Of a stretch of DNA of 64,000 nt, positions 1-64,000 are shown piece by piece. The notes beneath the pieces are model-generated. The model was not told the origin of the DNA. It saw nothing but the letters and a program-made list of their open reading frames with translations, and searched no databases. The first letter of the stretch is position 1. Every line of letters begins with the position of its first letter. The DNA is from Kaiparowitsia implicata GSE-PSE-MK54-09C (GTDB lineage Bacteria > Cyanobacteriota > Cyanobacteriia > Elainellales > Elainellaceae). The position numbers and the translations under genes were made by a program. The DNA lies in contig JAHHHI010000056.1 in the NCBI GenBank assembly GCA_019359435.1, forward strand, positions 62,001 to 126,000, in the 5' to 3' direction.

Positions 1-872
1 AGCGCCCTTGCTATGACCAAAGCAACCTGATGCGGCAGTATGACTTTATTTCTACCATTGTGGGTTACATGGAAGACCTCGGGTGGGAGCCGTACCAGTG
101 CGACCATGAAGATGCCAATGGTCAATTTGAGATCAACTGGACGTTTAGCGATGCGCGGGTGACGGGCGATCGCCATGTGTTTTTCAAATACATGGTCAAA
201 ACGCTAGCCGAGCAGCGGGGGCTAACCGCCACCTTTATGCCCAAGCCCTTTAGCCACCTAACGGGGAACGGGGCGCACATTCATAACAGCCTCTGGCAAG
301 GCGAGGTGAATGCCTTTGAAGCGGGAGCTGATGCGGGTGGACTGTCGCCAATCGGGTATCAGTTTTTAGCGGGGGTGCTGGCCCATGCGCGGGGTCTCGC
401 GGCGCTGTGGAACCCCACCATCAACTCATACCGACGGTTGGGCGCCACCATGACCACCTCGGGCAGCACGTGGAGTCCGCGCTACATTTCTTACGGGGGC
501 AACAACCGCACGCACCTGCTGCGAATTCCTGAAGCGGGACGGTTTGAGTGCCGAGCGGTGGATGGTGCAACCAATCTCTACCTATCGCTGGCGGGGATTC
601 TCGCGGCGGGGTTAGATGGCATTGAGCAGCAGCTTGATCCAGGCGCGCGCATTGATGACAACCTGTTTGTGCGCGGGGCGGAGTTCCCCGATTTGGCGGT
701 GCTGCCGAGCAACCTGTTAGAGGCGCTGACCTGCTTGCAGCAGGATGAGCTGCTCATGGATACCCTGGGCGAGGCCGCAGCAAAAACCTTTTTTGAGTTT
801 AAGCATCGGGAATGGAGCCAGCACAATTCCCAAGTTACGCCCTGGGAGATGACGCACTATGTTAACTGCTGA
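1..872 (+). CDS. glnT: Type III glutamine synthetase-like ligase, 3' part (gene cut by left edge)
   Basis: The reading frame is open to the first base, so the start lies outside the window. What remains is the catalytic C-terminal part of a glutamine-synthetase-fold ATP-dependent amine ligase. Visible signatures are PYQCDHEDANGQFEINW (glutamate/metal site), KPFSHLTGNGAHIHNSLW (the ATP-site G-x-H region) and the arginine-rich NNRTHLLRIP segment followed by ECRAVDGATNLYLSLAG. These match the GlnT/type III group rather than classical GlnA. Members of this group and its relatives can gamma-glutamylate ammonia or small amines. Its 3' end overlaps the alcohol dehydrogenase by 14 bases, and that gene overlaps an aldehyde dehydrogenase. 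The context suggests amine or amino-alcohol use rather than primary ammonia assimilation; the true substrate is not visible in the sequence. Confidence 0.85.
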   Translation, partial: RPCYDQSNLMRQYDFISTIVGYMEDLGWEPYQCDHEDANGQFEINWTFSDARVTGDRHVFFKYMVKTLAEQRGLTATFMPKPFSHLTGNGAHIHNSLWQGEVNAFEAGADAGGLSPIGYQFLAGVLAHARGLAALWNPTINSYRRLGATMTTSGSTWSPRYISYGGNNRTHLLRIPEAGRFECRAVDGATNLYLSLAGILAAGLDGIEQQLDPGARIDDNLFVRGAEFPDLAVLPSNLLEALTCLQQDELLMDTLGEAAAKTFFEFKHREWSQHNSQVTPWEMTHYVNC

Positions 873-2085
873 GCCCACGCAGGCCACACGCCTGCATACC
901 TACAGCTTTCCCACCGCGATTGTGTTTGGGGCGGGGGCGCGTTGGCAGTTGTCTGGCGCGGTGGCGCAGGTGGGGATGCAGCGTCCGCTGGTGGTGAGCG
1001 ATCGCGCCGTTGCTCAACTTCCCTGGTTCAAGCCGATCTTAGAGTCTCTGGCGGCGTTGCCCGTGGCGAGCTTTAGTGAGGTATGGGGCAATCCGGTGGG
1101 GTCTCAGGTCAAGGCAGGGCTGGCGGCTTACCGCGACCACCAAGCTGATGGGATTGTGGCGATTGGGGGCGGTGCGCCGATGGATGTGGCGAAGGCGATC
1201 GCCCTGATGGCGCATCATCCCGGCCACTTGTTTGAGTATGAGGATGGCAACCCCAACGGGCGACCCGTGAACCAGCCAATTCCGCCGATTGTGGCGATCC
1301 CCACTACGGCGGGGACGGGCAGCGAAGTGGGACGCAGCGCCGTTATTTCAGATGACGAGACCCACGCTAAAAAAATTATGTTTGATCCGCGTCTGCTGCC
1401 TCAGCAGGTGCTGGCTGATCCAGAACTGTTGCTTGGGTTGCCTGCGGCGATCACTGCCGCTACGGGGATGGATGCCCTGACCCATCTGATTGAAGCGTAT
1501 CTGGCGCAAGGGTTCCATCCCCTGTGCGATGGCATTGCGTTGGAGGGGATGCGGCTGGTGGCAGCGCACTTGTCAGACTGTGTGGCGTTTGCCGAACGGT
1601 TGGCGGCAGGGGAGTCCTTTAGTGCAGAGGCGGCGGCAGCGCATCTGACGGCGCGTGGCGGCATGCTAAATGCGTCGATGATGGGGGCGATCGCCTTTCA
1701 GAAAGGCTTGGGCGTCACCCACTCGTGCGCCCACGCGCTCTCAACCGTCTGCGACACCCACCACGGCCTTGCCAATGCGGTGATGCTGCCAGCGGCGATG
1801 CGGTTCAACTTGCCAGCGGCTCCAGAGCGGTTTTTGCAGATGGCCCGTGTGGTGATGCCGGAGGCCACTCGCGGCGAACAGTTCATCGACTGGATCATAG
1901 CGCTGGGCGATCGCATTGGCATTCCCCCCAGTCTGACCGCGTTAGATGTGCCATCGGAGTCGATCGATCGACTAGTGGACGTGGCGCTCCATGATGAATG
2001 CCACCTGCTCAATCCTCATCCGGTGTCCTCGGCGGATTTTGGGGCGATCTATCGCGATGCCTTTGGGGCAGGAGTGGCCGCATGA
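859..2085 (+). CDS. Iron-containing alcohol dehydrogenase
   Basis: A 408-residue group III (Fe-dependent) alcohol dehydrogenase, the usual length for the family. It is expected to oxidise an alcohol to an aldehyde with NAD(P) in the cytoplasm. The N-terminal half carries the dinucleotide-binding elements GGGAPMDVAKAIALM and TTAGTGSEVGRSAVI. Metal-ligand regions are GMDALTHLIEAY (Asp and His), THSCAHALS (His) and HHGLANAVMLP (His), so all four ligands look intact. The start overlaps the upstream ligase by 14 bases and the stop shares ATGA with the aldehyde dehydrogenase start, so the three genes are probably translationally coupled. The substrate cannot be read from the sequence; a gamma-glutamylated amino alcohol is an inference from the neighbours. 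Confidence 0.9.
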   Translation: MLTAEPTQATRLHTYSFPTAIVFGAGARWQLSGAVAQVGMQRPLVVSDRAVAQLPWFKPILESLAALPVASFSEVWGNPVGSQVKAGLAAYRDHQADGIVAIGGGAPMDVAKAIALMAHHPGHLFEYEDGNPNGRPVNQPIPPIVAIPTTAGTGSEVGRSAVISDDETHAKKIMFDPRLLPQQVLADPELLLGLPAAITAATGMDALTHLIEAYLAQGFHPLCDGIALEGMRLVAAHLSDCVAFAERLAAGESFSAEAAAAHLTARGGMLNASMMGAIAFQKGLGVTHSCAHALSTVCDTHHGLANAVMLPAAMRFNLPAAPERFLQMARVVMPEATRGEQFIDWIIALGDRIGIPPSLTALDVPSESIDRLVDVALHDECHLLNPHPVSSADFGAIYRDAFGAGVAA

Positions 2086-3479
2086 GCGAGGTGTTAACGG
2101 TTTATAACCCTGCTACCGCTGCCCCTATCCAAACGGTTCCGGCAGATACCCTGGCTGAGGTGGCGCAAAAAGCTGAGGCGGCTGCCAAGGCCCAGCCTGA
2201 GTGGGCCGCGACGCCGCTAGAACAGCGCATTGCTGCGGTGCACTCCTTCCGGCATCTGTTGCAGGAAGAGGCAGCGTCTCTGGCGGCGATCCTCACTCAA
2301 GAAACGGGAAAACCCATCACCCAGGCCACGGCAGAAGTCACTACGACTGCCAGTCGGATTGACTTTTTTACTCGCCATGTGGTCGCGGTCAGTGCCCCCG
2401 CCGCACCCCCGATTTCTGCCCCTGAACCGCCGGCATTAGAGGAACTGATCACCTATGACCCACTGGGGGTCGTGGCTAATATTTCAGCGTGGAATTACCC
2501 CTACTTTGTCGGCTCTAATGTGTTTGTTCCCGCGCTGCTAACGGGCAACGCGGTGCTGTATAAGCCGTCGGAATTTGCCACGCTAACCGGGCTTAAGATT
2601 GCGGAACTGCTGCATAGGTCAGGCGTTCCAGAGGCGGTGTTTGCCCCGGTGATTGGCGCGGGCGCGGCAGGTGCGGCGCTTTTAGATCAGCCGCTGGATG
2701 GGATGTTTTTTACGGGATCTTATGCCACGGGGCTGAAGGTGGCGGCAGCGGCAGCGCGGCAGTTGACGAAGGTTCAGTTAGAACTGGGCGGCAAAGACCC
2801 GGCCTATATTTGCGAGGATGTGCCTGATGTGGCGGCGGTGGCAGCCGCGGTGGCAGATGGCGCATTCTATAACAATGGGCAAAGCTGCTGCGCGGTAGAG
2901 CGCATTTATGTCCATGAGCGGGTCTATGAGGCGTTTTTGGCGGCGTTTTTGGCAACTGTGCAGGGCTTTGTGGGGGGTGATCCGGCGGATCCGGCCACTT
3001 ATCTTGGGCCGATTAGCCGACAGCCTCAGTTGGCGGAGCTGACGCGCCAGGTGAAAGATGCGATCGCCTACGGTGCAACGCTCCACTGTGGCGGCCATGT
3101 TTTGGAACAAGCGGGTTGGTATTTTGCCCCGACGGTGCTGACGGAGGTGACCCACGACATGGCGGTGATGCGGGATGAAACCTTTGGCCCGGTGATTGGC
3201 ATTCAGCGGGTGGCAGATGATGCCGAAGCCCTGGCGTTGATGACGGATACGGAGTATGGCTTAACGGCGGCAGTGTATAGCGGCGATCGCACCCGCGCTA
3301 TTCAAATTCTGAGTCAGGTCAACAGCGGCACGGCCTATTGGAACTGCTGCGATCGCGTCAATCCACGACTTCCTTGGACGGGACGGCGACATTCTGGCTT
3401 GGGCTCTACCCTCTCGCTGGAGGGGATCCGCACGTTTCTGAAACCCCGCGCTTGGCACCTTAAGCCCCCGGCAGCATAG
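2082..3479 (+). CDS. NAD(P)-dependent aldehyde dehydrogenase
   Basis: An ALDH-superfamily enzyme that oxidises an aldehyde to the acid. The conserved general-base region is QLELGGKDP. The catalytic cysteine lies in NNGQSCCAVERIYV, and the C-terminal ETFGPV motif is also present. I place the start at the ATG that overlaps the preceding stop (ATGA), giving MSEVLTVYNPA. The frame is open 28 codons further upstream, but those codons overlap the alcohol dehydrogenase and lack family similarity. The protein is 465 residues, normal for the family. As third gene of the ligase-ADH-ALDH unit it probably performs the last oxidation in the pathway. Confidence 0.9.
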   Translation: MSEVLTVYNPATAAPIQTVPADTLAEVAQKAEAAAKAQPEWAATPLEQRIAAVHSFRHLLQEEAASLAAILTQETGKPITQATAEVTTTASRIDFFTRHVVAVSAPAAPPISAPEPPALEELITYDPLGVVANISAWNYPYFVGSNVFVPALLTGNAVLYKPSEFATLTGLKIAELLHRSGVPEAVFAPVIGAGAAGAALLDQPLDGMFFTGSYATGLKVAAAAARQLTKVQLELGGKDPAYICEDVPDVAAVAAAVADGAFYNNGQSCCAVERIYVHERVYEAFLAAFLATVQGFVGGDPADPATYLGPISRQPQLAELTRQVKDAIAYGATLHCGGHVLEQAGWYFAPTVLTEVTHDMAVMRDETFGPVIGIQRVADDAEALALMTDTEYGLTAAVYSGDRTRAIQILSQVNSGTAYWNCCDRVNPRLPWTGRRHSGLGSTLSLEGIRTFLKPRAWHLKPPAA

Positions 3480-3682
3480 TGGGGTAAGGCAAAAACCTGT
3501 GGGCTAAGGGTGGACGACTCAATCTATAGTTCAGCCTCTCGGTTCAGGAGGTGACCCTCGTGTCAGGGCAACTTGTCTTTGAGCTGCTGAGTGGGAGTCG
3601 CGAAGCAGAATTGGCATCCGGTAAGATGTTCTGTGCCGTATGGGCTCTTCTCACTAGAAAAACGAGCGTCAGAACCAAGCCT

Positions 3683-3756
3683 TGGGGGGGCGTCCCCCCA
3701 AACCCCCGCTAGGGGACGAAGCACGTCCCCTAGAACCCCTCCGCAAGGGGTTTGGG
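3683..3756. repeat. Cluster of three G/C-rich short hairpins
   Basis: Three adjacent small inverted repeats: TTGGGGGG with CCCCCCAA, then CTAGGGGACG with CGTCCCCTAG (perfect 10-bp arms), then AACCCCT with AGGGGTT. A similar hairpin string lies at about 24546-24585. This looks like a dispersed cyanobacterial intergenic repeat rather than a gene; short frames across it are not credible. It sits in the 585-base gap between convergent genes, where it may act in transcript termination. Confidence 0.6.
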
Positions 3757-3916
3757 GAGTGATGGCGTTGGGCTGGGCGTTGGCGAAAAAGCTTGGCTCG
3801 GGCCGAAGGGTGAAATGACCTAGCGCTAGGGTTGGGTCGCGCTAAAAGCGTCAGTTTAACGTTAGTTTGGCAAATGCTTAAAATTGTGCTGCCTCTATCG
3901 TGGGCAGCACGGTCGG

Positions 3917-3955
3917 GCGTGGGTTTAGCCCCATAGTGCGGGGCTGAACCCACGC
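3917..3955. repeat. 16-bp inverted repeat with 7-base loop
   Basis: GCGTGGGTTTAGCCCC pairs with GGGGCTGAACCCACGC, with one G-T pair. No T-run follows on either side, so it is not a classic intrinsic terminator. It lies between two convergent transcription units and may be a repeat element or an mRNA 3' stabiliser. Confidence 0.5.
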
Positions 3956-3985
3956 GATCAAACTCATGGGTTTAAGAACAAAAAT

Positions 3986-4020
3986 GGATGAGCCCCTAGA
4001 CGGTGCATGGGGGTTCATCC
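3986..4020 (-). terminator. Predicted intrinsic terminator of glyA
   Basis: The arms GGATGAGCCCC and GGGGTTCATCC (one G-T pair) form an 11-bp stem. On the minus strand the stem is followed by ATTTTTGTTCTT, a T-rich tract. It starts about 45 bases past the glyA stop codon. Confidence 0.65.
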
Positions 4021-4064
4021 ATATGCTGCGGCGACTCTCTATCGCGGGCTGCTAGGCACTCAAC

Positions 4065-5348
4065 CTATACCAGTGCCGGTTCTGGTGCGGTGAGGTGGGG
4101 ATAGAGCGGAAACCGTTCGCACAGTACGGCGACGCGGCGGCGACACTCTTGAGCCACAGTGTCATCGTCGGGGTTGAGCAGGCGATCGCCAATGATATTC
4201 GCGATTTCAATGAATTCAGGTTCACCCATGCCGCGGGTGGTCATGGCAGGTGATCCCAGCCGAATGCCGCTGGTAACAAAGGGTGATTCTGGGTCGAAGG
4301 GCACGGTGTTTTTGTTGGCGGTGATGTTGACGCCGCTCACGAGGCGGTCAGCGAGTTTTCCGGTCATGCCAATAGAACGTAGGTCGGCCAGCAGCACATG
4401 GTTGTCGGTGCCGTTGGAAACCAGCTTAATGCCGCGTGCCTGAAGCTGGACTGCAATGGCTTGAGCATTTTTAATCACTCGGCCGCAGTAGGTTTTGAAC
4501 TCGGGCTTGAGCGCTTCGCCAAAGGCCACCGCTTTGCCTGCGATCACATGCTCTAATGGCCCGCCTTGAGAACCGGGGAATACAGCCTTGTCAAATTTTT
4601 TGCCTAGGTCAGCATCGCGGGTGAGGATGAGGCCACCCCGAGGGCCGCGCAGGGTTTTGTGGGTGGTGGTGGTCACCACATCGCAGTGGGGGACGGGGTT
4701 GGGGTGGTGCCCTGCCGCAACCAGTCCAGCAATGTGGGCAATGTCGGCGAGCAGGTATGCGCCGACTTCATCGGCGATCGCCCGAAACTTGTCGAATTCA
4801 ATCAGGCGGGGATAGGCCGAGTAGCCGCAGATGATGAGCTTGGGTCGGCGCTGCAAGGCCAGATCTCGAATCTGATCAAAATCTAGCCGTTCGGTGGTTT
4901 GATCAACGCCATACTGCACCACGTTGAACCACTTGCCGGATACGTTCACGGGCGAGCCGTGGGTGAGGTGCCCGCCGTGAGACAGATCCATCCCCATGAT
5001 GGTGTCGCCGGGGTTTAGCAAGGCTAAAAACACCGCAAAGTTAGCCTGTGAGCCTGAATGGGGCTGCACGTTGGCATGGGCTGCGCCAAAGAGTTCCTTA
5101 ACGCGGGCGATCGCCAAATCTTCCACTTCGTCAATAAACTCACACCCGCCGTAGTAGCGCTTGCCGGGTAAACCCTCGGCATACTTGTTGGTCAACACCG
5201 AACCCTGTGCCGCCATCACGGCAGGCGACGTAAAGTTTTCGCTCGCGATCAGCTCTAAGTGCGTCTGTTGACGCCGCAGCTCATCGTTCACAAACCCGGC
5301 CACAACCGGATCGGACGCTAGCAAAAAATCCCAATTTGATTGACTCAC
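4065..5348 (-). CDS. glyA: Serine hydroxymethyltransferase
   Basis: A PLP enzyme that interconverts serine and glycine with transfer of a one-carbon unit to tetrahydrofolate in the cytoplasm. The N-terminus has the family block [20 protein letters not shown] followed by [15 protein letters not shown]. The PLP-lysine region is [17 protein letters not shown] chose the GTG at 5348 ([13 protein letters not shown]) because GGGAG lies 7 bases upstream and it gives 427 residues, the usual cyanobacterial length. The frame stays open to 5489, with an ATG at 5402, but those residues look like leader sequence. The gene is convergent with the ALDH unit and monocistronic here. Confidence 0.96.
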
Positions 5349-5826
5349 AAGCACGCTCCCAGGCGGTATCGAATTCAGGCAGGACGATTCCGCATCAATC
5401 ATCCTGCACTGTTTAAGATACCTAAAAATTGAGTGCTTCGGGTTGAGGCTCAGAGAGCGAGTGGTTTGACATGTCCCAAACCAGCCCAAATTAGGACGGT
5501 ACGTTGCCGCAAAACTGTGCCATACATCCCAGCGATCGCCCGACCTGTGCCTGTTCTATCCAGTCCGTTCCGTTGGTTCAAATCAATCATTAGATCAATT
5601 AGATAAATCGATCAGAATCCCAATCAGCGATGCAATATCGCCGGATTGGAGGATTCAGCTAGCTCAACAACTCGTCACAATAAAAGAAAAGAGCCTGATA
5701 GTTGTAGTTGGGGCGTTTGGAGAAACGGTTGGAGTATGACTACCCTACACGCTCCCCGATCTAGATTGTCCCCTGTCAAACCAGGTTCAGATCTATCACT
5801 GTGGCCGCGTTGCCACCGCAAGCAGT
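5349..5826. other. Divergent intergenic region glyA / devB
   Basis: This 478-base gap must hold promoters for glyA (minus) and the exporter operon (plus). Around 5578-5616 it is AT-rich with overlapping copies of ATCAATTAG/GATCAATTAGAT-like words. No recognisable riboswitch or convincing small gene is seen. A 102-codon frame at 5646-5954 crosses the devB start and shows no protein-like composition. Confidence 0.5.
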
Positions 5827-7077
5827 ATGACCCTTGGCAAACAGCTTACGTCACCGACAACCTGGCGATGGGGACTCATTGGTGGGGCGATCGCCCTAGG
5901 GCTGTTGGGGTTGGGCCTGTCGCGACTGATCATTGTCGGGCAGACCGACTCTAGCACCACCGATTCTGAAGTGCCCGCTGCGCCTCAGCGGGTGGAGGTT
6001 GTGGCGCTGGGGCGAGTCGAGCCAGACGGCGAAGTCGTGCGCCTAGGCGGCCCCGCTGGGGAGCGCATTCAAGAGTTGCGCGTGCGTCAAGGGGACGAAG
6101 TGCAGGCGGGCGAGGTGATTGCGGTGCTCGAAAGCTATGGTGAGCGGCAGGCTGAACGAGACTACGCCGCGACCCAACTCGCCGAAGCCCAACAGCAACT
6201 GCGAGCGCAAACTAGCGTCGGCGAAGCCCAAATTGTGGAAGCACAGACGCGGCTCGATCGCACCACGCAGCCCTCCACGTTTGAGCTAGCGTCCCAGCAA
6301 GCTACCATTCGCGAGCTAGATGCGTCTCTATCCCTAGCAGAGCAGGATCTACGCCGCAATCAAGCGCTATTTGCGGAGGGGGCCATTTCTCGCCAAGATT
6401 TGGATCGGCAACAGACGCAGGTGCGAGAACTGCAAGAGCGGCTCAATAGCGCTCAAGCAAACTTAGCGCGGTTGGAGCGAGCGCTCCAGGCTGAAGTGCG
6501 CAATGCCCAAGCGCAGATTACCTCCCAGCGTGCCAACCTCAGCCTTAGTCAGGTGCAAGCAGCGATCGCCTCCGCTGAGCAAAACTTAAACCTGGCAGAA
6601 GCCCGACTGGCGCGCACCCAAATTCAAGCACCGCAGAACGGGCGGGTGCTACGCGTGATCACCCACACCGGAGAGACGATTGACCAAGGGGGCGGCATTG
6701 TAGAACTGGGCGACACGCGCCAGATGTTTGTAATGGCAGAGGTCTATGAAAGCGACGTAGGGCTGGTGCAGCTAGGACAGCGCGCTACCATCACCAGCCG
6801 CAACAACGCCTTTAGCGAAACCCTGTTGGGCACCGTAGACAGTGTGGGTTGGCAAATCTTCAAAAATGACGTGCTGGATGATGACCCCGCTGCCAATGCC
6901 GATGCGCGAGTGGTGGAAGTGAAGGTGCGCCTAGACAACGGCGAAACCGTAGCGGCCCTGACCAACCTGCAAGTGGATGTGCGGATTGATGTAGGAGTTC
7001 GAGAGCCGCTGCCGACGGCTGCTCCATCCTCAACCTCAGCACCGGCTGCGCCCACCCCCACCCCACCCCAGCCGTGA
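5827..7077 (+). CDS. devB: Membrane fusion protein of a DevBCA-type ABC exporter
   Basis: A 416-residue HlyD/DevB-family periplasmic adaptor. An N-terminal membrane segment (about residues 15-37) is followed by the lipoyl half GRVEPDGEVVRLGGPAGERI. A long alpha-hairpin rich in Ala/Gln/Glu (about 100-265, coiled-coil-like) comes next. The second lipoyl half QIQAPQNGRVLRVITHTGE and a beta-barrel complete the protein, which ends in a Pro/Ala/Thr tail. It would link the inner-membrane permeases to an outer-membrane TolC-like channel. In Anabaena the DevBCA system exports heterocyst envelope glycolipid, but homologues occur in non-heterocystous species with other cargo. It leads an operon with two devC genes and devA. 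Confidence 0.9.
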   Translation: MTLGKQLTSPTTWRWGLIGGAIALGLLGLGLSRLIIVGQTDSSTTDSEVPAAPQRVEVVALGRVEPDGEVVRLGGPAGERIQELRVRQGDEVQAGEVIAVLESYGERQAERDYAATQLAEAQQQLRAQTSVGEAQIVEAQTRLDRTTQPSTFELASQQATIRELDASLSLAEQDLRRNQALFAEGAISRQDLDRQQTQVRELQERLNSAQANLARLERALQAEVRNAQAQITSQRANLSLSQVQAAIASAEQNLNLAEARLARTQIQAPQNGRVLRVITHTGETIDQGGGIVELGDTRQMFVMAEVYESDVGLVQLGQRATITSRNNAFSETLLGTVDSVGWQIFKNDVLDDDPAANADARVVEVKVRLDNGETVAALTNLQVDVRIDVGVREPLPTAAPSSTSAPAAPTPTPPQP

Positions 7078-7086
7078 GGTAATGCC

Positions 7087-8232
7087 ATGCAGACGCCTCT
7101 CGCATTGTTGAACTTGGTGCATGAGCGCACGCGATTGATTGTAGCGATCGCCGGGGTCGCATTCGCGGTCATCTTGGTCTTTATGAACTTGGGCTTTTTG
7201 GGGTCGCTTTCCAAAACTGCGTCGCTGTTCTATCAAGAAATGAACGCCGACATTTTCTTGATTTCGCCCCAAGCGTTAGAAATTACCACCACAAAACCCT
7301 TTCCCATTGAGCGGGTGTATCAGGCGGCGGGGGTGCGCGGGGTAGAGCGCGCTATGCCGCTCTATGTTGGCTACCTGCAATGGCGCAACCCCGAGACGCG
7401 CCAAAGTCGAGCCGTGTTTGCCTTTGGCTTCAACCTCAACGATCCGCTGTTTCTCTTGCCTGAGCTGCAAGAGCCCCAAACCCTCGCCACCCTGCGCCAG
7501 CCCGACACCGTGTTGATCGATCGCCTCTCTCGTCCCGAATATGGACCGCTAGAGCCCGGGACGGAAACCGAAGCCGATCGCCGCCGTGTGGTAGTCGGGG
7601 GGCAATATTCATTAGGCGGCGCGTTTGCTGCCGACGCCACTGTGATTATGAGCGACCAAAACTTCCGCCGCTACCTCAGCCCCATTCCGCTGACGCTGGT
7701 AAACCTGGGACTGGTGAAGCTGCAGCCAGATGCCGACCTTCAGGCCGTTAAAGCAGCGCTGCAGCGAACTCTGCCGCCCGATGTGCGCGTCCTCACCCAG
7801 GCCGAAATCATTGAGAGCGATCGCGACTATTGGATTGGCACCACCTCCACCGGCTTCATTTTTGGGCTGGGCGTTGCGGTGTCGGTCGTGGTCGGCATTG
7901 TGATTGTATATCAGGTGCTCTATACCGACATCACCAGCCACCTCAAGCAATACGCCACGCTAAAGGCGATGGGCTATCGCAGTCGCTTTCTGTTTTCTAC
8001 AGTGATTCAGGAAGCGGTGATTTTGGCAGTGTTGGGCTACATTCCTGGGTTCATTGTGGCGCTGGGGCTATATGAACTCACCTACCGCGCTACCAGCGGC
8101 GGCTTGCCCATTGCGATGGAACTGGAACGGGCCATCACGGTGCTGATTCTCACGATCATCATGTGCAGCATCTCGGGCCTCATTTCAGTCAATAAAGTGG
8201 TGTCTGCTGATCCAGCGGATGTGTTCTCATGA
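7087..8232 (+). CDS. devC: DevC-type ABC exporter permease, first copy
   Basis: A 381-residue MacB/FtsX-type permease. One N-terminal membrane helix (about 18-40) precedes a large periplasmic domain (about 45-260). Three C-terminal helices follow, with the family motif KQYATLKAMGYRS just before helix 3. It begins 9 bases after devB, and its stop overlaps the start of a second devC by 4 bases (ATGATG), so the two permeases are coupled. The end KVVSADPADVF is typical of DevC. It should form the transmembrane part of the exporter powered by the downstream ATPase. Confidence 0.9.
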   Translation: MQTPLALLNLVHERTRLIVAIAGVAFAVILVFMNLGFLGSLSKTASLFYQEMNADIFLISPQALEITTTKPFPIERVYQAAGVRGVERAMPLYVGYLQWRNPETRQSRAVFAFGFNLNDPLFLLPELQEPQTLATLRQPDTVLIDRLSRPEYGPLEPGTETEADRRRVVVGGQYSLGGAFAADATVIMSDQNFRRYLSPIPLTLVNLGLVKLQPDADLQAVKAALQRTLPPDVRVLTQAEIIESDRDYWIGTTSTGFIFGLGVAVSVVVGIVIVYQVLYTDITSHLKQYATLKAMGYRSRFLFSTVIQEAVILAVLGYIPGFIVALGLYELTYRATSGGLPIAMELERAITVLILTIIMCSISGLISVNKVVSADPADVFS

Positions 8233-9398
8233 TGCGACTGCGAACTCCCCTAGCCTGGTTTAACCTTACCTATGAACGGCGGCGACTGGTGACGGCACTG
8301 GCGGGCGTGGCCTTTGCCGTGCTGCTGATGTTTATGTTTCGCGGCTTTGAGAATGCCCTCTTCGACAGCCAAGTGCAGTTGCTCAAGCTGCTCAACGGTG
8401 AAGTAGTGATGGTGAATCGGCTGAAGTATTCCATGTTTATCCCGGAGCAGTTTGCGCGGCGGCGACTCTACCAGGCGCAAGCGTTTGCAGGCGTAGAGGA
8501 TGCCTATGCCTTTTACATTACAAACGCCAATTGGAAAAACCCCGAAACCCAAGCGGTGCGGCCACTGCGGGTGCTAGCCTTTAACCCCGATGACCCGGTG
8601 CTGCCGCTGCCAGAAATTTTGGCCCACCGCGACCAGTTGAAGCTGCCCTGGACGGTGATGATTGACGAGCGATCGCGCCCTGAGGTAGGCCCTACCACTG
8701 CCGGTCTTGAGACCGAACTGGCAGAAACCCGCGTGCGACTGGTGGGCGCCTATGCGCTAGGCACGGATTTTGCAGCGGGTGATGGCAACGTGGTGATGAG
8801 CGACCAAAACTTTTTGCGCCTCTTCTCAAGCTTAGGCCCCGATGAAGATAGCCGTGATCTTAATACCGTAGACATTGGCTTGCTGCGGCTATCGGATGAT
8901 GCCAATCCGGTTGCGGTAGTTGATGCCTTGCGCCAAGCACTGCCGCAGGATATCTCGATTTACACCAAGGATGAGTTTGTCGCGGTAGAGCTCACCTACT
9001 GGCGCGAGAATACCGCGATTGGGTTTGTGTTTACGCTGCTTACCACCATGAGCTTTGCGGTGGGGGTGATTCTGGTTTATCAAATTCTGTATACCGACGT
9101 GTCGGATCACTGGAAAGAATACGCCACGCTTAAAGCGATGGGCTACACCAATTTTTATCTACTGAAAGTGGTGCTGCAGCAGGCGTTAATCTTGGGCGTG
9201 CTGGGCTTTGTGCCGGGGTATTTCATCAGCTTGGTGCTCTATCGCCTGACGGCCAATGCCACCGGGTTGCTGATTCAAATGACCTTAGAACGTGGGCTAA
9301 ATTTGTTAATTGCCACGGTGATTATGTGCCTAATTTCGGGGGCGATCGCCGTTCGCAAAGTGCAAACTACCGACCCTGCCGAAGTCTTCGGGTCTTAG
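8229..9398 (+). CDS. devC: DevC-type ABC exporter permease, second copy
   Basis: A 389-residue paralogue of the preceding gene with the same topology: one N-terminal helix, a periplasmic domain, and three C-terminal helices with KEYATLKAMGYTN. The two proteins share landmarks such as NPETQAV/NPETRQS and VMSDQNF/IMSDQNF but have clearly diverged. The likely arrangement is a heterodimeric permease, whereas the characterised DevBCA operon has one devC. The end VQTTDPAEVFGS matches the family. Both copies look intact. Confidence 0.9.
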   Translation: MMRLRTPLAWFNLTYERRRLVTALAGVAFAVLLMFMFRGFENALFDSQVQLLKLLNGEVVMVNRLKYSMFIPEQFARRRLYQAQAFAGVEDAYAFYITNANWKNPETQAVRPLRVLAFNPDDPVLPLPEILAHRDQLKLPWTVMIDERSRPEVGPTTAGLETELAETRVRLVGAYALGTDFAAGDGNVVMSDQNFLRLFSSLGPDEDSRDLNTVDIGLLRLSDDANPVAVVDALRQALPQDISIYTKDEFVAVELTYWRENTAIGFVFTLLTTMSFAVGVILVYQILYTDVSDHWKEYATLKAMGYTNFYLLKVVLQQALILGVLGFVPGYFISLVLYRLTANATGLLIQMTLERGLNLLIATVIMCLISGAIAVRKVQTTDPAEVFGS

Positions 9399-9445
9399 TG
9401 CTGACACCCATCTCCCAACCGTCTCTACCTTAATTCCCAAGCTCT

Positions 9446-10228
9446 ATGACCACCACCCCTGCACCCAGTTCCATACCAGCGCTGCCCGACGAGGCGATCG
9501 CCGTGCGCATCCGCAATCTCAATTATTTCTTTGGGCAGGGCGAGCTGCGAAAGCAGGTGCTGTTTGACATTAACCTTGATTTGCCCAAGGGCGAAATTGT
9601 GATTATGACGGGCCCCTCTGGCTCGGGCAAAACAACGCTGCTGACCTTAATTGGAGCGCTACGCACCGTTCCTGATGGCAGCCTAAAGGTGCTGGGGCGC
9701 GACATTGTCGGAATGGGGCGATCGCAGCTTGTAGACGTGCGCCGCAACATTGGCTTTATCTTTCAAGCGCACAACCTCTTCGACTCTCTCTCTGCCGCTC
9801 AGAATGTGGAGATGGCGGTAGAACTCGCCCCCAACTGGCGCGAAAAGCGCCGTCAGGCTGTCGCCATTTTGACCCAATTGGGCTTGAGCGATCGGGTAGA
9901 CTATAAGCCGAAAGCCCTCTCAGGAGGACAAAAGCAACGAGTGGCGATCGCCCGAGCCTTGGTCAACCAACCCCCGCTCATTCTTGCCGACGAGCCCACC
10001 GCCGCCCTCGACAAAAAGTCAGGCCGAGACGTCGTAACCTTGATGCAACAACTCGCCAAAAGCGAAGGTCGCACCATCCTCATGGTCACCCACGACAATC
10101 GCATCCTCGACGTGGCTGACCGCATTGTCACCATGGTGGATGGTCGCCTTGACTCTGATGAAAACCTAGGACACTTTGTCGACACCCACGACCCCAAAAC
10201 CCTCGACCGTCGTATGTTTATCCTGTAG
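9446..10228 (+). CDS. devA: ATP-binding subunit of DevBCA-type exporter
   Basis: A 260-residue ABC ATPase of the MacB/LolD/DevA group. Walker A is GPSGSGKTT, the Q-loop is IFQAHNLF, the signature is LSGGQKQR, Walker B is LILADEPTA and the switch His is in MVTHDNR; all are intact. The preceding N-terminus VRIRNLNYFFGQGELRKQVL is typical of DevA. The gene is 47 bases after the second devC and closes the operon. It should energise extrusion through the two DevC subunits and DevB. Confidence 0.93.
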   Translation: MTTTPAPSSIPALPDEAIAVRIRNLNYFFGQGELRKQVLFDINLDLPKGEIVIMTGPSGSGKTTLLTLIGALRTVPDGSLKVLGRDIVGMGRSQLVDVRRNIGFIFQAHNLFDSLSAAQNVEMAVELAPNWREKRRQAVAILTQLGLSDRVDYKPKALSGGQKQRVAIARALVNQPPLILADEPTAALDKKSGRDVVTLMQQLAKSEGRTILMVTHDNRILDVADRIVTMVDGRLDSDENLGHFVDTHDPKTLDRRMFIL

Positions 10229-10268
10229 CGCACTCTCCGCTGCCCTACGCCCCAACCCCAACCCCGCC

Positions 10269-10748
10269 ATGGCCCTCACGTTTCAAACCCCTACGCAAGA
10301 GATCACCTATCACAAGGTCTCAGACTATCTCAGCAACTCTGCACTGTTTAAAGATTTACTGCATGTGTCATTGCGAGACCCGCAGTTTGATATCACCTAC
10401 GGTTCCGCTCAAGTCGCGGTAGAGGTGCTGCCGTGGGACGTGCACCCCTGGGAAGAACGGGAACTGGCCATCGTCAAAGCCTGTAGCTGCGTCACCGTGG
10501 GCAGCGACCCCACCCCCGAGATGATGCACTATCTGTTGACCGAAAATCATCGAATGCGGTTTGGAGCCTTTCACTTGAGTAACGATAGCGATATTCGGTT
10601 TGCTCATACTGTGCTCGGTGGCGAAAGCATGGACTTAATGGAGTTGCAAACCTGCATTCTTTCGGTGGTTACCATCGCAGACACCTACGACGACATCATT
10701 CGCGATCAGTTTGGCGGGCAACGAGCCGTCGATCGCATCGGATCCTAA
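10269..10748 (+). CDS. YbjN/type III secretion chaperone-like domain protein
   Basis: A 159-residue soluble protein. I take the ATG at 10269 (MALTFQTPTQEITYH), because the longer frame from 10176 overlaps devA. The sequence has the alternating strand/helix pattern of the YbjN/CesT-like fold, with a short N-terminal helix (VSDYLSNSALF) and a C-terminal helix ILSVVTIADTYDDIIRDQFG. YbjN-like proteins are common and poorly understood in cyanobacteria. It lies 40 bases after devA, so co-transcription is possible. The family assignment rests on overall pattern, not on a catalytic motif. Confidence 0.6.
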   Translation: MALTFQTPTQEITYHKVSDYLSNSALFKDLLHVSLRDPQFDITYGSAQVAVEVLPWDVHPWEERELAIVKACSCVTVGSDPTPEMMHYLLTENHRMRFGAFHLSNDSDIRFAHTVLGGESMDLMELQTCILSVVTIADTYDDIIRDQFGGQRAVDRIGS

Positions 10749-10809
10749 CACCCGTGAGCGATCGCCCTAGAAACAGGGGCCTAGGTCTGCGACTAGCACC
10801 CAAAAAAGT

Positions 10810-10838
10810 GGGGGTGTGCTCTATTAGAGCACACCCCC
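10810..10838. terminator. Bidirectional intrinsic terminator between convergent genes
   Basis: Perfect 13-bp arms GGGGGTGTGCTCT and AGAGCACACCCCC surround a 3-base loop. On the minus strand the stem is followed by ACTTTTTTGGG, a good T-run, so it terminates the PEP-CTERM gene. On the plus strand the following ATTTATG is weaker, but the stem may also end the devBCA/YbjN transcript. Confidence 0.85.
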
Positions 10839-10884
10839 ATTTATGCGTTCATCTATGGGTTTAGTATGGGCGATCGCCCAAGCG

Positions 10885-11574
10885 TTACGCTTTTTTGCAA
10901 TCGCGAGACTTTTTCAGGCGATAGCCAATGCCGGCTGCCGCGACAGTTCCCATCACGGTAAAGGGCTCAGGCACAGCCTGGCTTTCGGTCGGCAATGCCA
11001 CCGTCTCAGACTGGAAAGTAAACAGCGACGCATGAGACAGGTCGCGGCCCATGGTGCCATTGCCCGAGGTAGAAACCCCAACGGTGTCGAAGAACCCAGC
11101 GGTTACCTCGCCCACATTGTTAAACAGATAGGCACTGTAGGCATTGCCAGCCTTGAGGCTAATCACAAAAGGCCCAGACAACTTAGCACCCCCTAGCAAG
11201 CTCCAAGATCCGGTGCTAGAACCATTATCTGCAAAAAAGCCGCCTTCATCTGATTTGCCAAACAGATTCCAAGAGCCGCTACCCACCGTGTCCTCAAACA
11301 AACCATCGTTCAATAGGGTTTGAAGAGGACTCTCGGCTCCGGTGTCATTGCCAGAGAAAGAGCCTTTGCAGGCTGTTGCAAAAATGCCACCCGTTACCGA
11401 AACATCGGAAGTGCTGCATAAGTCACTCACCACCGCCTCAACAGAATTGGACGGTGCAGGCCCATCCTTCTTACCCTTAGCAAGTGCTTCCGTGCTAGCA
11501 ACCGTCACCATGCTTGCCGCAATTAAGGTAGATGTCAGCAGGGTTGATTTCCAGGAGAAACGACGAGTAACCAT
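10885..11574 (-). CDS. PEP-CTERM sorting-domain exported protein
   Basis: A 229-residue secreted protein. An N-terminal signal peptide (about residues 1-33, ending near TEALA) leads to a Gly/Ser-rich middle with Trp-containing repeats such as GSWNLFG and GSWSLLGG. The C-terminus carries VPEPFTVMGTVAAAGIGYRL followed by a basic tail, the PEP-CTERM tripartite signal recognised by exosortase-type systems. The middle has four Cys in the mature part (DLCS, TACK) and otherwise no known domain. Such proteins are thought to be anchored transiently and released to the outer surface or matrix. It stands alone, with a strong terminator downstream and about 1 kb of noncoding DNA upstream. Confidence 0.8.
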   Translation of the reverse strand: MVTRRFSWKSTLLTSTLIAASMVTVASTEALAKGKKDGPAPSNSVEAVVSDLCSTSDVSVTGGIFATACKGSFSGNDTGAESPLQTLLNDGLFEDTVGSGSWNLFGKSDEGGFFADNGSSTGSWSLLGGAKLSGPFVISLKAGNAYSAYLFNNVGEVTAGFFDTVGVSTSGNGTMGRDLSHASLFTFQSETVALPTESQAVPEPFTVMGTVAAAGIGYRLKKSRDCKKA

Positions 11575-12566
11575 TTGGCTTTCCTCAAACGAATAGTGTT
11601 AGTCTGTAGCGTTTTAGACACGAAACAACTCTAGCAAGCGTGCAGCGAATGTAGCCACCTATACTAAATACTTCAAGATTTATTGTTAATCACTGCGTAA
11701 ATATGGGCCAACCCTTCATCTAATTCATCAGGACTGCCAACAGGCATAGCTTTGCAAAGATGGCCAAAGCAGCTAAAACCCTTATTTTGCAAGGCTTAGT
11801 TCAGTTTCTGCCAGTCAACCTTTACATTCTTCAACCCAGCAGACGATCGGCAGACACGAGGAAGACGACGCAATAAGTAGCTAAATATACTATCAAGACC
11901 TTGATATTACGGACGACTCGGTCTATCCAGATAGGTGCTTGATTATAGGTTCATCATCCTATCAGCCAAATTTCTTACCTCTCTGCCTACTATTTGCGTC
12001 TAGCGGATTATCTAAAACGTGACTAACGGGCACTCAACTCTAAAAAGATTGGCCGAAGAAAGACGTTTGGGGCTAAATTAGTGGATTAAGGGTTGTATCT
12101 ATCTGGTGCGAAGGCCTGTTGCCAGAGTCATGCAGACGTTTTAGGGTATTTGCAGCAAGATAGTGCAGGGGCGATCGCTCAGCTTAAAGCTAGCCTTAAG
12201 TGAGTGCCTTTCAAAGCTGATAACGACCTTGAGACAAAGATTATGGTTCGATGTAAGCGCATGAGGAATGGTGCCCAACGCTATAATCTGCCAAGAGTTG
12301 CTCAAAAAGGCGTCATAAATTCATCCCACTGTGGAGAATCTGCCTAGAGCTGAGCCATTAATGTGTGATTTGGGAATTCTCGATTAAGGTGGAATTCAGC
12401 ACCATTCAATCGTTAGCATAGAGAAGAAGTCTTACTGTGACTCGTCCCTTAACGTTGTATTCGCCTCGGCTAGCGTTTAGCTTATGTTTCTCAAAAAATG
12501 TTGCGACATCAGGGCAGCGTGTCTGCATGCTTTGCCGTAACGAGGTTGAACCAGTAAGGAAGATTC
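11575..12566. other. Long intergenic region, no gene recognised
   Basis: About 990 bases between two divergently transcribed genes. It is more AT-rich than its surroundings, contains many stops in all frames and a short inverted repeat (TATCAAGA/CCTTGATA) near 11889. No protein-like frame, tRNA or known riboswitch was recognised. The length leaves room for long regulatory leaders or an unrecognised small RNA. Confidence 0.4.
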
Positions 12567-13457
12567 ATGTCTAGCGTGGAACACCAGTTTAAGGTTCGCT
12601 TTTGGGGAGTGCGAGGCAGCATTTCTTGCCCCGGCTCAGAAACGGTGAGATATGGCGGAAACACGTCCTGCGTTGAGATGCGTGTAGGCGAAAACCTGCT
12701 GATTTTTGACGGAGGGACAGGGCTGCGAGTGTTGGGCCAATCCCTTCTGAGAGAAATGCCCCTACGCGCTAATATGTTTTTCACCCACTCCCACTGGGAT
12801 CACATTCAGGGGTTTCCATTTTTTGTGCCTGCTTTTGTTAAGGGCAACAGGTTTAATATTTATGGGGCGATCGCCCCCAATGGGTCCACCATTGAGCAGC
12901 GCCTGAACGACCAAATGCTGCACCCTAACTTTCCGGTGCCGCTCCAAATTATGGGAGCCGACCTCACCTTCCACGACATTGCCGTCGGCGAAACCGTGCA
13001 TATCGACGATGTAACAGTAGAAAACGCGCTGCTCCATCATCCTGGCGAAGCGGTGGGCTACCGCGTCATCTGGAATAACCATGCAGTGGCCTATGTAACG
13101 GACACCGAGCACTACCCTGATCGGCTGGATGAAAATGTGCTGTGGCTGGCGCGTGACGCCGATGTGATGATTTACGATGCCACCTATACTGACACCGAAT
13201 ACAACTCAGAAAAGTCACCCAAGGTAGGTTGGGGGCACTCAACCTGGCAAGAAGCTATCAAGGTAGCGAAAGAAGCAAACGTGAAAAAGCTGATCATTTT
13301 CCACCATGACCCGTTGCACAGCGATGAGTTTATGGATCAGATTAAGCGCGATACCGCCGAACGCTTCAGCAACAGTGATGTCGCCTACGAAGGGATGGAA
13401 ATTGACGTGTTAGCTCAGCCGGAGCCCAGCGGCAAGCCCTTGAAATTATCTGCTTAA
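12567..13457 (+). CDS. Metallo-beta-lactamase-fold metallohydrolase (intact active site)
   Basis: A 296-residue cytoplasmic hydrolase related to RNase Z/PhnP-type phosphodiesterases. The N-terminus FKVRFWGVRGSISCPG is typical of this subgroup. The zinc motif THSHWDH places His74, His76, Asp78 and His79. Further ligand candidates are His157/158 (LLHHPGEA), Asp179 and His182 (VTDTEH), His224 (GWGHSTW) and His246/247 (IIFHHDP). The substrate is unknown; related proteins are sometimes fused to or located near cyclic-nucleotide or response-regulator signalling proteins. A diverged paralogue with a damaged metal site lies at 39004-39912. Confidence 0.85.
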   Translation: MSSVEHQFKVRFWGVRGSISCPGSETVRYGGNTSCVEMRVGENLLIFDGGTGLRVLGQSLLREMPLRANMFFTHSHWDHIQGFPFFVPAFVKGNRFNIYGAIAPNGSTIEQRLNDQMLHPNFPVPLQIMGADLTFHDIAVGETVHIDDVTVENALLHHPGEAVGYRVIWNNHAVAYVTDTEHYPDRLDENVLWLARDADVMIYDATYTDTEYNSEKSPKVGWGHSTWQEAIKVAKEANVKKLIIFHHDPLHSDEFMDQIKRDTAERFSNSDVAYEGMEIDVLAQPEPSGKPLKLSA

Positions 13458-13593
13458 GCGCGTTTGGCTATGCTCTGGGGCGTTTCTAGGTAGCTTTCAG
13501 CGTTGAACGCAGACCCGTGTAACGGGCTAGCGCTGTCATCCCTTCCCAAAACTTCTACCTGTTCCGCCTTATTCTTGTGTCAAAATGTGAAGC

Positions 13594-14574
13594 GTGTGGA
13601 TTACTTCGTCGCTAGATTCAATCCGAACGCCAACACGGGCCGCCCTGGGAAATTTTGATGGGGTTCACCAGGGGCACTGTCGGGTGATTGAGCCGATTTT
13701 GGGTGCAGGGCCAGGATACGCGACGGTTGTGACGTTCCATCCTCACCCTCAAGAGTTTTTTTCAAAGCAGCGGCGATCGCTCCTCACTCCCATCGCTGAA
13801 AAGGCGCAGGTGCTGGCCCACTTAGGTGTGGAGCAATTGGTGCAGCTCCCGTTTACAGCAGACTTGGCCGTAATGTCGCCAGAGGCTTTTGTAAAGCAGA
13901 TTTTGGTAAACGGATTGCGCGCTAGCAGGGTGAGCGTGGGCCAAGATTTTTGCTTTGGCTATCGACGGTCGGGTACAGCGGTGGATCTGGTGCAACTGGC
14001 TGCAACCTTTGGCATTGCGGTGGACTGTGTGCCACTGCATACGCAGGGGAGCGATCGCATCAGCAGTTCACAGATTCGGCATGCATTGCAGCACGGGCAA
14101 GTATCCCTAGCGAATCAGCTGTTAGGGCGTGCCTACACCCTTTGTGGCACGGTGATGCCAGGTCAGCAACTGGGCCGCACCTTGGGTTTTCCCACGGCTA
14201 ACCTACAACTGCCGCCGGAAAAGTTTTTGCCCAAGGATGGGGTCTATGCGGTGTGGGTCACGGGCAAGGATGGCGAACCCCTGGAGTCAGGCATTTCCAG
14301 CTTGGATTTGAATAAGAATCGCCCCCTCCCTGGCGTCATGAATATTGGCATGCGCCCTACCGTCAACGGCACCCAGCGCACGGTAGAAGTGCATCTGCTG
14401 GATTGGAGCGGCGACCTCTATCACCAGCCCCTAACGGCAAGCCTGGTGGCGTATCTGCGAGGAGAACAGGCCTTTGAGTCACTGGAGGCCCTCAAGGCCC
14501 AAATTCAGCAAGATTGCGATCAGGCGCGATCGCTCTTTTCAACCTCCTCAACGCCGCTGCCGCTGGGGGAATAA
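13594..14574 (+). CDS. ribF: Bifunctional riboflavin kinase / FAD synthetase
   Basis: A 326-residue RibF that converts riboflavin to FMN and then FAD. The N-terminal nucleotidyltransferase domain has ALGNFDGVHQGH (the H-x-G-H-like site) and SVGQDFCFGYRRSG. The C-terminal kinase domain has GRTLGFPTANL and GVMNIGMRPTVNG. The start is a GTG; an in-frame stop lies two codons upstream, so a longer protein is impossible. Length is normal. No FMN riboswitch was recognised upstream. It is followed 53 bases later by a glycosyltransferase. Confidence 0.95.
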   Translation: MWITSSLDSIRTPTRAALGNFDGVHQGHCRVIEPILGAGPGYATVVTFHPHPQEFFSKQRRSLLTPIAEKAQVLAHLGVEQLVQLPFTADLAVMSPEAFVKQILVNGLRASRVSVGQDFCFGYRRSGTAVDLVQLAATFGIAVDCVPLHTQGSDRISSSQIRHALQHGQVSLANQLLGRAYTLCGTVMPGQQLGRTLGFPTANLQLPPEKFLPKDGVYAVWVTGKDGEPLESGISSLDLNKNRPLPGVMNIGMRPTVNGTQRTVEVHLLDWSGDLYHQPLTASLVAYLRGEQAFESLEALKAQIQQDCDQARSLFSTSSTPLPLGE

Positions 14575-14627
14575 CCCCTGTGTAGGGCTTATACATAAGT
14601 GCTGCTTCACTCTTTCTGGATTTCCCC

Positions 14628-15710
14628 ATGCCCCCGTCTCTCTCTCCTCTACGGTTACTCTTTGTCTCGACGAGTGTGGGGCCGCTGGGGTCTGGAGTGG
14701 GCGGTGGCGTGGAGCTAACGTTGCAAAACCTAGCGCAAGAATTGCAGCAGCGTGGGCATCGAGTTGAGGTGGTGGCGCCTGCGGGCTCTCGGGCTGCAGG
14801 GCTGTCGCTTGTGCCCATTGACGGCGCGGTGCAGCCGATGGCACAAAGCCAGCAGCGAGATGCGCCCTCCGTGCTGCCCCCCAATTCAGTACTGGCGCAC
14901 ATGTGGGACTATGCTCGCACCGCGCAGCATCGCTACGATCTCGTGCTCAATTTTGCCTATGACTGGCTGCCGTTTTACCTCAGCCCCTTTTTTCACTGCC
15001 CAGTGGCACACCTGGTCAGCATGGGGTCGCTGTCTGAGGCAATGGATGCAGCCATCGGTGCGGTCGTTGAGCGCGCTCCAGCGACGGTGGCCATGCATAG
15101 CCGGGCTCAAGCGGCGACCTTTGTCTGGGGCGATCGCCCGCGTATTTTGGGCAACGGGTTTGATCTGTCTCAATACAAAGTCTGCCTATCACCCGCACCC
15201 TACTTGGGCTGGGTGGGGCGCATTGCGCCGGAAAAAGGGTTAGAAGATGCGATCGCCGCTAGCACCAAAGCAGGGCTGCCTCTGCACATTTGGGGCGCGA
15301 TGACGGGTGAGGACTACTGGCACCAGCTTCAGCAGCAGCACCCCGACTCGTCTTATCAGTATCAAGGCTTTGTGCCGACTCAGCAGCTACAGCAGGCGCT
15401 GGGCCGCTGCCGGGGGCTGCTGGTCACGCCCAAATGGGTGGAAGCTTTTGGCAATGTGGTCATTGAGGCGCTGGCCTGTGGTGTGCCTGTGATCGCCTAC
15501 CGCCGAGGCGGCCCCGCAGAGCTGGTAGAGGATGGCGTAACGGGCTGGCTAGTAGAGCCGGATTCAGTGCTAGAGCTAGAGCGGGCGATCGCCCGATTGG
15601 ATGCCATCGACCGTCTGACCTGCCGCCAACGAGCCGAAGCTCAATATTCCAACAGGGCGATGGGCGATCGGGTCGAAGCCTGGTTTCGCGATATCCTGCG
15701 ATCGCATTGA
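14628..15710 (+). CDS. GT4-family (GT-B fold) glycosyltransferase
   Basis: A 360-residue retaining glycosyltransferase. The N-terminal acceptor domain opens with LRLLFVSTSVGPLGSGVGGG (the glycine-rich loop). The C-terminal donor-binding domain includes YLGWVGRIAPEKGLEDAI and the E-x7-E region KWVEAFGNVVIEALACGVP, followed by RGGPAELVEDGVTGWLVEP. These mark a nucleotide-sugar-dependent enzyme of family GT4. The acceptor is unknown; surface polysaccharide or glycolipid synthesis is likely by family. Confidence 0.88.
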   Translation: MPPSLSPLRLLFVSTSVGPLGSGVGGGVELTLQNLAQELQQRGHRVEVVAPAGSRAAGLSLVPIDGAVQPMAQSQQRDAPSVLPPNSVLAHMWDYARTAQHRYDLVLNFAYDWLPFYLSPFFHCPVAHLVSMGSLSEAMDAAIGAVVERAPATVAMHSRAQAATFVWGDRPRILGNGFDLSQYKVCLSPAPYLGWVGRIAPEKGLEDAIAASTKAGLPLHIWGAMTGEDYWHQLQQQHPDSSYQYQGFVPTQQLQQALGRCRGLLVTPKWVEAFGNVVIEALACGVPVIAYRRGGPAELVEDGVTGWLVEPDSVLELERAIARLDAIDRLTCRQRAEAQYSNRAMGDRVEAWFRDILRSH

Positions 15711-16065
15711 ATTAATCGCATTGAATTGATCGTACTGAATCAATCGTCCCAAACGATCGCACTGAGCCATGGCACCCATCCGCCGCCCGTGCTCACCATC
15801 GACTTGTCTGCAAATGGACTAATGATGGGAATATGGTTTAAATCCAGTTGGCGCGATCGCCGCATCCAAAACCTAGACCTACGCAATAAAACTCCTGCTC
15901 CGCACGGGTTTCACCGCAAGATTAGATTGGGGCGGATTGATTTGCGTCATCATCCAGAACTCAGCCAACTTTCATCAGAAGGCGATGGGCGCAACTGGAG
16001 GATGGTTAACCATCAGGCGAGAAACTGCTTCCGCCTGGGCAGCAACGAGAAGCAAGGAAACTGAC
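15711..16065. other. Intergenic region upstream of psb28
   Basis: A 355-base gap. At 15711-15760 it has a run of near-repeats of TTGAATTGATCGTACTGAATCAATCG type. The remainder presumably carries the psb28 promoter and leader, and GGAAACTGAC lies directly before its ATG. Frames crossing it are short and unconvincing. Confidence 0.45.
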
Positions 16066-16401
16066 ATGGCCGAAATTCAATTTGCAAAAGGGATTCGCGA
16101 GGACATCGTCCCCGATATTCGCATCACCCGCTCTAAAGATGGCAGCAATGGACGGGTCATCTTTTATTTTGAGAAACCCGAGGCGCTTGGGCAAGAGTTT
16201 ACAGAAGACATTACCGGCATGTACATGATTGACGAAGAGGGTGAAATCATCACCCGCGACGTGAATGCTAAGTTTGTCAATGGTGAACCCGAAGCCTTAG
16301 AAGTCGTGTATTCCTATAAGAGTGCGGAGGAGTTTGAACGATTTATGCGCTTTATGGAGCGCTATGGCGAAGAAAACGGCTTGGGCTTTACCAAAACCTA
16401 A
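16066..16401 (+). CDS. psb28: Photosystem II assembly/reaction-centre protein Psb28
   Basis: A 111-residue soluble protein that matches the normal Psb28 length. The sequence [20 protein letters not shown] followed by [13 protein letters not shown] is characteristic. It binds at the cytoplasmic side of CP47 in PSII assembly intermediates and is thought to protect and assist assembly. The start at 16066 (MAEIQF) is chosen over an upstream in-frame codon at 15937 because family proteins start here and AAGGAAA precedes it. It lies 18 bases before the MoaB/MogA gene. Confidence 0.96.
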
Positions 16402-16419
16402 CGCAGCACTCCCTTCCCT

Positions 16420-16920
16420 ATGATTCAGCCCCATGCCGATGCACAACCGCTGGCGGTGCACTGTGCCGTGCTGACTGCCAGCGACAGCCGCACCGTAGAA
16501 ACTGACCGCAGCGGCCAGCTGATTCAGCAATTGCTCCAAGACCATCAGCATGTGGTGCAAGACTATCGGCTGCTGCCTGATCGGGCCGTGGCGATCGCCG
16601 CTCTTGTCCAGCAGTGGTGCAACCAACCTGAGATTGATGCAGTCATCCTCAACGGTGGCACGGGCATTGCCCCCCGCGACACCACCTACGACGCCATCGA
16701 GCAGTTGATCCAAACGCCCATCCCTGGCTTTGGTGAGTTGTTCCGCTGGCTCAGCTTTCAAGACATCGGCTCGCGGGCGATCGCCTCTCGGGCCATTGCG
16801 GGGGTGCGCAACGCCACGCTAATTTTCTCCCTTCCCGGCTCTAGCAATGCCGTCCGTCTAGGGATGGAATCCCTGATTCTGCCCGAGTTGATGCACCTAA
16901 CCCGACAGATGCAGGGGTAG
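16420..16920 (+). CDS. moaB: MoaB/MogA-type molybdenum cofactor protein
   Basis: A 166-residue protein of the MogA/MoaB/CinA-like fold that adenylates molybdopterin or inserts molybdate. The N-terminus CAVLTASDSRTVETDRSG and the motif ILNGGTGIAPRDTTYDAI hold the molybdopterin-binding loop (GGTG). LPGSSNAVRLGMESLILPEL is the C-terminal signature. The single-domain size favours MoaB over fused Cnx1-type forms. MoaB and MogA cannot be separated securely by eye. Confidence 0.85.
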   Translation: MIQPHADAQPLAVHCAVLTASDSRTVETDRSGQLIQQLLQDHQHVVQDYRLLPDRAVAIAALVQQWCNQPEIDAVILNGGTGIAPRDTTYDAIEQLIQTPIPGFGELFRWLSFQDIGSRAIASRAIAGVRNATLIFSLPGSSNAVRLGMESLILPELMHLTRQMQG

Positions 16921-17085
16921 AGGTTGAGAATATGGCGAAGGTCGGCTAGGCCCGACTCAAACCTGCCTGGTTTCTGCCTCATGCTCTCCATCCCTCACCC
17001 TGCGATTTGACGGTTGCTGACTACCCCGTCAGTGCTCGTCTTCAAGTCCCACGCGCTCTATCCCGTCACCAATCTCTAGGTCTCG

Positions 17086-18816
17086 ATGCTTAAGAGCCTC
17101 ACCACTGCTCTCTTTCATCTGCCTGCGTCGCGGCGCCAGCAGAAGGTTTGGTTTGGTTTGAGCATGGCGATCGCCCTAGTCTATTCGCTGCCCGCACTAC
17201 AAGAGGCGTTCTCCAGTCCCTATGTGGTGCAAGATGACGCACGGCAGCATATATTTTGGATGCGGCGGTTTCTTGACCCAGCGCTGTTTCCCAATGATGC
17301 CATTGCAGACTACTTTCAGTCTGTGGCGCCCCAAGGCTATACCCTGTTCTATCGGCTGTTTATTGCGTTCGGCCTCGACCCCATTCTGCTGAGCAAGCTG
17401 TTGCCCGTGGGGTTGGGCCTGGTGACTGCGGCGCTGGCCTTTGGGGTGAGCTGGCACCTGCTGCCCCTGCCCATTACAGGCTTTTTCGCCAGCGTCATGG
17501 TGAGCCAAACGCTGTGGAGCCATGATGATTTAGCGTCGGCCACACCCCGCGCGTTTATGCTGCCGCTGTTTATGGGGTTTTTGGTTTGCCTGCAGCGGCG
17601 GTGGCGCTGGGGCTGTTGGGGTGCGATCGCCCTCCAAGGCTTGTTTTACCCGCAGTATGTTCTGGTGATGGCGGGGCTGCTAGCGCTGCATGGGGTGATC
17701 TGGCAGGAGGGACGATTTATGCTGCGGCGCGATCGCCCCACGCTCATCGTGGTGGGCGGAGGGCTGCTGGTGGCGGCCCTAGTGCTGCTGCCGTTTATCG
17801 TCAGCACATCGGAGTATGGCCCGACCATTACCGCCGCCGAGGCACGCCAACTGCCAGAGTTTACCGACGGGCGCAGCCGTTTCTTTCAAACTGACCCATG
17901 GGGCTTCTGGCTGTCGGGGATGCGGAGCGGGCTGTTCCCCACCTTTAAGCCGCCGCTCATGGGCCTGGGGATTTTTCTGCCCCTCGTGCTGGGGCGACTG
18001 CGGCGGTCTCCTCTGGCGCAGCAGGTGCAGGGTCTGGGGCTGTTGTGGCGACTCCCGCTGATATCGCTCGCGCTGTTTTTGGCGGCCCATGCGCTCTTGT
18101 TTAAGCTGCATCTGCCCAGTCGCTATACGGCCTATACCCTACGGTTTACGTTGATTTTTGCCGCGGCGATCGCCCTCACGCTTGTGCTGGATGGGGCGCT
18201 GCGGTGGGCCGAGTCGCATCGAACCCAGTCCGCCGCGGGGAACTGGTGGCGCAGTGTGGCTGTGGGTCTGCTCAGCGGGGCGATCGCCCTCGCATTACTG
18301 CTGTTTCCCCAGTACGAGTCACGCTTTCCCAACGGCAACTACGTGATGGGTGCAGCGCCAAGGCTCTATCCTGCTCTGGCCCAGTTGCCGCCCGATGCCC
18401 TGATCGCCACGCTGGTGGATGAGGCCGACAATATTCCTAGCTTTACAAACCGCTCTGTGCTAGTGGCGCGGGAATATGCCATTCCCTACCACGTGGGCTA
18501 TTACCAACCCTTTCGGCAACGGGCGATCGCCCTGCTGGCGGCGCAATATAGCCCCCGACCCCGCGACTTGCGCCAGTTCATTCGGCAGCAGGGCATCACC
18601 CACTGGCTGTTGGAGGACACTAGCTTTGAGCCGGGGTATCTCCGCACGCACTGGACTCGGCAATATCTGGAGACCGTGCCTCAGGCAGAGGCAAACTTAG
18701 GGGGGCGATCGCCCGCCTTAGCCCGCCTTGCCCCACCCTGTATTATCCACCAAGCGGACGGATTGCAGTTAGTGGATGCTAGCTGCCTGCTTCAGCCTGC
18801 CGAAGATGGGGAGTGA
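17086..18816 (+). CDS. Multi-pass membrane protein with GT-C glycosyltransferase-like features
   Basis: A 576-residue protein with about nine to eleven predicted membrane helices in residues 20-405 and a soluble C-terminal part of about 165 residues. After the first helix an acidic loop motif, YVVQDDARQHIFWMRRF, resembles the Asp-containing first external loop of GT-C enzymes that use polyprenyl-linked sugars. Many HIP1 octamers fall within it. No closer family name is recognised. It follows MoaB by 165 bases and is not obviously co-functional with its neighbours. Confidence 0.6.
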   Translation: MLKSLTTALFHLPASRRQQKVWFGLSMAIALVYSLPALQEAFSSPYVVQDDARQHIFWMRRFLDPALFPNDAIADYFQSVAPQGYTLFYRLFIAFGLDPILLSKLLPVGLGLVTAALAFGVSWHLLPLPITGFFASVMVSQTLWSHDDLASATPRAFMLPLFMGFLVCLQRRWRWGCWGAIALQGLFYPQYVLVMAGLLALHGVIWQEGRFMLRRDRPTLIVVGGGLLVAALVLLPFIVSTSEYGPTITAAEARQLPEFTDGRSRFFQTDPWGFWLSGMRSGLFPTFKPPLMGLGIFLPLVLGRLRRSPLAQQVQGLGLLWRLPLISLALFLAAHALLFKLHLPSRYTAYTLRFTLIFAAAIALTLVLDGALRWAESHRTQSAAGNWWRSVAVGLLSGAIALALLLFPQYESRFPNGNYVMGAAPRLYPALAQLPPDALIATLVDEADNIPSFTNRSVLVAREYAIPYHVGYYQPFRQRAIALLAAQYSPRPRDLRQFIRQQGITHWLLEDTSFEPGYLRTHWTRQYLETVPQAEANLGGRSPALARLAPPCIIHQADGLQLVDASCLLQPAEDGE

Positions 18817-18885
18817 TTGCCGTAAGATAAGAAAAGACATCCGGTTTATACCCCTATCCCCAACATCAGCCCTTAGCATTCATCC

Positions 18886-19443
18886 ATGAATATTGTTGAG
18901 TTTTTTGAGCAAAGCTCCGGCAAGTGGTTCTCTCAGCGCACCAGCCATCACCTCGCCTTCAAGCAATCAGAAAGCGGCAAGTCCGACATCCGCATCGAGA
19001 TGATCGACAAGGATGCTCCCGACGTGATCAAGCTTTGCGAGCAGTATGAGGTAGATCCCAGCTTGGCCCTATGCGGGGCCCGCGTGACTTGGGACGGCAC
19101 GATGGAATGGGACGAAGAGAAGCACAGTGGCAATGCCGTGCTAGTGCCCATAGCAGACGATGACAGCCCTAATCAGGGCAAACTGCTGCGCGACATGGGC
19201 TATGCCGAAAAAACACCAGTGGCAGGGCGCTACGTGATGGGTGAGGACGGCGCGCTCACGCTCATCACCGAGTATGAAACCATGTATTCTGAAGAGCGGC
19301 TGTGGTTTGCCAGCCCTAATCTGCGATTGCGAACGAGCATTCTCAAGCGATTTGGCGGTTTTAGCATGGCTACGTTCTGTTCCGAAATTCGCATGGGGGG
19401 TGCTAAACCCGACACGCCAGAGGCCTCTGAAGCATCCGAATAG
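18886..19443 (+). CDS. cpcS: Phycobiliprotein chromophore lyase CpcS
   Basis: A 185-residue CpcS/CpeS-family lyase with a lipocalin-like fold. It attaches phycocyanobilin to the Cys-84 site of phycobiliprotein subunits. Family signatures are [40 protein letters not shown] and [20 protein letters not shown]. The product fits a cyanobacterium with phycobilisomes. The last 15 residues (after EIRMGG) form a variable acidic tail. It precedes chlM by about 170 bases in the same direction, linking bilin and chlorophyll functions. Confidence 0.96.
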
Positions 19444-19612
19444 CGCTGTCGCGCCACGCCGAACCATAGTAGGAGCGAAGCATTGGGCAATCCAGCGTGT
19501 GGGGTCGGCCCATCCTGTTCAAGTGCTTTGTCTCTGCAACAATTCCGGTCGTTCCGCGCTAACCCTTTCCTTGAATAGCCCGATCCAAATTTATTTGGTT
19601 TAACACTCGTTT

Positions 19613-20323
19613 ATGACCCTCACCAACGACAAAACCGACGATAAAACTATTGTTCGTGACTATTTCAACGCAACGGGATTTGACCGTTGGCGGCGCATCT
19701 ACGGCGATGGCGAGGTCAACAAGGTGCAACTCGATATCCGCACTGGGCACCAGCGCACGGTGGATACAGTCCTAGAGTGGTTCCACGCAGATGACAATCT
19801 GGCAGGTTTGACGATTTGCGATGCTGGGTGTGGCGTCGGTAGCCTCAGCATTCCGCTGGCGCAAGCTGGGGCTACGGTCTATGCCAGCGATATTTCAGAA
19901 AAAATGGTCGGAGAAGCGAAGGAACGAGCGATCGCCCTACAGACCCAGGCTGATGCTCCCGCCTTTGAGATGCCTACATTCGAGGTGTCAGATCTAGAAG
20001 CCCTGAGTGGCAGCTATCACACCGTCGTCTGTCTCGATGTGCTGATCCACTATCCCCAAGACAAAGCGGCTGACATGATTCAGCACCTCAGCTCACTAGC
20101 AGACTCGCGCTTGGTTCTGAGTTTTGCGCCCAAGACCCTGGCCTACAGCCTATTGAAAAAGGTCGGCGACTTTTTCCCTGGCCCTAGCAAGGCGACCCGC
20201 GCCTACCTGCACCGTGAGGCTGATGTCGTCAAGGTCCTCACCGCGGCAGGCTGGACTATTGAACGGAATACTCTAACCAAAACCAGCTTTTACTTCTCGC
20301 GCTTGCTCGAAGCCGTACGCTGA
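19613..20323 (+). CDS. chlM: Mg-protoporphyrin IX O-methyltransferase
   Basis: A 236-residue SAM-dependent methyltransferase of chlorophyll synthesis (BchM/ChlM). It methylates the C13 propionate of Mg-protoporphyrin IX at the membrane surface. The N-terminal block DYFNATGFDRWRRIYGDG and the SAM motif CDAGCGVGSLSIPLAQ are diagnostic, as are ISEKMVGEAKERA and GWTIERNTLTKTSFYFSR. Length is normal. Transcription is in line with cpcS. Confidence 0.96.
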   Translation: MTLTNDKTDDKTIVRDYFNATGFDRWRRIYGDGEVNKVQLDIRTGHQRTVDTVLEWFHADDNLAGLTICDAGCGVGSLSIPLAQAGATVYASDISEKMVGEAKERAIALQTQADAPAFEMPTFEVSDLEALSGSYHTVVCLDVLIHYPQDKAADMIQHLSSLADSRLVLSFAPKTLAYSLLKKVGDFFPGPSKATRAYLHREADVVKVLTAAGWTIERNTLTKTSFYFSRLLEAVR

Positions 20324-20426
20324 ACCCAAGTGGGCGATGCTCGTTTTGAACTTTCGGTGAATGCTCAGGAGACGAATGGGGAATCCTAACCAAGTGCGCT
20401 GAGGAATCGAATCGTGAGGACATCCC

Positions 20427-20912
20427 ATGAAGTTACGCTCTACCCTGACGGCAGCATCCTTAGGAATCGGCGGATTGATGCTTGCGTTCTCACTTCTATT
20501 TTTTGCCGAAGGGATGCTGCGAGAGTCTACTCCAGAAGAGCGCACTACCTCCTTTGATGCATCGTCAGGATTTCTGCTGCTCGGCCTGCCAGGGGTTGTG
20601 CTAGGCGGTGGGTTGCTTTATCAAGAGCGGCAGCAGACATCAAAACAAGAGAGCGATCGCCTGCTCTCTGTCTTCTACCAGTTAGTGCAAACCAACCAGG
20701 GCACCATGAGCGTGATGGATTTTGCGTTAGCTGCTGAGTTGTCGGGCGATCGCGCCAAAACCTACCTCGACGCCAAGGCCCGCGAGTTTGACGCCACCTT
20801 CCAAACTACTGATTCTGGCGCTCTATACTACTGCTTTCCTACCGCTGCCGCCTCACCTGCGCTGTCTGCCGACACCACGCCGACCGATACCATGCCAACT
20901 GATTCGATCTAG
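20427..20912 (+). CDS. Conserved cyanobacterial membrane protein, function unknown
   Basis: A 161-residue protein with two hydrophobic helices (about 8-28 and 47-66). A cytoplasmic part of about 90 residues (RLLSVFYQLVQTNQGTMSVM onward) has a helix-turn-helix-like pattern. The C-terminal tail is Thr/Asp/Pro-rich. No enzymatic motif is visible. It resembles small two-helix cyanobacterial proteins of unknown role; the assignment rests on composition and topology. Confidence 0.6.
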   Translation: MKLRSTLTAASLGIGGLMLAFSLLFFAEGMLRESTPEERTTSFDASSGFLLLGLPGVVLGGGLLYQERQQTSKQESDRLLSVFYQLVQTNQGTMSVMDFALAAELSGDRAKTYLDAKAREFDATFQTTDSGALYYCFPTAAASPALSADTTPTDTMPTDSI

Positions 20913-21185
20913 AGTCAGACATCCATCCCTGTCTCGATTGAATAGGTCAGCACTCTAGACAGAGTTTTACAGACAACGAGAATTCTCCACCGTGCATCAG
21001 CTCAGATGTTCAAAGTGCTTGACGATCCCAAATTTCTGCATACACACAACAGTCGGCCAATCACCTACCGTTCTAATCAGTCCGACTACAGCACATTGCA
21101 TTGCGCTGCCCACGTTGCGGGCTAGCGCAATGCAGAATGCCCTCACCATCTTGCGAACAATTAGGGCGAACAACTAGGTAATTTA

Positions 21186-21635
21186 CTACATGCCGATTGC
21201 AGCCAGAATATCAGCGGCATGAGTTTCAGTGTTGATGCTGTCATACACCTGCACAATCTTGCCTTCACCGTCAATCACATAAGTGACCCGCTGAGAATAA
21301 TGGAATCCGTTTTTCTCGGCAGCCACATCATAGGCATTGGTAATCACGCCATCTACATCTGCCAACAGCGGAAACGGTAGGTTGAACTTGCTGGTAAACG
21401 CTTGGTGCGAAGATTCGTCATCGCGGCTGACCCCTAACACCACCACATCTTTGCCTTGATACTCAGCATAGGAATCGCGAAAGCTGCACGCTTCTTTAGT
21501 GCAGCCAGGAGTATCATCCTTTGGATAGAAGTACAACACCACGGTCTTTCCCCTAAAATCGCTTAGGGATATGGCATTTCCGTTGGTGTCTCTAGCCACG
21601 AAGTTGGGAGCGGTTGTACCCACTAAAAGAGCCAT
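21186..21635 (-). CDS. bcp: PrxQ/BCP-type peroxiredoxin
   Basis: A 149-residue thiol peroxidase that reduces hydrogen and alkyl hydroperoxides with thioredoxin. The peroxidatic site is YPKDDTPGCTKEACSFRD, with the peroxidatic Cys in TPGC and a resolving Cys five residues later, as in atypical 2-Cys PrxQ. RVTYVIDGEGKIVQVYD is the C-terminal signature. The gene is monocistronic. The start ATG at 21635 is preceded by GGAG, as expected. Confidence 0.95.
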   Translation of the reverse strand: MALLVGTTAPNFVARDTNGNAISLSDFRGKTVVLYFYPKDDTPGCTKEACSFRDSYAEYQGKDVVVLGVSRDDESSHQAFTSKFNLPFPLLADVDGVITNAYDVAAEKNGFHYSQRVTYVIDGEGKIVQVYDSINTETHAADILAAIGM

Positions 21636-22132
21636 AAAGGCAACTCCTACTGCTTGTGTGTCCGCTACAGATTGTATAGCACCTGGTTAATTCTGTTCGT
21701 GGTGAACTCACGTTCAGCGCGCTAGGGGTGAAGCCACGCTGAGGATAGGGGTTTGGGTCATGAGTATAGTGGGATGCAGCTTGCCCAAACTCATGAACCA
21801 ACTGGGGTTAATGCACTGAGTGAGGTCGAGTGTCTGAATTGGCGGTCGACAGCTATAAGGATTGGGTGGATTGAAAGTGGTTGCTGTGGGCAGGCGATCG
21901 CCCATCCGTAGCACTTCAGCGCATCTTCATAAAGCTTCATTAAAGCCTACGTAAACACACGGAATACACAGGATACAAAATATGGAGAGGGGTTACAGAT
22001 CTCTGAGTAACCATGCTAAATTGTGGAGACAAATCTATAAATCTTTACAGCATCCTTACGCAATACTCTTAATATCCCTCATATGTAGATTCAGTAATGT
22101 TTATGTAAGCCTACGCTTGAGAAAGGTGAGTC
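21636..22132. other. Divergent intergenic region, no gene recognised
   Basis: A 497-base gap between the peroxiredoxin and the gene at 22133. The right half (from about 21930) is AT-rich. AAGCCTACGTAAACAC and TATGTAAGCCTACGC share an opposite-facing GTAGGCTT/AAGCCTACG word. These may flank promoter elements, but no known regulator site is identified. Short frames here lack protein-like composition. Confidence 0.4.
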
Positions 22133-22546
22133 ATGGTTCCTGAGTATCAGCATGCGATAGATCGTCACAGCTTAGATCATCACAGTTCTCCATTGTCTAA
22201 AGTGGGTCAGTACTTGTTTTTTCAGACCATCCCGCCCGAGCGGGTCGGCTTATCTGGCGAGTATGATCACAACGGCTTATCCAAGCGTGTCGAGCTATCG
22301 GTAAATCGTCAGTTTCAGTATGACGAAATCGCAAAGCTAAGGATTCGCCAGCGAGGCGGCATCATTTTATTGCTGGGAGATATTCCCAACCAATCCGTGC
22401 TGATGCGGCTAGTCGATGTCGTAATGAAGGTTGAAGGGACAACCGGAATAGAGGTTAATGGCGCAAGTATCGTGCATCCATTTTCAGCCGCAGAATCGCA
22501 GCTTTCTGCAAGGGTGACGACCAGCAATCCTATCTATGCTTACTAA
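22133..22546 (+). CDS. Small conserved protein, possibly BON-domain-like
   Basis: A 137-residue protein with a hydrophilic N-terminus (about 60 residues with many His and Ser). A compact domain from about residue 60 to 115 follows: RIRQRGGIILLLGDIPNQSV and VVMKVEGTTGIEVNGASI. That pattern (strand, G-x-I/V, helix, V-x-G-x-x-x-I-x-V-N) is like a BON domain, which binds membranes or other macromolecules. GAAAGGTGAGTC precedes the ATG. The identification is tentative. Confidence 0.5.
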   Translation: MVPEYQHAIDRHSLDHHSSPLSKVGQYLFFQTIPPERVGLSGEYDHNGLSKRVELSVNRQFQYDEIAKLRIRQRGGIILLLGDIPNQSVLMRLVDVVMKVEGTTGIEVNGASIVHPFSAAESQLSARVTTSNPIYAY

Positions 22547-22639
22547 AGCGAAATTTCTGCCAGGGGTCATTAATATTGGACTGCAAGGCGTTGAGCTAGG
22601 GAATTCGTCAAAAAGTAATGTAACACCGACTGTTTTTTT

Positions 22640-22682
22640 CCTTTGGGAGACGTTACACGTCGGCAAAGCCTGTCCGAAGGAC
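22640..22682. repeat. Short dispersed palindromic repeat
   Basis: Nested short inverted repeats: CTTTG...CAAAG, GACGT/ACGTC and GTCC-GAA-GGAC. This layout is like small dispersed repeats seen in cyanobacterial intergenic regions. A related word (CCTTTGAAGACGCTGCGCG) is found as a 24-base insertion inside the MFS pseudogene at 41875-41898. Confidence 0.45.
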
Positions 22683-22745
22683 AAACGATGTCGCTCAATC
22701 CTCGATAGGTTCGGGTACATTGTTAATCCGCAGAGCCTTAAACCG

Positions 22746-23237
22746 TTACATCAGCTCAACCGTGACACCATAGGCCTGCTGTAAGTTGCAAGTCTCGTGG
22801 TCTATGCTGTTGGTGTCATTTAGTTCTAAGTTATAAAAATCGATGACTTCTTGGTCGAAATAGGGGCCAGCATGCCATGTGCCCAAGTTTAGCTTGATGA
22901 AGCAGTTGCCAGGAATACGAAAGGCTCTGATCTCATCAAGAGCGGGCTGAGCCGCAGGTTGGGATGGCGCAACCGCAATCAACCAGTCCTGACCTTCTAA
23001 AGACCCAAGGCATTGGGTACAGCGCTGATGGCGTGTGATGGTATGAAACTGCCGTCCACGCCGATGCAGGCGCATGATATAAAAGCGCGGGATGCCCTGA
23101 TCCAAGATAAGCTGGGCGTCGCTATGGTCAAACGCTTTGCCGTCTGGGCTGGCGGTAATCACCTGTCCAAAGGCCTGAAAGCGTTCAGATGTAACCCATT
23201 CAGCGGTGAGATGTTTAAGCGTAGGTGATGGAAGCAT
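22746..23237 (-). CDS. AllA-like ureidoglycolate lyase family protein
   Basis: A 163-residue cupin-like protein similar to ureidoglycolate lyase, which releases urea from ureidoglycolate. Signatures are LTAEWVTSERFQAFGQVI near the N-terminus, FYIMRLHRRGRQFHTITRHQ, and GTWHAGPYFDQEVIDFYNLE with the cupin histidine. I start at the ATG at 23237 because AGGA lies 6 bases upstream; the frame extends to 23285 without such a site. No other purine or allantoin genes are nearby, so a pathway role is not supported by context. Confidence 0.75.
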   Translation of the reverse strand: MLPSPTLKHLTAEWVTSERFQAFGQVITASPDGKAFDHSDAQLILDQGIPRFYIMRLHRRGRQFHTITRHQRCTQCLGSLEGQDWLIAVAPSQPAAQPALDEIRAFRIPGNCFIKLNLGTWHAGPYFDQEVIDFYNLELNDTNSIDHETCNLQQAYGVTVELM

Positions 23238-23637
23238 CGGAAATCCTGCCAGATGAGAGAGGGAGAGACCGATACCTTGCATCACCGCCTAGAAACGGCA
23301 GCTACCCGCTGGAAGTCTATATGTTTGTGTATCGGTCTGAAAGTAGGTTTAGGCTGGTTTAGGCCTAGCCTTTTACAAGGCAAAAAGGCAAAAGCGACCA
23401 TGTCACTCAGGTTTGTCTTTTAAACTAGCGCAAGGTAAATGCATTTAGAGCTGAGCTGTTGATTCTGCAAGCGCTATACTTCAAAAACATGATATCCCCA
23501 CCTCTGTAATGATTTTGAGTCGGAGCGGCTGCATTGCTGTATTGCCAAATTGTTGACTATAAGTATCGTTGACTATAAATAAAGATCACCAACCGAAAAT
23601 ACGACCTAAAAATTACGACTGAGGATGCTTGATCCTG
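23238..23637. other. Divergent intergenic region, no gene recognised
   Basis: About 400 bases between divergent genes. It holds short direct repeats (AGGTTTAGGCTGGTTTAGGCC near 23345, and GACTATAAGTATCGTTGACTATAAATA near 23550). No frame or RNA gene was recognised. Promoters for both flanking genes must be here. Confidence 0.4.
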
Positions 23638-24339
23638 ATGATGTATACGTACACCATCTTACGGGCCAGCGAGCCGCTGACGATGCTACCCGCGGGAATG
23701 GTGGGAGAGTTAGAAGTGATTCTGCAAGGCAGTTTGGCTGCTGTAACTGAGCCAGATTTGCCGATGGAGGTGTTGCAGGCTAATGATGAAACGCTGCTGC
23801 AATCCGTAGTGCAGCATGACCGGGTGATTCAAGACCTCTTTGCTCAGGCGACGCTGCTGCCGTTGCGCTTTGGCACTTACTTTGTGTCGCGTCAGGCTCT
23901 GGCAGAGCACCTCGACACTCATACAGAGACGTATTTGAAGACGCTAGACAGTTTGCAGGGCAAGGCAGAGTATACGGTTCGATTGACCCCAGTTGAGATA
24001 GGCGATGAATCTGGGCGATCGCCCCTCTCAACTGAGTCTGATGACACCGTGGGGGCAACTGGGCGTGATTATTTCCGCCGAAAAAAGCAGCAGTTCGAAT
24101 CCCATATGCAACTGCAACAGCGACAACACCAAGAACTAGACGAGCTAAAACGGGCGATCGCCCAGCAATTCTCATTGGTGCTTTTCGCTGAACCTCAGGC
24201 CGGTGTAGAACGGATTCACGTGCTGATAGAACTTGATTACCGCGACACGCTGATCAGCGTGCTCAGTGACTGGCAGACCCACAGTACCGGGTGGACTTTG
24301 CGCCTAGATGCGCCGCTGCCCCCCTATCACTTCGTCTGA
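23638..24339 (+). CDS. GvpL/GvpF-family gas vesicle protein (solitary)
   Basis: A 233-residue protein of the GvpL/F family, accessory proteins in gas vesicle assembly. The family hallmark LLPLRFGTYFVSRQALAEHL is present, followed by GKAEYTVRLTPVE. A charged helix RRKKQQFESHMQLQQRQHQE comes before the C-terminal beta domain. I use the first ATG (23638); the frame opens at a TTG nine bases earlier. No gvpA, gvpC, gvpN or other gvp gene is in the window, so this copy is isolated and may have another role. Confidence 0.75.
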   Translation: MMYTYTILRASEPLTMLPAGMVGELEVILQGSLAAVTEPDLPMEVLQANDETLLQSVVQHDRVIQDLFAQATLLPLRFGTYFVSRQALAEHLDTHTETYLKTLDSLQGKAEYTVRLTPVEIGDESGRSPLSTESDDTVGATGRDYFRRKKQQFESHMQLQQRQHQELDELKRAIAQQFSLVLFAEPQAGVERIHVLIELDYRDTLISVLSDWQTHSTGWTLRLDAPLPPYHFV

Positions 24340-24545
24340 GGGTTGAATCTGTTTGCGGCGAGGCTTGTCGCTCAGCGTGCAGCGTTCGTCACCTGTTTCT
24401 TCTGCAACTTCCCACACGAGCGGAACCCAGCAGATCTTACAAGAGCTATGCAAATCGGCCCTTTCAGCACTGTACAGTCTCTTTGCCTGCGCAAACCTAA
24501 TATCAATTCTCTAAATCAAAACGACGAATTATTTGAGGAGGGGGG

Positions 24546-24585
24546 TGGGGAACGCAGTTCCCCACAAGGGGGCTTCGCCTCCTTG
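24546..24585. repeat. Two adjacent G/C-rich hairpins
   Basis: TGGGGAAC-GCA-GTTCCCCA (perfect 8-bp arms) is followed directly by CAAGGGGGC-TTC-GCCTCCTTG (9 bp with one G-T pair). Flanking G- and C-runs add a possible outer pairing. The type and spacing resemble the cluster at 3683-3756. The 323-base gap around it holds no credible gene. Confidence 0.55.
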
Positions 24586-24662
24586 CCCCCCATTGGTAGC
24601 CCAAATTTTTGGAATTGATATAAGGGGGTTCTCACGACGAACGCAAGCGCTCCAAACAGGCA

Positions 24663-25727
24663 TCAATTCAGAGAGTAGACTTGTCCGTCTATTAACAAGC
24701 GGGTAATGCCCTTAGCTTGCAGATAGGGGCTTGTTTTTACAAACATGGTGCTATCTGGCACTTTCACAATTCGCTGCATGCGACGCATAAACCGCTTTGC
24801 TACGCGGTGGTTGTCAAACACTGGCAGAGTGCGCTCTCCACGCTCTTCATCGGGGATTTGGCCTAAGTCAGCAAAGTCGCTCAGAGGACGGGTAATCAGT
24901 TCAGACGCGCGGTCTACGACTAAATAGCAGGTGCGGGGAATGGTGGCTTTGGAAATGGGCAGCACTTGCATGAGGCGATCGCCCTGCACATGCATCCCAA
25001 CAAGCGCCAGATCGTCAGACTCATCCCCGTCTAGATCATCATCGCCATCCAGATCATCGTCGTCGAGATCATCATCGTCGTCGAGATCATCGCCGTCCAG
25101 ATCATCGTCGTCGAGATCATCGTCGTCATCCCGCTCCTCTAGGGAAGAATGGCGAATGTCTTGCTGAACCTCATGCTCAAATTCTTCGATCTCTGTCTGA
25201 ATATTGTCGGGCTGGTTTTTAAGCAGTGGCTTTTTCTTAATTGGCGGTTCAATCACGAGGCGATCGCTCGTTGCGGCTGGGGTAAGCTCCAATTGCTTCG
25301 CCTCAGTAGCATCCTCCACCTGCTTCACTTCAAGCGTAACCGCTTCCGCCGCTTCTATCGCTTCCGCCGCTTCTTCCACCGTCGAACTCGACCGCCGTTT
25401 GCGAGAGCGTCGAGGCGTGCTGTCTTCTGTCGGTTGCGCTAAGGGCTGGGCTGATTCAGTCGTCTCATCCTCGGCATTAGCAGTGATCTCAGACGCTGGG
25501 GCTGCTGTGGCCTTTGATACCGCAGGGGATTCTGCTTTTGCACCCGATCGCTTCTGATGCACGAGCGCTTCATAATCAGCTTCGCTAAGGCCCTGCTTCA
25601 AAATGCGGCTGATGGTAGACGCACTCACGCCAAATCGACTCGCCAGTGTCGTCGTGGTTTCATCCGACTCTCGATACAGGGTGAGGATTTCTGATTTGTC
25701 TGAATCCGACAGTTTTTTTGGAGCCAT
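24663..25727 (-). CDS. HTH-domain protein with long Asp-rich low-complexity tract
   Basis: A 354-residue protein with three parts. Residues 1-50 (MAPKKLSDSDKSEILTLYRE..., SRFGVSASTISRILKQG) form a helix-turn-helix of the transposase/Hin type. About residues 60-165 are an Ala/Glu/Thr-rich linker with the basic patch RRSRKRRSSS. About 190-240 are dominated by Asp (DDDDL, DGDDL repeats). The C-terminal 110 residues form a folded domain (VDRASELITRPLSDFADLGQ). AGAAGG precedes the chosen ATG; the frame stays open to 25799. It looks like a DNA-binding protein with an acidic disordered segment. Function unknown. Confidence 0.7.
   Translation of the reverse strand: MAPKKLSDSDKSEILTLYRESDETTTTLASRFGVSASTISRILKQGLSEADYEALVHQKRSGAKAESPAVSKATAAPASEITANAEDETTESAQPLAQPTEDSTPRRSRKRRSSSTVEEAAEAIEAAEAVTLEVKQVEDATEAKQLELTPAATSDRLVIEPPIKKKPLLKNQPDNIQTEIEEFEHEVQQDIRHSSLEERDDDDDLDDDDLDGDDLDDDDDLDDDDLDGDDDLDGDESDDLALVGMHVQGDRLMQVLPISKATIPRTCYLVVDRASELITRPLSDFADLGQIPDEERGERTLPVFDNHRVAKRFMRRMQRIVKVPDSTMFVKTSPYLQAKGITRLLIDGQVYSLN
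25032..25130 (-). repeat. Tandem GATCATCGTCGTCG-type repeats inside the HTH protein gene
   Basis: Variants of AGATCATCGTCGTCG and AGATCATCGCCGTCC recur about seven times. Read on the minus strand they encode runs of DDDDL and DGDDL. The units are imperfect 12- to 15-mers, so the tract probably varies in length between strains. It is coding sequence, not a CRISPR array. Confidence 0.75.
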
Positions 25728-25896
25728 GCCGCCTTCTATGATTTGCGATCGCGCACTAACAGGAACCATGATCAGGGCGTAAGCCGCTCCGTCACCCAAG
25801 CCTCGACGCCCTCGAGGTAAGCCATTTCTCTACACGGCAGCCACAGATAATGGTTGAGGGATTGCTGAAAACAGAGAGGGCTCAACCATTGAGGGC

Positions 25897-25934
25897 CTCT
25901 TGCAAAAATGAATGGCCTCTCACTTTTGCAAGAG
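25897..25934. repeat. 11-bp inverted repeat, possible mobile-element end
   Basis: CTCTTGCAAAA and TTTTGCAAGAG are perfect arms around a 16-base centre containing GGCCTCT. A nearby pair TAATGGTTGAGGG and GCTCAACCATTGA also pairs. The words resemble terminal repeats of small insertion sequences, but no transposase is next to them. The 408-base gap 25728-26135 holds these repeats and no convincing gene; the 85-codon frame from 25850 runs through the palindrome. Confidence 0.4.
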
Positions 25935-26135
25935 TTTATGCCGTTAATTCAGCCATGCTTGGGTTGAAACGCGCTCGCAACACACAGTCCAAACCCCTTT
26001 TCGACCCGTTTTTAGAGATGACTCTTTGGGAGTCAATTGAATTAACCCCAATCAACAGCTTAACCGAGGAACACCCTGGCGTTGCAAAATCATGCCTACT
26101 CGACTGATGCAAAGAACTTCAGTCGCGGATCAGGC

Positions 26136-27146
26136 TTACGCTCGCCGTCGAGTGGTGCGGCGCGATCGCCCTGATAGGTCGTACTCTAGCGCAGCCCCAA
26201 TGGCAAACAGACAGCCACTAAAAATCCAAAATACCTCAGGCAGAGCGCCAGTTTGATAATCTTCAATATTGCTAGTGGCATAGAGAAACCACATGTCAGC
26301 AATGTAAAAACAGATTGCCGCTGCCGCAATAAATCGCCAAGACTGAGAAAATCGCCCGCCCCAAAAGGCCAACAGCAGCGCACTGGCTGCTAGCAGCAGA
26401 AGGATATCTGACACAACATAGAACAAACCCACAATATCGGAGTAAGGCGCAAGCGCTTCATCCAGCGATATCGCCCACGCTGGGGCACGACTAGCAGACT
26501 CATCAGCAGCCATCGGCACGTTTGGCTCAGGTGCAGACACGGCAGGCGCTTCTAATGGTGCGTCCGCAGGTGCTTCGGGGGCTGGGGCAGGTGCTTCTGC
26601 GGGTGACTCTTGTGCATAGGCTGGCGCATTCAGCCGCAGCGCATCGCCAGTGACTTCACTGTTATAGATAAACCAAGAAATCACGATCCCCAATACGCCG
26701 ATGCCCAGCAAGATCACCCACTGGAGCGGCGCTAAGTTGAGCCGACGCGAGGCGATCGCCAGCACCATCCCAATGCCCACCAGCACATACATCAGCAGAA
26801 AAAACAAGTCCGCAGGCGATACATCAGGCGAATTGCCCCAGCCAATTTCCCACTGACCTAGCAACAGGTTGCCGACAAAATAGCTCAGCATCCCTAGCCC
26901 CAACAGCAGCCACACCGTGCGGCCACTCACAATTTGAGGACTGCGCCAGTTCCGCAAACACAACAAGGCTGCCGCCAAAATCGCGACGGTTTCTAGCACA
27001 TAGGTGCTAATGCCATACCACTCAGGCCGACCCTGTCCCGGCAAGGGCACGCTAAACAATAGAAAGAATAGGAGCGACAGCACCGCCCAGGCTACAGATG
27101 CAGCCACAATGAGCTGAACGGGCAAACCAGATGTTGTTTTACTCAT
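26136..27146 (-). CDS. Polytopic membrane protein with Pro/Ala-rich loop, function unknown
   Basis: A 336-residue protein with about eight membrane helices: five or six in residues 10-165 and three more after residue 235. A Pro/Ala/Glu-rich disordered loop (about residues 178-215, PAEAPAPAPEAPADAP) separates the two halves. The C-terminus is strongly basic (GRSRRTTRRRA), so it is probably cytoplasmic. The helix layout is like membrane sensory modules found at the N-terminus of cyanobacterial signalling proteins, but no signalling output domain is present. Confidence 0.65.
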   Translation of the reverse strand: MSKTTSGLPVQLIVAASVAWAVLSLLFFLLFSVPLPGQGRPEWYGISTYVLETVAILAAALLCLRNWRSPQIVSGRTVWLLLGLGMLSYFVGNLLLGQWEIGWGNSPDVSPADLFFLLMYVLVGIGMVLAIASRRLNLAPLQWVILLGIGVLGIVISWFIYNSEVTGDALRLNAPAYAQESPAEAPAPAPEAPADAPLEAPAVSAPEPNVPMAADESASRAPAWAISLDEALAPYSDIVGLFYVVSDILLLLAASALLLAFWGGRFSQSWRFIAAAAICFYIADMWFLYATSNIEDYQTGALPEVFWIFSGCLFAIGAALEYDLSGRSRRTTRRRA

Positions 27147-27445
27147 GAGACTGCTCCCAGGTGACGACGGCAGATGCGATAGATGCAGACGTGCGGGGAA
27201 TCGTGCACATCGGGTTAAATCTTAAATGACAAATAACGATAGATTACACCTTGAGCTATAAATTTATGAGAAGGCGTAGGTCTGGCATATCTAAATCTAT
27301 ATCTCAACGAGTTTCAAAAGCGCTGGCAGATCTTTGCTTGAATTCAGTTTTTCCGCAGCAATACTTAACTAATGCACCTAAAATATCGCCTAGCTTACTG
27401 ATTCGTAAAACAAACTCATTTAGCTGAATAACTGGGGCGATCGCA

Positions 27446-28120
27446 CTACACCCAATCTTTCCCAGTGGGTGACTGCTTCAACCACGACATGAACAGATTG
27501 CGCTCATTGGCGGGCATATCTTGCAGCGCATCCAGCACGCGCCCGGTGAAGTTGCCATTGCCAAAGTGCTCTTTCCCCAACCGAAATAACTCTTGCAACA
27601 GCGTATTAAGATGATGCTCTTGCCAGGATGGCATGGCGGTTGATCCCAGAGGGTCTACCGTGAGCAGTTGCTTCATGGCATTAGGCGTGCTGACTTGCGG
27701 AAACTGCCATTTTTGAAACACCCCCATCAGCTCATTCTCAAATAGGCTAGCCTGCCGCCCCCCTAGCAAGTCTTCAACATCGATATAAACAGCTTGCAGC
27801 AGCAATACACAGGCCTGGATAAAAGCAGGTTGGGTTGAATCATCACGGTCGGTATCGCTGTCGCTGTCTACCGCAAGCTGCTCCATCCGCACCTTGCCCC
27901 ACACGCTATAGCGTTCAGGTTCTTCGAGCAGCACACAGGCCTTGCCACGATTGTCTGTCAAATCGCGCCAGAATGCTTTGGCGTCATCTTCTTGCGCAGC
28001 ATTAAATACACTAATCAGGCGAAAGTTTTGCCCCTGATAGTGGAGGATAGGAATTTGTTGATCTTTTTTTGGATGCAGAACGCTGGTTATTTCAACATCC
28101 TGTCTCTTTAAGATGAACAT
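27446..28120 (-). CDS. Conserved cyanobacterial protein (Npun_F0813-like)
   Basis: A 224-residue soluble protein beginning MFILKRQDVEITSVLHPKKD. It contains NRGKACVLLEEPERYSVWGK and a C-terminal helical part, LLQELFRLGKEHFGNGNF. I recognise this as a protein family restricted to cyanobacteria, usually listed as Npun_F0813 family, with no assigned function. A middle acidic stretch (DSDSDTDRDDS) is strain-specific in appearance. The start matches the family. It stands alone between intergenic gaps. Confidence 0.7.
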   Translation of the reverse strand: MFILKRQDVEITSVLHPKKDQQIPILHYQGQNFRLISVFNAAQEDDAKAFWRDLTDNRGKACVLLEEPERYSVWGKVRMEQLAVDSDSDTDRDDSTQPAFIQACVLLLQAVYIDVEDLLGGRQASLFENELMGVFQKWQFPQVSTPNAMKQLLTVDPLGSTAMPSWQEHHLNTLLQELFRLGKEHFGNGNFTGRVLDALQDMPANERNLFMSWLKQSPTGKDWV

Positions 28121-28645
28121 GATGCTGCCACTAGACGTCGAACAACGGTTGAGAGAACCAAAACCATCTCAGCCACGCAGGGAAGGAAGAAGGCAATTCA
28201 CCAAATCGGCCCCTGCACTATACAGCGGGCAGAATACTTTTAATCGTAAGTGCAAGAAGTTGGTTTTAAGTGTACACCTGATTATTCAGGACATACGCAC
28301 TTCATGCCTTACGGTTTATATCTCGGGGATGGGCGATCGCCCAATTAGAATCCGTTCGCCCGCCCTGGGTTAACCCGGGCGTGGGATAGGATGGAAGACG
28401 CCTTAGCGATTAGTGTTCCCAAAATGCTATCAAGTCTCTCTGGTGGGCATGGCTGATGGGCTGAGTGGGGCTCGTGCGATCGCTCACATTTATCAATCCT
28501 AGCCAACTGAGTGCCATCAGACCCTTGGTCTTCAACGCCCCCCGCCCTATCCCCCTTGTTTTTTCATGTACTTCATTCATTTATAAGTTCGCCATTTCCT
28601 CTATCAATGGTTAGAATTGCAAGTGTAAATCAACGTTAAGAAACC
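28121..28645. other. Divergent intergenic region, no gene recognised
   Basis: About 525 bases between the Npun_F0813-like gene and the PHP gene. It contains HIP1 octamers and a short GC-rich palindromic run near 28357 (CGCCCTGGGTTAACCCGGGCG). The frames here are short and overlap these elements. Promoters for both divergent genes are expected. Confidence 0.4.
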
Positions 28646-29347
28646 ATGGCTAGCTCCCTGACGCAAGAAATGGTCGTAACGTCGGCAGCACAAGATGCTA
28701 AAGCTCTGCGGCAGGTGCTACAGAGTGTCACCCCAAGCACGTGCCCGCATACGTACAACTTTCACATGCATACGACGGCGTCAGATGGGCGGCTAGATCC
28801 AGAAGAACTCGTTAAACAAGCGATGGATTTAGGGTTGTCGGGCTTTGCCATTACCGACCACCACTCGGTCTCGGGCTTTCAGGTGGCACACCGCTGGCTT
28901 GAGGAATATCGTAACTGGTATCAGGTTGAGGTGCCTCACCTTTGGGTTGGGGCAGAGTTCAATGCAGAACTGTGCGGCACCGAGGTTCACATTTTGGGTT
29001 ATGCCTTCAATCCCAACCACGAGGCAATGCAGCCCTACCTGCAGCAAGAAATCACCACAGGCGAAGCGTTTCAGGCCAAACAGGTGATCGGAGCTGTGAA
29101 GCAGGCGGGGGGGCTGGTTGTGCTGGCTCACCCAGCGCGCTATCGCGTCTCGGCCTCGGCGCTAGTGCCCACGGCGGCAGAATTGGGCGTTGATGGGGTA
29201 GAAAGCTACTACGCCTACCACAATCCGTCACCGTGGCAGCCTAGCCCACGCCAAACCCAAGAGGTCTGGCTGCTGGGTGAAGCTCACGGACTCTTGCACA
29301 CCTGCGGCACCGATACGCATGGGCTAAGTCTGTTGCAACGGCTCTAG
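28646..29347 (+). CDS. PHP-domain phosphoesterase
   Basis: A 233-residue protein of the PHP superfamily. The metal motifs are NFHMHTTASDGRLDPEE (H-x-H), FAITDHHSVSGF, VGAEFNAEL, VLAHPARYR and TCGTDTHGLS. These supply the His/Asp/Glu ligands of the trinuclear centre. Related enzymes hydrolyse nucleoside 3',5'-bisphosphates or short phosphoesters. The substrate is not defined by the sequence. The gene is monocistronic and convergent with ycf46. Confidence 0.85.
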   Translation: MASSLTQEMVVTSAAQDAKALRQVLQSVTPSTCPHTYNFHMHTTASDGRLDPEELVKQAMDLGLSGFAITDHHSVSGFQVAHRWLEEYRNWYQVEVPHLWVGAEFNAELCGTEVHILGYAFNPNHEAMQPYLQQEITTGEAFQAKQVIGAVKQAGGLVVLAHPARYRVSASALVPTAAELGVDGVESYYAYHNPSPWQPSPRQTQEVWLLGEAHGLLHTCGTDTHGLSLLQRL

Positions 29348-29480
29348 AATGCTCCAAGCAACAATGTGGCTCCGCTGTTCAGCCGCCGAGTAAGCCAGAT
29401 TAGATAACTCTGCATTGAAGCACTTTCTAAGTCAGAAGGCGCTTCAGTATGATTTCGCTACTGATGAGGTAGCAATTTTA

Positions 29481-31034
29481 TTACTTGACGCTAACAAAGC
29501 GCTCATGGGCGATCGCCCGCAATCGTTGTACCTCTTCGCGTCGGGAGATCGACAGCGGCACGGTGGTTTTGATGCTGTGGATGAGTAGGGCGGTATCAAG
29601 TGGCCGGTTTTCGCGTAGGGCGGCGTAGAGGGCGCTGATGATCGCCTGTTCGATTTCCGCACCGCTGAAGCCATCAGTAGCGGCAATCACAGCCGGGAAG
29701 TCGAACTCGCGCGGGGTTTGGTTGCGCTGCAGCAGGTGCGCCTGCAGGATGACGCCGCGCTCGTTGGCATCGGGTAAATCTACAAAAAACACCTCGTCGA
29801 AGCGTCCCTTGCGAAACATTTCTGGTGGAACTTGGGAGATGTCGTTGGCGGTAGCGACCACAAACACATCCTGGGATTTTTCCTGCATCCAGGTCAGAAA
29901 GGAGCCGAAGAGGCGCTTGCTGAGGCCCCCGTCGGAGTCGCCACCGCCTGGGCTAAAGCTTTTTTCTATTTCGTCGATCCACAGCACGGCAGGGGCCATC
30001 GATTCGGCAAGGGCGATCGCCTGTCGAAAATTTTTCTCTGACTCGCCCACGTATTTGTCGTAGAGCCGCCCTGCATCTAGCTTGAGCAGGGGCAGTTGCC
30101 ACATTGCGGCAATGGTTTTGGCTGCCAGCGATTTGCCGCAGCCCTGAATACCCAGAATCAAAATACCCTTGGGTGGCCGCAGGTTGTAGGCTTTGGCTTG
30201 GGGTGAAAAGCCCATCTGCGCCGTTTCAAGCCAGCGCTTGAGACCGGCAAAGCCGCTTAATTTAGTCGGCTGGCTGCTGGCGGGAAAATATTCCAGCACG
30301 CCGTTTTCGTGGATGAGTTGGGCCTTGCGCTGGAGGATGCAGGGAATATCGCTAAAGGTGAGCTGTCCATCCACAATGGCTGCATAGGCGGTGACCTGAC
30401 GCGCCTGCTTCAGGGTCATGCCCGCAAGGGCTTGCACGAGCGCATTGACTTCGTCGGCGGTGGGCACGTTGTGGAGCCGATTGCGCTTGCGGAAGGTGGT
30501 CACCACATCGAGCACCACCTGCCGAAGCTCCTCGGGGCTGGGCAGTTTGAGGTCGTAATACACGGCATCGTGGGCGATTTCGCCGGGCAGCGACACCGCG
30601 CCCCCCGTTAGCACGATCGCCGACTGGTTGAAGGAAAACTGCTGCACTACCTCGCGAAACTTGCGCGCCACCACCGCATCGTCGAGATGGCGGCTAAAAT
30701 CTTTGAGCCAAAAGATGCCCTTCATCTGGCTATCTTGCAGATGTTGCAGCATGGCTAAGGGTTCATCGGTCTCCTCTATGACGGCGGTGTTGGCTGTGCC
30801 CGGTGGGGCGCAGTCGTTAACCCAGGGCGCCTGATTAGAGCGGAGCGATCGCCGCAATCCTTGACTCACACTCCACTCAAACAGCCAGCGCTGCATTTCT
30901 TGGGTAACGGATTGCAGCAACACCTTCACCCGGTCTTCTTCTACCGTTTCCATCACAATCAAGGGATGGAAGGACAGAATTAGGGTTTGAATGTCGCGGA
31001 TGCTGGCGGAGAGGGCATCAGACGGCTGCGGCAT
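29481..31034 (-). CDS. ycf46: AAA-type ATPase Ycf46
   Basis: A 517-residue AAA protein conserved in cyanobacteria and red-algal plastids. The N-terminal 230 residues are the Ycf46-specific domain (SIRDIQTLILSFHPLIVMET). The AAA module has Walker A GIQGCGKSLAAK, Walker B VLWIDEIEKSF, sensor-1 VVATANDI and the Arg finger in RKGRFDEVFF. Function in cyanobacteria is not settled; work in Synechocystis has linked Ycf46 to photosynthesis and CO2 uptake. All ATPase motifs are intact. It is 84 bases from the downstream WG-repeat gene end. Confidence 0.92.
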   Translation of the reverse strand: MPQPSDALSASIRDIQTLILSFHPLIVMETVEEDRVKVLLQSVTQEMQRWLFEWSVSQGLRRSLRSNQAPWVNDCAPPGTANTAVIEETDEPLAMLQHLQDSQMKGIFWLKDFSRHLDDAVVARKFREVVQQFSFNQSAIVLTGGAVSLPGEIAHDAVYYDLKLPSPEELRQVVLDVVTTFRKRNRLHNVPTADEVNALVQALAGMTLKQARQVTAYAAIVDGQLTFSDIPCILQRKAQLIHENGVLEYFPASSQPTKLSGFAGLKRWLETAQMGFSPQAKAYNLRPPKGILILGIQGCGKSLAAKTIAAMWQLPLLKLDAGRLYDKYVGESEKNFRQAIALAESMAPAVLWIDEIEKSFSPGGGDSDGGLSKRLFGSFLTWMQEKSQDVFVVATANDISQVPPEMFRKGRFDEVFFVDLPDANERGVILQAHLLQRNQTPREFDFPAVIAATDGFSGAEIEQAIISALYAALRENRPLDTALLIHSIKTTVPLSISRREEVQRLRAIAHERFVSVK

Positions 31035-31118
31035 AGCGAGGAACGAATGAACGACAGGGAGCTGGAACTAAACGCTCTTATAGTGTTCTACAGTCAGGCG
31101 CACACCCTTCACGGATGA

Positions 31119-32369
31119 TTAGTCCAACTCCTGATGCAAATATTCCCCAGATTGGGTGATGTATCGCCGCTGGGCTCCCACTTGCACCCAGGCCAAGCCA
31201 TTAGAAAACGGCCCCACGTTGGCAAACTGCGGTGCGATCGCCCCCTCGCCACAGGGCGTGATGTAGCCATAAACCCCGTCTACTTTCACCGCCGCCAGCC
31301 CTTCTGAAAAGTCTGCCGCGTGGTCAAACTGGGGGTCTACCACGAGATCTCCAACGGCATTCACATAGCCCCATTGGCGACCCACTAACACAGCGGCTAG
31401 GCCTTCTGAAAAATCCGAGGCAAAGTCAAATCTGGGGGCGATCGCCTGATTGCCGCTAGGGTCAAGAAAGCCCCACTGGCTGCCCTGCCGAAACCGCGCC
31501 CGCTGTTCTGAAAAACTAAAGGCCCCATCCAGTGTAGGCTCAATCACCACGGCCCCAGACGGGTCAATGTAGCCCCAGCGCTGGTTTAGCCGCACTGCTG
31601 CCCGCTCTTCTGAAAAGCCACGCCCATCCTCAAACTGTGGGGCAATCTGCCACTTGCCCTCGGGGGTGATGTAGCCCGTTCCCGACTCGACCTTGACCGC
31701 TGCCATGCCGTCCCGAAACGACTGCCCTAGCGTAAACTGCGGTTCAATGATCCATTCCCCCGCCGGATTAATGTACCCATAGCGATTGCCCGGACGAATC
31801 GCCGCCAACCCTTCTGAGAACGGTGCAGCGCTGGCATATTGGGGATCAACCACAATGGCGCCACTGCGATCCATATAGCCGTATACATCGTTCACCCGCA
31901 CCAGCGCGCGATCGTCGCTAAAGGCAGATGCCCCATCCAGTATGGGGTTTACTTCTAGCACGGGATGGCCTGTTGTATCGATATATAGGGTGCGATCGCC
32001 CTGGCGCACCACCGCCAACCCATCCGCAAAATCCGAAGCCTGATCAAAGGTCAGCATAGTAGACGGCGAGGGGGGAGGCGAAGAAGGCAACATGGCACCA
32101 GCGGCTACAGCCGGACAACGGGAAGACATCGCTTGCGCATGGGACGCAGAGTCGGATAGCGGAACCAGACGGGGCGCAGCCCCAGACCCTATGCCGAGCG
32201 ATGAGTGACAGGATAGCAGCAGCAGCGCTCCGGCAGCGAGCCCCCATCGTGTGCGGCTTGGCCTTATCCTGCTGCGGCCAGGATGCCGGCTCCTTCGTCT
32301 TAATGCCCAGACCACTGCCCAGGCTAATATCCAGACCATGAACGCCCAGACTAGAATCATCGAAGGCAT
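31119..32369 (-). CDS. Exported WG-repeat protein
   Basis: A 416-residue protein carrying about nine WG repeats of roughly 34 residues from about residue 108 on, each with a core such as GYIDPSGAVVIEP or WGYVNAVGDLVVDP and FSEGLAAV. The repeats form a beta-propeller-like or solenoid binding surface. Two N-terminal hydrophobic segments are seen (about 4-22 and 40-56), the second ending in LLLLSC, a possible lipobox. I start at the ATG at 32369; the frame extends to 32630 but the extra residues are not family-like. It is probably periplasmic or outer-membrane-associated. Confidence 0.75.
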   Translation of the reverse strand: MPSMILVWAFMVWILAWAVVWALRRRSRHPGRSRIRPSRTRWGLAAGALLLLSCHSSLGIGSGAAPRLVPLSDSASHAQAMSSRCPAVAAGAMLPSSPPPSPSTMLTFDQASDFADGLAVVRQGDRTLYIDTTGHPVLEVNPILDGASAFSDDRALVRVNDVYGYMDRSGAIVVDPQYASAAPFSEGLAAIRPGNRYGYINPAGEWIIEPQFTLGQSFRDGMAAVKVESGTGYITPEGKWQIAPQFEDGRGFSEERAAVRLNQRWGYIDPSGAVVIEPTLDGAFSFSEQRARFRQGSQWGFLDPSGNQAIAPRFDFASDFSEGLAAVLVGRQWGYVNAVGDLVVDPQFDHAADFSEGLAAVKVDGVYGYITPCGEGAIAPQFANVGPFSNGLAWVQVGAQRRYITQSGEYLHQELD

Positions 32370-32654
32370 AGCGTGCCCACTCGAAGAGAATTGCTTTTTA
32401 TTGTGACGCAGCCCAGCTCTTGTGACGTAGCCCAGGCCACCGCAACGCCTATCCCGCATAATGAGTGCCATCCACACCGACACCATGCCGTAGTCGGGCA
32501 GGCGTTCCAACCCAGTGGCGACCCAGCGATAACACCCCTCCGCGTAATTTCCTGAGCCTGCTGGCGGGTTGAGGACGAGCGTCTCTAGCGCCTGATTTTT
32601 ATTCCCTACGTCAGTTCGATGCTGAAACAACGTTAAACCGCGCTGCCCTGACGG

Positions 32655-34088
32655 TTATCCCTGTTTCTTTTGGTTTGCATACAGTTGCTTAAACTGCGCT
32701 TGGCGCTTTTTATGATCCACGATGGGCTCGGGATAATCGCTGGTACGGCGATCGCCCGAGTCAATGGCTCCAGTCACCAGCATCGCGGTATCTAAGCTGC
32801 GTAGCTCGGGTAGCCAGCGGCGGATATATTCGCCATCGGCGTCAAACTTCTGCGCCTGACTGGCAGGGTTAAAAATCCGCAAGGGCTTGGGGTCCATGCC
32901 GCTAGAGGCGCTCCACTGCCAGCCGCCATTATTAGCCGATAGGTCACCATCGAACAAGTGCTGCATGAAGTAGCGCTCACCCCAACGCCAGTCAATGATC
33001 AAGTCTTTGGTAAGAAAGCTCGCAACGATCATGCGACAGCGGTTGTGCATCCACCCAATCTCGTTAAGCTGGCGCATGGCGGCATCCACAATGGGGTAGC
33101 CAGTGCGCCCCTCGCACCAGGATTGAAAATGCTGCTCGTTGTTTTCCCAAGGAAAATCTTTGAACGTGTCCCGATAAGGGCCATCTGCCAACTCGGGAAA
33201 GTGAAACATCACATGTTGATAGAACTCGCGCCAGGCCAGCTCTTGCCGCCACACGCGGATGCCGTTGCGGGCTTCGTCGCTGCGAGTTTGACGCTCTGTG
33301 GCTGCGGTCGCAGCCCACACCTCGCGAATGCCGATCGCCCCCAATTTGTGCGCCGCGCTGAGGCGAGACGTGCCGTCTATAAACGGCAGGTTGCGCTGTT
33401 CGTCATAGTCGGCCAAGGCGCGATCGCAAAACGCATCCAACTGGTCGCGCGCAGCCTCTGTGCCCGGTTCTAGCAAAAATCCGTTGTCCCACGCAAACCC
33501 CAAATCGCTCAGGCTAGGAAGGGCGATCGCCCCTGCTTTTTTCGCAGCGGCCTTGCCTGAATTCGACAAGGCTTGAGCATTCTTAAACGTTGCCACGGCT
33601 TCAGCCTTCGGTTTATCGCTCCAGTTCTTCCAAAAGGGACTGTACACCTTATAGGGATCGCCAGAATTGGTTGAAATCTCTTGAGGATGGTGCAACAGCT
33701 GATCCCAATGGGCGCTGTATTCAATCCCAGCCTGTTTCAGCGCGTCAGCAACGGTGCGATCGCGCGATCGCCCATAAGGCTCGACATCCTTGTTCCAATA
33801 GACTGCTGCCGCTCCGATCGCCGTCGCCAATTCTGGCAGCGCCTTAGCGGGATCATCCTGCAAAATTAAGAGTTGACTACCGGCCTTGGCATAGTCCTGC
33901 TCTAATGCCTTTAGGCAGCCCAGCATATAGGCGACCCGCACCGCCGCCACATCGTCCCGCTCCAAAATATGGGGATCTAAGCAAAACACCCCCATCACGT
34001 GGGGCGATCGCTCCCGCGCTGCCGCCAGCCCTACATTGTCAGAAATTCGTAAATCACGGCGGTGCCAAAACAGGAGCAGATCAGACAT
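32655..34088 (-). CDS. phrA: CPD photolyase (8-HDF class I type)
   Basis: A 477-residue deoxyribodipyrimidine photolyase that repairs UV-induced cyclobutane dimers with blue light and FADH-. The N-terminal antenna domain is LLLFWHRRDLRISDNVGLAA. The C-terminal FAD domain has the key blocks WRQELAWREFYQHVMFHFP, WCEGRTGYPIVDAAMRQLNE and the Trp-rich DGDLSANNGGWQWSASSG. The pattern matches the Anacystis-type enzyme that uses a deazaflavin antenna. Length is normal. Confidence 0.95.
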   Translation of the reverse strand: MSDLLLFWHRRDLRISDNVGLAAARERSPHVMGVFCLDPHILERDDVAAVRVAYMLGCLKALEQDYAKAGSQLLILQDDPAKALPELATAIGAAAVYWNKDVEPYGRSRDRTVADALKQAGIEYSAHWDQLLHHPQEISTNSGDPYKVYSPFWKNWSDKPKAEAVATFKNAQALSNSGKAAAKKAGAIALPSLSDLGFAWDNGFLLEPGTEAARDQLDAFCDRALADYDEQRNLPFIDGTSRLSAAHKLGAIGIREVWAATAATERQTRSDEARNGIRVWRQELAWREFYQHVMFHFPELADGPYRDTFKDFPWENNEQHFQSWCEGRTGYPIVDAAMRQLNEIGWMHNRCRMIVASFLTKDLIIDWRWGERYFMQHLFDGDLSANNGGWQWSASSGMDPKPLRIFNPASQAQKFDADGEYIRRWLPELRSLDTAMLVTGAIDSGDRRTSDYPEPIVDHKKRQAQFKQLYANQKKQG

Positions 34089-34235
34089 AGACGTTAGAAA
34101 TTTAAAGCCAGACTTGGGGGTGCAGAGGGGCGCCCGATCCGGAGGTGCGGGGGCACTAGACCTCTCAGACTTAGTCTAAACCGTTTGCTGAAGGCTTTGT
34201 CCCGCTTGGCCCAATCTGCCACAGTCGCCCAAACC

Positions 34236-34874
34236 CTAGGTTCCTTCTCGACGCTGCAAGGCTTCGTCCATATAGGTGCGATCGCCCAGTTTTTGCAGCA
34301 TGGGGCCATATTTGCCAAACTGCACTGCACTGACAGAGGCCGCCGGCATGTCGATGCGATCGCGATAGCGCCCCAAGTCAATGCCCAACAGACTGCATAA
34401 AATAATGCGAATCGTTGCCTTGTGAGAGACCACCAACACATTGCCAGTGGTGTGGGCATCTTCAATTTCTGCAATCACCGCCATCGCTCGATTGGCAATT
34501 TCTACAGCGGTTTCGCCTCCAGTAGGGGGGTTCCAGGCGGGCTCAGTCATCCAGCAGAGGTAGTCTTCGGCAAAGGTTTGCTTCACCTCGTCGGCGCTCA
34601 GCCCTTCCCACTGGCCATAGTGAATTTCCTTCAGCCCATCCCGCAATTGCATCTCTAGGCCAACTGCGTCGCAGAGGGGCTTGGCCGTGGCAATGGTGCG
34701 CGTCATCGGGCTGGCATAGATGGCGCTCCAGGGAATTGACTGGTATGCAGTGGCGAAGGCTTTCGCCATTTCATATCCTTCCGGCGTGAGATCGACATCG
34801 ACCTCACCCGAATAGCCGCCCGTTTGGCTATAGGTGGTTTCACCGTGGCGGATGAAGTAAAGAGTCAGGCTCAT
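34236..34874 (-). CDS. Histidine phosphatase superfamily protein (phosphoglycerate mutase-like)
   Basis: A 212-residue phosphatase with the phospho-His motif LYFIRHGETTYSQTGGY, SPMTRTIATAKPL, GLKEIHYGQWEG and VLVVSHKATIRIILC (second catalytic His). It is likely a phosphatase acting on small phosphorylated metabolites rather than a cofactor-dependent mutase, but the residues separating these are not clear-cut. It follows the photolyase closely upstream on the minus strand. Start MSLTLYF matches the family. Confidence 0.85.
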   Translation of the reverse strand: MSLTLYFIRHGETTYSQTGGYSGEVDVDLTPEGYEMAKAFATAYQSIPWSAIYASPMTRTIATAKPLCDAVGLEMQLRDGLKEIHYGQWEGLSADEVKQTFAEDYLCWMTEPAWNPPTGGETAVEIANRAMAVIAEIEDAHTTGNVLVVSHKATIRIILCSLLGIDLGRYRDRIDMPAASVSAVQFGKYGPMLQKLGDRTYMDEALQRREGT

Positions 34875-35039
34875 AGGAAATTAGGGGTGAAGGGCAAGAA
34901 AAGGGCTTGGGGTTCACGTTTGACGAACAGCAGAAAATAGAGGGGAAGATAAGCGCTCCTTGTTTGACCTAGGGGGTGTCATCACTTCCAACTAAACGCC
35001 TGATGCTATGAGCGTTGCCACGTCCGACCCAAAAACCAG

Positions 35040-35100
35040 GCTAGGGGCTGTGACTGTTGATTTCTGGGATATCAGAGGCTAATTGATGACAGCCCCTAGC
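35040..35100. repeat. 12-bp perfect inverted repeat in gap before glgP
   Basis: GCTAGGGGCTGT and ACAGCCCCTAGC are perfect arms separated by 37 bases. It lies in the 320-base gap between the histidine phosphatase start and the glgP stop. It may form the 3' end of the glgP mRNA or be a repeat remnant; no T-run follows either arm. Confidence 0.45.
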
Positions 35101-35118
35101 TAAATGAGCGATCGCCCT

Positions 35119-35157
35119 TACAACAAAGACGCACTTAGGGAGCGCGCCTTTGTTGTA
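35119..35157 (-). terminator. Candidate terminator hairpin after glgP
   Basis: TACAACAAAGACGC pairs with GCGCCTTTGTTGTA with one mismatch, around an 11-base loop. It is the first stem after the glgP stop on the minus strand. There is no clean T-run, so the role in termination is tentative. Confidence 0.4.
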
Positions 35158-35194
35158 TCAGTCAGTCTGCCTTAGAGCCGCAGGTAGACATGAG

Positions 35195-37732
35195 CTAAGG
35201 AGTTAGCCCTAAGTCTTCGGGAAGATAGTCCTCAAGCTGCACATTCACAGAGTCAATGTGCCAGATGCCATCGCAGTAATCGCGAATGGAGCGATCGCTC
35301 GAAAACTTGCCCATCCGCGCCGTGTTCAAAATCGTCATGCGCGTCCACTGTTCGACATCGCGGTAAGTCTCACCCGCCCGATCTTGGGCATCCACATAGG
35401 AGCGATAGTCCGCCATCAGCATGTACTGGTCGTCATGCAGCAAATCATCCACGATCGGCTTAAACAGATCAGGATTGCCGTGGGAGAAGAACCCAGACGA
35501 AATTCGGTTGATCGCCCGCTGCAATTCTGTATCTGTATCGTAGTAGCTGCGAGGGTTATAGCCAGAGGCCTTCATCGCTTGCACCTCATCTGCCGTTAGG
35601 CCAAACAAGAAGAAGTTGTCGGCACCTACCTCTTCGCGAATCTCAATATTGGCCCCGTCTAGCGTGCCCATCGTCAGGGCACCATTCATAGCAAACTTCA
35701 TGTTGCCAGTGCCCGAGGCTTCCTTCCCAGCCGTAGAAATCTGCTCTGACAAATCAGCAGCAGGATACACCCGCTGCGCAAATTTCACGCTGTAGTTCTT
35801 CATGAACAGCACTTTAAGGCGATCGCGCATATCTGGATCGCGGTTCACCACCTCAGCAATGGAATTGATCATTTTGATGATCAGCTTAGCGCGGTGGTAT
35901 CCCGGAGCCGCCTTGCCGCCAAACAAAAACGTGCGGGGCGTGATGTCTAACGACGGATCTGCTTTTAGCCGGTTGTAGAGCGTCACAATATACAGCGCGT
36001 TCAAATGCTGCCGCTTGTATTCATGAATCCGCTTTGACTGGATATCAAACAGAGAATGCGGGTTGATCTCCAACCCGTAATGGAGCTTGATATAATCGGC
36101 CAGATCTTGCTTAATCGCCAGCTTAATTCGGCGGAACTCTGAGCGAAACTCTGGATCATCCACATAGGCTTCTAGCCCACTCAGCTCCGATAGGTTCTTA
36201 ATCCAGGTATCGCCAATCTTGCTAGTAATGAGCTGCGTTAGGCGAGGGTTGCTCAGCGCCATAAAGCGGCGTGGCGTCACCCCATTGGTCATGTTCTTAA
36301 ACTTGTGAGGATACAGCTCGTAGAAATCGCGCAAAATCCCCTTCTGCAGCAGCTCGGTGTGCAACGCTGCCACTCCGTTAATAGCGCTACTGCCCACACA
36401 GGCCAAGTGCGCCATCCGCACATAGCGCTCGCCGCTCTCATCGATAATCGACATGCGGCTAAGGCGGTCAGGGTCATCGGGGAAGCAGATGCGGACATCA
36501 TCTAAAAACCGTTGGTTGATCTCAAAGATGATTTCTAGGTGGCGCGGCAGCAGGCTACCAAACAAGCCAATGGGCCAGCGCTCTAGCGCTTCTGGCAGCA
36601 AGGTGTGATTGGTGTATGCAAAAGTCTGAGTGGTAATGCTCCAGGCTTTGTTCCAGTCAAACTCGTATTCGTCGATGAGCAGTCGCATGAGCTCGGCTAC
36701 GGCCACCGCAGGGTGAGTATCGTTGAGCTGAATCACAAACTTTTCGTGGAAGCGCTCAACGGGCAGCTTTTGCTGCTCCATGATCCGCATCATGTCTTGC
36801 AACGAGCAGGAGACGAAGAAAATTTGCTGCGCCAGCCGCAGTTGTTTGCCCTGCGAAATGTTGTCGTTAGGATACAGCACCTTTGACAGGTTCTCTGACA
36901 CCATCTTTTCTTGCACAGCGCCCACATAGTCGCCCGCGTTAAAGGCATCAAAGTCGAACGACTCAACCGCTTCGGCCCGCCACAGGCGCAATGTGTTGGC
37001 GGTATTGACCTTATAGCCCAGCAGCGGCGTGTCATGGGGGATGCCCATAATGACCTGATAGGGCACCCAGCGCACGCGGTAGCGCCCGTCGTCATCCACA
37101 TAGGATTCAGTGTGACCGCCTAGCTTAATTTCTACGGACCATTCTGGTCGCACAATTTCCCAGGGGTTGCCGTATTTCAGCCATTTGTCGGTGAGCTCGA
37201 CCTGCCAGCCATCGCGAATATCTTGATCAAAAATGCCGTATTCGTAGCGGATGCCATAGCCGATCGATGGGATTTCTAACGCGGCCATGGAATCGAGATA
37301 GCAGGCTGCCAGACGCCCTAAGCCTCCGTTGCCCAGGCCAGGTTCTTCTTCCTGTTCCATCAGAACGTCAAGATCTAGCCCCAACTCTTGGATGGCTTGC
37401 TTGACGTCGTCATAAATGCCCAGATTGACAAGGTTATTGCCCAAGTGTGGCCCCATCAAAAATTCGGCAGATAGATAAGCCACGGTTCTTGCGCCCTGCT
37501 GGCTATAGGTGCGAGCCGTTTCTAACCAGCGCTTGACGAGGCGATCGCGCACGGTATAGGCCAGCGCCATGTAGTAGTCGTTTTGCGTGGCAATGTCGGG
37601 AAACTTGCCCTGAATGTAGAAGAGGTTATCGAGAAACGCCCGCTTCAGAGTTTCAACGTTCAGCCCCGTGCGGTCGTCCTCCACCCGAACTGGAGGACAC
37701 CCGAGCGGTATATCTTGTGGTGCAGTTTGCAT
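35195..37732 (-). CDS. glgP: Glycogen phosphorylase
   Basis: An 845-residue glycogen/maltodextrin phosphorylase that releases glucose-1-phosphate from glycogen ends. Landmarks are the N-terminal DNLFYIQGKFPDIATQNDYY, the QEEEPGLGNGGLGRLAACYLDS block and the C-terminal KEASGTGNMKFAMNGALTMG followed by DGANIEI, with the PLP lysine near FMKNYSVKFAQ. I use the ATG at 37732 because AAGGA lies 8 bases upstream; the frame runs 12 codons further. The gene is monocistronic. Confidence 0.96.
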   Translation of the reverse strand: MQTAPQDIPLGCPPVRVEDDRTGLNVETLKRAFLDNLFYIQGKFPDIATQNDYYMALAYTVRDRLVKRWLETARTYSQQGARTVAYLSAEFLMGPHLGNNLVNLGIYDDVKQAIQELGLDLDVLMEQEEEPGLGNGGLGRLAACYLDSMAALEIPSIGYGIRYEYGIFDQDIRDGWQVELTDKWLKYGNPWEIVRPEWSVEIKLGGHTESYVDDDGRYRVRWVPYQVIMGIPHDTPLLGYKVNTANTLRLWRAEAVESFDFDAFNAGDYVGAVQEKMVSENLSKVLYPNDNISQGKQLRLAQQIFFVSCSLQDMMRIMEQQKLPVERFHEKFVIQLNDTHPAVAVAELMRLLIDEYEFDWNKAWSITTQTFAYTNHTLLPEALERWPIGLFGSLLPRHLEIIFEINQRFLDDVRICFPDDPDRLSRMSIIDESGERYVRMAHLACVGSSAINGVAALHTELLQKGILRDFYELYPHKFKNMTNGVTPRRFMALSNPRLTQLITSKIGDTWIKNLSELSGLEAYVDDPEFRSEFRRIKLAIKQDLADYIKLHYGLEINPHSLFDIQSKRIHEYKRQHLNALYIVTLYNRLKADPSLDITPRTFLFGGKAAPGYHRAKLIIKMINSIAEVVNRDPDMRDRLKVLFMKNYSVKFAQRVYPAADLSEQISTAGKEASGTGNMKFAMNGALTMGTLDGANIEIREEVGADNFFLFGLTADEVQAMKASGYNPRSYYDTDTELQRAINRISSGFFSHGNPDLFKPIVDDLLHDDQYMLMADYRSYVDAQDRAGETYRDVEQWTRMTILNTARMGKFSSDRSIRDYCDGIWHIDSVNVQLEDYLPEDLGLTP

Positions 37733-39003
37733 AGCATGATTCCTTGATTGAGGGAGCATGAGATCCATGAAGCGGATAGTCTACCGTCACCCCACAAAGC
37801 GGGTGTCGTGCTTTCCTCTGGATTGGTTAACGTTCATCCTACAGGAGGACATTTTGAAGCGAATGGTCTTTACGTTACATTGCCTTGTCGTCTTATCCTA
37901 AGAGCCAACCATTCAGAACCAGGTCGAGGGAAGGGGCCAAAGAAAACTGTTTGGTGAGGGTCATGGGTGCCTAACACGCTGAAAGTAACCAAGATTCAAA
38001 GATTTGAAGCATCCAATTTCGATTGGGAGCACATCGATACTCGTGGGTTAGGGGCGATCGCCAGATTAGCAGCTAACGGCACAGCATCGCTGGGGATCGA
38101 TCCCAAACCATATTTGGTCGAGCAAAATGACCCCACGCAATTTCACCAAGTTTTAAGAATTACAGGTGTTGGGGGGCTAGGTGTTGCGACTACGCTGCAT
38201 CTTGGAGCAAGGGGGAGAGCGGCGCGACACTTAATACCTACCCTATTTGGGAGGTTTCCTTTAAGATTTCTGAATGGGGTTCTTCGCTGGGTTCAGTCCA
38301 TAGGTTTGCTCAGGTTTCATTTGTCTGGATGGTTGGGGCGATCGTTTTTTTAGCCAAAGCTCCTGCAATAGATATTGCGATGGAGCCAGAGAGTTGAGCA
38401 GACGTGTTGCTTCTGCATCGGTGCTGTTGAACGACACCATATTAGCTGCAGCAGCTAGCACGATGCCTATAGTGATGGGTGAACGATGGTTCTTGCCTCA
38501 ATCATCGTTAAAAATTAATACATGAAATTAATGCATGAATGGAGAACATAACCAAATTCTGGGGCGGGAGGTAGTAGGGAGAGGGGAAGCGTCACCCTCT
38601 CAACCCAAATCTGCCTCTGCTTCGTACATGATTAGGACTATTGCTGAAAGATGTTGGCGCGATCGCGTATAGGCGATCGCCAACTATGGGCACTCTAGGT
38701 TATCCCCTCTAACCCCAGTCCTCATAGTGCATAGGGTTCGTCTATTGCTGCCGCTTGCTTTTAGTGGTTAGCTGATGCCAAATCAGTGCTAGGTGATTAT
38801 TCTATCCGTGACGCTGCTCTGCATGACCTGCATTTATGAGCGGCATGAGCGGCATGAGCGATCGCCTTTCATGGGGCAAAGCACTGACAGAACTTCGGCA
38901 TACTATCACAGTGTTTTACAGACGATCGACGGGCTCGATACGGTTGTAACTTCGTCTACTTAACCCAGTCTACTTAACCCATACCCATTGCTGTTGAATA
39001 TCA
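37733..39003. other. Long intergenic region before the iron island, no gene recognised
   Basis: About 1.27 kb between core genes and the siderophore island. The best frame is 128 codons at 37967-38353, but it is read through HIP1 octamers and has no recognisable domain; an opposite frame overlaps it. Direct repeats near 38845 (GAGCGGCATGAGCGGCATGAGCG) and near 38955 (TCTACTTAACCCAGTCTACTTAACCC) are seen. The region could be a breakpoint of the adjacent rearranged DNA. Confidence 0.45.
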
Positions 39004-39912
39004 ATGTCAGGTGTTTTTTCTAATTCAGTTGCGTTACACCCCATGAACGGTAATCTGCAAGCAGCCGACGCGGCCTCCGATGAATTCCTCATCCGGTTTT
39101 GGGGCGTGCGCGGCAATATACCAACGCCGGGGATTGAGACAGTTCGCTATGGCGGCAACACAGCCTGCATTGAGGTGTTGGTGGGAGGGCAGCGGCTTGT
39201 GTTTGACGGCGGCACTGGGCTGCGGGTGTTGGGTAAGCACATGCAAAAAGAAATGCCCGTGACGGCACATTTATTCTTTACACACACCTATTGGGATCGC
39301 ATCCAAGGCTTTCCGTTTTTCATCCCGGCATTCATCCCAGGCAACTGTTTTCACGTCTATGGCGCCATGGGGCAAAATGGGGCCTCCATTAAACAGCGGC
39401 TTGGGGAGCAAATGCTGCGGCCCAATTTTCCTGTGCCGCTGCAAGAAATGCAGTCAACCCTGACCTTCAACAACATTCACGCGGGGTCAGTGATTACGCT
39501 AGGGAATGTTGTGGTAGAAACCATATCCCTTAACCGTCCGAATGCAGCGCTGGGGTTTCGGGTCACCTGGGAAGGCTACTCAATGGTGTATGCCACTGAT
39601 ACTGAGCACACAGCCGACGGGTTGGATCAAAGCCTGCTCTACCTCTCGCAGGGTGCCGATCTGCTGATCTATGACGCTTACTATACTGAGCATGATTACT
39701 ATGGCAAGGCTGCGGGCGATCGCCCCATTGCAACCTGGGAGTCGGGAATTGAAGTAGCGAATGCAGCAAACGTCAAGCAGGTGGTCATGTTCCATCACGA
39801 CCCCATGCATGATGACGACTTTCTTGATCGGGTTGAAACAGAGGTGCAGGCGCGCTTTGCGAATGTGCAGCTTGCCCGAGAGGGCATGGCGATTTCGCTG
39901 GTTAAGGCGTAA
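39004..39912 (+). CDS. Degenerate metallo-beta-lactamase-fold paralogue
   Basis: A 302-residue paralogue of the hydrolase at 12567-13457, alignable along the whole length (RFWGVRGNIPTPG, DGGTGLRVLGKH, QMLRPNFPVPL). The zinc motif HSHWDH has become HTYWDR: the second His is Tyr96 and the fourth is Arg99. His157/158 of the paralogue are Asn177/Arg178, and His224 is Ile242. TDTEH and FHHDP are kept. The frame is long and clean, so this is a conserved product rather than an obvious pseudogene, but zinc-dependent hydrolysis is probably lost. A binding or regulatory role is possible. Confidence 0.8.
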   Translation: MSGVFSNSVALHPMNGNLQAADAASDEFLIRFWGVRGNIPTPGIETVRYGGNTACIEVLVGGQRLVFDGGTGLRVLGKHMQKEMPVTAHLFFTHTYWDRIQGFPFFIPAFIPGNCFHVYGAMGQNGASIKQRLGEQMLRPNFPVPLQEMQSTLTFNNIHAGSVITLGNVVVETISLNRPNAALGFRVTWEGYSMVYATDTEHTADGLDQSLLYLSQGADLLIYDAYYTEHDYYGKAAGDRPIATWESGIEVANAANVKQVVMFHHDPMHDDDFLDRVETEVQARFANVQLAREGMAISLVKA

Positions 39913-39976
39913 GCACACAGAATCTAGGCCAACGCCAGCTGAATAGGTCAGCAGACTGCGCTTAGCAAACCCCTAA

Positions 39977-40180
39977 ACGTCTGAAATGCCGCAGACCAAA
40001 TACGATTCTGACTACTTTCGCACAGATGCTGCTGTCTACTATGCGCGCGATCAATTTCGCGTCTAGCTGAATTTCAAAAACTTGTTTGACGTTCGTTATT
40101 TTGAATCGGCTAATGGCCGTAACCGCATCTTTCCGGGGGCTCCCTTTGAAGTTCTGGCAACCGTAGGGTGGGAGTTTTAG
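39977..40180 (+). pseudogene. C-terminal remnant of a TonB-dependent siderophore receptor
   Basis: Codons from 40001 read YDSDYFRTDAAVYYARDQ, then an in-frame TAG at 40064, then LNFKNLFDVRYFESANGR and PGAPFEVLATVGWEF and stop. This aligns with the last 65 residues of the receptors at 52169 and 57738 (for example NFKNLFDIDYIEG). Only the last beta-strands survive, and they are interrupted. It is the oldest visible piece of a decayed iron locus. Confidence 0.85.
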
Positions 40181-40183
40181 CCT

Positions 40184-40899
40184 ATGACCGCTGCTGACCA
40201 TTTACGGTCTGAACTGCTACAGGTTTCATCCCCCCTGGATGAGTTTTTGCAGCATCGCCTCTGGCTTAACGTCAGTTCGGGTTAAGAGGGTTTTGGGGCA
40301 TCGCGAACTCAGGTTGGCTTACGTCACCCCCTACCGCAGATGAGATGATTCTGGCCAAAGACTACTGGGCCTAGGGTCGCGTTCACATCAACCTGGAGTC
40401 TTTTGCAACTGCGCGGGGCATTCCAGATCTAACGGTGGCAGCGTCGCTCTGGAACAAAAATCACAACAATGCGCTGATTCCAGCAATTTTGCCTGCAATG
40501 ACGCCACTGGGCGTTGGCTCAAATGCCTCCCTAAAGAATGTCAGTCTGGTGCTGAAAAACCAAATCCCCCAGGCGATTGTGCTGCATCAGCTCAGTGACG
40601 CGGTAATCTATCCCCCGCGATGGGGCCGAGGCTCAGTACCACAGGCAGAGACGGTGGCAGAACGCGCTGACCTATACCGATTTGTCTTGCGATCGCTGTT
40701 TGAGCATTTCAACGTGGCGATCGCCCAAATCAACCAACTAACCCGGCTGCCGCGCTGAATCATGTAGGGCGACTACTTGTATGAGGAGTTAGCGAACTGT
40801 CCAGGAGGGGCGATCGCCGCCCAAACTGGCCGTGCCCTGCTCTTTAAGCAATCGGCAAACCCCGCCGGGAATGACAGCTTTCTGTTTCTTAGTCGTTGA
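40184..40899 (+). pseudogene. FhuF-like ferric-siderophore reductase, broken
   Basis: Translation starts MTAADHLRSELLQV in one frame and stops after 34 codons. It then continues in another frame with DEMILAKDYWA, stop, and VHINLESFATARGIPDL followed by SLWNKNHNNALIPAILPAM. Further stops occur at RLPR-TGA and IM-TAG before GDYLYEELANCPG. The order (LWNKxxxxALIPAIL, a C-terminal GDYLYEEL-like segment, Arg/Lys-rich end) is that of FhuF/IucA-IucC-type ferric reductases. At least one frameshift and three stops prevent expression; TAG before GDYL would be TGG in an intact gene. The family call is from pattern only. Confidence 0.6.
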
Positions 40900-40948
40900 A
40901 TTTGGAGCCTAGAGCTAATGGTAACGCTAGTGCTTTTTAGGGCGCTTT

Positions 40949-41623
40949 TTAGGGGTGCAGCGATCGCACAAACCCCTGATGCTCCGGTGAATTTATCCCC
41001 TGTTGCAACCTGGACAACACCGTTGTCATATCCCCTGCCAGCAACGCCGACACCGCTAGCCACAGTCCCGGAAAGACGCGACTGCGCACAATGCCTTGGT
41101 CATCCGGTGATTGCACCCGGTAGTCGTCTGCCTCCAAGACAAACCAATCTAGCTGTGCTTCCAACGTGCGCCAGACGACATATTCCTGCACCTGATTGCG
41201 CCGATAGGCCCGTTTCTTGTCATGCAAGTCAATCGCTGCACTACTGGCCGCTACTTCCACGATTAGCTCCGGTGCTCCTTCGATGTAGTCATCGGCACCA
41301 ATTGTTGCCTGTCGCCCCGGCACCAGCAACACGGCATCGGGCTGAGGCTCGTTCTCTAAATCTAGCCGCACCGTGGGTTCAATGCCCAACACCACTCCTG
41401 GAGTAAAGGCTTTGTAAATTCCTAGCCAAGTCACTAAATCTCCATGCGGTTCCCCATGACTTTTGAGTCTCAGCGGCGATGCCATGTAGACAACCCCTTC
41501 AATCAGTTCTGCTTTTTTCACCCGCAGCATCGCTTCATAGCGCCGCTCAAACTCAGCCCGCGAGAGGCGATCGCCGTTTTCTAAAGGTGGCACGACAAGT
41601 CTAAAGTCTGGAGTGGCAACCAT
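40949..41623 (-). CDS. Uma2-family (DUF820) putative endonuclease
   Basis: A 224-residue PD-(D/E)xK-fold protein of the Uma2 family. Visible core: AELIEGVVYMASP, EPQPDAVLLVPG, GAPELIVEVAASSAA (E-x-V) and DKKRAYRRNQVQEYVVW. These supply Asp/Glu/Lys of the nuclease site. Such genes are numerous in cyanobacteria and of unclear role. I use the ATG at 41623 (GAGGG upstream), nine codons inside the longest frame. It lies between two pseudogenes and may have helped break the locus. Confidence 0.8.
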   Translation of the reverse strand: MVATPDFRLVVPPLENGDRLSRAEFERRYEAMLRVKKAELIEGVVYMASPLRLKSHGEPHGDLVTWLGIYKAFTPGVVLGIEPTVRLDLENEPQPDAVLLVPGRQATIGADDYIEGAPELIVEVAASSAAIDLHDKKRAYRRNQVQEYVVWRTLEAQLDWFVLEADDYRVQSPDDQGIVRSRVFPGLWLAVSALLAGDMTTVLSRLQQGINSPEHQGFVRSLHP

Positions 41624-41689
41624 CGATCTTTCCCTCTGCTCTGCTCTCATTCTAAATCCAACCCCACCTATTCACTTCCCCACCTCCCA

Positions 41690-42265
41690 ATGCGCACTTT
41701 CACCCTAGTCTGGTTCGGCCAACTCGTCTCCACCATCGGCAGCTATATGACCGACTTTGCCCGCACCCTATGGGCCTGGGAGATGACCGGCTCGGCCACA
41801 GCCTTGGCGCTGGTGGGCTTTTTTCGCAGATGGCGCTCATCCCCATCACCCTAGTGGCGGGGTTGATTGTCGATTCTCCTTTGAAGACGCTGCGCGAACG
41901 CTTCAATCGCCAGCGGCTAATTCTGAAAACGCCATCTGGATGACCCAGAGGTTCCTTTGCAACAGGGGCGGGTGTTTGCCGTCAATGCCCTAGCGCAGCA
42001 GATCATGGACTGCCGGGGCTTCCCCAATCGCTGGCCCCCTAACCGATCGGCTTCTCGAACCAGCTGCCGTCACCGATGGCTGGTCATCCACCGGACTAGG
42101 CATTATTTTTGTCACCGAACCGGGCGCAGGTATGGCACTCCTTTACGTCGGTTGTGCGCTAACAATAATGGGCGTGGGTATGGGTGGGTTTCTAAGATCC
42201 AACCTCAAACAGATCGAGAACCATCGTTGAGACTGCGATCGCCCAAACCCAAACGAGCGTCGTGA
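41690..42265 (+). pseudogene. MFS siderophore-exporter relic with internal deletion
   Basis: The first codons (MRTFTLVWFGQLVSTIGSY and on) match the intact transporter at 48242 almost word for word at DNA level up to GTCGAT at 41874. A 24-base insertion (41875-41898, starting TCTCCTTTGAAGACG) follows, then CGCTTCAATCGCCAGCGGCT. The sequence then jumps to the 3' region (GGATGACCCAG, GGGTGTTTGCCGTCAATGCC). Some 700-800 bases of the middle are missing and the frame changes several times. It is the third dead gene of the decayed cassette. Confidence 0.85.
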
Positions 42266-42337
42266 TTTCCGGTTTTGCGATTCCTTGCTTCATCAAATGG
42301 TGCAGCGCTCAGTAGCTGCGCTTGGAAGGTATATTAA

Positions 42338-42352
42338 TGAGAACTAATCTCA
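42338..42352. promoter_or_regulatory. Palindromic operator candidate, TGAGAACTAATCTCA
   Basis: Arms TGAGA and TCTCA are perfect around a 5-base centre. It ends 31 bases before the AraC gene at 42384, overlapping the expected promoter. Matching elements lie upstream of the other AraC genes and the receptors. Binding by an AraC/PchR-type regulator is inferred; a Fur-related site is not excluded. Confidence 0.6.
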
Positions 42353-42383
42353 TCAAATTCCATTTCTTTGTTGCTCTCGCCCC

Positions 42384-43382
42384 ATGACCTTATTCCTCTC
42401 TGTTCCCGAAGCGCTGAGTCAGCAACATCAAGCTGAGCAAATCCAGTCGCTTCGCCAACCCTGGACAATTCCTTTAATCGACGCTTTTGGAAAAAGTCAT
42501 GGCTATCGGCAAAACGTGGATTTGCGCCCGGGGCTCAATGTCTTAATCGATGACTATACGCTTCAGGATGACCTGATTGTGGAAATAGGCAATGTTGTCC
42601 CATGCACTCCTGAGTTGGGTATGGAGATGAGTTTCATGGTTTCGGGGCATAACCGTCTCGAAAACGTGCGGCCCTGTCATAGTTTCTTTGTAGCTACATG
42701 GAGAGATTTAGAGGGTGGGCAGTTCAAATGGCAAGCTGATGAGCGAGTTCTAAAGGTTGACATTCACATTGAGCCTGCGCTGCTTGAGACGCTCGTAGGC
42801 GACCAGATGGGCACGTTTCCTCCCCTGTTAAGACAGCTGGTTCAAAATTCTCAGCCTATTAGAGAGCAGTTTTGGCATGTGCAGTCAACGACCGCAGCCA
42901 TGGGCTGTGTCATTCATCAGATTTTGCATTGCCCCTATCAAGGGCTAACCCGCTGGCTATACCTAGAGAGCAAGGTCATCGAGCTGATTGCCCTGCGGCT
43001 CGACCAAGTGATTCCGCCGCCGCCAGCCGCTTTGGTGGCACCTGGCTTGCAGCCTAAAGATATTGATCGCGTTCATCATGCCGGTGCGATTCTACTCCAG
43101 CGCTTGAAGAATCCACCGTCGTTGTTGGAACTCGCTCGCCTAGCAGGGCTGAATGACTACAAGCTGAAGCAGGGGTTTCGTCAGGTGTTTGGTACGACGG
43201 TGTTTGGCTATTTGCAAACCCACCGCATGGAGCGAGCTAAGCAGCTTTTGGCCGACCCAGCCTTCAAAATCGCCGGGGTGTCTCAGGCCATTGGCTACGC
43301 CAATCAAAGCCACTTTTGCCAGATGTTTAAGCAGCAGTTCGGCATGACCCCTCGATGCTACCGCAACAGCCTACGCCGCTAA
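42384..43382 (+). CDS. AraC-family regulator (PchR-like), cassette I
   Basis: A 332-residue transcription factor. The N-terminal 220 residues are the sensing part of PchR-like regulators, expected to detect ferric-siderophore. The C-terminal double helix-turn-helix includes PPSLLELARLAGLNDYKLKQ, GFRQVFGTTVFGYLQTHRME and VSQAIGYANQSHFCQMFKQQ. The palindrome at 42338 lies just upstream. It is followed 100 bases later by a TonB receptor in the same direction, the classical pchR-receptor arrangement. Autoregulation is likely from the position of the site. Confidence 0.88.
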   Translation: MTLFLSVPEALSQQHQAEQIQSLRQPWTIPLIDAFGKSHGYRQNVDLRPGLNVLIDDYTLQDDLIVEIGNVVPCTPELGMEMSFMVSGHNRLENVRPCHSFFVATWRDLEGGQFKWQADERVLKVDIHIEPALLETLVGDQMGTFPPLLRQLVQNSQPIREQFWHVQSTTAAMGCVIHQILHCPYQGLTRWLYLESKVIELIALRLDQVIPPPPAALVAPGLQPKDIDRVHHAGAILLQRLKNPPSLLELARLAGLNDYKLKQGFRQVFGTTVFGYLQTHRMERAKQLLADPAFKIAGVSQAIGYANQSHFCQMFKQQFGMTPRCYRNSLRR

Positions 43383-43436
43383 AAGATCCGGATCTCGACA
43401 AGAAAAAATCCGGATACCGAAAAAAGCGATCGCACA

Positions 43437-43451
43437 ATTCCCGTATTCTCA
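43437..43451. promoter_or_regulatory. Half-site of the AraC/receptor operator upstream of receptor I
   Basis: Reading the minus strand gives TGAGAATACGGGAAT: the first half TGAGAATA matches the consensus and the other half is degenerate. It ends 32 bases before the GTG start of the receptor. It is weaker than the other sites. Confidence 0.35.
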
Positions 43452-43482
43452 GCATACGCTTCTGACAATGATTCTTGTTTGA

Positions 43483-46176
43483 GTGAGTAACGCTACAGAA
43501 GCGCGTAGCGTCGCTGTGCACAAATTTGTGACTAGGTGTGTGGAGATGATGGGACAACCGCAACGATCAATTTGGCTGGCAAAGGCCCTGGTGCTGGGGA
43601 CAGCGAGCTTTGTATCTCTGGGGATGGGGGTAGGCTGGGGAACTCCGGCTTTCGGAAATGAAGAAACGATAGATAGCGACGACGGGTATGTTGATGAGCC
43701 TAAATCTCCAGCCACCACGGTTGCTGAGTGGGTGGCTCAGGTCGAGGCAGCGCAGGTGCAGATTACGGGGGTCAGAGTCGAACCCACCGAAACGGGCCTA
43801 TCCATCGTGCTGGAAACAGCAGCGGGAGACTTGCCGCTGCCTGCGACTCAGGCCGTTGTGGGCAATGCCCTGACGACAGACATCTCCAATGCGGTGCTGG
43901 CGCTGCCGGAGGGGGAGATGTTTGAGCAGTTTGGCCCGGCTGAAGGCATTGCCTTAGTCAGCGTTATGAATAGGCCCGATGGGGGGGTACGGGTCTCCAT
44001 TACGGGAACCGATGCCCCGCCGCAGGCTGAGGTAAACACAGAAGCCGGGAATCTGGTGCTGAGCGTGGCACCGGGAGTGGCGGCGGCGGCGGCTCCTGGT
44101 GGTGATGATGCGATTCAGGTGGTGGTAACGGCAACCCGCACCGAGGAAGAGATTCAGGATGTGCCGCGCAGTGTGACAGTCATTACTCGGGAGGAGCTTG
44201 AGCAGCAGCTTAGCGTAAACCGTAATTTGGGGGATGTTCTGGGGCGTGTAGTGCCAGGGTTTGGGCCACCCAACGGCATTGGCAGCAGCATTGATTTTCA
44301 GTCGCTGCGAGGACGGGCTGCGTCGGTGCTGATCGACGGTGTGCCGATTTCTGAAAATGTGGGTCTAGGACGAGAGCTGCGATCGCTTGACCCTGCTGCC
44401 ATTGAACGGGTTGAGATTGTGCGCGGTCCCACGGCTCTCTATGGTGGTGAGGCCACAGGGGGTGTCATCAACATCATTACCCGCCAGCCCAGCGACGAGC
44501 GCCTCAGCCTGACCAGTGAAGTCGGGGGCGTGCTGTCGCTCACCAATGGCGAAGACAATTCGAGTGGTCTGCTGCGTCAGACCGTCTCTGGGCGAGAGGG
44601 CATCTTTAGCTATGACTTCACAGCCGCAGCAGAGTTTAACGGTGGGATTTTTGATGCTAACGGCGATCGCGTTTTCGTCCTGGCCGGGGACGGTAGCCTC
44701 AGCGATGCCGATACCGTCAATTTATTTGGCAAAATCCGCTTTGATTTTGATGACAATCAGCGCTTACAAATCACCGCCAACTATTTCAATGATCGCCGTC
44801 AGGCCTTCATTCTTGATCCGGCGGTCGCTGCGACCCCTGGCATTCAAGCGGCTAGGGCCATTAGGCTAGACGACATTGACATAGACGGTGGCTTGCCAGA
44901 ACGCGACAATACCCTGTTTAACCTCAGCTATACCCACGCTGACGTGTTGGACAGCGAGCTGCAAGCCCAGGCCTACTACCGCTACTACAGTGAAAACGGA
45001 GGCATTCCCAACGATGAGCGCGGTAACCCTCTCTTTGACAACATCGTCCGCACGCGGTGGAATTTTGAGCAGTGGGGGGGGCGGCTACAGCTCAACACAC
45101 CCCTAGCAGAAACCCTGAGCTTGCTGTGGGGGGCTGACTACGCTCGGGAGAGCAGCGCGCAACCCTTCGACATTTTTGACTCCGTTGCCTTCGACAATAG
45201 CGACGGACGTACCTTTCAACGCATTGATACCGGCACATTTGTCCCTCCTTCCGTCCTGGACGAGCTAGGGTTGTTTACCCAACTGCAATGGCAGCCTACT
45301 GAGCGATGGCAACTCAGTGGGGGTGTCCGCTATGAAAACATTAGTTTTAGCGTTGACGATTACACGACATCTAATGGTCAACCCATTCAGGGCGGTAACT
45401 TAAACTTCGATGATTTCGCCTTCAACGTCGGCACCGTATTTGATGCCACCGACAACATCAGCCTGTTTGCTAGCCTTGCCCAAGGCTTTTCGGTACCGGC
45501 TTTTGGTCGTGTGCTGCGGGTGCCGCCCACGGGTTTCGAGCAAGTCACTGATGCCCTAGATGTCACCCAGCCCCAAAAGGTTACAGAGTACGAGATTGGA
45601 GTACGTGGTAACTGGAATGGGGTACAGGCTTCCCTGGCAGCGTTTTACAACACGTCGGATCTAGGCACGTTTTTTGAGCAAGGGGTCGGAGGCGTGTTTG
45701 TGCCTGTGCGGGCGCCCGAGCGCATCTACGGAGTAGAAGCCACGGTCGATACCCAGATCAGTGATATCTGGCGCTTGGGCGGCAGCTTTAGCTGGTCTGA
45801 AGGGGAAAACGATCCGCTCGATGATGGCAACTTTATGGCTCTCTCCAGCGCTACGATTCAACCCTTCAAACTCAGCGCCTACGTAGAAAATGAAACCCTA
45901 CCCGGCTGGACAAATCGGCTCCAGGTGCTGTGGGTGGGCAGCCGCGATCGCGCCTTTAATGCCGATGTCGATTTGGTGCCCATTGGTAGTTACGCTGTGG
46001 TCGATTACATCAGCAGTATCGCGGTGGGCAGCGGCGTTATTCAAATTGGGGTTGAAAACCTGCTCAATACCCAGTACTTTCCAGTGGCGTCTCAGTTTCT
46101 GGCGGGCTTTGATGAGCAGTTTAACGTGGCGGGGCGGGGCCGTGCCATCAGCTTGCGCTACCAGGTCGATTGGTAA
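43483..46176 (+). CDS. TonB-dependent outer-membrane receptor with AMIN domain, cassette I
   Basis: An 897-residue receptor for a ferric siderophore or related chelate. A signal peptide (core SIWLAKALVLGTASFVSLGM) is followed by an AMIN domain (about residues 85-200, GVRVEPTETGLSIVLE, VVGNALTTDISNAVLALPEG). The TonB-box-like IQVVVTATRTEEEIQDVP and the plug (RVEIVRGPTALYGGEATGGV) come next, then a 22-strand barrel. The longest frame begins at a GTG; an ATG pair at 43546/43549 would put the signal peptide at the N-terminus and may be the real start. The plug type is closer to BtuB/FepA than in receptors II and III. The Suc_Fer gene starts 3 bases later. Confidence 0.92.
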   Translation: MSNATEARSVAVHKFVTRCVEMMGQPQRSIWLAKALVLGTASFVSLGMGVGWGTPAFGNEETIDSDDGYVDEPKSPATTVAEWVAQVEAAQVQITGVRVEPTETGLSIVLETAAGDLPLPATQAVVGNALTTDISNAVLALPEGEMFEQFGPAEGIALVSVMNRPDGGVRVSITGTDAPPQAEVNTEAGNLVLSVAPGVAAAAAPGGDDAIQVVVTATRTEEEIQDVPRSVTVITREELEQQLSVNRNLGDVLGRVVPGFGPPNGIGSSIDFQSLRGRAASVLIDGVPISENVGLGRELRSLDPAAIERVEIVRGPTALYGGEATGGVINIITRQPSDERLSLTSEVGGVLSLTNGEDNSSGLLRQTVSGREGIFSYDFTAAAEFNGGIFDANGDRVFVLAGDGSLSDADTVNLFGKIRFDFDDNQRLQITANYFNDRRQAFILDPAVAATPGIQAARAIRLDDIDIDGGLPERDNTLFNLSYTHADVLDSELQAQAYYRYYSENGGIPNDERGNPLFDNIVRTRWNFEQWGGRLQLNTPLAETLSLLWGADYARESSAQPFDIFDSVAFDNSDGRTFQRIDTGTFVPPSVLDELGLFTQLQWQPTERWQLSGGVRYENISFSVDDYTTSNGQPIQGGNLNFDDFAFNVGTVFDATDNISLFASLAQGFSVPAFGRVLRVPPTGFEQVTDALDVTQPQKVTEYEIGVRGNWNGVQASLAAFYNTSDLGTFFEQGVGGVFVPVRAPERIYGVEATVDTQISDIWRLGGSFSWSEGENDPLDDGNFMALSSATIQPFKLSAYVENETLPGWTNRLQVLWVGSRDRAFNADVDLVPIGSYAVVDYISSIAVGSGVIQIGVENLLNTQYFPVASQFLAGFDEQFNVAGRGRAISLRYQVDW

Positions 46177-46179
46177 AGA

Positions 46180-47142
46180 ATGATGTTTTGTGCTCAGGTC
46201 TCCCGCCAAGCTGGGGAAGATATCGTTGGCACTGCTGCCACCCACGCCGCCTACATCCTGATCGAATGGGCCCCGCCTTGGCCCGGTGATGAATTCCGTC
46301 GGCAGGAGAGCCTGCTGACTCCGTTTATCGATTACCTCCACGGGCTGGGTCGCTCGATTCGAGTCCTAGCGATTTACAATCCTCGGTTCTGGCAGCCAGA
46401 CCGCCATCGAATAGTCATATTTCAGCGTTCTACCACGGAGTTTTGCTACTTTCAGCGGTGGGAGTTTGAGGTTGACTCCGAAGCCGCCATTATCAGCAAA
46501 CTTCAGGGCTGGTTAGCGGGGAGACTGGCAGAACCCCCCGAGGCCGATCGCTCCCCTTGGCAAGACCTGCTCCTCTGCACCCACGGCAGCGTTGATCGCT
46601 GCTGCGCTCGCTGGGGTAAGCCTCTATTCCACGCAGCGGCTCTGGCTCTGGCGGCTCAGCCCAACCACCCTGTGCGGCTCTGGCAGGCTAGCCACTTTGG
46701 CGGACACCGTTTTGCCCCCACCGCGATCGCCTTTCCCGATGGTCGCTACTATGGTCGCCTCAACCTCGATACCCTAATGGCTATACTGACTCGCACTGGC
46801 CCCGTCACCGTTCTCCAAACCATCTATCGAGGCTGGGGCCTGTTGCCGTATCCGCTGCAAGCCATGGAGCGGCAAATTGTGCTTCAAAACGGTTTGTCTT
46901 GGCTGGATTTGCCAGTGCATCACCAAATTTTGCAGGAAGCTGAGCATGCCTGTCTGGGGCAGTTGCGCTATGCCCTTCCTGACGGAGCCGTTGTGGGCTA
47001 TCAGGCCCAGATTTCCTGGCACCCCGAAGATGCCCTGCATTTACTCGGTGACTGCGGCAATTCACAACTAGAGATGATTGAGCAATTCAGGGTTGAACAG
47101 CTTTGGGAGATGACTGGAATCCGTGTAGCCAGCAGTGGGTAA
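46180..47142 (+). CDS. Suc_Fer-family thioredoxin-like [2Fe-2S] protein, cassette I
   Basis: A 320-residue sucrase/ferredoxin-like protein. The probable cluster ligands are Cys133 and Cys142 (CTHGSVDRCC; Cys141 is adjacent) and His172 and His176 (SHFGGHRFAP). The C-x8-C/H-x3-H layout matches the Cys2His2 [2Fe-2S] site known from yeast Apd1/Aim32. No signal peptide is present, so the site is cytoplasmic. It is three bases after the receptor stop and before the binding protein. By position it could reduce ferric siderophore after import, the job of FhuF elsewhere; this is inference. Confidence 0.85.
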   Translation: MMFCAQVSRQAGEDIVGTAATHAAYILIEWAPPWPGDEFRRQESLLTPFIDYLHGLGRSIRVLAIYNPRFWQPDRHRIVIFQRSTTEFCYFQRWEFEVDSEAAIISKLQGWLAGRLAEPPEADRSPWQDLLLCTHGSVDRCCARWGKPLFHAAALALAAQPNHPVRLWQASHFGGHRFAPTAIAFPDGRYYGRLNLDTLMAILTRTGPVTVLQTIYRGWGLLPYPLQAMERQIVLQNGLSWLDLPVHHQILQEAEHACLGQLRYALPDGAVVGYQAQISWHPEDALHLLGDCGNSQLEMIEQFRVEQLWEMTGIRVASSG

Positions 47143-47234
47143 TGAAAGTAGCGGGTAACGGGATTTCGCTTTGCCATTGATTCTGCTTTCCTTTCCACAC
47201 GTCTCTCTTCCAGTCATGTTTCAGACATATCAAT

Positions 47235-48245
47235 ATGTTTCACCTATCCTTATATCGACGACGGCAGGTACTTTTGGCCGCCCTGACCTTGGCAGGTGCC
47301 TGGGCCTGTCGAAAGCAATCTCCTGAGTCAGCGATCGCGCCGACGCAAGCAGACTGTCGCTCGGTAGCCCACGACGCGGGTGAAACCGAAATTTGCCAGC
47401 AGCCCAAGCGAGTCGTGGCGCTGAGTATGCATATGCTCGATCTGCTGCTGGCGCTAGAACAGCAGCCCACTGGTTATGCCCCAGTAGACCCTGTCACAAC
47501 AGAGCGGTTTGACCGACCAGAACAGCAGATTCCCTATCTAGGCGACTACATCACTGGGCCGCCTGTCAATGTGGGCAGTCGTGGTGAACCCAGCCTGGAG
47601 ACACTGTTCAGTCTAAGACCAGATTTGATTTTGGGTGAGACGGGGTTTCACCAGGCGATATATCCTCAACTGGCTCAAATTGCACCGACCCTTTTGTTTG
47701 GCGGGGCGTTGCGAGACCAGTGGCAGCAGAGTCTTACCCCTATTGCTCAGGCCCTGAACCGCTCACAGCAGGCTACTCAAGTTATTGCTGAACATCGTCA
47801 GCATCTCGCAACCACCCGTATGGCCTTAGACGAGGTAGTGCAGACCTTGCCCCGTTGTTTGCTGTTGGGCACAGGCGATTTGCAGCAGCCAATTCAGGTT
47901 AGAACCGGTCGTGATTATGCGGGTGGGCTTTTGCAGCATGTTGGATTTACGTTGGCAACGCCATCGACGACGGTAATTGCGGCAGGAGAGGTGACTGTTT
48001 CCTTAGAGGCTATTCCCCAGATTGCTCCTGACTGGGTGATTGTGCAGGCATGGAGCACTGATACGAGCAATTCCCCCCTGGAAACAGTGCGGCGACAGTG
48101 GCAGCAAAGCCCGGTACTCCAGATGATGGCAGCATCTCAGGCTGAGCGTGTGTACTTCGTAGACTATCAGCTTTGGAGCATTAGCCGAGGGCCAATTGCG
48201 GCTGGGTTAATTTTGCAACAGCTTGAAGCACTGCTGCTGTCATGA
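47235..48245 (+). CDS. Ferric-siderophore periplasmic binding protein, cassette I
   Basis: A 336-residue FecB/FhuD-type (class III) substrate-binding lipoprotein. The N-terminus MFHLSLYRRRQVLLAALTLA carries a twin-Arg-like motif and ends with the lipobox LAGAWAC. Family blocks are PKRVVALSMHMLDLLLALEQ and FSLRPDLILGE, a typical chelate-binding two-lobe fold. The last codon overlaps the MFS start (ATGA), so the two are coupled. Its ABC permease and ATPase are not in the window. Confidence 0.9.
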   Translation: MFHLSLYRRRQVLLAALTLAGAWACRKQSPESAIAPTQADCRSVAHDAGETEICQQPKRVVALSMHMLDLLLALEQQPTGYAPVDPVTTERFDRPEQQIPYLGDYITGPPVNVGSRGEPSLETLFSLRPDLILGETGFHQAIYPQLAQIAPTLLFGGALRDQWQQSLTPIAQALNRSQQATQVIAEHRQHLATTRMALDEVVQTLPRCLLLGTGDLQQPIQVRTGRDYAGGLLQHVGFTLATPSTTVIAAGEVTVSLEAIPQIAPDWVIVQAWSTDTSNSPLETVRRQWQQSPVLQMMAASQAERVYFVDYQLWSISRGPIAAGLILQQLEALLLS

Positions 48246-49528
48246 ACCGGATATTCCTTCAAATTTGGTTTGGCCAGCTCATCTCCACCATCGGCAGCTA
48301 CATGACCGACTTTGCCCTCACCCTCTGGGCCTGGGAGATGACCGGCTCGGCCACAGCCTTGGCGCTGGTGAGCTTTTTTTCGCAGCTGGCGCGCATCCCC
48401 ATCACCCTGGTGGCGGGGTTAATTGTCGATCGCTTCAACCGCAAGCGGCTGATGATGTTGGGAGATGGGGTGGCGGCCCTGGCAACGGTGGGTATTGCCC
48501 TGCTGTATCTAGCCGACAGCCTGCATATCTGGCATTTATACGTAGCAGCCACCCTGAACGGCGGCTTTGGCCAGGTGCAGAGTTTGGCCTATCAAACCTC
48601 GATCTCGACCCTGGTGCCGCCCGCGCAACTGACGCGAGCCAACAGTATGAACTCGGCGGTGCATTACGGGGCTGCCATCTTTGGCCCAGCGATCGCCGGA
48701 GTGCTCTACCCGCTGGTGGGGCTGCTGGGGATTGCGGGGATTGATGTAGTGAGCTTTGGGGTGGCGATCGCCACTCTCCTCCTCTGCCACATCCCCCAGC
48801 CGCCGCCGCGCGCCGACCTCGAAACCCGATTTGCTAAGCTTACCTTTGGCTTTCGCGAAGTCTGGCGACAGCCCCGCCTGCGGGCCTTACTACTGATCAG
48901 CACCCTCTTCTGGTTCTTCCACGATCTTGGGGGCGCGGTCTACGACCCGATGATTTTGGCTCGCTCTGGCGGCAGCGCGGCGGCCTTGGCCAGTACGGCT
49001 TCGGCTGCGGGGATTGGCGGGGTTGTCGGGGCAATTGGGCTAAGTATTTGGGGTGGTCCCCGGCGACGGATGCGGGGCATGCTGGCTGGGTTCATCGGCG
49101 CAGGCCTGAGCAAGACGGTATTTGGACTGGGGCGATCGCCCCACATCTGGGTTCCGGCCCAGTTTTGCTCGTCGCTAAATTTTCCACTGCTGGGCAGTTC
49201 TGAAACCGCCACCTGGATGACCCAGATTGCCCCAGCGCAGCAGGGCCGTGTGTTTGCCGCCAATGCCCTGGTGCAGCAGATCGTGGGTGCTGGGGCCGCT
49301 CTCATGGCTGGCCCCCTAGCTGATCGCATCTTAGAGCCAGCCATGGCTCCCAAGGCGAGTCTCGCTAGAATATTTGGCGATTTGATAGGCACTGGCCCCG
49401 GCATCGGTATGGCACTCCTGTACGTAGCCTGTGCACTGGCGATGGCTGGGGTGGGTCTAGGAGGCTACTGGATGCCCAATCTCAGCACGCTAGGAGTTAG
49501 CCCGTCACAACCCAATGGCAGCACTTAG
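48242..49528 (+). CDS. MFS transporter, EntS-like, cassette I
   Basis: A 428-residue 12-helix major facilitator with the first loop motif GQLISTIGSYMTDFALTLWA and the A-motif-like DRFNRKRLMMLGD. EntS-type proteins export siderophores such as enterobactin; in cyanobacteria such genes also sit beside schizokinen-type loci. It is overlapped by the binding protein's stop. A dead near-copy is found at 41690. Whether it exports a siderophore or imports one cannot be told from the sequence. Confidence 0.85.
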   Translation: MNRIFLQIWFGQLISTIGSYMTDFALTLWAWEMTGSATALALVSFFSQLARIPITLVAGLIVDRFNRKRLMMLGDGVAALATVGIALLYLADSLHIWHLYVAATLNGGFGQVQSLAYQTSISTLVPPAQLTRANSMNSAVHYGAAIFGPAIAGVLYPLVGLLGIAGIDVVSFGVAIATLLLCHIPQPPPRADLETRFAKLTFGFREVWRQPRLRALLLISTLFWFFHDLGGAVYDPMILARSGGSAAALASTASAAGIGGVVGAIGLSIWGGPRRRMRGMLAGFIGAGLSKTVFGLGRSPHIWVPAQFCSSLNFPLLGSSETATWMTQIAPAQQGRVFAANALVQQIVGAGAALMAGPLADRILEPAMAPKASLARIFGDLIGTGPGIGMALLYVACALAMAGVGLGGYWMPNLSTLGVSPSQPNGST

Positions 49529-49666
49529 AGTTAGGCTAGCCTTGGATTAAACGCCTCAAAAGCCATGCCCTAACTTGGCTTTCCTGCAATGCAACGTCAC
49601 CTCAAAATCCGCTACATCATCGGGGCGACTCGCCAGCCTGCTGCATAGCATTACACCGTTAGGTAG

Positions 49667-49681
49667 TGAGAACGGCTGTCA
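49667..49681. promoter_or_regulatory. Operator-like half palindrome upstream of second AraC gene
   Basis: TGAGAACGGCTGTCA: the left half TGAGAA is exact and the right half TGTCA is one base off TCTCA. It ends 49 bases before the ATG. The AT-rich CAATAAACTATTGTTTATAAGG that follows may hold the promoter -10. Confidence 0.4.
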
Positions 49682-49730
49682 ATAAACTATTGTTTATAAG
49701 GACGACTCCTGGATCTCTCTAACTAATTCC

Positions 49731-50696
49731 ATGACCATTTCACTCTCACAGCAGGCTTATTGGGCGTTATTTGACACCGCTGACGGTCAAAGTGCTCAAG
49801 CGGCTGACGGGGTTGAGCAACTCACGCCCTATCCCGATCAGTTAGGTCGGGGGTATGGGCGAACCTTCGCGTTGCGGACTGGGCTCACCCTAGACATCGC
49901 CGACTACAGCCTGTTTGACGACCTCGTCATCACCTCCTGCGATCGCCAGCACCCGGTAGAGTACACCTTTAATCTGGCCACAGCCGGAACTTCTCAGGCC
50001 GAGCGCTATGGGGTTTGGGGCAGTGGCTTGGCACCAGGGGAAACCCAGCATCAGCCTGCTCATCAACGCTTGGCCTCGGTGAGTGTGCATCTAGAACCCG
50101 AGGTGTTTTGCGATTGGCTCAGGCTCAGTGACGATGAACTGCCCGCCCCCCTGCGATCGCTCGTGCGCCCTGCCGACCAGCAGTACTACGAGCGCTTTGG
50201 TACCCCTACGGCCTCAATGCAGATGGTGCTTCAGCAAATCTGGCACTGCCCCTACCAGGGCCTCACCCAGCGTCTATATCTAGACAGCAAAGTCTGGGAA
50301 CTGATGGCCCTGGTGCTGCATGAAATTAGTAACGGGGTCGATCCGGCTCCGGCTCAGGCGCTGCGGCCCGATGATGTCGAGCGCATTCGCCAGGGCGGCC
50401 AAATTTTGCAGACCCGCCTCGACCAACCGCCCTCGCTACTAGAACTAGCCCGTTTGATTGGCATTAACGACCACAAGCTAAAGCTGGGCTTTCGCCAAGT
50501 GTTTGGAACCACGGTTTTTGGCTATTTGCATGACCTGCGGCTGGAGCGATCGCGCCAATTGCTCGAATCGGGCGGTCTCAGCGTCACCGCTGCCGCCGAG
50601 GCCGTGGGTTTTGCCAGCCGAGGCCACTTTGCCGCCGCTTTTCGCCGCAAGTATGGCGTGAATCCGGGGGTCTATGCGCGGGGAAGAAGGGCGTAG
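49731..50696 (+). CDS. AraC-family regulator (PchR-like), cassette II, first copy
   Basis: A 321-residue regulator paralogous to the one at 42384. The C-terminal DNA-binding region is PPSLLELARLIGINDHKLKL, GFRQVFGTTVFGYLHDLRLE and AAEAVGFASRGHFAAAFRRK. The N-terminal half differs most from the others, as expected for different ligands. It begins with AUG after a short AT-rich leader and ends near 50700; the following AraC gene starts 234 bases later. Which receptor it serves is unclear. Confidence 0.87.
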   Translation: MTISLSQQAYWALFDTADGQSAQAADGVEQLTPYPDQLGRGYGRTFALRTGLTLDIADYSLFDDLVITSCDRQHPVEYTFNLATAGTSQAERYGVWGSGLAPGETQHQPAHQRLASVSVHLEPEVFCDWLRLSDDELPAPLRSLVRPADQQYYERFGTPTASMQMVLQQIWHCPYQGLTQRLYLDSKVWELMALVLHEISNGVDPAPAQALRPDDVERIRQGGQILQTRLDQPPSLLELARLIGINDHKLKLGFRQVFGTTVFGYLHDLRLERSRQLLESGGLSVTAAAEAVGFASRGHFAAAFRRKYGVNPGVYARGRRA

Positions 50697-50869
50697 GAGG
50701 TGGGTGGGTGGGATGGGTGAGTATTGGGCCAGCATCCCCTCCCAGGATGGGCAAGGGGGGGGTCCGGTTTTTGGGTGTCGGGTTTATGGTTCGCGGTCTG
50801 TCGTATACCCTACACCGAAGAATCAGTACAGATCCGTTATTGGCCGATTGACAGCACCTTATTCCTAGA

Positions 50870-50884
50870 TGAGAATAAGTCTCA
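50870..50884. promoter_or_regulatory. Palindromic operator candidate, TGAGAATAAGTCTCA
   Basis: Arms TGAGA and TCTCA are perfect around ATAAG. It lies 45 bases before the AraC gene at 50930. Together with 42338, 57664 and 63204 it defines the consensus TGAGAAnTAnTCYCA (minor deviations). Confidence 0.6.
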
Positions 50885-50929
50885 GCTTTGGGTATGTGCT
50901 CCTAGGGTTGTTTGTAGGTTGCGATCGCT

Positions 50930-51916
50930 ATGCCGCTAACTCTCTCCTCTCAAGATTGGGATGAGCTATGGAATGCTGACCTCAGCAAACGCGAGACCAC
51001 TGAGCAGCCCGATAGGTTTGAGGTGGCGCAAACCTGGACGGGTTCCCTAGAGCAGGGCTGCTGCCGAAGCCTAACGCTGCGGGATCTGTGGCTGACTATC
51101 GAAGAATCTCAGCTTAAGCAAGACATCATTTTTCAGTCAGAGCCCGCCAGCTGGGGGCCAGCCTCCAGCTTTTTTGTCGCCGGAACGATGAAAAGCTGCC
51201 ATCAAGGATTCACCGCCGAAAATATAGAATCTCCCGGCGGCCACTATCTAGAATGCTTACAATCTGCCCAAGAAATTGACTATTTCCCTAGTGGCGAGCA
51301 AATTGTGAGAATTCGGTTTGGCCTCAGCCCAGCGGCCCTGAGCCAATTTGGTGAAACCACCCACTTGCCCGGTGAGCTACAGCCCCTTGCCAACGGCAAC
51401 CCCGCCAGCTCGTTTTATCGCCAGGGGCAAACCACCGCCGATATGCAGGCCATTCTGCACCAAATTTTGCACTGCCCCTACCAGGGGCCGATCAAGCAAA
51501 TGTATTTAGAAGGCAAAGTATGGGAACTGGCGGCCCTGCAATTTGCCCAGTTTACTGAGCAAGACGAGCAAGACGGTTCCCCACGCCTAAAACCCGATGA
51601 CATTGAACGTCTGCACCACGCTAAGCGCATCTTAATGGAGCAGTTTGAGCAACCGCCCGCCCTCATGGCCCTGGCCAGACAGGTCGGGCTGAATGACTTC
51701 AAACTCAAACAGGGATTTCGCCAGGTCTTTGGCACCACAGTATTCGGCTATGTGCGGGAGTGCCGCCTACAGAAAGCACGCTTTCTATTAACTGACGGGA
51801 ATCTGAGCGTGCAACAGGTAGCCCATGCCGTCGGCTACGCCCAGTCCAGCTATTTTGCCAGAGCCTTTCGGCGCAAGTTTGGTGTAAATCCTAAGACTTA
51901 TCAGCTAGGGGGGTAG
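50930..51916 (+). CDS. AraC-family regulator (PchR-like), cassette II, second copy
   Basis: A 328-residue AraC protein in tandem with the one at 49731. The C-terminal domain PPALMALARQVGLNDFKLKQ, GFRQVFGTTVFGYVRECRLQ and AHAVGYAQSSYFARAFRRKF is nearly the family consensus. The start is ATG at 50930 after GCGATCGCT; there is no clear ribosome-binding site. It precedes receptor II by 252 bases, with a tandem-repeat element between. It is probably the regulator of that receptor. Confidence 0.88.
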   Translation: MPLTLSSQDWDELWNADLSKRETTEQPDRFEVAQTWTGSLEQGCCRSLTLRDLWLTIEESQLKQDIIFQSEPASWGPASSFFVAGTMKSCHQGFTAENIESPGGHYLECLQSAQEIDYFPSGEQIVRIRFGLSPAALSQFGETTHLPGELQPLANGNPASSFYRQGQTTADMQAILHQILHCPYQGPIKQMYLEGKVWELAALQFAQFTEQDEQDGSPRLKPDDIERLHHAKRILMEQFEQPPALMALARQVGLNDFKLKQGFRQVFGTTVFGYVRECRLQKARFLLTDGNLSVQQVAHAVGYAQSSYFARAFRRKFGVNPKTYQLGG

Positions 51917-51920
51917 GGTT

Positions 51921-52042
51921 TGAGGTGTCGGGTAACGGGTATTGAGTATTGGGTATCGGGTGTTGGGTATTGGGTATCGGGTATCGGGTTCACGGTTTAC
52001 GGTTCGGGCCTGACACCTTGCACCTGACACCCGACACCTGCC
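51921..52042. repeat. GGGTATTGGGTATCGG tandem repeats flanked by inverted arms
   Basis: About eight imperfect copies of TATTGGG or TATCGGG (51939-51990) lie between inverted 11-bp arms AGGTGTCGGGT (51923-51933) and ACCCGACACCT (52029-52039). A related word GGGTGTCGGG occurs near 50777. It looks like a simple-repeat/REP-like element, and it lies in the mRNA leader or promoter region of receptor II. Confidence 0.6.
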
Positions 52043-52125
52043 CCCTTCCCGCCCAAAAAATCCCGCTGGTACTCAAAAAAATCCGTCCCGCAACCAAAAT
52101 GAGCTTTCTAACACCCTATGCTTCT

Positions 52126-52140
52126 TACGAATAGTTCTCA
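52126..52140. promoter_or_regulatory. Operator-like site upstream of receptor II (minus orientation)
   Basis: The minus strand reads TGAGAACTATTCGTA: the first half TGAGAACTA is exact, the other arm is degenerate. It ends 28 bases before the ATG at 52169. Position and half-site agree with AraC control. Confidence 0.5.
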
Positions 52141-52168
52141 TTTGTAAGCAGCTAGAGTGTGTGGTGTG

Positions 52169-54763
52169 ATGGCAAATTTTCGGTGTTTGGTTTGGCTGGC
52201 GGGGGTTATGGCCGTATTGGCGACGACCAATAACTTACCGGCCTTGGCGCAAGATGATGACTCCGGGGAGCAGGAGACGGAGGCCGCACTGCCCAGCAAG
52301 ACTCTGGTTGGTGCAAACCCCCAGGCTTTGTCTGACTTTACTGTGCCGCCAGCAATAACCGTGGATGAGTGGCTGACTCAAATCGCTCAGAGTGAACTCG
52401 TCCAGGTAACCGGTGTTGAAATCGACACGACAGAGGATGGGCTAACGGTAAATCTGCAAGCGACGGGTACCTTGGCGCAGCCCCGTGTGGCAACGGTGGG
52501 CAACGCGCTCATTGTTGAAATTTCCAATGCGGTGCTGGCTCTACCCCAGGGGCAAGAGTTTCAGCAGGCTGATCCGGCGGCGGGCATTGCGCTGCTGGCG
52601 GTAACTGCGTTGCCCAACAACCAGGTGCGGGTGGCCATTACTGGCTTAGATGCGCCCCCAACGGCAGATATCCAAACAGATGGCCAAAGCCTAATCTTGA
52701 GCGTACTGCCTGGAGTGGGAACTGACACCGCTGAGAATGAAGAGGCCATTCAGGTTGTTGTGACCGGAGAGCAAGAGGGATACGCACCCAGTAATGCCAC
52801 AACTGCAACAAGAACTGACACCCCGCTGCGAGATATTCCCCAATCGATTCAGGTGATTCCTCGTCAAGTGCTAGAGGATCAGGCTGCGACGGATTTGCAA
52901 GATATTACTCGCAATGTCAGTGGAGTTTTTCAGAGTAATACCTTTGGGGGCACCCTAGATCGCTTCCAAATCCGAGGCTTTGACTCAGACGTGTTTCTCC
53001 AGGATGGCTTTCGAGATCCGACATTTCGTATACGAGAAACAGCAAATATTGAACGGGTCGAGATATTAAAAGGCCCTGCATCGGTTTTATACGGCACCCT
53101 AGAACCGGGCGGCATTATCAATATTGTTACCAAACAACCTCTGGCAGAGCCCTATTATTCCTTAGCCGCATCCTTTGGTAGCTTCGGCTTGATTGAACCT
53201 TCCATTGATATATCCGGCCCTCTTAGTGAAGACGGAGAAGTGCTATACCGATTAAACACACTATATGAAAACCGAGATGTATTTCGAGACTTTGATCAAG
53301 ATGTAGAGCGTTTTTTTATTGCTCCAGTAATCAGTCTCGAAGTTGATGAGCGCACTGATCTGCTACTCAATTTTGAATATCTGAATGATGAGCGACCCTT
53401 TGACCGAGGGCTTGTGGCAGTTGGCAACGGCGTCGCCAACATACCGTTTGACCGCATTCTAGGTGAGCCAGACGATTTTGCCTTTACAGAATCAACTATC
53501 GCCAGCTACAGGCTTGAACATCGATTTAGTGAAAACTGGCAACTTCGTAATGAATTTCGATACAGTGCTCTTAACAGTCGGTCAACTAATGCACGACCCG
53601 TCAGCCTTGACGAAGATACAGGAATCCTTTCACGGGCCTGGGGAAACAACTCAGGCTTTGACAAAACCTTTGCCTTGCAGACCAACGTGGTTGGTGAATT
53701 TTCCACTGGATCAATTGACCATACCTTACTGCTTGGAATTGATCTTCTACGTATAGGCGAAAGCGCTGACAATCGCTTTGATTTTATTAGCGGTGCCCCC
53801 TCGATCAATATCTTTGCACCCGAATATGGCGTAGGTGTTCGCCCTGGAAGGGATCAATTACCTGAATTTGCTGTCTTTAGTACTCTCACTGACTCTCTCG
53901 GCATTTATGTACAAGACCAAATCGCTATCGCTGATAACTTAAGAATTTTAATAGGTGGGCGGTTTGATATCCTGAGTCAGGAGTCCTCTAGTAACTTCTT
54001 TTTCTCAGAGTTTGCGAGTGAGGATCAAAGTCAGCAGCAAAATGAAGCTTTCAGCCCCAGGCTTGGCATCCTTTACCGACCATTAGACTTCCTTTCTCTT
54101 TACGCTAGTTATAGTCGTTCATTTGCGCCTAACTCTGCCGTTGATGAGGGCGGTCAGTTACTAGAACCAGAACGGGGTACGCAGTTTGAGGCCGGTATTC
54201 GCGGCGATTTTTTCGACGGTAGACTAACGGCTAATCTTGCAGCTTTTGATCTTAGAAAGACCAATATTTCTAGCTTTGTGCCGCCAACGTTCTCCTTTGC
54301 TGAAGCCATCGGCGAGGTGCGTAGTCGCGGTATTGAGCTAGATGTCCTTGGAGAAATAACCGAAGGATGGAATATTATCGCCTCCTACAGCTACATTGAT
54401 GCAAAGGTTACTGAGGACTCAGGCAGCGAACTGGAGGGAAATCGTCCCCATGCTGTTCCTGAACATGCGCTGAGTTTATGGACTACTTACGAGATTCCCC
54501 AAGGCAGTTTGCAGGGATTAGGATTTGGTTTGGGCGCATTTCTTGTAGGCAATCGATTTGGAGATGATGCTAATACCTTCGAGGTAGGTAGCTACACTAG
54601 AGTTGATGCTTCTGTTTTTTATCGGCGCAATAACTGGCAAGCAGCAGTAAATTTCAAGAATCTGTTTGATATTGACTATATTGAAGGCCCTGCAAACGAT
54701 AGAACCCAAATTAATCCAGGAATTCCGTTTACGGTTCAAGCCACGGTAAGTGTGGAGTTTTAG
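52169..54763 (+). CDS. TonB-dependent siderophore receptor with AMIN domain, cassette II
   Basis: An 864-residue ferric-siderophore receptor. A signal peptide (CLVWLAGVMAVLATTNNLPA) is followed by an AMIN domain (about 65-190, VVATVGNALIVEISNAVLALPQ-like) and the TonB box IQVVVTGEQEG. The plug has DIPQSIQVIPRQVLEDQ and RVEILKGPASVLYGTLEPGG, and the C-terminus ends PGIPFTVQATVSVEF. The plug class is FhuA/FpvA-like, as in receptor III. The frame opens at a GTG four codons earlier; I take the ATG because GTGGTGTGATG also precedes receptor III's start. The DNA from about 52,950 on is noticeably richer in A+T than its neighbours. Confidence 0.93.
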   Translation: MANFRCLVWLAGVMAVLATTNNLPALAQDDDSGEQETEAALPSKTLVGANPQALSDFTVPPAITVDEWLTQIAQSELVQVTGVEIDTTEDGLTVNLQATGTLAQPRVATVGNALIVEISNAVLALPQGQEFQQADPAAGIALLAVTALPNNQVRVAITGLDAPPTADIQTDGQSLILSVLPGVGTDTAENEEAIQVVVTGEQEGYAPSNATTATRTDTPLRDIPQSIQVIPRQVLEDQAATDLQDITRNVSGVFQSNTFGGTLDRFQIRGFDSDVFLQDGFRDPTFRIRETANIERVEILKGPASVLYGTLEPGGIINIVTKQPLAEPYYSLAASFGSFGLIEPSIDISGPLSEDGEVLYRLNTLYENRDVFRDFDQDVERFFIAPVISLEVDERTDLLLNFEYLNDERPFDRGLVAVGNGVANIPFDRILGEPDDFAFTESTIASYRLEHRFSENWQLRNEFRYSALNSRSTNARPVSLDEDTGILSRAWGNNSGFDKTFALQTNVVGEFSTGSIDHTLLLGIDLLRIGESADNRFDFISGAPSINIFAPEYGVGVRPGRDQLPEFAVFSTLTDSLGIYVQDQIAIADNLRILIGGRFDILSQESSSNFFFSEFASEDQSQQQNEAFSPRLGILYRPLDFLSLYASYSRSFAPNSAVDEGGQLLEPERGTQFEAGIRGDFFDGRLTANLAAFDLRKTNISSFVPPTFSFAEAIGEVRSRGIELDVLGEITEGWNIIASYSYIDAKVTEDSGSELEGNRPHAVPEHALSLWTTYEIPQGSLQGLGFGLGAFLVGNRFGDDANTFEVGSYTRVDASVFYRRNNWQAAVNFKNLFDIDYIEGPANDRTQINPGIPFTVQATVSVEF

Positions 54764-54765
54764 AC

Positions 54766-55734
54766 ATGGGAGGAATCAAATTACAAGAATGCTATCGTAT
54801 AGTTTGCTTTAGCTTTCTGAGTCTTTGTGTACTCGTAGTTTTCTCATCTTGCGGAAACAATCGCCAATCAACCAAAATTCCTGCTTTTCCTCAGAAAATT
54901 TCGTCAGATTGTCGGATGATAGAGCATACATTGGGAGAAACCTGTGTACCAATTAATCCAAATCGAGTAATCGCTTTGGATGATTGCACTTTAGAACCCA
55001 TGCTTGCTCTTAATCTTCAACCTGTTGGTGCTCCTGTTAGTAACGTTAATATTCCCAACCAGGGTGATTTAAGTTCTATTCAAGACACTGGTTCTCCACC
55101 TAATCTAGAAACGATTTTTTCTCTTAAACCAGACTTGATTTTAGGCTGCGCCTATTCACAAGATGTATACAAACAAGCCACTCAGATTGCCCCTACTATT
55201 ATTGCACCGATTGAGTCAAGTGCCGACTGGAAGTCAGTGTTGTTTTTGGTAGCAGACACTGTAGGAAAAACTGATAAAGCAGAGCAATTAATGACAACCT
55301 ACACGAAGCGAATAGAAGCGCTACAATCTAAACTTGGTAAGCGCATTAATATTACTAAGATTTCAGTCATTCGGATTCATCCAGGACATATCTCTCTATA
55401 TGCTAAAGATGTATTTATCGGTACTCTGTTAGCTGATGTTGGGTTACCTCGCCCTAAATCTCAAAATCGAGATATTCCTGCTATTGATATTAGTAAAGAA
55501 AATATCCATGATGCGGATGGAGATGTGATTTTTGTTTGGGTTTATGGGAGTAATAGACAGCTGTTAGAAGCATCAGAAGCAGCACTAAAAAAACTCCAAT
55601 CTGATCCTCTATGGCAAGAATTGGATGCGGTCAAATTTGGCAAAGTATATATTGTTCCAGAATATTGGATTGGAGCAGGCCCACTGTCTGCAAATGCTGT
55701 TATTGACGACTTATTTAAGTATCTGGTGAATTAA
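54766..55734 (+). CDS. Ferric-siderophore binding lipoprotein, cassette II
   Basis: A 322-residue FecB/FhuD-type binding protein. A hydrophobic N-terminus (about residues 10-28) ends with the lipobox VVFSSC. Family signatures include NPNRVIALDDCTLEPMLALN, FSLKPDLILGC and IVPEYWIGAGPLSANAVIDD. It shares the start RxIxHxxGETCVP with the protein at 60243. It follows the receptor by 2 bases and the Suc_Fer gene follows 2 bases later, so a single transcript is likely. The gene is A+T-rich compared with the surrounding DNA. Confidence 0.9.
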   Translation: MGGIKLQECYRIVCFSFLSLCVLVVFSSCGNNRQSTKIPAFPQKISSDCRMIEHTLGETCVPINPNRVIALDDCTLEPMLALNLQPVGAPVSNVNIPNQGDLSSIQDTGSPPNLETIFSLKPDLILGCAYSQDVYKQATQIAPTIIAPIESSADWKSVLFLVADTVGKTDKAEQLMTTYTKRIEALQSKLGKRINITKISVIRIHPGHISLYAKDVFIGTLLADVGLPRPKSQNRDIPAIDISKENIHDADGDVIFVWVYGSNRQLLEASEAALKKLQSDPLWQELDAVKFGKVYIVPEYWIGAGPLSANAVIDDLFKYLVN

Positions 55735-55736
55735 AA

Positions 55737-56768
55737 ATGGTGACAACCAATACTATAAAGCCGTGTCACTTTTGTGCTGAGATCTCTAAGAGAAATGGCG
55801 AAGATCCAATTGGTTCGGCTGGTAAGTATGATCAATTCCTTCTGATTGAAGCACCCCTACCTTGGTCAGAGCAAATTTGGTTGAAGGCAGGTTCAATGCC
55901 TCAAGGGGTAATTGACGCATTTCAATTTGTCTGGGATCGTAATATCAAATTCAGACCCCTGGCGATCTCGTCTGATCAAAATGCTAACGCCAAAACCGGG
56001 TTGGTTCGTGTACTCTATTTCTCGCGTCCTTCAGCACAATTTTCCATTTTTGAGCGGCAAGAATACCTGATTCCCAAAGACGATCTATCCCATTTGGTGA
56101 TGGCATTACTTAACCAGCCTGAGCAATTATCTGAATTCCAAAAGTTTCGGCAGGATAATAAGTTGATGCGCGATCTTTTGGTCTGTACCCACGGAAGTCA
56201 TGATGTGTCGTGTGGTCGTTTTGGATATCCACTGTATGGGACATTAAAGCAGGACTATGCAGGCACCAATCTCCGCATCTGGCGGTGTTCCCACTTTGGC
56301 GGACATCAGTTTGCGCCAACCCTGCTAGACATGCCCGAAGGCCGATACTGGGGACATTTAGAACCTGAAATTTTGGATTTGCTCGTTTACCGCCAGGGTT
56401 CCGTTGCTGATTTACGGTCGTTCTACCGAGGTTGGGCCGGTCTCGCTTGGGCCGAACAAATCGTCGAACGAGAGATTTGGATCAAAGAAGGGTGGGAGTG
56501 GCTGACCTATTTGAAATCAGTAGAAACCCTGGCTATTTCAGATCCAGAAGCCGACTACCCTGACTGGGCAGACGTGCGTATTCATTTTTGTAGCCCCGAT
56601 AAAAACTATAGCGGCACCTATGAGGCTCGTATCGAAGCCTACAAAGAAGTTGAGACTATGTGGAACTCGGGCGATCGCACCTCAATCGAAACCATCAAAC
56701 AGTATCGGGTGTCTCGTTTAGTCAAACGTGAGCATTCACGACAAAACTTGACTAGACAGCTACCCTAA
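55737..56768 (+). CDS. Suc_Fer-family thioredoxin-like [2Fe-2S] protein, cassette II
   Basis: A 343-residue homologue of the protein at 46180. Likely ligands are Cys150 and Cys159 (VCTHGSHDVSCGRFG) and His186 and His190 (CSHFGGHQFAP), again C-x8-C and H-x3-H. The N-terminus has an extra Cys pair, CHFC (residues 10 and 13). Position after the binding protein and receptor supports a reductive step in iron release. The 3' end overlaps the convergent Uma2 gene by nine bases. Confidence 0.87.
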   Translation: MVTTNTIKPCHFCAEISKRNGEDPIGSAGKYDQFLLIEAPLPWSEQIWLKAGSMPQGVIDAFQFVWDRNIKFRPLAISSDQNANAKTGLVRVLYFSRPSAQFSIFERQEYLIPKDDLSHLVMALLNQPEQLSEFQKFRQDNKLMRDLLVCTHGSHDVSCGRFGYPLYGTLKQDYAGTNLRIWRCSHFGGHQFAPTLLDMPEGRYWGHLEPEILDLLVYRQGSVADLRSFYRGWAGLAWAEQIVEREIWIKEGWEWLTYLKSVETLAISDPEADYPDWADVRIHFCSPDKNYSGTYEARIEAYKEVETMWNSGDRTSIETIKQYRVSRLVKREHSRQNLTRQLP

Positions 56769-57515
56769 GCGTCCGGTAAATTCTCTGGGTCGAGGCCGAG
56801 CGATGGGCTCAAGACCGGCCTTTGGCCATCGCAAATAATCGGCCAGTCGTTCAGCCCGCCGCTGTTCTTGCTCAGCTCGCTCGGCGGGGGTCAGGTAGCG
56901 ATCGCCCTGCCGGTCAAACCAGCCCAGAGCTTCCCGATCCATCGGCTCAAACGGGAGGACACAACGCCCAATCCCTAGCCCCACTTCGGGCATCCAAAAC
57001 GGTTCGCCCATTTGCAGTTGGTAGGTGCCATTCACCAGTTTGTAGACCTCAAAGGGCAGATGTCGGTCTCGCTGCCAGAAGTTAGGGTTATAGATCACGT
57101 AGTATGGCATCCCCAGGCGAGCGTAGATATCTAGCTTGGTGTCGTACTCGCCGCCGGGGGTCTGTGACACCACTTCCAGGGCTAAAATCGGCGGCGTGTA
57201 ATTTTCTTCCCAGGTGACGTAACTGCTGCGCGACTTGCCCCCCTTGCGACGCTCAACCCCCAGGCTTAAAAAGCCGTCGGGCACTACCGGCACCCGTGGG
57301 TTGACCCCGGTGGTGTGGTAAACGCCCATGTCTACGGCAAAAAACCAGTCTTGACGGTCTTTCCAAAGGTATTCCAACACGAAGAGCAAGACATTGGGCA
57401 GCCAATTTTGATCTTCGCGACGCGACGTCCTTCGGCCTACGTTATCCACAGGCGTATCGTCTGAACAGGGAAGTTCATCGCTAGTAGGAAGTTGGGTGAG
57501 GTCGATGTCGATCAT
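56760..57515 (-). CDS. Uma2-family (DUF820) putative endonuclease
   Basis: A 251-residue member with the core VNPRVPVVPDGFLSLGV, YTPPILALEVVSQTPGGEYD and DIYARLGMPYYVIYNP, i.e. the PD-(D/E)xK elements. The C-terminal half has a charged helix, LTPAERAEQEQRRAERLADY. The start ATG at 57515 is three codons inside the longest frame. It is convergent with the Suc_Fer gene and sits between cassettes II and III. Confidence 0.82.
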   Translation of the reverse strand: MIDIDLTQLPTSDELPCSDDTPVDNVGRRTSRREDQNWLPNVLLFVLEYLWKDRQDWFFAVDMGVYHTTGVNPRVPVVPDGFLSLGVERRKGGKSRSSYVTWEENYTPPILALEVVSQTPGGEYDTKLDIYARLGMPYYVIYNPNFWQRDRHLPFEVYKLVNGTYQLQMGEPFWMPEVGLGIGRCVLPFEPMDREALGWFDRQGDRYLTPAERAEQEQRRAERLADYLRWPKAGLEPIARPRPREFTGRLG

Positions 57516-57663
57516 GGTCAACACCTAGTGTTCTGACCAACGTTCTACGTGACCCCATTGTAGCGCTAGGCCAAGCCAGCCCAAAAACTCCGGGGGGCGA
57601 TCGCAAAAACTCCGCCTAGGGATCATCTTGCTCTGAAGCCTACCCCCCTATCGAGTATTTTAT

Positions 57664-57678
57664 TGAGAAGTATTCCCA
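57664..57678. promoter_or_regulatory. Operator candidate TGAGAAGTATTCCCA upstream of receptor III
   Basis: The left arm TGAGAA and centre GTA match the consensus; the right arm TTCCCA is one base off TTCTCA. It ends 59 bases before the ATG. It closely resembles the site at 63204. Confidence 0.55.
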
Positions 57679-57737
57679 TTTGCCTTGAAGCCTTCAACGG
57701 CTAAGGCAGTGGTCTTGATCAATTAACAGGTGGTGTG

Positions 57738-60224
57738 ATGGGAGTTCGATTGCAGCGGTTGGTGTGGTTGGCGGGATGGCTGGCGCTGGTGCCGATATCG
57801 GCGCAGGCAGAAACGGCGTTGTCTTTACAGGATATGGCCCAGCCCAGCGGGCAGGCAGCGGATTTGGCCCAGGGGGCGACGCAAATTACCGACGTGCGGA
57901 TCGAGCCGGAGGGCGAGGGGCTGCGGCTGGTGCTGGATGCCGATGGGGCACTGGGGGAACCTGTGACCTCAGTGGTGGGCAATGCCCTGGTGGCCGAGAT
58001 AGCCAATGCGGTGCTGACATTGCCCGAGGGGGAGAGCTTTGAGCAGTTTGACCCCGCTGAGGGCATTGCCCTGGTGAGCGTGACCAGCCTGGAAGGCAAC
58101 CGGGTGCGGGTTTCGATCACGGGTAGCGACGGGCCGCCAGCGGTGAATGTGAGTACTGGGGCGGCGGGTTTGGTGCTGGGCATTGCCCCTGGTGTGGGTT
58201 TGGCCTCTGGCGATGACGACACCATCCGCATTGGGGTGACAGGGGCGGGCGACGAGGGCTACGCGCCACGCGACTCCAGCACTGCCACCCGTACAGATAC
58301 GCCCCTGCGCGATACCCCACGCACCATTCAGATCATTCCCGAACAGGTGCTGGAGGATCAGGGCATTACTCGTGTAGGCGATGCCGTGCGCAACGTCAGC
58401 AGCGTAGTGCAGGATGGTGGCTTTGGCAGCACCACTGACCAGCTCAATATTCGCGGCTTTTTTACCGACGGTATCTTTATCGATGGCTTTAGGGGCGATG
58501 GCTCGGGGTTTGCCGAAACCGCCAATGTAGAACGCATTGAGGTGCTGCGGGGGCCAGCCTCGGTGCTGTTTGGCAACACCCAGCCCAGCGGCATCATTAA
58601 CCTGGTCACCAAGCGACCCTTAGCGGAGCCGTTCTATAGCCTAGACCTTCAGGCGGGCAGCTACGGGCTGATTCGCCCCACGGTCGATGTGACCGGGCCG
58701 CTGAATGCGGATCGCACCATTCTCTACCGCTTTAACGGAGCTTACGAACGTGCCAATGGCTTCCGCGACTTCGACCAAACCATCAACCGCTTTTTTGCCG
58801 CGCCTTCGCTGGAGTTTCGTCTCAGCGATGCCACCACTCTCAATCTAGACGCCACCTACCGCAATGACGAACGCCCCTTTGATCGAGGGTTTTTGGCCAC
58901 CGGACGGGGCATTGTAAACACTCCGCTGAGCCGCATTTTTGGGGAGCCCGACGATGTCAGTCGGGTGCAAGAATACGGGGCCGGATACCGCCTGGAGCAC
59001 AAGTTTAGTGACAGTTGGCAGGTGCGCAACCAGTTTCGGCTGCTGTCAACCGATACCTTTGACTATCGGGCCGAGCCGCTGGCCCTGGACGAGGCTACGG
59101 GCATTTTAACCCGCAACTTTCGCTCCAACGACGACATTTCTGAGGTCTACTCGCTACAAACCGATTTGCTGGGCAACTTTTTTACTGGCTCAGTTGAGCA
59201 CGACCTGCTAATTGGGCTAGATCTGCGGCGACAGACTTTCGGCGGCACCCAGCGACGACTACCAGACGGGCTGACGCCCAGCCTTGATATCTTTAACCCG
59301 GTCTATAACGTCATTGAGCGCCCTCCCCTCAGCGCCCTGACCAATGAGGTGCGAAACAACAGCGATCGCACCAATGCCCTTGGCCTTTTTGTACAGGATC
59401 AGGTTCAAATCTTGGACAACCTGATCGTAGTCGCTGGAGGACGGTTTGACGTGGTTTCGCAATACAGCCTCGATAACCAAACGGGTGACGATTCTGGCCA
59501 GGATGTGACGGCGTTTACGCCCACCGTTGGCGTGGTCTATCAGCCGATTGAGCCGATTTCGCTCTATGCCAACTTTGCGCGATCGTTTCAGCCCAACTTT
59601 GGCACCGACGTCAACGACAACTTCTTACCCCCCGAGCGCGGCACCCAGTACGAGGTGGGTGTTCAGGCGGCCATCAATGATCGCCTGACGGCGTCCCTGG
59701 CGGCCTACAACATCACCAAAACCAACCTGGCCACCACCGACCCCGCCAACCCCGACTTCAGCATCCCCATTGCTGAACAGCGCAGCCGAGGCATTGATCT
59801 AAATGTCGCGGGCGAAATTCTGCCTGGCTGGAATGTGATTGCCTCCTATGGCTACATCGATGCCGCCTACACCCAGGAATTTTTTGGCCTACCCCCAGGT
59901 AGCCGGGTGCAAAACGTCCCCAACCACACCGCCAGCCTGTGGAGCACCTACGAGATTCAGAGCGGCGATTTGCAAGGGCTGGGCTTTGGGGCCGGGGTAT
60001 TTTATATCGGCGATCGCGCCGGAGATTTCGAAGACACCTTTGATTTACCCAGCTACCTACGCACCGATGCGGCGGTGTTTTACCGTCGCAACAACTGGCG
60101 GGCCGCCATCAATGTGCAGAACCTGTTCGACGTGCGCTATTTCAGCTCTAACAACTTTGGCCGGGTGGCGATCGAGCCGGGGGAACCCCTCAGCATTGTT
60201 GGCTCGCTGTCGGTTGATTTTTAA
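57738..60224 (+). CDS. TonB-dependent siderophore receptor with AMIN domain, cassette III
   Basis: An 828-residue receptor. A signal peptide (LQRLVWLAGWLALVPISAQA) is followed by an AMIN domain (about 45-150, ITDVRIEPEGEGLRLVLDAD; VVGNALVAEIANAVLTLPEG). The TonB-box-like region IRIGVTGAGDEGY and the plug RIEVLRGPASVLFGNTQPSG follow; the barrel ends EPGEPLSIVGSLSVDF. It is closer to receptor II than to I. ATG at 57738, with GTG one codon upstream; AGGTGGTG precedes it. The gene is G+C-rich, unlike receptor II. Confidence 0.93.
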   Translation: MGVRLQRLVWLAGWLALVPISAQAETALSLQDMAQPSGQAADLAQGATQITDVRIEPEGEGLRLVLDADGALGEPVTSVVGNALVAEIANAVLTLPEGESFEQFDPAEGIALVSVTSLEGNRVRVSITGSDGPPAVNVSTGAAGLVLGIAPGVGLASGDDDTIRIGVTGAGDEGYAPRDSSTATRTDTPLRDTPRTIQIIPEQVLEDQGITRVGDAVRNVSSVVQDGGFGSTTDQLNIRGFFTDGIFIDGFRGDGSGFAETANVERIEVLRGPASVLFGNTQPSGIINLVTKRPLAEPFYSLDLQAGSYGLIRPTVDVTGPLNADRTILYRFNGAYERANGFRDFDQTINRFFAAPSLEFRLSDATTLNLDATYRNDERPFDRGFLATGRGIVNTPLSRIFGEPDDVSRVQEYGAGYRLEHKFSDSWQVRNQFRLLSTDTFDYRAEPLALDEATGILTRNFRSNDDISEVYSLQTDLLGNFFTGSVEHDLLIGLDLRRQTFGGTQRRLPDGLTPSLDIFNPVYNVIERPPLSALTNEVRNNSDRTNALGLFVQDQVQILDNLIVVAGGRFDVVSQYSLDNQTGDDSGQDVTAFTPTVGVVYQPIEPISLYANFARSFQPNFGTDVNDNFLPPERGTQYEVGVQAAINDRLTASLAAYNITKTNLATTDPANPDFSIPIAEQRSRGIDLNVAGEILPGWNVIASYGYIDAAYTQEFFGLPPGSRVQNVPNHTASLWSTYEIQSGDLQGLGFGAGVFYIGDRAGDFEDTFDLPSYLRTDAAVFYRRNNWRAAINVQNLFDVRYFSSNNFGRVAIEPGEPLSIVGSLSVDF

Positions 60225-60242
60225 AGTTTTGAGCTTTAGTTA

Positions 60243-61277
60243 ATGCCCATGCATGGTTACAGAATGACTCGACCACTCTTTTGCAGCAGCCTAGGGACTA
60301 GTAGGTGGCGATCGCTCATCTTAGGACTGGTTACATTTCTCGCTGTAGTCATCCTGGGCAGCGCTTGTACACCCCATGTTTCTACTCAAAATGGCGGAAT
60401 TGCCAGCGCCGACTGTCGAGTCATCCGTCATGCCAGAGGCGAAACCTGTGTGCCCAATAACCCTCAGCGCGTTGTTGTTTTGGGTGCTTTAGATTATGCC
60501 CTGAGCTTAGGCATTAAACCGATCGGTAGCGATTGGTTAAGTGCTCAAGATATTCACCTCAGCGACATGCTCGACGGCATTGAAGACGTGGGCGGCAACG
60601 ATGCTCCTAACATCGAAAAGATCTTGACCCTCAACCCAGACTTCATTATTGGTGCAGATTATGTTTCAGCTAACTACGGTGCCCTATCTAAAATTGCCCC
60701 CACAGTCTTGATTGCCTACGAGCACAGCGGGCAGTGGAAGGAGTTTTTTATGAGTTTTGCAGAGGCGCTAGGCAAGACCGCAGCAGCCGAACAGGTGATA
60801 AACAATTACCAGGCTCGGACAGAAGAATTTAAGGCACAAATGGGAAGCCGTGCGGCTGAAATTGACGTATCAATTGTGCGGGTGTATCCAAGCTATGTGA
60901 ACCTGTACCTCAAAGACTCATTTTGTGGAACAGTGGTTGCCGATGCCGGACTGTCTCGCCCCCCTGCCCAAGATTTGACCGCAGCGGAAGCCAGCACTTT
61001 GTTTGACAATCCAATTCAATACACTGTCAGTCGCGAAAAAATGCCCGATGCCGATGGTGACGCCATATTTCTTTGGACCTACGGATTTCAAGATGACGTT
61101 GCCCAGCAGGCTCAGAGTCAGAAAGAAAAGTTAGTAGCTGATCCGGTATGGTCTACCTTAAGTGCGGTTCAAAATGGGCAGGTTTACGAAGTTCCTTCCT
61201 ACTGGATTGGGGATGGCCCGATCGCAGCCAATGCTGTCCTCGACGACCTATTCAAATATCTTGTGGAGCCATCGTAG
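60243..61277 (+). CDS. Ferric-siderophore binding lipoprotein, cassette III
   Basis: A 344-residue FecB/FhuD-type protein. A hydrophobic segment ends in the lipobox ILGSAC (about residue 43). Signatures are NPQRVVVLGALDYALSLGIK, LTLNPDFIIGADYV and VPSYWIGDGPIAANAVLDDL. It lies 18 bases after receptor III and 2 bases before the DUF1636 gene, so they form one operon. A short insertion (AEASTLFDNPIQYTVS) is not seen in cassette II's protein. Confidence 0.9.
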   Translation: MPMHGYRMTRPLFCSSLGTSRWRSLILGLVTFLAVVILGSACTPHVSTQNGGIASADCRVIRHARGETCVPNNPQRVVVLGALDYALSLGIKPIGSDWLSAQDIHLSDMLDGIEDVGGNDAPNIEKILTLNPDFIIGADYVSANYGALSKIAPTVLIAYEHSGQWKEFFMSFAEALGKTAAAEQVINNYQARTEEFKAQMGSRAAEIDVSIVRVYPSYVNLYLKDSFCGTVVADAGLSRPPAQDLTAAEASTLFDNPIQYTVSREKMPDADGDAIFLWTYGFQDDVAQQAQSQKEKLVADPVWSTLSAVQNGQVYEVPSYWIGDGPIAANAVLDDLFKYLVEPS

Positions 61278-61279
61278 CC

Positions 61280-61666
61280 ATGCCCGACCAGCTGATTGTG
61301 TGCCAAAGCTGCGGCTTTACCGCCGATGAAGAAAAACGCGACGGGGAGACCGGTGGCGATCACCTGCTCAAGCAGTTGCAAGCTTTGTACGAGCAGTGGC
61401 CCCGCAGAGATGAGCTAGCGATCGCACCCACCGGGTGCCTGTGCATTTGTGAGCAGCCCTGTGCGATCGCCTACGTGGGCACCGGCAAGCCCACCTATCT
61501 CTTTACCGACCTCGACCCCACCACCTGCGCCGCCGACCTGCTCACCGCCGCCGAACTCTACCTCGACAGCAAAGACGGCATGGTGCCCCTATTTAAGCTG
61601 CCTGATGATCTGCAATCTCACAGAACAGCGCGAATTCCGCCTGCGCCTTCAGGGAGTCGGGCATAG
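61280..61666 (+). CDS. DUF1636-family Cys-rich metal-binding protein, cassette III
   Basis: A 128-residue small protein. Cys8 and Cys11 (VCQSC) and Cys53, 55, 57 and 61 (TGCLCICEQPC) suggest a thioredoxin-like [2Fe-2S] or other metal centre. The frame continues upstream into the binding protein, but the ATG at 61280 after ATCGTAGCC and family length favour this start. It takes the place occupied by Suc_Fer proteins in cassettes I and II. A redox role in iron release is inferred from that. Confidence 0.82.
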   Translation: MPDQLIVCQSCGFTADEEKRDGETGGDHLLKQLQALYEQWPRRDELAIAPTGCLCICEQPCAIAYVGTGKPTYLFTDLDPTTCAADLLTAAELYLDSKDGMVPLFKLPDDLQSHRTARIPPAPSGSRA

Positions 61667-61782
61667 GTGAGATGGTCGCATGATGGATTGGGGGAAGAGA
61701 TGGGCCTGTCCTGTATTTAAGGTGACTGGAGGGTGACTGGCTCTAAAATAGGAGTCACTGTCCAACCACAGTTTTAGAAACA

Positions 61783-62031
61783 ATGACTGATAATGAGCTT
61801 TTAAACCGAATCACCACCGATCCAAACATCATGGTTGGTAAGCCCGTGATTCGAGGGACTCGCCTTACCGTGGAATATATTTTAAATCTGCTGGCCCATG
61901 GGGCAACGACAGCTGAAATTCTAGAAGAGTACGAAGGATTAGTTCAAGACGATATCCTGGCTTGTCTTTTGTTTGCCTCGCGGTCTTTAGAAAGCGCAAG
62001 CTTTATGCCCTTAGAGAGGGAGATTGCCTAA
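61783..62031 (+). CDS. DUF433-family putative antitoxin
   Basis: An 82-residue protein with LLNRITTDPNIMVGKPVIRG and RLTVEYILNLLAHGATTAEI, the two DUF433 helix-turn-helix blocks. Such proteins are usually the partner of a PIN-like toxin. The gene abuts the next one: its TAA is directly followed by the TTG start of the DUF5615 protein. Confidence 0.85.
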   Translation: MTDNELLNRITTDPNIMVGKPVIRGTRLTVEYILNLLAHGATTAEILEEYEGLVQDDILACLLFASRSLESASFMPLEREIA

Positions 62032-62379
62032 TTGCGCTTTTTGGTTGATGAAAATACGGGAGTTGTCGTGTCCCGGTGGTTGAGAAGTCTGGGGCATGAG
62101 GTCTTCTCGATATATGAAGAAGCCCGAGGTACCGATGACGACACAATTCTGCGAAAAGCATTTGATGAGAACTGGATTTTGATCACCAGTGATAAAGATT
62201 TTGGGGAGAAGGTCTACCGAGAAAGACAGCCTCACCGAGGAATTATCTTTCCGAGGCTTGAGGATGAACGCTCTGCCAATAAGGTTGCAGTTCTACAAAG
62301 CTTGTTGGAAAGCTATCCTGACCAGCTTTCTGACAATTTTGTGGTAGCCACTGCGAAAAGGGTTCGTTTTGCAAAATAG
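62032..62379 (+). CDS. DUF5615 PIN-like putative toxin
   Basis: A 115-residue protein of the PIN-like DUF5615 family. FLVDENTGVVVSRWLRSLGH and WILITSDKDFGEKVY hold the acidic active-site residues (Asp6, Glu7; Asp in SDKDFG). It starts with TTG directly after the antitoxin stop (TAATTG), typical of coupled translation. Toxicity by RNA cleavage is assumed by family, not shown. Confidence 0.85.
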   Translation: MRFLVDENTGVVVSRWLRSLGHEVFSIYEEARGTDDDTILRKAFDENWILITSDKDFGEKVYRERQPHRGIIFPRLEDERSANKVAVLQSLLESYPDQLSDNFVVATAKRVRFAK

Positions 62380-62541
62380 ATTATTTGCACGGCATCCAGC
62401 GGAACATAATCTGGTGCGATGCCTGGGTTAGACCCACCCCTACCCTTCCCAAGAGGGGATTTGCGGTCTAGGGCTTGCTCACTGCGATCGCTTCCAGCCC
62501 ACTACGATCGCGGTTTAACATCAAGGCTCAGGGACTTCCTC

Positions 62542-63120
62542 TTATGGCTCCAGCATCACGTCTTCGTACAGAGCAGCGATAGTATCGGTAAAGCCAATGC
62601 TCTCCAGGCAAAACGTGGCTGTTTCAGGAGTGGCTTCGGGCCTGTAGTACTGCAACACCCACAGCCCCGCCTGATTGCGGCGAAAGCACTCCACCCGCTG
62701 GTGGCGCGTGTTGATCAACACGTATTCTTCTAAGCTCTCCAGAGATTGATAGTCGGCAAACTTGTCGCCCCGGTCAAAAGCCTCCGTAGACTCAGACAGC
62801 ACTTCCACCACCAGCTTAGGAAAGCGCTTATAGCCCGCAGTCTCCTGATCGCGCGGGTCGCAAGTCACCATCACATCCGGGTAGAAAAAGCGGTTACAGG
62901 CCTCAATGCGGGCCCTCATATCAGAGATATAGACCCGACAGCCCGTGCCGCGCACATGACTGCGGAGCAGGGCAAACAGATTGCCCGCAATGGTGACATG
63001 TCCATCACTAGCGCCCGCCATGGCAAAGACTCTCCCGTCAAAGTACTCATGTTTAACGGGGCTTTCAGCTTCGAGCTGAAGGTAGTCTTCGGGGGTGAGA
63101 TACTGCGGCGAGGCGATCAT
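62542..63120 (-). CDS. Uma2-family (DUF820) putative endonuclease
   Basis: A 192-residue Uma2 protein. Blocks are YLTPEDYLQLEAESPVKHEY, DGRVFAMAGASDGHVTIAGN, FFYPDVMVTCDPRD and FPKLVVEVLSESTEAFDRGD, i.e. the core of the PD-(D/E)xK nuclease fold. It is the third member in 23 kb of the iron island; the genes are not close copies of one another. It lies between the toxin-antitoxin pair and the last AraC gene. Confidence 0.87.
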   Translation of the reverse strand: MIASPQYLTPEDYLQLEAESPVKHEYFDGRVFAMAGASDGHVTIAGNLFALLRSHVRGTGCRVYISDMRARIEACNRFFYPDVMVTCDPRDQETAGYKRFPKLVVEVLSESTEAFDRGDKFADYQSLESLEEYVLINTRHQRVECFRRNQAGLWVLQYYRPEATPETATFCLESIGFTDTIAALYEDVMLEP

Positions 63121-63203
63121 GGCGTTGAAGTCAACCTAGTGAACCTGCAACTATAGTAAGCCTATTCTCTAGGGCGTATGCTTGACGCGTTAGTCAAAAC
63201 AAA

Positions 63204-63218
63204 TGAGAATTACTCCCA
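63204..63218. promoter_or_regulatory. Operator candidate TGAGAATTACTCCCA
   Basis: The left arm TGAGAA and centre match the consensus, and the right arm CTCCCA is one base from CTCTCA. It ends 30 bases before the TTG start of the last AraC gene. It is the best match to the site upstream of receptor III. Confidence 0.55.
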
Positions 63219-63248
63219 GTAAATCGTACTATTCTGGACATCTCACCG

Positions 63249-64000
63249 TTGACTGTCTCGATCACCGAGTCTGACTATCAGACCCTTTGGCAACCCCAAT
63301 CGCTGTCGCCTAATTCTGCGCCCAATTCTGCGATGGAAGTGATAAAAATCTCCACCCAGTGGGGGCAGGGCCAACAGCAGTGGTTTAATTTGCGGCAGAT
63401 GGATCTGCTGATTCAAGACTATGTGTTTCACCAAGACTTGCAGGTGGTGCGGATCGAAGCCTCGCCGGGTTGTTTAGAGTTTGGCTTTCAGGTGTTGGGG
63501 GGCAGTTATGCGGCTCGCCTGCCGGGGGAGAGTTTTATTCAAGATGGGCCAATGCCCTCCCGGTCGCTGCGGGAGCATGGGGGCGAGCGGGTACTACAGG
63601 TAGATATCCATCTTGAGTCGGCGACGTTGCTGAGTAGTTTTTTGCCCGATCAGGCTCTGAGTCTGCCCCTCCGCAATTTAATTGAGCGGCCTGGGGGCCA
63701 GCCCTTTATCCACAGGGGCGTGACCACGGTGGCGATGCAGCTGGCGCTGAGGCAACTGCTGGATTGCCCCTACCAAGACATCATGGGCTCGATGTATCGC
63801 GAAAGTAAATGCTGGGAGCTGATTGCCCTCAAGCTGGAACAACTGCTAGCCCCCCAGCGCATACCCCCCAGCCCCCTGACCGCTGACGATGTCGATCGCA
63901 TCTATGCTGCTCAGCAGATTTTGCGGCAAAACTGGCAGCAGCCGCCATCGCTGCTCAGGCTAGCGCGGCAGGTCGGGTTAAATGACTACAAGCTGAAGCA
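63249..64000 (+). CDS. AraC-family regulator (PchR-like), cut by right edge
   Basis: The frame from TTG at 63249 (MTVSITESDYQTLWQPQSLS) stays open to the last base. It contains the sensing domain and the first part of the DNA-binding domain (PPSLLRLARQVGLNDYKLK). It aligns with the other three regulators over that stretch (DCPYQDIMGSMYRESKCWEL matches HCPYQGLTRWLYLESKVIEL). The C-terminal second helix-turn-helix lies beyond the edge. By analogy a further receptor cassette should follow. The TTG start is uncertain. Confidence 0.8.
   Translation, partial: MTVSITESDYQTLWQPQSLSPNSAPNSAMEVIKISTQWGQGQQQWFNLRQMDLLIQDYVFHQDLQVVRIEASPGCLEFGFQVLGGSYAARLPGESFIQDGPMPSRSLREHGGERVLQVDIHLESATLLSSFLPDQALSLPLRNLIERPGGQPFIHRGVTTVAMQLALRQLLDCPYQDIMGSMYRESKCWELIALKLEQLLAPQRIPPSPLTADDVDRIYAAQQILRQNWQQPPSLLRLARQVGLNDYKLK

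Follow-up and report, generated by a model that had tools for sequence, protein, structure and literature searches.

In the window, the whole stretch of 64,000 nucleotides of Kaiparowitsia implicata DNA that was analysed, Pfam profile searches confirmed three operon-like cassettes (I to III) with all genes on the + strand. Each contains a TonB-dependent receptor (TBDT), a FecB-type siderophore-binding protein and a single redox-type protein, and all of these genes were found where the initial annotation had placed them. Within the cassettes, intergenic gaps are 2-92 bp or the genes overlap, so the cassettes are likely operons. Cassette I comprises a receptor with an N-terminal AMIN domain (43483..46176; PF00593, PF07715, PF11741), a Suc_Fer protein (46180..47142; PF06999, 84.2 bits; motif CTHGSVDRCC...HFGGH), a FecB-type protein (47235..48245; PF01497, 81.3 bits) and an MFS transporter (48242..49528; PF07690, 98.4 bits) that was matched weakly by EntS. 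The best NCBIfam match of this receptor is RhtA, and its TIGR01783 score falls slightly below the cut-off. Cassette II consists of a TonB-dependent siderophore receptor (52157..54763; TIGR01783, 455.5 bits against a cut-off of 223.5), a FecB-type protein (54766..55734; PF01497, 82.4 bits) and a second Suc_Fer protein (55737..56768; PF06999, 99.9 bits). In cassette III the receptor (57735..60224; TIGR01783, 436.3 bits, same cut-off) and FecB-type protein (60243..61277; PF01497, 73.5 bits) are followed by a DUF1636 protein, predicted to be a thioredoxin-like ferredoxin (61280..61666; PF07845, 128.6 bits against a curated cut-off of 31.6). AraC-type regulators, also on the + strand, are encoded upstream of cassette I (42384..43382; PF12833, 80.2 bits), between cassettes I and II (49731..50696; 73.0 bits) and upstream of cassette II (50930..51916; 83.2 bits).

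The assignment of Suc_Fer as the redox partner in cassettes I and II and of DUF1636 in cassette III was therefore upheld. The idea that both occupy the same operon slot applies loosely in the window: the redox gene follows the FecB gene in cassettes II and III, but in cassette I Suc_Fer comes straight after the receptor. Across the genome, eight of ten receptors share their operon with one family only, four with Suc_Fer and four with DUF1636, and none with both, a partner pattern that is beyond chance.

An entire decayed cassette lies just upstream of cassette I. It retains a C-terminal receptor stub (40013..40177, +; 50-58% identity over 55-56 aa in tblastn with the receptors, best E 1.9e-14) and a fhuF fragment with in-frame stops (40318..40851, +; open part 40435-40758; PF06276, 30.6 bits against a cut-off of 25.2). 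These are followed by a Uma2-family gene on the - strand (40949..41650; PF05685, 102.9 bits) and, beyond it, by N- and C-terminal pieces of an MFS transporter whose middle is deleted (41690..42215, +; 75% and 42% identity to the cassette I transporter). The fhuF fragment, whose presence as a broken gene had been noted initially, was also recovered by tblastn with the intact FhuF of locus L071 (E 3e-22). The FhuF profile had no match in the Suc_Fer or DUF1636 proteins and matched the relic at 40435-40758 only. The profile of the flavin siderophore-interacting proteins (SIP; PF04954) had no match in this genome, nor among the Pfam matches of the cassette proteins.

Both window Suc_Fer proteins score above the curated PF06999 cut-off of 34.9 and contain the exact motif C-x8-C-x(24-75)-H-x-G-G-H. 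Candidate ligands are C133, C142, H172 and H176 in cassette I and, by alignment, C150, C159, H186 and H190 in cassette II. The two Cys and two His of the C-x8-C...H-x3-H pattern are invariant in 34/34 full-length cyanobacterial Suc_Fer proteins, which bears out the earlier description of a Cys2His2, Apd1-type pattern. Apd1 and Aim32 are yeast bis-histidinyl thioredoxin-like ferredoxins that share the Suc_Fer family name and this motif, and in them the motif binds a [2Fe-2S] cluster (PMC11138216). The yeast proteins differ in having no siderophore-operon context, and the bacterial proteins in having 125-175 extra residues past the ligand motif. The function of Apd1 is listed as unknown (PMC11126956). 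In a model of the cassette II protein (mean pLDDT 84), residues 142-235 adopt a thioredoxin-like ferredoxin fold and residues 237-335 an NTF2/cystatin-like fold. Residues 142-233 align with 1m2a (Z 7.2, rmsd 2.4 over 86 residues) and with 5abr (Z 6.4); the 1m2a match is weak to middling by Z alone and is strengthened by the ligand match. These and the NTF2-like matches came from a second aligner, the Foldseek search with the model having given nothing significant, and a search of PDB sequences with the Suc_Fer profile gave chance-level matches only (1m2b and 1f37 at E ~2). Cassette Suc_Fer proteins are thus best described as putative [2Fe-2S] proteins with a predicted thioredoxin-like ferredoxin domain. 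A separate, well-supported clade (n=28) is linked to P450 genes, and the general role of the family is therefore electron transfer; 14 of the 34 full-length genes in the class survey sit outside siderophore operons. A literature search joining Suc_Fer or sucrase ferredoxin with siderophores found nothing relevant, subscription journals lying mostly outside its reach.

The open reading frame initially called for the DUF1636 protein, from 61148, is too long, as the Pfam domain starts only at residue 49; the start is the ATG at 61280, right after the FecB stop. From this start the protein has seven Cys (8, 11, 53, 55, 57, 61 and 83) and not the six first counted, and those at 8, 11, 53, 57 and 61 are conserved in the family. 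Its model aligns with 9jn8, a solved Rhodobacter capsulatus structure (Z 17.1 over 116 residues, 34% identity), and with 1m2b (Z 11.0); the DUF1636 sequence profile also matches 9jn8 (E 3.9e-17). A literature search for 9jn8 found no paper, again with subscription journals mostly beyond its reach. DUF1636 and residues 142-235 of Suc_Fer share the fold of the thioredoxin-like [2Fe-2S] ferredoxins (Aquifex 1m2a, Azotobacter FeSI 5abr, R. capsulatus 9jn8), but the ligands differ. Two Cys are exchanged for His in Suc_Fer, and the DUF1636 spacing C8-x2-C11...C53-x3-C57-x3-C61 agrees with the canonical C-x10-12-C-x29-34-C-x3-C only in its second half; an extra Cys has been proposed to replace the missing one (PMC4520260). 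By fold, DUF1636 is predicted to be a thioredoxin-like ferredoxin with a putative [2Fe-2S] cluster. No sequence relation between DUF1636 and Suc_Fer emerged when their profiles were compared with each other, so their shared fold rests on separate structure matches.

DUF1636 splits into two clades. One is dedicated to siderophore cassettes (24 rows, 21 in TBDT+FecB operons), and 11/11 genomes with a member of this clade have TBDTs (p 0.003). The other holds most of the genes (44/68), outside siderophore operons and beside CobW-type GTPases and HupE-like permeases. Given this larger clade and the P450-linked Suc_Fer clade, both families have a general role as electron-transfer or metal proteins, with an acceptor that differs from case to case. 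The CobW and HupE neighbours suggest metal handling, and the proteins are rich in Cys; both families might then be chaperones or regulators that bind or sense released iron, or handle Fe-S clusters, with no redox work. We consider this quite improbable, as the ligand pattern and fold are of the redox ferredoxin type (PMC11138216) and replacement of the reductase FhuF by an iron chaperone would be unexpected.

Association with siderophore genes was surveyed in 96 Cyanobacteriia genomes. The survey, set in advance by the initial annotation as its refuting test, was strongly positive: a TBDT on the same strand lies no more than 5 kb from 21/37 Suc_Fer genes, where 0.51 would be expected, an enrichment of about 40-fold that rules out chance neighbours. 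In a second phylum, 13/13 Suc_Fer genes on Deinococcus plasmids are part of ABC operons for iron-siderophores (FecB/FecCD/ATPase). Cassettes were found on plasmids and in gene islands, many have no partner and several partner genes are decayed, as would be seen if redox genes drifted among plasmids and mobile iron islands without working together with their neighbours. Such hitch-hiking is already disfavoured and seems very improbable in view of the enrichment, gaps of 2-4 bp or overlaps, retention in the second phylum and a dedicated DUF1636 clade. An apparent Suc_Fer and DUF1636 double operon (L018/L145, one locus seen twice) was rejected, its DUF1636 gene belonging to a separate broken cassette past oppositely oriented AraC pieces.

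Among 75 receptor+FecB operons, 17 carry DUF1636, 14 Suc_Fer, two FhuF, one PepSY and 41 none of the four; none carries two kinds (mutual exclusion p ~0.02, a modest value that ignores relatedness). Partners also change within similar gene orders: AraC-TBDT-FecB-Suc_Fer-MFS in L025 and L029, TBDT-FecB-DUF1636-MFS in L069 and L070, AraC-TBDT-FecB-FecB-FhuF-MFS in L071, and AraC-TBDT-FhuF remnant-FecB-MFS in L202 against AraC-TBDT-Suc_Fer-FecB-MFS in the window. In the receptor tree, close receptors change partner repeatedly: a Suc_Fer receptor and a DUF1636 receptor form a sister pair (L020/L058), L121 and L028 fall within DUF1636 groups, and the FhuF receptor of L071 groups with Suc_Fer receptors (L125, L031). 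The claim that the two families are interchangeable thus stands as to shared place, exclusion and swaps on related receptors, but is tempered by the 41 operons with no partner, which make the redox partner an optional module of receptor+FecB operons. FhuF occurs in 3/96 genomes. Its near-absence from the class fits the idea of alternative reductases without amounting to a correlation.

The reading we favour, at a probability of roughly two in three, is that Suc_Fer and those DUF1636 proteins that belong to the siderophore clade work in the cytosol as thioredoxin-like [2Fe-2S] ferredoxins, acting at the iron-release step in place of FhuF. They would either reduce the ferric siderophore themselves or supply electrons for its reduction. 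Entry of the ferric siderophore through the TonB receptor would come first, followed by transfer via the FecB-type binding protein and an importer in the inner membrane; the [2Fe-2S] cluster would receive an electron from the ferredoxin/NADPH pool of the cell and hand it to Fe(III) in the siderophore, releasing Fe(II), the job done by FhuF in E. coli. At most one such protein would be needed per operon, and FhuF, Suc_Fer and DUF1636 would therefore replace one another. Gene order, co-occurrence, exclusion, partner swaps, ligand conservation and model fold are observed; cluster content, the electron source and the ferric siderophore as acceptor are proposed from them, as is the probable cytosolic location, no signal peptide having been seen by eye. 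FhuF/FSR (PF06276) is likewise a [2Fe-2S] protein of the cytosol whose gene accompanies those for siderophore uptake; it takes the same positions in the operon, intact in L071 and as a remnant in L202 and in the window. It differs in its helix bundle with a CC-x10-C-x2-C site (PMC8068687). SIP, too, releases iron in the cytosol through reduction (PMC8068687), but is a flavoprotein and is absent from 93/96 Cyanobacteriia.

Several observations run against this proposal. As 41 operons have no partner, iron release does not depend on one encoded in the operon. The P450-linked Suc_Fer clade and the larger DUF1636 clade count against it as well, as do the modest p value for exclusion and the weak 1m2a match by Z. 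A PepSY reductase-like gene adjoins Suc_Fer in two loci (L140, L184) and would be superfluous beside a sole reductase. Some receptor operons of cyanobacteria contain PepSY genes too; FoxB and HiuB, periplasmic ferri-siderophore reductases of this type, resemble the cassette proteins in that the reductase gene adjoins a TonB receptor (PMC12424826), but are membrane proteins acting in the periplasm. Suc_Fer and DUF1636 could instead be electron carriers only, never touching the ferric siderophore and serving another enzyme (a membrane reductase, a PepSY protein, or a siderophore-modifying or -degrading enzyme). The PepSY neighbours, the ferredoxin folds of both families and the ordinary carrier role of the P450-associated clade agree with this. 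We nevertheless think it unlikely, since many cassettes consist of receptor, binding protein and ferredoxin alone, with no conserved acceptor co-encoded, and the ferredoxin occupies the place of FhuF, which is also a [2Fe-2S] protein and is grouped with the ferric-siderophore reductases (PMC8068687). A bolder form of the reductase reading is put forward tentatively, as a possibility we lean against: Suc_Fer would make up a third, self-contained class of ferric-siderophore reductase, in which the NTF2/cystatin-like C-terminal domain would hold the ferric siderophore next to a bis-histidinyl [2Fe-2S] cluster with a potential that drops on proton loss. DUF1636 would be a fourth class, and throughout Cyanobacteria and Deinococcus the two would stand in for FhuF and SIP.

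Almost all cyanobacteria lack FhuF and SIP (each in 3/96 genomes, against TonB receptors in 58/96), the two cytosolic reductase families known to free iron from imported siderophores. Suc_Fer and DUF1636 are good candidates for the missing enzymes, since siderophore operons often carry one of either and in few cases FhuF. Picosynechococcus PCC 7002, in which both families (Suc_Fer, SYNPCC7002_RS15875; DUF1636, SYNPCC7002_RS15705) adjoin siderophore receptors on plasmid pAQ7, offers a tractable strain. If the favoured reading is true, it would give the Apd1 family a bacterial role, and the partner swaps suggest that iron release is an exchangeable module whose choice is independent of the receptor.

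The three siderophore-uptake cassettes proposed in the initial annotation are real, and their gene content was confirmed in the window. Cassette I runs AraC, TonB-dependent receptor (TBDT), Suc_Fer (PF06999), FecB-type binding protein, MFS; cassette II runs AraC, TBDT, FecB, Suc_Fer; and cassette III runs TBDT, FecB, DUF1636 (PF07845), the last with a corrected start at 61280. Within each cassette the genes overlap or are spaced by 2-92 bp. The receptors of cassettes II and III passed the TIGR01783 siderophore-receptor model and that of cassette I fell just short; in all three (43483-46176, 52157-54763 and 57735-60224) an AMIN domain lies N-terminal to the plug. A broken FhuF-like gene (PF06276) does adjoin the cassettes, as had been reported. 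It is a fhuF with stops inside a decayed cassette at 40013-42215, which also holds a TBDT stub, a Uma2 gene and MFS pieces. This relic of an entire fhuF cassette, with the Uma2-family gene lodged inside, lies directly upstream of the cassette I regulator; a similar truncated fhuF remnant is seen in a relative (locus L202). A second Uma2-family gene (56760-57524, minus strand) overlaps the end of the cassette II Suc_Fer by 9 bp.

Contig C56, on which the window is located, belongs to a 6.7 Mb cyanobacterial genome with 10 TBDT plugs, whose operon partner is Suc_Fer in four cases, DUF1636 in four, neither in two and both in none. One of the four receptor-linked Suc_Fer genes is broken and one is split across two frames. 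Both lie on C56 beyond the window and adjoin intact receptors: the third Suc_Fer (L046:15687-16890) has its two-frame split before the C-terminal domain, and the fourth (L048:13595-14349) contains stops and frame changes. A cassette on contig C15 carries two extra degenerate DUF1636 copies after the intact one (L050:10580-10909; G000:C15:37806-38120). Because only one FecCD permease pair in the genome, on C4, exceeded the cut-off, the FecB-type binding proteins may share a common importer or use MFS proteins instead.

Among 96 Cyanobacteriia genomes, matches over cut-off were found for Suc_Fer in 23, DUF1636 in 48, the TBDT plug in 58, FhuF in 3 and SIP (PF04954) in 3. The FhuF matches include the relic in the window and two open frames of 609 and 632 amino acids in one genome (G018), a length at which they could be IucA/IucC-type synthetases and not reductases. 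Profiles built from the proteins of the window served to annotate the surroundings of 37 Suc_Fer genes and 68 DUF1636 genes. A same-strand TBDT lay within 5 kb of 21 of the 37 Suc_Fer genes, versus 0.51 expected from receptor density, so that their association with siderophore genes exceeds chance as anticipated; several of the remainder are at contig ends or adjoin NRPS genes.

A receptor-centred tally covered 15 genomes, picked partly for holding cassettes, and 111 TBDT rows, of which 75 have an operon that includes FecB. Partners in these 75 were DUF1636 (17), Suc_Fer (14), FhuF (2), PepSY (1) or none (41), and no operon held two kinds; the zero overlap of DUF1636 and Suc_Fer has a chance of 0.018, relatedness ignored. 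The proposal that both families fill the same operon slot was upheld, as each of two gene orders was seen repeatedly with more than one family in the variable position, FhuF included. In TBDT-FecB-X-MFS, X is Suc_Fer (loci L025, L029), DUF1636 (L069, L070) or intact FhuF (L071); in TBDT-X-FecB-MFS it is Suc_Fer (cassette I, L022) or the FhuF remnant of L202. In a 72-receptor tree, 17 changes of partner are required, versus 32 when the labels are shuffled. Partner type is partly inherited and often swapped: L020 (Suc_Fer) groups with L058 (DUF1636), the Suc_Fer receptors L121 and L028 nest within groups of DUF1636 receptors, and L050 (DUF1636), from the same genome as the window, groups with L205 (PepSY). 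In L195 and L205, TonB receptors alternate with PepSY genes in arrays where FecB is absent, possibly a third, periplasmic solution to the same step.

The Cys2His2 pattern ascribed to Suc_Fer held at the sequence level, the ligands of C-x8-C...H-x3-H being kept in 34/34 full-length cyanobacterial proteins, most with an exact H-x-G-G-H. In Apd1 and Aim32 the same motif holds a [2Fe-2S] cluster through two Cys and two His (PMC11138216; PMC11126956). In the predicted model of the cassette II protein (mean pLDDT 84), residues 142-235 gave a middling match to a thioredoxin-like ferredoxin (1m2a, Z 7.2). Residues 237-335 matched NTF2/cystatin-like structures, also at middling scores (4r80, Z 8.7; many others 5-7), and this second-domain assignment is no more than a lead. 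For DUF1636, the model (mean pLDDT 83) matched the solved thioredoxin-like ferredoxins of R. capsulatus (9jn8, Z 17.1) and A. aeolicus (Z 11.0), as had been predicted before (PMC4520260). These model matches suggest that Suc_Fer and DUF1636 share a fold and differ in ligands. FhuF, in contrast, is a helical bundle (PMC8068687), unlike that ferredoxin fold.

On its tree, DUF1636 separates into two clades with the same five conserved Cys. The cassette clade (24 rows) comprises 21 with TBDT and FecB, one with FecB only and two with neither. None of the 44 rows of the larger clade (including L052, L054, L055, L057, L061, L073-L075, L079, L108 and L109) lies in a TBDT+FecB operon; recurring neighbours are a CobW-type GTPase (one protein cluster, 17 genomes) and a HupE-like protein (9 genomes), names assigned by sequence inspection, with a "GTP-binding protein" annotation in Trichormus. 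In six genomes, all from one family, larger-clade members adjoin a TonB receptor that is divergent and shorter; on a Sphingobium plasmid the neighbours are a receptor and cobyrinate diamide synthase. Together these neighbours suggest a cobalt or cobalamin redox role. Expansion and decay of the module are seen in one genome (L062, L104, L068, L020), where the receptor plug was matched 28 times and DUF1636 11 times over cut-off; several of the DUF1636 matches crowd into a single 20 kb region, and some are truncated.

Outside the class, all 13 Deinococcus Suc_Fer genes in plasmid records belong to operons that also encode iron-siderophore binding proteins, FecCD-type permeases and an ATPase; the CTHG...C and HFGGH motifs are kept and the C-terminal tail is of similar length. 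In PCC 7002, DUF1636 stands in a run AraC-TBDT-FecB-DUF1636-ABC, and Suc_Fer follows ExbB-ExbD, adjoining a TBDT and FecB. Iron context was absent around the counter-examples in Shinella, Tsukamurella and Nostoc C057. The main doubt is whether Suc_Fer and DUF1636 act on the siderophore or pass electrons to another enzyme. In Nostocales loci (L132, L133, L135, L137, L138, L141, L142 and about 20 more), Suc_Fer is surrounded by a biosynthetic cluster of an NRPS, two P450s, a short-chain dehydrogenase and a MATE-like exporter, and is likely a P450 electron donor; these 28 rows form one clade of single origin, so the family is able to serve other acceptors. PepSY genes adjoining Suc_Fer in two loci also leave room for a carrier role.

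The fold and both families were already known, as was the concept of a [2Fe-2S] siderophore reductase. In a 2009 survey of Anabaena receptors, most genes of the putative operons were described as encoding proteins of unknown function (PMC2771747). In the literature searched, with incomplete coverage, we found neither an assignment of Suc_Fer and the DUF1636 subclade to siderophore reduction, nor their exchange with FhuF, nor their occurrence in a second phylum. We infer that the siderophore step of both proteins is most likely reduction, and likewise infer their cluster content and location. The ferric siderophore would reach the inner membrane by way of receptor and binding protein; once it is imported, a [2Fe-2S] protein, either Suc_Fer or DUF1636, would reduce Fe(III) and free the iron.
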